Source of the DNA: a virus
Length of the DNA stretch: 23,048 bases
Virus record (IMG/VR): IMGVR_UViG_3300025141_007010
Coordinates: 1-23,048 of that record
Direction: 5' to 3' (one strand)
The notes under the pieces were generated by a model. That model was given only the letters and a program-made list of their open reading frames with translations, was not told where the DNA came from and searched no databases. A program made the translations under genes and the position numbers. Positions 1 to 23,048 of the stretch are shown one piece after another (within the stretch, counting starts at the first letter, position 1; each line of letters begins with the position of its first letter).

Positions 1-1
1 G

Positions 2-1741
2 AAGTCATTAGTTTCGGTTGAAGGTGCAAGGTTAAGTAAGGGTGGTAAGTTTCCAGACATGGATGTCTCAGGTGATGTCATAGACCCCGATGGTGATATG
101 AAAGATGAGGACAAAAAGAAGGATGCAGCCGAAATGGAAAAGGCTGACGGTAAGCGTCCTGAGGGTGTGAGTCCTACGTTAGGTGAGAGGATAGGGGAGG
201 CTTTCCCTGCGGTTAAGACCGGTATTGAAAGGCACGATAAGCTGATGAACGAGCCTAAAGGTGCAAAGGTTGCGCGTAAGAACCCTGGCAAGATGGTCTC
301 TGCAGAGGGGAAAATCATGAAGTCTTTAGTGTCTGTTCACGAAGCAAAACTAGAGAAGGGATTACCTAAGAGGGGCGAAAAAGCAGCCAGAAGTAAGATA
401 GCATCTGCTAAACGCGGAATGGTGATGGGGGTCAATGACGAAGATGTCAAAGAGAAAGACTCTGAAAACGGTGCCGAGGGTGCTAACGGCGGTAATGGCG
501 GTAACGGCGGTGGTATGGCCATGGGTATGAACAAATCTCTCGTGTCTGTACTCGGATCTAGATTAGAGAAGGGTATGGGCGATTCTAAAAAGGTTGTTCA
601 AATGCCTCCCATGGAGATTAAAGCAAAGGCTCCGAAGAAAGAGCCTAAGAAGAATGTAATTGAGTTTTCGGATGAAGAGGGCATGACCGTTTACGGACAA
701 AAACCAAAACTACTTAAAAAAGTTCAAGCAACTTTAGATTCAATGAAGATTGATTCTTCTAAAATGGCATCTAAGCGAGCACCTAAAATTGAAAAAGGAT
801 ACGAAATGAAAAAGTCGAATTGGGATGTAGCATGCAACATGCTGAAGTCTATGGAACTTAGTAAAAATGTCCCACAAATGCGAGGTCGTTCAGGTGGGAG
901 CCTTAGTATGGGTCAAAAAAGAAATCCTCCTAAAAAAGACACTGGACCAAGAGTCTATCGAGATTATAACGCACCACCAAACATGAGTAGGCCTCAGGGT
1001 CCGCCTAAGCAAATGAGTTCAGCGCCAGAAATGACTAGAGACTTTTCAAGTAGAGGTCCAGATCGGTCTAGAGTCCCAGCGAGCGAGATAAACAGGCAAA
1101 ATTTGGATAGTAATTTGGATAGTCTTAAGCAGGCAGGAAGAAAAATTGCTGGTAAGTTTATGTCTGCTCTTGGATCTAAGTCCAAGCCTAAAGAATCAGC
1201 AGTGGCTCAGTCCAAGCCTAAAGAATCAGCAGTGGCTCAGTCCAAGCCTAAAGGGTCTCAAGATGGTGTTAGACAACCAGCGTCGGATGTGTCCAAGCCT
1301 AAAGGGCCTCAAGATGGCACTAGAGGCGCAGCAATCGCTCAGTCCAAGCCTAAAGCAAGCTCTTCTAAAGCTGAAAACCTTGCTGCGGCTAAAAAGCTAG
1401 TAAAGCAAGGCGGTGTTAAAGCTCTTATAAAACTTCCATACAATAATGCGATGAGAGTAGCTTACCGAGAAGATTATAAGAAGAGAATGGCCGGTAACAA
1501 AAAATTTGAAGCTAGAATGGCTTCTCAACCAAAACCTCCTATGTCTAAGTCTTTAGACCCAGCAGTTGCTGCTCGTATGAATATGCAACCTATCAGTCGT
1601 AGGGGTCGTGGAGTAAATGCATCTACGGATAATGCTGCCCGTCAACAACTTGCAAATGGTTTTAGTACGTCGCAAAATATGCAAGTTGAAGGGGTTGGGC
1701 CTCGTCGTATTAATGGACTTCGTCCTTTGGGTAAGAAATAA
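2..1741 (+). CDS. Lysine-rich low-complexity virion-associated protein, 5' partial
   Basis: The reading frame is open to the left edge, so the true start lies outside the window. The ATG at 59 is only an internal methionine: the codons before it (2-58) already encode the same repeat found twice more inside the protein. A 14-residue unit, KSLVSV-x3-(K/R)L-x-KG, occurs at 2-43, 320-361 and 533-574. A Gly/Asn run follows 484, and Lys/Pro/Ala-rich linkers fill most of the rest, including a 30-base tandem repeat at 1181-1240. No enzymatic domain, signal peptide or membrane segment is visible. It ends 21 bases before the giant gene. By neighbourhood and composition it is probably an internal or scaffold-like virion protein, but the function is unknown. 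Confidence 0.85.
   Translation, partial: KSLVSVEGARLSKGGKFPDMDVSGDVIDPDGDMKDEDKKKDAAEMEKADGKRPEGVSPTLGERIGEAFPAVKTGIERHDKLMNEPKGAKVARKNPGKMVSAEGKIMKSLVSVHEAKLEKGLPKRGEKAARSKIASAKRGMVMGVNDEDVKEKDSENGAEGANGGNGGNGGGMAMGMNKSLVSVLGSRLEKGMGDSKKVVQMPPMEIKAKAPKKEPKKNVIEFSDEEGMTVYGQKPKLLKKVQATLDSMKIDSSKMASKRAPKIEKGYEMKKSNWDVACNMLKSMELSKNVPQMRGRSGGSLSMGQKRNPPKKDTGPRVYRDYNAPPNMSRPQGPPKQMSSAPEMTRDFSSRGPDRSRVPASEINRQNLDSNLDSLKQAGRKIAGKFMSALGSKSKPKESAVAQSKPKESAVAQSKPKGSQDGVRQPASDVSKPKGPQDGTRGAAIAQSKPKASSSKAENLAAAKKLVKQGGVKALIKLPYNNAMRVAYREDYKKRMAGNKKFEARMASQPKPPMSKSLDPAVAARMNMQPISRRGRGVNASTDNAARQQLANGFSTSQNMQVEGVGPRRINGLRPLGKK
1181..1252 (+). repeat. 30-base in-frame tandem repeat (SKPKESAVAQ)
   Basis: Two perfect 30-base copies (1181-1210 and 1211-1240) are followed by a partial copy from 1241. 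Degenerate copies of the tccaagcctaaag core recur at 1292 and 1343. Each unit encodes a Lys/Pro-rich decapeptide, so the repeat makes a flexible positively charged linker. It looks like recent slippage or recombination, because the copies are identical at the DNA level. Confidence 0.9.
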
Positions 1742-1762
1742 TAAAATACAAATGTGTGATGT

Positions 1763-4700
1763 ATGGCTAAGAGAGTATACCTTGGTTCCAAGTTTTTTAA
1801 AGCTTTGTCACCAAAAGATGATGAGGAAGAAGAAAAGACTTCTGTAAACCCAGGAAACATTCAGCAATCCCCACAAACCAAGAAGGTGGGGGACGGAGTT
1901 GGTTCTCGCGGTGGGGTTACTACCACTGATGTCAGGACCAGTCCGTCTAGAGGCACACGTAACGTATATCAGTCTGAAAGAACTCCACGAAGATTAGGGA
2001 ACATAGGTGTGAAGCAAGGCGCTTCTCTCGGCAAGCCCATGTCGATGAAGATAAACATGCCTAAGCCACCTTCTTTCTCTTTAAAGCCTCCTACACCACC
2101 AAAACCGCCAAGCTTGAAGGCGTCTTTGTATTTGGGTGAAGATTTATTCTTTAAGGGCGTGGGGGATAGCCCAGAGGCTAGGACGTATAATCCTAACCTC
2201 AAAGGGGAGAGAGGTAGGGTAGGTACTCCAGGTTTAAATGTGGAGAGCTTTGCAGCCCCAACGCCTCCAGTCCAACAGAGATTGCCGGGTATGGGTACCG
2301 CTCCTACTCCTGCTCCTGAGCTTAAAGGTAAGCAGCAGGAATTACCTTTAGGTCAACCAAAAGCGACTACAACACCGCCTCCTAAGATGGAAGCGCCAGT
2401 AGGAGATTCGGAAACTTCTATGAGTGAATCTCAGGCACCTGCAAGAGGTCCTGCTCCTACAGCACCAAAACCTGCTACTACTGCGGAATTAGCACCAGAG
2501 CAAAGTGCTCCTGCACAGCCTCCAGCCGGAACTACAGAGCCACCAAAGGCCCCTGGTGGAGATCCTACAAAGCTTCCAGAAGCTCCTAAGTTGCCTAAGG
2601 CTCCTAGTATGGTGTCAAACATACCTGGTGCCAAGGAGACTAAAAGTCCTTGTAGTACAGGTATCAATCCGAGCCATAGTTATGTAGGTAAGTTCCCAGG
2701 TGCTAATGGGTGTATTTACGTTTATTCAGAAGGTAATAATTTTAACTTCAGAAACTCTGTAGATGGACATGCACACCATGATGAGGGTCAAACTTTATCT
2801 GTGCCTCATGATCATCCAGATGTTGTAAATAACAACAAGGTTCCAATACCTGAGAAGTTAAGAACACATCACGATGATACTCATATAGACTTAAATGAAG
2901 AGCATTCTAAAGGGTGGAATAAGCCGTCCACTGAGGAAGGTGGTAAGCACCACGTTGATGTGAAGCCTTATCACCCAGAGGACAATTCAAAACATCCAGA
3001 TCATCTGGCTCCAGATCATTTGGAGGCGATGAAGGCACACAAAAGTGCTTTAGATAGATTAAAGAACAACTCAGAGGAGTATCACTCAACTAGTGCAGAT
3101 GCATTACACCAAGAGGTTGGACCTCATGGTATTGAGCAGTTAAAAGAGCATCACGGGGAGTATCCTAGATCTACTCAACCACAACCGGGTAAGGCTGAAG
3201 ACTCTCGTGGTGAGATTGCAAAAGTATCTGAAACTGCAAAGCCGGGTGAAACTGCAAAAGTATCTGAGATTGCAAAGCCAGGTGAAACTGCAAAGCCAGG
3301 TGAAACTGCAAAGCCGGGTGGTGAGATTGCAAAGCCAGGTGGTGAGATTAAACACCCCCACCCAGATTTAAAAGATCCATCTATCCCTCACGATATCAAA
3401 GATATATTTAGAAATCTTCCATCACAGGACGCCCCTACTAGAGAGAAGTTTGATAAGTTAAAAGAGGCTGCTGAGAAGCTTAAGAATTATAAATACAAGG
3501 ACGGCACAAGCTTTAGTTCTGCTTTTGTTGCGGGACAGATGTTCATGAGCCATGACGTAGGCGCTGCTATCAATGGGGCTTATAAGGCATTTTCAGGGTC
3601 TATTCCTCATATTGCTCATGCGATAAAAGAGCAGAGGGATGTTAATAATAGAAGAAAGCAGGCCGAAGAAGAACACAAAGAGTTTGAGGCAGATAGAAAC
3701 ACTACAAATTCAAAAGTAGAGGACTTTGATTTTCATCATACGGATGTTCCAAATACTATTGGTGAGACTGGTCATTGGTCATCAGATCGACACAAAGAGT
3801 TTCATAGAGATCATGAAAATCTAAAGAGGTCTTATGATGAGGATAAGGAATCCGGGGCATCTGATGAGATGTTAGGACACACTTATTCACACGCTTATGA
3901 TGCTATATTAAGAAGACATAGAGCTTTAGCAGACGCAGAGGCAGGACTCCACCACCCTCACGAGACACCTAATGCAGGTGACTTTGAGGAGATGGATAAA
4001 AGACTTAACAAGTTAGGTGATGATACGGGTCTTGTGTCCAGTCAAATTGATGAGATGAAGAAAACATCTAGGAAGATGTCTAAGCAGAATCTTAGAGAGT
4101 TCCATGATGTTTTAGACCATGCGGATAGCTTTTCTGGGGATGATAAGATTGCTGCATCGGAGATAGCGTTTCAAAAAGCAAAAGCCTTGCATCGTCTTGA
4201 GCAAGAGTCCTTGAAGAAGTACAACCAGGGCGCTCCAAAAGGTGAGAAGGCGCAAAAGCGTGAAGCTTATATGGGTCCTAGAGTGTCTGTAGAAGACCAG
4301 ACTCGCAGAGAGGCTCAGAAGACTGAGGCAAGAGACCAGAAGGTTGCGGCAAAAGAGCAGGTTGCTCGTGAGAAGCAAGAAGCAAAGCTTTCAGCGGAGC
4401 AAACTGCTCAGGAAGAAGCAGAGGCTACAAGAGCAGAAGCTGTTAAAGATCTCCCTGAACCAGAAGGCGGTTGGCCAGATTATTACTTCAATGAGAAGAA
4501 GGACATGGATAAACGTAAGTTTGATCCTAATGTCCGTCCTGACCACAACATAGGATCTGGTGTACGTTTAGGTAGAGGTAAAGACAGCCACCAAGGTGTT
4601 ATAATAGGGCACAGCGTACAAGACGGAAAACATGTTTATCATGTAAAGAGGATTAATCCTGAGTATGACCCCAAAGCTGAAGAAGAATACTTTAGTAAAC

Positions 4701-7700
4701 TTCAAGCTGGGGAGATAAAAGGTGAAGCTACACCACCACCACAGAAGTTCATACGAGAGCAAGTTCCTGTGTCAGAAATGCACCAGAACGTTAAGAATGG
4801 TGTTTTCTCTCCCTCAACTCACGATTGGTACCACAGTGCAACAGATGAACAGAGAAACGATGCTTTTGAAGCGAGACATAAAGAGTTAAGAGAAGCTTTC
4901 AAAGAAGCAGAAGAAGAGAAGAAGAGAAAAGAGAAGCAAGAGTTTATAGATAGTGTTGACTTAGACAAGATGTCTAAGAGAGATCGAATCGAGTTTGGTA
5001 AGGAACACGGTAGATATCATGAGGATATAGAGCCACACCATCGAGTTAGAGATAAGACTCTGCGACAAAACAAAGGCCTTTTTGATCCAAACGGTAATCC
5101 AGAGTTTAATAAGGACACAGGCTTTAAATTCAAAGGAGAATTCAGAAAGGGGACATCGGGCCATATTAAAGACGTAAAGTATGATGAGGATGGGAATCAC
5201 GTTTATGTCGTTGATCAAGTAAACAAAGATGGTGAGGTAGAGACTAAGAATTACCCTGTCGATGCACTACATGCTCGTAACGTTATGGGTGAGCATGCGC
5301 GATGGCATCCAGACGCAGAAAAGCACAGAATTGGCGGTGATGATGAACGTCAGGCAGAGCTTGATGCTCAGGTAAAGAAGTTAGCTGGTCCAAAAGGTAA
5401 GCAGGCTGCTGAAGAGGTTGAAGAGGAACGCGGAGAGGTGGTTGTTCCTAGTGATCCAGAGGATTTTGATTTAGAGAATCCAGATCAACATTTTGAGCAT
5501 GATGAAGCTGCTAGGTCTTATGATCTTATTGATGAGGACATAGGGAATTATTCACAGACTCTTGCACAGTTCTTTGACAAACATGGCGGGGATGACTTCG
5601 AAGTACCTTATGCATATGACATCCAAGACCCAGATAAGATGCGTCAGGTATGGGGGCATTGGCTTTCTCAATCAGATTTACCACCAGAGGTACACAAAGA
5701 AATATTCCACGATATCCAAACGAAGTTTACTAACTTAAAATCTCGGATGATGGGTTTATCTGGTAAGAATGATATCGGAAAAATCTATCAGGATATAGAT
5801 GCTGGAAAGTACGATAGCGACCCTACTGGTAAAGCAAAAGCCATGGCTCGTATTCGTAACTACATGATGTTTGGTAAAGGTGGATACGTAAACTTCTCTA
5901 ATGGTTTAAAGAAACTTAAAGAAGAAGTTCGTCGATCTGTAGGTGATGAACACGCAGAGTCAATTCCGTTTGAATCTAAGAGTGGTGAGGAGCTTCAAGA
6001 GATTCACGATCAAAACAAAAAGCTCATGGGAGAAGATCTCACCCGGCAAGAAAAGAGAGAATTAAGTAGCGCACAAAACGTGATCGATAAAAATGTCGAG
6101 GGAGATGTGGTCGGTGAAGGTCAACAAGGGGCCGATGTAGTACCAATAGATTCTGGGAAAAAAGACTCTGAACAATCGCAGCCTGAAGAGGCTCGTATGG
6201 CAGCAAAGCAACAACGACCTAAAGCAACGGGGGATGCTGATGAAGTGGTTGATGAGGATGTTCCAGAAGTTAAAGCTACAGACACGCAAGAAGCAGCGCC
6301 AGAGGAAAGCGTTGATGAGGCAGAAACTACAGAAGTTGCCGAAAGCCCAGAAGAGACACCTACTAAAGATGTGGCTACGGAAGAAGAACAAAAGCCGTTG
6401 ACTAGAACAGAGGGACATGTCGGTAATGAAGTTAAGGTTCATCTGAGTGGTGGAAGGGCTAAAATAGACAAGCGCGATGCCACATACAAAGTCGTTGAGG
6501 CAGATGATATTAAGGCAAGCCACAAAGTAAGTGGTGGCGGTAAGTTTGCTGAGAATGAAGATTATGTAAAGAATGTACAGCCCAGGACATACAGTGGAGA
6601 ATCTGCGAAAGCTGTTTTAGAAAGAGCAGACAATTATGAGCCTGATCAAGTTATGAACACAGATGTGGGTCCAAATACAGGTCCACCAATGGTGACGGAA
6701 GATGGGCACGTTCTTGGCGGTAATAGTAGGACTATGACTCAAAAGCATATGTACGATACAGATCGTGGCGATGCAATTAGAGATCACCTGGCTGAGAACG
6801 CAGAAAAGTTTGGCTTGAACCCAGAAGAGATAGCTAAATTCAAAAACCCAATTCTCGTAAGAGAGTTGAAGGATGTGCATTCGGAAGGTACCGACTCGGA
6901 AACTCTGAATCAGTTGGCCAGCAAGATGAACGTAGCTGAAGCCATGGGTATGAAGCAATTTGAGGTTGCTACGGACTTATCTAAACGTTTAAACGAAAAG
7001 AAAATATACGATAGGATTGCGGAGTCATTCGACACAGATACGCACAACACGATAAATGATCTGCATATATCTGGCGCTGGAAAGCAGTTTAAAGACGAAT
7101 TAAAAGAGGTCTTTGGTACAAAGTCCGATGAGTATACTGATAAGGATGGAAAGCTTAATACTCAAGGTAGAAAGTTAGTTGAGGACGCAGTAGCTTCTAG
7201 ACTGGTAGATGACCCAAATCTGTTTGGACGCATGACGGGTTCCGCTGGTGAAAAATTAAACAAGATAGCCATACCTGCCCTTTTAATTAGTAAGCATGGT
7301 GATGAGCACAACTTAGACTCTGATCTAAAGCATTCCTTTGATGCTGTAGATAAGGTAGCTAGGTATAGAGATGGATTACCATCAGCCGAACAGAAAAAGT
7401 TCAATAACATGTCCAGTGAGGAGCAGCTTCAAGAGGCTTTGGGTGAGAAGACAAAAGACATGTTTGCTGAAGATCATCCTCTTACAAGCAATTCAAGAGC
7501 CAGGACCCTGTACCATATAATCCAAAACGAGACTCCTAATAATCTTAAAAAGATATTCACAGGTCTTGCTGATTCTATTCGACAGACTGGTGATGACGCA
7601 CAAACAGACTTGTTTGCTGGCGCAGGGGGAGAGGCTGCTCCGAAAACCACTTCAGATCATATTGTAAGGTCGTATGAAAAGACCATGGATCAAGACATGC

Positions 7701-10700
7701 CAGAAGAGTATGGCAAGCCAGAAGATCCAAAGAAAGAGGCCCCAAGCGCAAAGAAGACAGCTAAGAAGATAAAGAACCTTCAAGGAAATGTTAAAAAGGA
7801 TAAGGCTGTAGAAGAACACAAGTCTGTTTTGAATGATTACTCTGAATCAGACAATATAGATGATACAACAAAACACTTTGAAAAGATGATTAGCATGGCT
7901 AGAGATCTAGTCCCCAACGTTGCAAATGAGGAAGCTCAACAGGTAATAAAAGAGTTCATAGATAAAGGTGAAATATCTGACAAGTTTTTGGAAGAGTTAA
8001 AGTCATCTAACTCTATTGTTACTCCAAAGTCTGAACTCACAGAAGATGATAAAAAAAGAAAGACATTAGAAAGCTTTTTTAGTGGTGGTGGGCGAAGAGT
8101 TTCTATTGAAGAGATAAAGAAGAATAAGCCTGAAACAATAACAAACCACTATGGCATGATAGCTAAATTTTTACAGGAAAGAGGCGGACATTTTCCAGTA
8201 CATAAGCACTTTTCAAAAGATGGTGGTGTGAGTAACCAGTACCTAATTTACAACACTCCTGAGGCTAAAAAGATCTTCAAGGTTAAAGAGATTGGTGAGG
8301 GCGATAACACGACTTTACTTGTCCATGGTCTACAGGACGATTGGAAGGAGCACATACCGGAAGCGGCAGTTAAATCCGCAGGGATAGATTTAGATAAGCC
8401 TGTTGCCTCCAGGACAAAGCCAAGCGCAGAAAAGACAGCTAAGGATATAAAGAACCTTCAAGGAAATGTTAAAAAGGATAAGGCTAAACAAAAGTCTGAT
8501 TCTAGATCAGAGCCGAAGACTATTGGAGCCACCAATGATTTAGATACTAAATTAAATGATGACGGGACAATAACGCTTTATCACAGAACAAACTCTAAAG
8601 CTGCCGACCAAATAGTTAGTGGCGGTAAGTTTACGTCAAAACATAATAAGGGTGAGGCTTTCTTCTCTACTAGGCCCGACGAAGAAGCGTCTGGTTATGG
8701 TGATTCAGTAGTATCTCTGAAGATAAACCCAGAACATGTAGGTCTTGATGATGAGTTCCCAGGCGGTGAGGTTCACGTAACAATTGATCCAAAACATCAC
8801 GGTAAGATGCAGGACATACAGAGTGTTGGCGATGGAGAAGATTGGGAGGGCGCTGGGTTTTCCTCACGACCATCGGATAAGGCCGTGGTAAGTCTTCATG
8901 ATAAGACTGTACAATCTAATAAATTATCAAATCAAGAGCCTTTAAAAGAAGAGACAGAACGACTTAATAAGTTGAAGTCTTTGATGGATAGTAGAGGTCT
9001 AGAGTCAAAAGTTTCTGAAGAGAAGCCCAAGGCGGAAGAGAAGCCCAAGGCGGAAGTAACTGCCCGTTACCAAGCGTACCTAGACGCTACGGAAGCCGAT
9101 GGGAAGAAGCCTAGCAGCATCGACTTTATGGCATGGACTAACAAGAAGTGGTCCGAGTACGAAGCCGAAGTAGGGCCGTTACCAAAGACCAAGACGAAGA
9201 AACTTCAGGGCGAGTTCGATAAGTGGCTCGCGTCTGGACCTAAGACCGAAGAGAAGCCCAAGGCGGAAGCGGGCGGTCCAGCACCTAACATCGCTACTGA
9301 CAAGAAGCGCAAGGTGCCTAGCTTGGACGGCGCTACTTATCACGACTCTTTAGAGGTCGATGATTACCCTTACGGGCGCTCGCGCACGAAGGCTAAGTTT
9401 TCCGTCGAGACGATGAAGAACGGCAAGCAGCGCGGTGTCATGCAGACCAAGAACCCGAAAACGGGCGCTTGGAACAAGCCGAAGAAGACAACCTCTGGCA
9501 GCAAAGTCAAGATCGTTCAGGTAGATGGTAGGACGTATATTGCAACCGAGGAACGCGGGGCTATTCACTTACAAAGCGCGGCGGGTTTCAAGTCCGAGGG
9601 GTACGTGAGAGGAGAGTCTGGATCTCATTATGAAGAGGGAGTTGGAAACCGGTTTGTTCCTAACGCTCAGGCGTCTGACCCCGGACATCATGAACTTTAT
9701 GTAGGTATTCACGGGAAGGGAGAAGTTGAGCGTCTTGTCGAAATGGGTCATAAGTTGAAAGACGTGCCAGGCGCATCAGCATCTGAAGTAGCGCCAAAGA
9801 CATCTAAAAAGATAGATGATCTAAAGTCAAAAGTCTCTGAAGAGAAGCCAAGTGTAGAACAGGCAGGACAGGAAGTAGATTTAAAACATACTTACAAAGA
9901 CCTTCATCCAGACGCAGTTCATTTTGATGAAATGGATTCAAATGAGAAATATGTTGGGTGGGAAAAAGTTGGCGATACTTGGACTATAGATAGGGGTTAT
10001 CAAGGAAATTACTTGAGAGGTGATGAAGGTGGTAAATCATATGTTCTTGATAAATTAGATAGTTCTAGGCCATACGCTTATTTTAAGGATGGAGTTAATC
10101 CTAATGATGTGCCTTCTAGTGGAGAAACTCCTGAAAAGAATAACGATCAAAATATTATAGATAATTATCATACTGAAGACCCTGATGCAGCAAAGGCTTT
10201 GCAAGCTAGGGCGCAAGAACTATTACCCGGAGTTAGAACGCAAGAATCTCTAGAAGTCGTGGCCACAGCAGCAGAAAACGGTGGCAACCTACCAAAAGAT
10301 TTTGTTGATCGAATGAAGCGAGAAAATAGAGTCTCTGAGGCGAAACCTAAAAATACATCCAAGACAAGGACTAGAAAGGCTCCAGAGAATTTCACAGTAT
10401 CTACATCAAGTGAGTTTCACAAAGACCCTGAAAAAGGGCTGAGAACTTGGACACACTCTAATGGAGATGTTCATGTGGTAGAGATGAGCAAAAGACCTGG
10501 TAAGGGTAGATACACTGTCTTTGCAAAAGACTCGGATGGAAATTTAATTTCTCCAAGTGCCCACGGTAAACTGAATGATGCAATTGCTTCAGCCAATAGG
10601 GAGGCTGAGAGAGGTCCTATCCAGTCTCAAAAAGCGTATGAAAAAAAGTTAGCTGAACTTAGAAAAGAGGCGATTTTAAAAGAGTCTAAGTCTAAAGTAG

Positions 10701-11368
10701 AGACACCTAAAAGTGATCCAAAACCCAAGGCTGAGAAGAAAGTAGCGCCGAAAGCAGAGAAGAAAGTCGCTCCGAAGGCCCCTAAAGGTGGAGATGTTGC
10801 GTCGTCTGAGGATGTTAAATCTATAAGAGAAACTCTAAGAGAGGACTTACCAGAGTTAAAGGGATTAGAGGATTTTAAACGATACGAAATGGATTCTGAT
10901 TTTGAAGATGACGAATTAAAAACCTGGGCAGAAAATACAATTAAGCATATAGATAAAAAGAGAAACTACCTTCTTGGATATCGCGGCGATACAGAGCCTG
11001 ATAAATTAGGTAGAACAAGAAGTATTATAGATAAGACAAATAAGAAAGACGCTGACGTTGTAAACGCTGGTGTAAGAGAGTTGAAGTCAGAAATTAAAGA
11101 TGTGGTAGATAGTTTGTCTGAAGGTAATCAAAGCTATCTACTGGCGAACCACCCAAGACTATTCAAGTCGGTGAAAGGACATTCAGTGTTATTTTTAAAT
11201 GAAAACTTAATTAAGGGTGATAAGCTAAGCGAGAAGCGTAAGCGACAAGCTTTCAAAAATTCTTTTGGTAAATACTCTCCTGGAGTTTCCACGGGGGATA
11301 CTCCGACCTTCAGTAAAGATGAAGAAGATGACGTTGAAAAAAGCTTAAATCTCTATGTGAGTGTGTAA
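1763..11368 (+). CDS. Giant 3201-residue polyvalent-type protein (DdrB/DarB-like ParB domain, ART-like domain)
   Basis: The ATG at 1763 is the first in the frame. It has no strong Shine-Dalgarno sequence and lies 21 bases after the previous stop. Order by residue: N-terminal tag-like YLGSKFFKA (6-14); proline-rich disordered part (about 90-290) with YLGEDLFFKG at 123-132; His-rich segment (about 330-470); ETAKPG repeats (about 483-529); helical and coiled E/K-rich parts (to about 890); two SH3-like beta segments (about 897-1010 and 1107-1176); acidic linker (about 1443-1546); DarB/DdrB-like ParB-superfamily domain (about 1550-1976, GGNSR at 1652-1656); unknown module between two copies of a linker (1994-2015, 2220-2241); ART-like domain (about 2267-2380); GC-rich insert (about 2432-2613); several unrecognised modules; C-terminal FLNENLIKG (3144-3152). 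In phage P1, DarB is an internal head protein that protects incoming DNA from restriction. By analogy this is probably an injected anti-defence protein. Domain calls are from pattern recognition only. Confidence 0.9.
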   Translation: MAKRVYLGSKFFKALSPKDDEEEEKTSVNPGNIQQSPQTKKVGDGVGSRGGVTTTDVRTSPSRGTRNVYQSERTPRRLGNIGVKQGASLGKPMSMKINMPKPPSFSLKPPTPPKPPSLKASLYLGEDLFFKGVGDSPEARTYNPNLKGERGRVGTPGLNVESFAAPTPPVQQRLPGMGTAPTPAPELKGKQQELPLGQPKATTTPPPKMEAPVGDSETSMSESQAPARGPAPTAPKPATTAELAPEQSAPAQPPAGTTEPPKAPGGDPTKLPEAPKLPKAPSMVSNIPGAKETKSPCSTGINPSHSYVGKFPGANGCIYVYSEGNNFNFRNSVDGHAHHDEGQTLSVPHDHPDVVNNNKVPIPEKLRTHHDDTHIDLNEEHSKGWNKPSTEEGGKHHVDVKPYHPEDNSKHPDHLAPDHLEAMKAHKSALDRLKNNSEEYHSTSADALHQEVGPHGIEQLKEHHGEYPRSTQPQPGKAEDSRGEIAKVSETAKPGETAKVSEIAKPGETAKPGETAKPGGEIAKPGGEIKHPHPDLKDPSIPHDIKDIFRNLPSQDAPTREKFDKLKEAAEKLKNYKYKDGTSFSSAFVAGQMFMSHDVGAAINGAYKAFSGSIPHIAHAIKEQRDVNNRRKQAEEEHKEFEADRNTTNSKVEDFDFHHTDVPNTIGETGHWSSDRHKEFHRDHENLKRSYDEDKESGASDEMLGHTYSHAYDAILRRHRALADAEAGLHHPHETPNAGDFEEMDKRLNKLGDDTGLVSSQIDEMKKTSRKMSKQNLREFHDVLDHADSFSGDDKIAASEIAFQKAKALHRLEQESLKKYNQGAPKGEKAQKREAYMGPRVSVEDQTRREAQKTEARDQKVAAKEQVAREKQEAKLSAEQTAQEEAEATRAEAVKDLPEPEGGWPDYYFNEKKDMDKRKFDPNVRPDHNIGSGVRLGRGKDSHQGVIIGHSVQDGKHVYHVKRINPEYDPKAEEEYFSKLQAGEIKGEATPPPQKFIREQVPVSEMHQNVKNGVFSPSTHDWYHSATDEQRNDAFEARHKELREAFKEAEEEKKRKEKQEFIDSVDLDKMSKRDRIEFGKEHGRYHEDIEPHHRVRDKTLRQNKGLFDPNGNPEFNKDTGFKFKGEFRKGTSGHIKDVKYDEDGNHVYVVDQVNKDGEVETKNYPVDALHARNVMGEHARWHPDAEKHRIGGDDERQAELDAQVKKLAGPKGKQAAEEVEEERGEVVVPSDPEDFDLENPDQHFEHDEAARSYDLIDEDIGNYSQTLAQFFDKHGGDDFEVPYAYDIQDPDKMRQVWGHWLSQSDLPPEVHKEIFHDIQTKFTNLKSRMMGLSGKNDIGKIYQDIDAGKYDSDPTGKAKAMARIRNYMMFGKGGYVNFSNGLKKLKEEVRRSVGDEHAESIPFESKSGEELQEIHDQNKKLMGEDLTRQEKRELSSAQNVIDKNVEGDVVGEGQQGADVVPIDSGKKDSEQSQPEEARMAAKQQRPKATGDADEVVDEDVPEVKATDTQEAAPEESVDEAETTEVAESPEETPTKDVATEEEQKPLTRTEGHVGNEVKVHLSGGRAKIDKRDATYKVVEADDIKASHKVSGGGKFAENEDYVKNVQPRTYSGESAKAVLERADNYEPDQVMNTDVGPNTGPPMVTEDGHVLGGNSRTMTQKHMYDTDRGDAIRDHLAENAEKFGLNPEEIAKFKNPILVRELKDVHSEGTDSETLNQLASKMNVAEAMGMKQFEVATDLSKRLNEKKIYDRIAESFDTDTHNTINDLHISGAGKQFKDELKEVFGTKSDEYTDKDGKLNTQGRKLVEDAVASRLVDDPNLFGRMTGSAGEKLNKIAIPALLISKHGDEHNLDSDLKHSFDAVDKVARYRDGLPSAEQKKFNNMSSEEQLQEALGEKTKDMFAEDHPLTSNSRARTLYHIIQNETPNNLKKIFTGLADSIRQTGDDAQTDLFAGAGGEAAPKTTSDHIVRSYEKTMDQDMPEEYGKPEDPKKEAPSAKKTAKKIKNLQGNVKKDKAVEEHKSVLNDYSESDNIDDTTKHFEKMISMARDLVPNVANEEAQQVIKEFIDKGEISDKFLEELKSSNSIVTPKSELTEDDKKRKTLESFFSGGGRRVSIEEIKKNKPETITNHYGMIAKFLQERGGHFPVHKHFSKDGGVSNQYLIYNTPEAKKIFKVKEIGEGDNTTLLVHGLQDDWKEHIPEAAVKSAGIDLDKPVASRTKPSAEKTAKDIKNLQGNVKKDKAKQKSDSRSEPKTIGATNDLDTKLNDDGTITLYHRTNSKAADQIVSGGKFTSKHNKGEAFFSTRPDEEASGYGDSVVSLKINPEHVGLDDEFPGGEVHVTIDPKHHGKMQDIQSVGDGEDWEGAGFSSRPSDKAVVSLHDKTVQSNKLSNQEPLKEETERLNKLKSLMDSRGLESKVSEEKPKAEEKPKAEVTARYQAYLDATEADGKKPSSIDFMAWTNKKWSEYEAEVGPLPKTKTKKLQGEFDKWLASGPKTEEKPKAEAGGPAPNIATDKKRKVPSLDGATYHDSLEVDDYPYGRSRTKAKFSVETMKNGKQRGVMQTKNPKTGAWNKPKKTTSGSKVKIVQVDGRTYIATEERGAIHLQSAAGFKSEGYVRGESGSHYEEGVGNRFVPNAQASDPGHHELYVGIHGKGEVERLVEMGHKLKDVPGASASEVAPKTSKKIDDLKSKVSEEKPSVEQAGQEVDLKHTYKDLHPDAVHFDEMDSNEKYVGWEKVGDTWTIDRGYQGNYLRGDEGGKSYVLDKLDSSRPYAYFKDGVNPNDVPSSGETPEKNNDQNIIDNYHTEDPDAAKALQARAQELLPGVRTQESLEVVATAAENGGNLPKDFVDRMKRENRVSEAKPKNTSKTRTRKAPENFTVSTSSEFHKDPEKGLRTWTHSNGDVHVVEMSKRPGKGRYTVFAKDSDGNLISPSAHGKLNDAIASANREAERGPIQSQKAYEKKLAELRKEAILKESKSKVETPKSDPKPKAEKKVAPKAEKKVAPKAPKGGDVASSEDVKSIRETLREDLPELKGLEDFKRYEMDSDFEDDELKTWAENTIKHIDKKRNYLLGYRGDTEPDKLGRTRSIIDKTNKKDADVVNAGVRELKSEIKDVVDSLSEGNQSYLLANHPRLFKSVKGHSVLFLNENLIKGDKLSEKRKRQAFKNSFGKYSPGVSTGDTPTFSKDEEDDVEKSLNLYVSV
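2762..3172 (+). other. Histidine-rich segment of the giant protein
   Basis: Residues about 334-470 are packed with His, often paired or alternating with acidic residues (for example DGHAHHDEG, VPHDHPDVV, THHDDTHID, PDHLAPDHLE). A short Cys/Gly-containing part (about 294-318) comes just before it. The density suggests metal binding or pH-dependent behaviour, but no known metal-site fold could be assigned. Confidence 0.7.
3211..3349 (+). repeat. In-frame AK(P/V)-type repeats of the giant protein
   Basis: About eight copies of a six- to seven-residue unit built on GE(T/I)AKPG or SE(T/I)AKxG, encoded by near-identical 15-21 base units. It makes a flexible charged linker between the His-rich part and the following helical part. 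Copy number probably varies between relatives. Confidence 0.85.
4450..5290 (+). other. Two SH3/KOW-like beta segments in the giant protein
   Basis: Residues about 917-945 read GSGVRLGRGKDSHQGVIIG followed by a short HVYHVKRI strand. Residues about 1118-1160 read GFKFKGEFRKGTSGHIKDV followed by HVYVVDQV. Both have the pattern 'basic strand - G-x-I/V turn - D/K-rich hairpin - (N/K)HVY(H/V)V', as in small SH3/KOW-like barrels. They look like diverged copies of one module, separated by a coiled E/K-rich stretch. The fold is inferred and the ligand unknown. Confidence 0.4.
6410..7690 (+). other. DdrB/DarB-like ParB-superfamily domain of the giant protein
   Basis: Residues about 1550-1976. The start reads 'YKVVEADDIKASHK', followed by 'VQPRTYSGES' and then the signature GPPMVTEDGHVLGGNSRTM (about 1638-1658), matching the 'G-x-P-x-V-x-x-DG-x-V-x-x-GN-(G/S)-R' core of the DdrB-like ParB group. 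A long helical part follows, ending with the 'TDLFAGAGG' stretch. This group is known from P1 DarB-type antirestriction proteins and from polyvalent proteins of phages and conjugative elements. The DarB methyltransferase and helicase parts are not seen. Family call fairly sure; activity (nuclease, nucleotide or DNA binding) unknown. Confidence 0.7.
7742..7807 (+). repeat. 66-base direct repeat, copy 1 (domain linker)
   Basis: In frame with the giant gene (residues 1994-2015). It matches 8420-8485 with four mismatches, and the last 39 bases are identical. It encodes a Lys-rich linker ending in NLQGNVKKDKA. With copy 2 it brackets an unrecognised module of about 204 residues, as expected for domain gain or duplication through homologous linkers. 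Confidence 0.9.
8420..8485 (+). repeat. 66-base direct repeat, copy 2 (domain linker)
   Basis: Second copy of the linker (residues 2220-2241), in the same reading frame as 7742-7807. It lies just before the ART-like domain. Bases 8447-8485 are identical to 7769-7807. Confidence 0.9.
8560..8900 (+). other. ADP-ribosyltransferase-like domain of the giant protein
   Basis: Residues about 2267-2380. A strand ending in LYHRTN (H2274, R2275) is followed by 'AADQIVSGGKF', then GEAFFSTR (S2302), a GYGDSVVSLKI strand, and GGEVHVTI (E2336). This order, H/R then (F)ST then a late E on a strand, fits the ART superfamily layout, including ART domains described in polyvalent proteins. No specific family could be named. 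It could also be an inactive ART fold or an unrelated beta-rich domain. Confidence 0.45.
9017..9268 (+). repeat. 18-base direct repeats (EKPKAE) bracketing a small module
   Basis: The unit gagaagcccaaggcggaa occurs at 9020-9037, 9038-9055 and 9251-9268, with a longer 21-base identity between 9017-9037 and 9248-9268. All copies are in frame. They bracket a small module with 'RYQAYL' and 'DFMAWTNKKW' motifs (9057-9247). Exact repeats on both sides suggest recent insertion or duplication. Confidence 0.9.
9056..9600 (+). other. GC-rich, foreign-looking block inside the giant gene
   Basis: Hand count gives about 55% G+C over 9061-9600, against about 37-38% in sampled 60-base lines on either side. 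Codon choice shifts to C/G-ending codons (gcc, aag, cgc, gac), but the reading frame continues unbroken. It encodes two small modules: 'RYQAYLDATEADGKKPSS...' and 'YHDSLEVDDYPYG...QTKNPKTGAWNKPK'. From memory, both resemble short phage proteins or domains; no search could be run. A 23-base imperfect direct repeat (9005-9027 and 9827-9849, one mismatch) encloses the wider block. Confidence 0.75.
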
Positions 11369-11369
11369 C

Positions 11370-13532
11370 ATGGCAAAAGGCATAAAGGGAATTCCTCCAG
11401 TTCCGTCTCAGAAATCTCCAAAGAAGTGCGTAAAGACAGTTGCTCTGAGTAGTGGTCGTCCTGAGTACATCTGCCCCGCGTCTGGTGGTAGGGGTGCTGT
11501 TGAGAGGCTTGGTAGGCTTCCTGTTAGGCCAGAAGACGTTTCTAGGAAGATGGTAGAACGTCAGATAGCCTCTCCCGAGGAGGTAAAACACCCTAAAGAG
11601 CGGTTGGTTGCAGAAGCTGGTCCTAAACTACCAAAGACATTGCACTTTAAAGATCTGAAAGAGGCTGAAGAGGACACCCCAGATACCATGCATTTCGATG
11701 ACCCTAAAGAGTCTAAAGGGTCTAAAATAGACAAGGGGATTAATCTTTTTGGGCAGTTTAATGTTAGTCGGCAGGAATATTACTTAGATGAATCTTTGAT
11801 GTCGAAAGCTATGGACTTCACTATGAAACCCGCTGGGACATTAATGGGTGCTAAACCTCCAAAGTCTAATGTTCCAAAGAGAGAACGTGACTATGCGAAG
11901 AAAACAGGCCTTCGCAGAATGCCAAGTCCACCAGAGTCAAGAAGGGCTGAGCAAAGAGACTTTGCTAAGCAAATAAGAGACTTAGTAAGCACGTTTAACT
12001 TTATTAAAGACGACCCCGGAGTTGCTGCTTCGGAGGCGGGTAAAGCTATTTTAAATGATATTAAAGAGAATCCATACGAGACTGCTCTTGATATTGCCAT
12101 GGCATTTGTACCATTACCTGGAGGGCAGTCAAAAACTATCCTTCGTCTAGGTCAGTGGGCAGCTAAAGCAAAAAAAGCCATACAGAAAGTAGATAAGGCA
12201 GGCGTTGTTAATAGGGCTTCGAAGGCTAAAAAAGTATATAGAAACGCTGCAAACATGGATAAAATAAAAAGTCCTAAAAAGGCGTTTGAGGTCCTTTCCG
12301 GTGGTGGAAAATCGACCGCACCTACAGGTAAACTCACTCTTGCTCCTAAGCAGGCCAGAAAGAAAGTGGCCACTCCGTCTAGAAAAAAGACTAAGACGTT
12401 GTCTGACATTAGAGGGCGTAAGCAAGGTAGAGGTATTGATAGGCTTAGAGAAGAGTCAAAAGCTGCTTCAAAAAGAAAAACCACCTCTCAGGCTGGGAAG
12501 AAAGTGCGTGGCGATGCTAGTGGTAAGAAAAGACTTTCGGGTAAAGAAAGACTTTCTGACATACGAAGTAAAAGACAAGCTGGCGGAAGAGTAAAGCAAG
12601 AGCCTCGGTACGAAAAAAGAGGCGCTGCAGATCAAAAGCCTAAAACTGACTTAAAGATTAAGCCAAAAGCTGATCCTAAGGATAAGCCTAAGTTAGATCC
12701 GCAGGTAGAGCCAAAGGAAAAGAAATTTCCAAGACCGTATGTACCTACACCGGATTACTCCCCGTTTTTTCCGGGACCGGAAAAGAAACCACAAGTGGAG
12801 CCTTCTAAAGACCCACAAGTGGATCCCTCTAAAGACCCACAAGTGGATCCCTCTAAAGACCCACAAGTGGATCCTTCTAAAGAACCACAAGTGGAACCCG
12901 CACCGGCTCCAGCGCCAAAACTAGATCCTGCGTCTAAGATAGAGACAGAGAAGGTGCCAGAGCCTAAGACTAAGCGAGAGACTAAGCGAGAGACTAAGCG
13001 AGAGACTAGAAGGTCTCCAGGAGAACCTGTTAAGAGAACTAGAGATCTTGTTTCTCAAACGTCTAGACCACGTCGCGCTAAGGCCGCAGCACCAAAAAGA
13101 GCAGAGGCTGTTGCTTTAAAAGAGCGTAGTGCTAAGCCTTTATCTACAAAAAGAGGTAGTGTATCAAAGCCGAGTGCTAGTCGAACAAAGAAAGCTAAAA
13201 AGATTTCAGATCGATATAGAGAGATCGGTAAGAAAGGTAAGCAGAAGTTTAAGGACATCGAGAAGCCACGGGCGTCAGTTCGCGGCGGAAAGAGCAGCCG
13301 ATTCGCAGATACCGATAAGGCTAAAAAGTTTAAGCCTAAGAAAAGAAGTAAGTTTCAAAAGAGTGTCGAAGATAACTTCTCAAATCCCGTGATTAAAAGT
13401 GCTTCGTATGTGAAGCCATTTGCCGATAGGGTATTGAATAAGAAGATGTCTTTGAAAGATGCTTTGGATAGAGTGCCCTGGTTCATGCAAGATGATTTAT
13501 TAAATTACCTTAGGGATAAGAAGAAGAAATGA
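11370..13532 (+). CDS. Basic low-complexity virion-module protein (721 residues), function unknown
   Basis: The ATG at 11370 is preferred; it comes one base after the giant gene's stop (taaCatg). A GTG at 11361 would overlap that gene. The N-terminus has a Cys pair in 'KKCVKT...YICPAS'. A tag-like YLDESLMSKA lies at residues 138-147. Two similar HFxDxKE stretches occur near residues 91 and 110. The only hydrophobic part is around residues 232-265 (AMAFVPLPGG, then a basic amphipathic helix). The remainder is strongly basic and probably disordered, with two LSDIR repeats, 24-base and 12-base tandem repeats, and KSVEDNFSNPVIKS near the end, where a more ordered C-terminus finishes 'VPWFMQDDLLNYL'. 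The charge would suit DNA contact in the capsid. No enzymatic domain seen. Confidence 0.85.
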   Translation: MAKGIKGIPPVPSQKSPKKCVKTVALSSGRPEYICPASGGRGAVERLGRLPVRPEDVSRKMVERQIASPEEVKHPKERLVAEAGPKLPKTLHFKDLKEAEEDTPDTMHFDDPKESKGSKIDKGINLFGQFNVSRQEYYLDESLMSKAMDFTMKPAGTLMGAKPPKSNVPKRERDYAKKTGLRRMPSPPESRRAEQRDFAKQIRDLVSTFNFIKDDPGVAASEAGKAILNDIKENPYETALDIAMAFVPLPGGQSKTILRLGQWAAKAKKAIQKVDKAGVVNRASKAKKVYRNAANMDKIKSPKKAFEVLSGGGKSTAPTGKLTLAPKQARKKVATPSRKKTKTLSDIRGRKQGRGIDRLREESKAASKRKTTSQAGKKVRGDASGKKRLSGKERLSDIRSKRQAGGRVKQEPRYEKRGAADQKPKTDLKIKPKADPKDKPKLDPQVEPKEKKFPRPYVPTPDYSPFFPGPEKKPQVEPSKDPQVDPSKDPQVDPSKDPQVDPSKEPQVEPAPAPAPKLDPASKIETEKVPEPKTKRETKRETKRETRRSPGEPVKRTRDLVSQTSRPRRAKAAAPKRAEAVALKERSAKPLSTKRGSVSKPSASRTKKAKKISDRYREIGKKGKQKFKDIEKPRASVRGGKSSRFADTDKAKKFKPKKRSKFQKSVEDNFSNPVIKSASYVKPFADRVLNKKMSLKDALDRVPWFMQDDLLNYLRDKKKK
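12303..12322 (+). repeat. 20-base exact repeat shared with 14972-14991 (GGKSTAP)
   Basis: The 20 bases at 12303-12322 recur exactly at 14972-14991 in the transglycosylase gene, in the same codon phase, encoding GGKSTAP in both. In each protein it sits at the junction between an ordered part and an Ala/Lys/Thr-rich linker. It may be a scar of, or substrate for, recombination between neighbouring genes. Confidence 0.85.
12789..12897 (+). repeat. 24-base in-frame tandem repeat (PQVDPSKD)
   Basis: Five copies with starts at 12789, 12813, 12837, 12861 and 12885, differing at a few positions. Each encodes eight residues of the type PQV(D/E)PSK(D/E). This is a Pro-rich spacer in the basic protein. 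Confidence 0.92.
12969..13008 (+). repeat. 12-base tandem repeat (TKRE)
   Basis: Three perfect copies of actaagcgagag (12969-13004) plus the start of a fourth. It encodes a run of alternating basic and acidic residues (TKRE). Confidence 0.9.
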
Positions 13533-15631
13533 TGTTTAGAAATGACATTTCCGATGGCTTGTGGTTAGAAGATCGTTCCAATTCGGACGTTTATATGGAC
13601 GACTCTATCTATAAGGGCGTTGGAGATGTTACATCTAGACAACCACCCCCCATGCAAACACCTAAACGAGGTAAAATTTATGTGTTTGGGGATTCCCAAA
13701 CCGGTGGGATGCGACGAGCCATAAGGAATTACTATAAAAGTGAAGGGTATGCCGAAGGCGATATAATTATAAAATACAAAGATAATGGTAAATATAAAGA
13801 TATCGATAGGTTTGTGTCTGAACATACATACAAACCTGGTGATCAAATCATTATTGCGTCTGTAGGTGGTAATGAAGTTGGATATAGAGACCCTAGAGGA
13901 AGATCGAAATCTTTAGTTAATTCATTAAAAAGACACCAAAACAATAATGTTGGTGTGCGTGTTTTTGGACTTCCTCTAGGTAATAGATCGAAGTCTTATA
14001 ACGTAAGAAGAGAAATGGATGTTACTCAAAAAGAGATTTTCAAAGACCTGAGTTATACGTCCACTCTTGCGTCATCAATTGGTGTGCCAGGAAAAATTGG
14101 CAACGTACACTATACTGATGGTCAACAGTTGTTCGATAAGACAGTGAAGCCAGGACTATCTAGACCTGCATCAAAAACCCCAAATATTAAGCCAGCAACG
14201 CCTCCTAAAGTAGCGAGTGCTAGGGGCACAGCACCTGCTCAGACAGCGGGAACTAGGAACCCAACACCTGCTCAGACAACACCTGCTCAGACAACACCTG
14301 CTCAGACAGCACCTGCTCAGACAGCACCTGCTCAGACAGCACCTGCTCAGACAGCAGCAAAGGGGGCCGGTAACGTCCCAGCCGGACTTCGTAAGTACAG
14401 TAAAGAGGTTGAAGCAGCTAGTGCTGAGTTTGGTGTCCCAGCACCTTTCATATATGCAATTATGCAGACAGAGAGTAATGGTAATCCTCTTGCTGGAAAA
14501 GAAAAACACGCAAGAAATGTAGCGCGTGGGAAACCTAATAATCAAGGCCTTGGGCTGATGCAGGTTATTAGGTCTACGTTTAAGGGTACTACTGAAAGGA
14601 TGCGGGGAGAAGGTATTGCAAACGTGCCGGTAGACACTGAAGAGGCGCAGTATGATCCTACAAATAGTATAAGAGTGGGAACTTTTATTCTTTCGAGACA
14701 CTTGAAACTTGCTAGAAAGAGACACCAAGAGGCTCGTAACAATCCACAGTTAGCAGAGTCTTTGGCGGCAATGTACTATAAAATGGGACCGGGAGAAGGT
14801 AAACCAGAGAGGCCTGGGGCGAAGCTTTACATCCGTGAACAGCGTAAAAAACATGGTAATTTTAACCCGGAAACTTGGGATAAAGACCCAAAAAGTAAAA
14901 CTGGACACGTCAGAGGTGGTGGGGCTAGTTACGCTGCTGTTACCCGTAAACGTAGAAATCGATATGCAACAGGTGGAAAATCGACCGCACCCAAGACAAC
15001 TACTACAGCACCAAAAGCTCAAGCACCAAGAGCAGAGGCGTCAAAAGCACCGGCACCTAAGCCAGCGCCAAAAGCGCCAGAGCAGAAGCTTTTAAAACCT
15101 AAAAGATACTCAGGTGAGAGGACTGATTTACCTGCTAGACGGCCTGGGGAACACCCAACTAAGTATCGTGGTATATCTAGGAAGAAGACTCGTCCAGATC
15201 GAAGCACTGCGGTTATAGGTCCAAGAAGGCCTAGAATGCATGAGGGTCAGGTCGAGAGGTTTGAGAGTAAGTTACCTAAGATAGGCGTTATTCGAAGAAC
15301 TAAACATCAGAAAGATCTTGATAAGATCATAGAAAAAATGCCCAAGAGTGGGGAGACCTACCCTAAGAAGCAAGACGGGTCTCCTAAACAGTACCCGAAG
15401 GGCGAGTCTCAAATTCCTCCTTTAAGTATGGCTCCAAAGAAAACTTCTCCCGCAAGTAGAGCTATGGCTTCCGTTAAAAGACAGCCAGCGCCCAGTCAGC
15501 CTGTTCAGGGTCAAAATGCAGCTTCTGCTGGTCAAAGAGCGATGGAGCAGATATCATCCGTTAAGCAACAACCAACCAAACGTCCAAGTCGGTTTAAATC
15601 AGAATCATTTACTCCGACTCGCACAGTATAG
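13529..15631 (+). CDS. SGNH-like / SLT lytic transglycosylase fusion, probable virion muralytic protein
   Basis: The ATG at 13529 overlaps the previous stop (ATGA); a second ATG follows at 13532. Residues 22-33 carry the tag-like YMDDSIYKGVGD. Residues about 48-205 resemble a GDSL/SGNH hydrolase: FGDSQTGG (S56), SVGGNEV (N115) and VHYTDG (H194). The Asp usually three residues before the His is replaced, so activity is uncertain. A TPAQT repeat linker (about 246-275) leads to an SLT domain (about 287-490): MQTESNGNP (E315, likely the catalytic acid), GLGLMQV (340-346), YDPTNSIRVG and AMYYKMGPG. This family cleaves the glycan strands of peptidoglycan. The rest is a Pro/Ala/Lys-rich tail. In a phage late cluster it would locally open the wall during DNA entry; such enzymes are often internal or tail-tip virion proteins. 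Confidence 0.88.
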   Translation: MMFRNDISDGLWLEDRSNSDVYMDDSIYKGVGDVTSRQPPPMQTPKRGKIYVFGDSQTGGMRRAIRNYYKSEGYAEGDIIIKYKDNGKYKDIDRFVSEHTYKPGDQIIIASVGGNEVGYRDPRGRSKSLVNSLKRHQNNNVGVRVFGLPLGNRSKSYNVRREMDVTQKEIFKDLSYTSTLASSIGVPGKIGNVHYTDGQQLFDKTVKPGLSRPASKTPNIKPATPPKVASARGTAPAQTAGTRNPTPAQTTPAQTTPAQTAPAQTAPAQTAPAQTAAKGAGNVPAGLRKYSKEVEAASAEFGVPAPFIYAIMQTESNGNPLAGKEKHARNVARGKPNNQGLGLMQVIRSTFKGTTERMRGEGIANVPVDTEEAQYDPTNSIRVGTFILSRHLKLARKRHQEARNNPQLAESLAAMYYKMGPGEGKPERPGAKLYIREQRKKHGNFNPETWDKDPKSKTGHVRGGGASYAAVTRKRRNRYATGGKSTAPKTTTTAPKAQAPRAEASKAPAPKPAPKAPEQKLLKPKRYSGERTDLPARRPGEHPTKYRGISRKKTRPDRSTAVIGPRRPRMHEGQVERFESKLPKIGVIRRTKHQKDLDKIIEKMPKSGETYPKKQDGSPKQYPKGESQIPPLSMAPKKTSPASRAMASVKRQPAPSQPVQGQNAASAGQRAMEQISSVKQQPTKRPSRFKSESFTPTRTV
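14266..14355 (+). repeat. 15-base tandem repeat (PAQTx)
   Basis: Six consecutive copies of acctgctcagaca(a/g)c, with one isolated copy at 14233. It encodes a PAQT(T/A) linker joining the SGNH-like and transglycosylase domains, and is probably variable in copy number. Confidence 0.92.
14972..14991 (+). repeat. 20-base exact repeat shared with 12303-12322 (GGKSTAP)
   Basis: Second copy of the repeat, located just after the transglycosylase domain at the start of the Thr/Ala/Pro-rich tail. Confidence 0.85.
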
Positions 15632-15642
15632 TGAGTTAAAAT

Positions 15643-17643
15643 ATGGGACTTTTAGATAAAGCATTGGGAAAGGTATTTTCTCCTATCATTGAAGATAGAG
15701 CTATGGAAATGAGTAAAGCTTGGCGTCAAATTTCACCAGATGATGCCAAGAGAAATGCAAAGTCTATGTTATATGACCCAATGAGTCTTGTTTACTCAAT
15801 GGGATACAAAGATAGAAGAAGTAATCTTAGCTATGACGTATTGAAGCAAATGTCTACGCAGCTTGGTATCCTGGCTGCAATTATTAATACTAGAGTAAAT
15901 CAAGTTGCTACTTTTACATCCCCGTACAGAAGAACTCGAAACATTGGTTTTGAGATAAAACACAAAGACAGAGAGCATAAGTTAACCAAAAGTGAAAAGA
16001 AGTTTATTCTAGAGTTAGAGTCTTTTATTTCTAATTGTGGTAAATATTCTCCAAATAGCTATTCGAATAAACCTCGTGATAATTTTGATCAGTTCACTAG
16101 AAAGGTGATTCGAGATCGAATGGTTTATGATCAGCTTTGTATGGAAGTTGTCCCAGATAGGCGTGGGTTGCCTTACGAATTTGTTGCTGTTGATGCGTCT
16201 ACGATACGTCTCGCAGCAGATCCCGTAGCAAATGAGAATCGAGATAAATACAAAGAAGATAAAGAGCTAAAGCCCTTTATGAATCGTTACGGCGGACTAG
16301 ACCTGAGTTACCCTACTGCGGACCCGACTAAGGGGACTCAAGTATCTCACGTGCAGGTATGGAAAGGCTCTATTATACGAGCGTATAAACCAGAAGAATT
16401 GGCTTTTTGCATCGCTAATCCAAGAACCGATGTGCATGTAAACGGGTACGGGCACTCTGAGCTTGAGCAGTTGGTAAACACAATTACTTCTCATCTTTGG
16501 GCAGAGGAGTACAATCGAAACTTCTTTAAGCAAGGCGCTGCTCCTAAGGGTATTCTTAATATTCGTGGGGATAATATTGCTCCAGAGCAATTAGAAGCTT
16601 TCAAGCGTCAGTGGATATCGAACGTAACTGGTGCTCAAAACGCTTGGCGAACTCCTATTATGCAGAGTGAAGAGATTCAGTACCTTAATATGCAAGGTAC
16701 CAATCTTGATATGGAGTATTCCAGGTGGTTGGACTACTTGATTCGCATAACATGCGCTGTATTCCTTATATCTCCAGAGGAGATTGGGTTTAGCCTTTCT
16801 GCTGGTGGTATGCAGCAGCCGCAGTTCGAGACGAATAATGAGTGGAAGATTAAAGCCTCGAAAGATAGAGGCTTGCGACCACTTCTTAGATTCTATGCTG
16901 ACTCTCTCAATCGACATATCATAGATAAGATTGATGATCACTTTTACCTTGATTTTGTTGGTCTTGATGAGTTGACAGAGAAAGAGCGAATTGAGTTGCG
17001 TCAGCAGCAGGTTCAGTTCTTTAGAACGATTAATGAAATTCGCTCTGATGAAGACTTAGACCCAGTTGAGAATGGGGATATCATTATGAATCCCATATAT
17101 CTTCAAAAAATACAGATGGAGCACTCTTTTAAAGTTGAAGCAGAACAAAGAAAAGAACAGAAAAAGATGCAGGCTGAGCAGCAAAAAATGCAGAAAGAGC
17201 AAGTTGCTCAACAGAAAGAGATGCAGCAGCAGCAACTTCAAATGCAGCAGCAGCAAGTTCAACAACAGGCTGATATGCAACAACAACAGGTTGATATGCA
17301 GCAGCAGCAAGTTAGTGGTCAGGAAGGTCAAGAAGCCGCACCGACCCCTGATCCTGCCGCTATGGGATTACCCGCTGGAGATGCACCACCTGAAGAGGGA
17401 GAGCCGCCTGCAGAGGAGGTACCGCCTGTTGAAGATGGGTCAGTTGAGGGAGAAGAGCCACCTGCTGAAGAGGGGGCAGTTGAGGGGGAAGAGCCACCTG
17501 CTGAAGAAGTAGCGCCTGAAGAAGGAGAATCTCCTGATGGGGCTGATGATGTAAGTAGGGAGGAGATGCAAGAGTTTATAAATTCTTTGCCACCAGATCA
17601 ATTACGGGGTAAAGATATCGAAGATGAAGAGGAGCCGGGATAA
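15643..17643 (+). CDS. Phage portal protein
   Basis: 666 residues. The start is the ATG 11 bases after the previous stop, with a weak gtgag ribosome site. Residues about 40-480 have the layout of a portal protein: 'LSYDVLKQMSTQLGILAAIINTRVNQVA' near the N-terminus, 'DGR/DRR-G-PYEFVAVDASTIR' in the middle, and 'AFCIANPRTDVHVNGYGHSE' followed by 'EEYNRNFFKQGAAPKG' (about 252-310). These match the large-myophage branch of HK97/SPP1-like portals. Portals form the dodecameric ring at one capsid vertex through which the terminase pumps DNA, and they nucleate head assembly. The C-terminus is unusual: a Gln/Met-rich coiled-coil-like part (about 500-566), then an acidic Pro/Glu tail (about 570-666). 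The stop overlaps the next start (TAATG). Confidence 0.93.
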   Translation: MGLLDKALGKVFSPIIEDRAMEMSKAWRQISPDDAKRNAKSMLYDPMSLVYSMGYKDRRSNLSYDVLKQMSTQLGILAAIINTRVNQVATFTSPYRRTRNIGFEIKHKDREHKLTKSEKKFILELESFISNCGKYSPNSYSNKPRDNFDQFTRKVIRDRMVYDQLCMEVVPDRRGLPYEFVAVDASTIRLAADPVANENRDKYKEDKELKPFMNRYGGLDLSYPTADPTKGTQVSHVQVWKGSIIRAYKPEELAFCIANPRTDVHVNGYGHSELEQLVNTITSHLWAEEYNRNFFKQGAAPKGILNIRGDNIAPEQLEAFKRQWISNVTGAQNAWRTPIMQSEEIQYLNMQGTNLDMEYSRWLDYLIRITCAVFLISPEEIGFSLSAGGMQQPQFETNNEWKIKASKDRGLRPLLRFYADSLNRHIIDKIDDHFYLDFVGLDELTEKERIELRQQQVQFFRTINEIRSDEDLDPVENGDIIMNPIYLQKIQMEHSFKVEAEQRKEQKKMQAEQQKMQKEQVAQQKEMQQQQLQMQQQQVQQQADMQQQQVDMQQQQVSGQEGQEAAPTPDPAAMGLPAGDAPPEEGEPPAEEVPPVEDGSVEGEEPPAEEGAVEGEEPPAEEVAPEEGESPDGADDVSREEMQEFINSLPPDQLRGKDIEDEEEPG

Positions 17644-17996
17644 TGAAGCAAGAGCAAAAGTCTATGAACGTAGACGAAGATGAAATGGAAGAAGGGAAGG
17701 CCAAAGCAGGTGAGCCACTAGCCAAACGTTATGGCTATGCATCTAGCGCACAGCAGTCTGTCGGAGTTGCTCCTACGCAAAGACAGCGCCCAGGTGGGAA
17801 CGTCTCTTCTAGTAATGCACCTGCAATGATGAAGTCTATTGAGTCCACACACGGTTCACAGTTAGCTAAAAGCTTTCCTGTAGGTAGAACTTGTGGCATA
17901 TGCAATCGTGTTTCAAAGTCTATTGACGGGTCTTTATGCCAAGATTGTAATAAGGCAATTAGTATTAGCAAGTGGCACAACTCACACTTAGGTTAG
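17643..17996 (+). CDS. Small zinc-ribbon-like protein of the head operon
   Basis: 117 residues, translationally coupled to the portal through TAATG. The first 75 residues are polar and probably disordered. Residues about 64-77 (17832-17873) are KSIESTHGSQLAKS, which aligns with the 14-residue repeat of the first protein in the window. The C-terminus has a C-x2-C-x11-C-x2-C metal site (CGIC...CQDC), typical of a zinc knuckle or ribbon. The function is unknown; the position just after the portal suggests an assembly or packaging accessory. Confidence 0.8.
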   Translation: MKQEQKSMNVDEDEMEEGKAKAGEPLAKRYGYASSAQQSVGVAPTQRQRPGGNVSSSNAPAMMKSIESTHGSQLAKSFPVGRTCGICNRVSKSIDGSLCQDCNKAISISKWHNSHLG

Positions 17997-18005
17997 GGAG
18001 AAACA

Positions 18006-18449
18006 ATGTTTGACGATAAAGCAAAGACTAGAGTGCCTTTAAATTCTCCAATGCATAAGGATAGAAATCCTTCGTTTAGAGCAAATAAAGTACATGAGTC
18101 TAAGTATGCTTCCCGCGATGCCGTATGGCAACCTGGAAACTCTATTCTGCGTAGATACGCTAATGGTATGCTAGATGTACAAGATGCTGCATCCAAGGTG
18201 GTTGAGTGCATTGGTAAGGTGCGAGATGGTGGGTTTGTTAATGAGATGGAAAAGTGTGTCCTTAGCCTGGTTATCCCAGGTATGGATATGCTGGTCCCAA
18301 GGTCTATTGCAGCTACCAAATTGAGATTGTCCCCAGAGGAGATCTTAAAAGTTCGTATGCTTGTTAGTGCTAAAACTAATGAGATGCTTAACTATAATGG
18401 TGGTAGGGGTGGCGGATCTACCCCAATGAGAACCGTAACTGTTGGGTAA
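18006..18449 (+). CDS. Hypothetical protein of the head operon (147 residues)
   Basis: The ATG at 18006 is preceded by a good ribosome site (agggagaaa, 17995-18003). It has a polar N-terminus, then a helical middle ('YANGMLDVQDAASKVVECIGKV', 'PEEILKVRMLVSAKTNEML') and a Gly-rich end. No family recognised. It lies between the zinc-ribbon gene and the next unknown gene and is probably co-transcribed with both. Confidence 0.8.
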   Translation: MFDDKAKTRVPLNSPMHKDRNPSFRANKVHESKYASRDAVWQPGNSILRRYANGMLDVQDAASKVVECIGKVRDGGFVNEMEKCVLSLVIPGMDMLVPRSIAATKLRLSPEEILKVRMLVSAKTNEMLNYNGGRGGGSTPMRTVTVG

Positions 18450-18450
18450 C

Positions 18451-19068
18451 ATGTCTAGACACTACGTTTTTGAAGATATTTTCAAAGGTATAAGGGCTGC
18501 AGGAACTGGTGCGCCTTATTTTCGCGGTAAAGTTGGTGGCCAACAGGCTGGCGAAATGGGCGGTCTTTATGTTGGTGATCAGAAGGCTAAATTTGGCCCT
18601 CGTGGTGGAAAGATTAAAAAGATTAGTCTTACTACAGGTAAGCCCATCTACTACAAGAAGTGGCAGCCAGGTAGTGGGGCTGCAGCCCCTAACATAGCTA
18701 AGCCTTCTGCAGGTGGTGGCACTCCTGACGGGTACCAAGTATACCAAGAGCATGCACGTCACGTGATTGGTAAGACTGGTAGCGGTAAAGATATTCACGC
18801 AAGGTCTAACATTAACGCTACTAAGCATTATGCTTGGGATGACCATAGAGATGCGAGCCACGCACACTTCTCTTTGACTCATTACCTTATGAACATGATC
18901 CGCGACCGTAAGAACAAGGGTAAGAAGACTGAAGGTCTTGAGAGATTGATGAATTCTCATGCAAAGTTTGCCCTTCACCATAAGAAAGAAGCCGTTAGAG
19001 ATATGCTTCACGGCAAGCTGAAGTCTAAAACGCAAGAGGACTTGGGTAAACGAAAGGCTCCAAAGTAA
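18451..19068 (+). CDS. Hypothetical basic protein with N-terminal tag-like motif (205 residues)
   Basis: The ATG at 18451 lies one base after the preceding stop; a TTG at 18442 would overlap that gene and is less likely. The protein begins MSRHYVFEDIFKGIRAAG, whose YVFEDIFKG (residues 5-13) fits the short pattern shared with the large upstream proteins. It continues with Gly-rich 'GGQQAGEMGGLYVGDQ', 'FGPRGGKIKKIS' and 'TTGKPIYYKKW', and a His-rich helical C-terminus ('NATKHYAWDDHRDASHAH'). No known domain recognised. Its stop overlaps the next start (TAATG). Confidence 0.8.
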   Translation: MSRHYVFEDIFKGIRAAGTGAPYFRGKVGGQQAGEMGGLYVGDQKAKFGPRGGKIKKISLTTGKPIYYKKWQPGSGAAAPNIAKPSAGGGTPDGYQVYQEHARHVIGKTGSGKDIHARSNINATKHYAWDDHRDASHAHFSLTHYLMNMIRDRKNKGKKTEGLERLMNSHAKFALHHKKEAVRDMLHGKLKSKTQEDLGKRKAPK

Positions 19069-19253
19069 TGAAAGAGAATTACGTCGTAGATCCATCACAA
19101 GAGATTGCGAAGTCGTTGTCTAAGTCTATTTCAGATGATGGAAGTGTTTCTAAAGTCGCAGTAAAAATAGCTCTTCTGAAAAGCTTACCTAGAGAAAATA
19201 ATATTAATAGAATATTTAACAGGATATCCGTTGAACGAGCACATGAAGAGTAA
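19068..19253 (+). CDS. Small hypothetical protein (61 residues)
   Basis: Coupled to the previous gene by TAATG and overlapping the next gene by 11-23 bases. It is short, helical and rich in K-S pairs (IAKSLSKSIS, LLKSLPRE). No domain recognised. Being in frame and translationally linked to genes on both sides makes it likely to be real. Confidence 0.65.
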   Translation: MKENYVVDPSQEIAKSLSKSISDDGSVSKVAVKIALLKSLPRENNINRIFNRISVERAHEE

Positions 19254-19674
19254 GATTGATGACCACCTAAAGAAGTTGTCTGAGAAAAAACCTCTTGAAG
19301 AATACTGTACAGATTGTGGGGCTTGCTGCAGACCATCAGTAATTATAGCGGATGGTGGGGAACCAAAATTTAGGGTTCTTCTGAAGAACTTGTATTGTAA
19401 GTTTGCAGATGTTAAAGATGAAAAAAGTAAGTGTTCAGTGTATAAAGACAGATTTAACAAAGCACCTTGGTGTGCGAACTTGAAAGAAATGGTAATTCAA
19501 GGTATAGCACCAGGGGATTGTCCGTATATAACTGAGTTGGATGGTTATAGGCCGTCTGTTGATTTAAATGACACAGAATATAAGGATTTATTACCTTTTT
19601 TGAAGATTGGATTAAAAAGTGGAGACACTTCCCCGATAGATAAAGAAGATCTCGATAAATTTTTAGATTCTTAG
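19231..19674 (+). CDS. YkgJ-like cysteine-cluster (metal-binding) protein
   Basis: The start is either TTG 19231, with an aggat ribosome site about eight bases upstream, or ATG 19243, which gives four fewer residues. The motif EYCTDCGACC (C-x2-C-x2-C-C at residues 26-33 from the TTG) is followed by further single cysteines in LYCKF, SKCSVY, PWCANL and GDCPYI. This is the layout of the YkgJ/CxxCxxCC family, whose members are thought to bind zinc or an iron-sulfur cluster. The biochemical role of the family is unclear, and finding it inside a head-assembly operon is unusual. The gene ends just before the promoter region. Confidence 0.8.
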   Translation: MNEHMKSKIDDHLKKLSEKKPLEEYCTDCGACCRPSVIIADGGEPKFRVLLKNLYCKFADVKDEKSKCSVYKDRFNKAPWCANLKEMVIQGIAPGDCPYITELDGYRPSVDLNDTEYKDLLPFLKIGLKSGDTSPIDKEDLDKFLDS

Positions 19675-19686
19675 TCTTGTTTTTTC

Positions 19687-19716
19687 TTGACCGATATATC
19701 ATCATCAATATGATAT
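19687..19716 (+). promoter_or_regulatory. Sigma70-like promoter with overlapping inverted repeat
   Basis: TTGACC (19687-19692), a 16-base spacer and TATGAT (19709-19714): each box is five of six to consensus. A 7-base inverted repeat, atatcat (19696-19702) and atgatat (19710-19716) with a 7-base loop, covers the spacer and -10 box and could be an operator. It lies in the window's only real intergenic gap (19675-19774), about 60 bases before the protease start. Predicted by eye. Confidence 0.45.
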
Positions 19717-19774
19717 TGGTTAACTTATTAATTTAGGTAGTTCCTGACTTTTTACCAGGGTGAGATTCTAAAGT

Positions 19775-20554
19775 ATGTCTATAGAAGAGTCCTTTCATTT
19801 TTGGCTTCCAATAAGTAAAGCCGCGTCCGATAAAGATGGTAAAGTGCGTATGATTGAAGGTATTGCCTCGACGCCTACTTTAGATCTTCAAAACGAACGT
19901 GTTGTACAGAATGGTATTGAGTTTAATTACTTTTTAAAACACGGATATTTTAACTGGGATCACAAGTCTGGTGCAGACAATAAAATAGGTGAACCACAAG
20001 AATGTAGAATTACTCCGAAAGGCCTTTACGTAAAAGGTTTAATTTACAAGGGTAAAAAAGTGGCTGATGCCGTTTGGGAGCATATTACTGCTTTAGCAAA
20101 TGACCCCAATTCAAACAGAAAAGTTGGGTTTTCCTTACAAGGGAAAACAGTACGTAGAAATGGTAACTCTATTTTGAAGTGTTGGATTCAAGATATTGCC
20201 ATTACTACAGCACCAATTAACTACAACACGTATTTGGACATAGTTAAATCTTTAGACGGTCAAAGTTGGTGTAATTCTGATGAATTATCTAATATTTCTG
20301 ATACTAATAAGTCTTTAGCCGCAGGGCATAGTCCTGTATTAGCTAACGAATCTCTTGACAGTAGTGCAAAAGTCCAGTTATTCGGTAGTTCAGATGAAAA
20401 AGAAGATGTTAAAGATAAAAAAGGTAAAAACAAAAAAATTACCAAGAAAAGTCTTGCACATCTAGTATCAAGTAATTTAGGTTACTCACAGGAAACATCA
20501 AATATCCTTACGGATATTCTTTTTGACCTGTCTGCCGATAGGAGAATAGACTAA
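19775..20554 (+). CDS. Prohead maturation protease (HK97/S78-like)
   Basis: 259 residues. The ATG at 19775 follows an agggtgag ribosome site. Residues about 20-155 show the serine-protease pattern of prohead proteases: MIEGIASTPTLDLQNERVV, then FNWDHKSG (H63, likely catalytic), 'IGEP...GLYVKGLI' and RKVGFSLQG (S120, likely the nucleophile). The protease cuts scaffold, capsid and often internal proteins after the prohead forms. The polar tail (about 175-259) contains 'KSLAAGHS' and 'KKSLAHLVSS', similar to K-S patterns in neighbouring proteins, and may be removed by self-cleavage or hold the enzyme in the scaffold. Position before the scaffold and capsid genes supports the call. The stop overlaps the next start (TAATG). 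Confidence 0.88.
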   Translation: MSIEESFHFWLPISKAASDKDGKVRMIEGIASTPTLDLQNERVVQNGIEFNYFLKHGYFNWDHKSGADNKIGEPQECRITPKGLYVKGLIYKGKKVADAVWEHITALANDPNSNRKVGFSLQGKTVRRNGNSILKCWIQDIAITTAPINYNTYLDIVKSLDGQSWCNSDELSNISDTNKSLAAGHSPVLANESLDSSAKVQLFGSSDEKEDVKDKKGKNKKITKKSLAHLVSSNLGYSQETSNILTDILFDLSADRRID

Positions 20555-21300
20555 TGAGTACTCAAATTGTAAAGCCACTTCCAGGTAAACACGACAAAGG
20601 TGTCGAGTGGGCAGGGGACGAGGCTGAAATGGAAAGTTGGGAAGACGATATCGATGAGAATGGTACGGACTATAGCGGTGGGAAGGTCAAGAAGAGCTTC
20701 CGCATGTATAGTCAGTTGATTCACGACGAAACTCTTCTTAAGGGAATGAACGGGGCCGAGGAAGCCGACCAAGAAGAAGATGATAAGGATCAAGATAAGA
20801 AGCTTATCCGCGAAATGATGGAAGCAAAGGAAAAGAAGGATGCCATGGGCAAATCGTTCTTCGACTTTGTTGCTCAGAGCGATATCATTTCTGAAGGTAT
20901 TGATAGCTCTCCTTTTCTTTACGAAATGGTCAAGTCTATCGGACTTAGCCTAATGAATCTGGAAAACAGAGTCGGAACCATGATGTATACCATGGATACT
21001 GACGGTGACAGTTTCGCTAAGAGCCTTGACGGTGCTTTTGGTACGTTCTCTGGTCAGCTAGACGCTATCAACGGAACGGCTGAAGACATCAACATGGCCA
21101 AGTCTGCCACTGGTTCTGCAGATAGTGTTGAGTACTTGGAAAAGGGTAACTTTGGTGCTGAGCAGCAAGTTACTCGTGCTGATGTATTAGGCGCTTTGGT
21201 TAAGGGTGTTGAGGCTGGTCGGATTTCTCCTTTGGAAGTCATCAAGTTTGAGCACACTGGTTCGATTAGCCCAGAAATTCAAAAAAGTTTAGGTCTGTAA
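20554..21300 (+). CDS. Scaffold-like head-assembly protein, paralogue 1
   Basis: 248 residues; ATG at 20554 coupled to the protease stop, with an aggaga site at 20540. It is acidic and helical, and begins with a 'SWEDDIDENGTDY' motif. K-S pairs are spaced through it (KKSFRMYS, GKSFFDF, VKSIGLS, AKSLDGAF, IQKSLGL). The C-terminus 'VLGALVKGVEAGRISPLEVIK' is nearly the same as in the next gene. Place between protease and capsid and the charged helical character suggest a scaffold or core protein; a capsid decoration role is possible. Codon choice leans to C-ending codons, as in the capsid gene, suggesting high expression. Confidence 0.72.
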   Translation: MSTQIVKPLPGKHDKGVEWAGDEAEMESWEDDIDENGTDYSGGKVKKSFRMYSQLIHDETLLKGMNGAEEADQEEDDKDQDKKLIREMMEAKEKKDAMGKSFFDFVAQSDIISEGIDSSPFLYEMVKSIGLSLMNLENRVGTMMYTMDTDGDSFAKSLDGAFGTFSGQLDAINGTAEDINMAKSATGSADSVEYLEKGNFGAEQQVTRADVLGALVKGVEAGRISPLEVIKFEHTGSISPEIQKSLGL

Positions 21301-21311
21301 GGAGAATAACG

Positions 21312-22025
21312 ATGTCTGAAGAGACTAGATTCGAAGACGAAATCGTCAAATCCCTACATAAGCTGGATGAGATCCTTTCTAAGGCTCAAATTCAGTCTGG
21401 TGAGCAATCTGATGTTAGTTGGCCTACTGAGGGCGAAGAATACGACAGTAAAGATGACACCAAGTGGGATGACGAGATCGATGATAATGGTACAGATTAC
21501 GTTGCAAAGGGCATGGAAGATGCTGATGAGCGTAAGCCTGAGGAAGAAGAGGACGAGGACGCCGACGATATGGATAAGGCCGGGTACGGCATGTCGCAAC
21601 CTCCAGTTCGTAAGGGTGTAGAAGTTAGTGAGTTTTTGAATGAGCTTACTAAGTCTATCGTTGTGTATTGTTCACAACTTGAGGACACCGTCGAAAAGTC
21701 TCTTCAGCAGATGCATCATGAGCAGGGTGAGATGGCTAAGGCTATCGCACACAATCTTGATGTGTTGAGTGGTGTACTCTCTAAGTCTGAGACTAACATC
21801 ACTCAATACGCAGATGGTCCTGCACGTGGTCCAAAAAGTATGCTTGATATGAGTAAGTCAGTGGGTGAGGCTACCCAGACTAATACGCTCGATAAAAGCG
21901 TGGTTTTAAGTGCTCTTATGAAGGGTGTTGAAGCCGGTACTGTTTCACCGCTTGAGGTGATTAAGTGCGAGCAGCTTGGGGTTCAAGCTGTAAGTCACGA
22001 CGTTGTTAAAAGCCTTTTAGCTTAA
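21312..22025 (+). CDS. Scaffold-like head-assembly protein, paralogue 2
   Basis: 237 residues; ATG at 21312 with a strong aaggagaat site. It repeats the layout of the gene before it: 'KWDDEIDDNGTDY' near the N-terminus, K-S pairs through the middle (VKSLHKL, TKSIVVY, EKSLQQM, SKSVGEA, DKSVVLS) and a C-terminus 'VLSALMKGVEAGTVSPLEVIK' followed by 'VVKSLLA'. The two genes are therefore a tandem duplication that diverged strongly in the middle. Probably a scaffold/core component acting with paralogue 1. An acidic EEEDEDADD stretch is present near residue 80. Confidence 0.72.
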   Translation: MSEETRFEDEIVKSLHKLDEILSKAQIQSGEQSDVSWPTEGEEYDSKDDTKWDDEIDDNGTDYVAKGMEDADERKPEEEEDEDADDMDKAGYGMSQPPVRKGVEVSEFLNELTKSIVVYCSQLEDTVEKSLQQMHHEQGEMAKAIAHNLDVLSGVLSKSETNITQYADGPARGPKSMLDMSKSVGEATQTNTLDKSVVLSALMKGVEAGTVSPLEVIKCEQLGVQAVSHDVVKSLLA

Positions 22026-22028
22026 TTT

Positions 22029-22036
22029 AGGAGAGG
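22029..22036 (+). promoter_or_regulatory. Strong ribosome-binding site of the capsid gene
   Basis: aggagagg ends three bases before the ATG at 22040. It is one of the best matches to the 16S tail in the window, as expected for the most abundant virion protein. Confidence 0.75.
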
Positions 22037-22039
22037 ATA

Positions 22040-23048
22040 ATGCTACCCCAAGTCAGTTTAAATGATTATGACGGACTCAACGGGTTTGGTTCCTCGTCTA
22101 TGAACGATGTAAATGAGCTTACTAAGGCTCTTTCAGCGGGATATCAGACGAGTGGTCAGACCGGTGGTTCGGCGCTTCGAGTTGAGAGCCTTGAGTCTAG
22201 TCTTAAGGTTGTTACTTTTTCAAACAAGCACATCAAACTTTGGAAGAAAATTCCAAAGAGTGCTGCGTACTCAACTGTTGAAGAGTACAATGTATTGAGC
22301 AGTTATGGTTCTACCGGGTTCGGATTTACCCGTGAGGGAGAGATTCCACAGAGCCAGGACAGCACATACACTCGCCAGACTGCATTGGTGAAGTTCATCG
22401 GAACGACTCGTTCTGTGACACACCCTGCTACTTTGGTGAACCCTGCTCATGGAGATGTTATTGCTCTGGAAAACCAGAACGGTATCCTCTGGCTCCTTGA
22501 GCGCACTGAAGATGCTCTTTTCCACGGTAACTCCTCACTTGCCTTTGATGGTGAGTCTGAGCAGTTCGACGGATTGGACAGCTTGATTTCTTCCGGTAAC
22601 GTTATCGACCTTGAGGGACAACCTCTTCAGGAAGCTGACATCGAAGAAGCTGCTAACCAGGTTATCGAATCATTCGGGTACCCAACGGACATGTTCCTTG
22701 GTACTCGTGCGATGAGTGACTTGGTGAAGACGTTCTACCCACGTGAGCGAATTAACCTTCCTTCTCCTGCAGACGGACAGGTTGGCCTTGCGGTGAACTC
22801 AATGGCTACCCAAGCTGGTAACATTGACTTCAATCCAAACGTTTTCATTAAGCAAGCTAAGTCTCCGCCCTCTGCTGCAAGTAGCGTGAATGCTCCTGCA
22901 ACACCTGCAAGCATTTCGTCTGCAAATGGATCTGCTAACACTGCAGATTGGGCCAAGCTTCTTGGAAGTCCTTCTGGGAACACCGAGTTTTCTTACGCAG
23001 TTACTGCTTGCAATCGTTTCGGTGAGTCTGCGCCTGTTATTATAGGCT
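22040..23048 (+). CDS. Major capsid protein, 3' partial
   Basis: The frame is open from the ATG at 22040 to the right edge (336 residues seen). N-terminal 'NELTKALSAGYQ' is followed by 'ALRVESLESSLKVVTF', 'HIKLWKKIPKSAAYSTVEEY' and 'REGEIPQSQDSTYTRQTALV', then 'NQNGILWLLERTEDALFHG' and 'FGYPTDMFLGTRAMSDL'. This reads like the HK97-fold capsid proteins of large myophages, and it follows the protease and scaffold genes. From about residue 275, an Ala/Ser/Pro linker leads to 'TPASISSANGSANTADWAKL' and a 'FSYAVTACNRFGESAP' strand, which looks like the start of a fibronectin-III/Ig-like domain cut by the window edge. Codon use is biased to C-ending codons, fitting high expression. The protein would form the shell after cleavage by the prohead protease. 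Confidence 0.85.
   Translation, partial: MLPQVSLNDYDGLNGFGSSSMNDVNELTKALSAGYQTSGQTGGSALRVESLESSLKVVTFSNKHIKLWKKIPKSAAYSTVEEYNVLSSYGSTGFGFTREGEIPQSQDSTYTRQTALVKFIGTTRSVTHPATLVNPAHGDVIALENQNGILWLLERTEDALFHGNSSLAFDGESEQFDGLDSLISSGNVIDLEGQPLQEADIEEAANQVIESFGYPTDMFLGTRAMSDLVKTFYPRERINLPSPADGQVGLAVNSMATQAGNIDFNPNVFIKQAKSPPSAASSVNAPATPASISSANGSANTADWAKLLGSPSGNTEFSYAVTACNRFGESAPVIIG

Follow-up and report, generated by a model that had tools for sequence, protein, structure and literature searches.

The phage T4 protease gp21 cleaves behind L/I-x-E, and IPIII is directed to the T4 head by its ten N-terminal residues (PMC9026906). In phage P1, 30 N-terminal residues of DarB are enough to bring a reporter into the head (PMC9024508), and the prohead protease of SPN3US uses A-x-E (PMC10052503). 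The DNA analyzed here, an IMG/VR fragment of 23,048 bases (the window, by which we mean this whole stretch), contains the head module of an SPO1-related phage (Herelleviridae). A sequence-only reading had noted that otherwise unrelated proteins of this module share a short tag, and had suggested that the tag could be a capsid-loading signal analogous to that of the T4 internal proteins or a maturation-protease site. We consider it very likely that the motif represents cleavage sites of the prohead protease encoded at 19,775–20,554, with its N-terminal Y-L copies probably acting like the T4 capsid-targeting sequence.

Six tags in the head module

Genes and gene starts were called with a simple home-made caller; all features described are on the + strand, and an arrow marks a predicted cleavage bond. 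The head genes are those for the portal, the head maturation protease, two scaffold proteins and the start of the major capsid protein, and the coat protein is 44–50% identical to those of SPO1 and Lysinibacillus phage LysYB1. 5' of these genes lie a truncated ORF 1, a 3,201-residue ddrB-like ParB protein, a basic protein and an SLT transglycosylase. The 3,201-residue giant (1,763–11,368; ddrB-like ParB domain, Pfam PF18763, E 8.6e-19) resembles the polyvalent (Dar-type) injected proteins in being a multi-domain ddrB-ParB giant whose gene lies just upstream of the head cluster, and it is predicted to be capsid cargo, as is the transglycosylase (13,529–15,631; Pfam PF01464, E 2.5e-13). A search of isolated phages with the N-terminal 212 residues of the giant gave no match.

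All six tag copies proposed from the sequence are real and lie at the residues given for them. The giant has YLGSKFFK↓A near its N-terminus (residues 6–14; 1,778–1,804), to which MVYLKDSLFK↓A and MSANLYLDSKLFK↓G correspond in the giants of two relatives, G001 and G002, respectively; its second copy is YLGEDLFFK↓G (residues 123–132; 2,129–2,158), and HYLDLEK↓A is present in the N-terminal region of the G001 giant. Motif scanning placed a third copy, FLNENLIK↓G, in its C-terminal region (residues 3144–3152; 11,192–11,218) and YLDESLMSK↓A in the basic protein (residues 138–147; 11,781–11,810). The N-terminal tag of the transglycosylase, YMDDSIYK↓G (residues 22–30; 13,592–13,618), recurs in relatives as FLDDSLHK↓A (L011, L069) and, in an SLT protein of G002, as MRLYLDIDLYK↓A. 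Finally, YVFEDIFK↓G is the N-terminal tag of the 205-residue protein (residues 5–13; 18,463–18,489) and is conserved among its orthologues, with F11 and K12 invariant in 11 of them and a following linker of varying length. The counterpart of the giant's 3144 segment is internal in L011, L069 and G002; in G001 only, it lies near the N-terminus of a separate 384-residue ORF (alignment Z 12.6). A 72-residue G002 protein that appeared to start with this tag was rejected as an artefact of start choice, because its reading frame has no stop back to the contig start and is the continuation of the ORF at the contig end.

As originally written, the pattern is too narrow to define the motif. It fits three of the six copies exactly (FLNENLIKG, YMDDSIYKG and YVFEDIFKG); YLGEDLFFKG and YLDESLMSKA have one residue too many, and YLGSKFFKA is without the acid. 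A relaxed pattern has exactly six matches in the 7,610 residues of the window versus 0.08 in composition-preserving shuffles; as this pattern was built to hold the six, independent testing comes from the relatives. In G001, it matches the giant at residue 3 and a 220-residue protein at residue 4; in G002, the giant and a 206-residue protein both match at residue 6, and the two genomes have few other matches. Further such N-termini in G002 and more distant relatives are MRLYLDLENLSKA, MNLYLDLSKA, MNLYLSAENMEKA, MRLYLREDLAKS (G005) and MRLYLDIDLYKA (G002), the last belonging to another SLT transglycosylase. Bacteroides phage DAC16 was considered as a further member and left out, as its 44 matches (27 expected) are spread genome-wide. 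Separately, three DAC16 proteins that otherwise differ (MT074137.1, 24382–45682) have in common an LNLSSF-like stretch at the N-terminus that runs up to K↓G or K↓A; this may be a further tag, in a phage less closely related.

A lysine site in head-module proteins

The six tags are one form of a commoner signal, [LIVM]xK[AGS], which also occurs in the portal, the protease, both scaffolds, the major capsid protein and ORF 1. In the window and about 100 related contigs, head-module proteins have the core of this signal, [L/I/V/M]-x-K with S, A or G next, close to the N-terminus. The relatives comprised 76 contigs with a related coat protein, of which six long ones (101–169 kb) were taken whole, and a held-out set of 34 contigs from which N-termini resembling earlier ones had been removed. 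Among the 94 head-module genes of the six genomes, 62 have the core site in residues 1–30 of their product (14 expected); among the 1,055 non-head genes, 77 do (95 expected). Across the 76 loci, genes as far as the capsid gene, itself counted, have it in 382 of 602 cases (83 expected), and those downstream in 32 of 452 (42 expected); collapsing the genes to homology families left 39 of 91 upstream versus 10 of 124 downstream. Proteins encoded downstream of the capsid gene, in the neck and tail region, are not enriched. About one third of the head-module genes have no site within their first 30 residues.

Position-specific preferences were determined on 284 head N-termini made non-redundant at 45% N-terminal identity, with shuffles that keep composition. 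Of the 20 residues scanned at P1, lysine alone is strongly enriched (164 of 284 versus 37 expected), while the controls arginine (24 versus 22), glutamate (26 versus 26) and aspartate are not. P1' is enriched in A, S and G only, P3 is mainly L, I, V or M, and acids are enriched at P4 and P5; together, these preferences have the shape of a protease specificity. No enrichment was seen in the remaining 1,002 proteins of the six relatives (78 versus 95 expected). The held-out contigs gave the same result, with lysine again standing out alone (62 of 157 versus 17.1 expected) and counts for the remaining residues equal or close to those expected. Only a minority of head proteins have the extended Y-L form, which is present in 22 of the 284 head N-termini versus none of the 1,002 others. 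In head proteins, sites are 7-fold enriched in residues 1–30, compared with 1.0 downstream; the C-termini of head proteins are also enriched (76 of 312 versus 28). Because the site is short, single internal sites will often be due to chance. Of the outcomes that the sequence-only reading had named as counting against it, two were checked, equal frequency of the pattern in non-virion genes and lack of conservation in relatives; the frequencies are not equal, and the pattern is conserved.

The protease and its predicted substrates

The proposed enzyme is encoded in the same module (19,775–20,554; PHROG head maturation protease, E 6e-47). Residues H63, S120, K158 and K179 are invariant in 42 homologues, H63 and S120 being the conserved catalytic residues, and an AlphaFold2 model with a confident core at approximately residues 25–155 has herpesvirus assemblins as its best PDB matches. 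The protease carries sites of its own: PISK↓A (K codon 19,817), DIVK↓S (K158, 20,246) and NK↓SLAAG (K179, 20,309–20,311). K158 and K179 lie behind the catalytic domain and look like self-cleavage sites. The segment after K179 (20,300–20,420) imitates the N-arm of the coat protein after its cut (22,124–22,260), both following KxLxAGY...GG..L..ESL; the likeness reaches an alignment Z of 16–19 in several contigs (L018, L020, L133, L137) and in SPO1, and is weaker in the window (Z 5.7) and in G001 (Z 1.7). Possibly, this shared segment is a common docking or autocleavage element. We also observed a small cysteine-rich protein adjoining the protease gene (19,240–19,674), which recurs in relatives and has a weak, below-cutoff match to CxxCxxCC (zinc- or iron-chelating).

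For the coat protein, the predicted site coincides with the known maturation bond of the family. NELTK29↓A30 (22,118–22,129) aligns with VVK24↓S25 of phage K and with the first residue of chain B of PDB 9row; in 9row, 9rox and 9roz, the phage K-type coat chain lacks the first 24 residues of the gene product and starts with S25, the chain start in 9row being the depositors' choice. The site is conserved in nearly all relatives with an intact N-terminus, and their coat proteins share a (D/E)LxK-A-L-(S/E)-A-G-Y segment that aligns with EDVVK24-S25 of phage K. In SPO1 and LysYB1, the portal, protease, scaffold and coat protein all have a site within 30 residues. The protease, scaffold and coat protein also have one in Exiguobacterium phage EalM-132, for which no portal site is listed within 30 residues, and in phage K, whose portal site is near residue 48. 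The lysine rule would therefore seem to hold for the protease family as a whole rather than for one contig. The portal chain of phage 812 was considered as proof of a second cut and rejected, as it is deposited at full length (563 residues). No statement of lysine specificity or of SPO1-like head N-termini was found in the largely open-access literature searched; the lysine rule of SPO1-like phages may in part be already known.

Two further proteins in these phages start in a similar manner. SPO1 gp2.12 (L236:643–1266), annotated as ParB-like and adjoining the large terminase, has the tag-like start MDLHIDLNK↓SG and may be an unrecognised injected protein. In EalM-132, a hypothetical 419-residue protein near the head genes (L237:1433–2692) starts MYLYINGDNLTK↓SL, the same kind of tag.

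Other sites in the window lie in the N-terminus of the portal protein (15,643–17,643; Pfam PF04860, PHROG portal), with LLDK↓A (K codon 15,658) and EMSK↓A (15,715); in a 117-residue protein, where a motif scan found the pair AMMK↓S and QLAK↓S (17,826–17,873); and in a 61-residue protein with three sites versus 0.4 expected, among them QEIAK↓S and SLSK↓S (19,104–19,127). The densest are in the scaffolds. Scaffold protein A (20,554–21,300; PHROG scaffolding, E 9e-6) has 8 sites with 1.2 expected, and scaffold protein B (21,312–22,025; PHROG scaffolding, E 5e-7), which starts with FEDEIVK↓S and LDEILSK↓A, has 13 with 1.0 expected, as would be expected of scaffolds that are cut to pieces. By comparison, the long bodies of the giants are poor in sites (5 versus 13.2 expected in the window, 3 versus 15.9 and 6 versus 10.8 in other giants). 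The window giant also has a C-terminal site, VEK↓SLNLYVSV (11,333–11,365), with VKK↓SLWLYVTC and VEK↓GLGLYVSV in relatives. C-terminal tails of the forms K↓SLxLYVxx or K↓SLFQSEYFIEV recur in head proteins, namely giants and transglycosylases, and a 113-residue protein has the similar tail EKSLRLFVRG.

ORF 1, whose 5' end is cut by the contig, has 10 sites versus 4.6 expected (p 0.0125), those within 32–574 including ARLSK↓G (K codon 38), KIMK↓S (320) followed by AKLEK↓G (356), and GMNK↓S (533) followed by SRLEK↓G (569), and a repeated linker KSLVSVxxxxLxK↓G. Paired sites in the family include KK↓SNWDEFDLFK↓G, DK↓SHWDAFDLEK↓G and, in the window, MK↓SLVSVHEAKLEK↓G. In the orthologues in G001 and G002, such pairs lie at domain borders: a stand-alone 52-residue phage family matches residues 1–44 of the G002 relative, where K43↓S44 is a predicted site, and a 69-residue family starts at residue 476 in G002, just after K475, and at residue 170 in G001, just after K169. 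The family (window 2–1741; L098:15749–18547 in G002; L087:1989–3494 in G001) is polyprotein-like, joining small phage domains that are found alone elsewhere (phrog_2423, phrog_16160) via linkers with paired predicted sites. On the basis of the two orthologues, ORF 1 fits a polyprotein that would be cut into its domains.

Proposed mechanism, alternatives and known systems

In our working model, a protease of the SPO1 type would recognise [L/I/V/M]-x-K and cut before S, A or G. The capsid protein, portal, scaffold, protease and cargo (for example the ParB-domain giant, the transglycosylase and the 205-residue protein) carry the site near an end; they would be built into the procapsid core and then be trimmed there, after the lysine, by the protease. 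The N-terminal form on cargo, (Y/F)(L/I/V/M)xxx(x)(L/I/V/M)xK↓(G/A/S), would probably dock on the core or scaffold and be removed after use, and internal copies in multi-domain proteins (ORF 1, perhaps the giant) would be separators. Scaffold fragments and tags would then be cleared, and the cargo would stay and be injected with the DNA. The existence of the site, its restriction to the head module, its conservation and its position-specific preferences were computed directly, and from these comparisons we strongly infer cleavage at the sites in the window phage; the module's own protease presumably does the cutting. That the tag loads proteins into the capsid is suggested by the T4 and P1 DarB analogies together with the Y-L form, present in 22 of 284 head N-termini versus 0 of 1,002 others. 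The two halves of the sequence-only reading fared differently: the maturation-protease half gains strong comparative support from the position-specific enrichment, the mature coat start in the PDB, the restriction to head genes, the site-filled scaffolds and the conservation in relatives, and the loading half leans on the T4 and P1 analogies. Loading gives no account of the internal copies (residues 123 and 3144 of the giant, 138 of the basic protein) or of the many copies in the scaffolds.

The same data could be read as a cleavage site with no targeting role, proteins entering by other contacts and anything inside being trimmed. We regard this as a serious alternative, though less probable than a dual role: the conserved core is just P3, P1 and P1' plus an acid at P4/P5, scaffold and capsid proteins carry the same core and need no import tag, and the upstream aromatic preference is modest outside the Y-L subclass. 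However, unrelated cargo proteins of several lineages share the longer Y-L form at residues 2–15, which exceeds what a bare site needs, and N-terminal capsid-targeting signals exist in T4 and P1. An uncleaved docking peptide for the scaffold, portal or coat protein, for example a short amphipathic helix, would agree with the tag of the 205-residue protein, for which a low-confidence model gives a short helix within a disordered tail, but the strict A/S/G after the lysine, the lack of tolerance for arginine, the many scaffold copies, the depletion in giant bodies and the matching coat-protein start all point to cutting; we consider it improbable. Chance or shared descent of a common N-terminal segment or composition is more improbable still, to the point that we give it almost no weight. 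Some head families are homologous among contigs and K, S and A are abundant in many head proteins, yet the enrichment was obtained with composition-keeping shuffles, redundancy removal at 45%, collapsed families and unenriched R, E and D controls, and the tagged ParB-domain giant, transglycosylase and small proteins have no common domain.

Returning to the preferred reading, cleavage by the prohead protease with T4-like N-terminal tags, the text rule [LIVM]-x-K↓[SAG] near a terminus may name proteins that are packed in SPO1-like heads and are probably injected, the majority of them without an assigned function. Should the tags hold loading information, a widespread phage group would have a capsid-packaging signal in them. 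More tentatively, and with somewhat less than even confidence, we suggest that one three-residue lysine code serves both as an import-and-trim tag on most head-internal proteins and as a separator in polyproteins (ORF 1, the giant), with the procapsid protease dicing precursors into injected proteins; were this so, the injected proteome could be read from the genome sequence alone.

Among described systems, the window module is homologous to the SPO1/Twort type (Herelleviridae) in protease, portal, scaffold and coat protein, with the coat protein predicted to be cut at the same lysine. Unlike the SPO1 module used for comparison, it has a large block of tagged cargo upstream of the portal (giant, basic protein and transglycosylase) and a tagged 205-residue gene between portal and protease. 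Like P1, with its very large injected protein DarB and N-terminal signal, the window has a giant with a Dar-type (ddrB-ParB) domain; this likeness is one of description, and no K↓G/A/S site is reported for DarB in the text consulted (PMC9024508). The proteases of giant phages (SPN3US gp245, phiKZ gp175) likewise have a three-residue code, N-terminal propeptides and many head substrates, but P1 is glutamate there and lysine here. The closest parallel in design is T4. As in T4, a short N-terminal peptide with a hydrophobic P3 and a charged P1 is common to unrelated proteins, here judged head-internal by gene position; the tag ends in the motif of the phage's own protease ([LIVMF]xK↓[GAS], with the core as at the coat site), and the scaffold is predicted from sequence to be cut many times and the cargo near its ends. 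Unlike in T4, P1 is lysine and not the glutamate of the gp21 motif L/I-x-E (E, 26 versus 26 expected; K, 164 versus 37), the peptide is of the Y-L type, and copies also lie inside multi-domain proteins. The window tag would work like the T4 tag but outside the T4 sequence family, and the module would repeat the T4 design, with hydrophobic P3, charged P1, shredded scaffold and tagged cargo, with the charge reversed.
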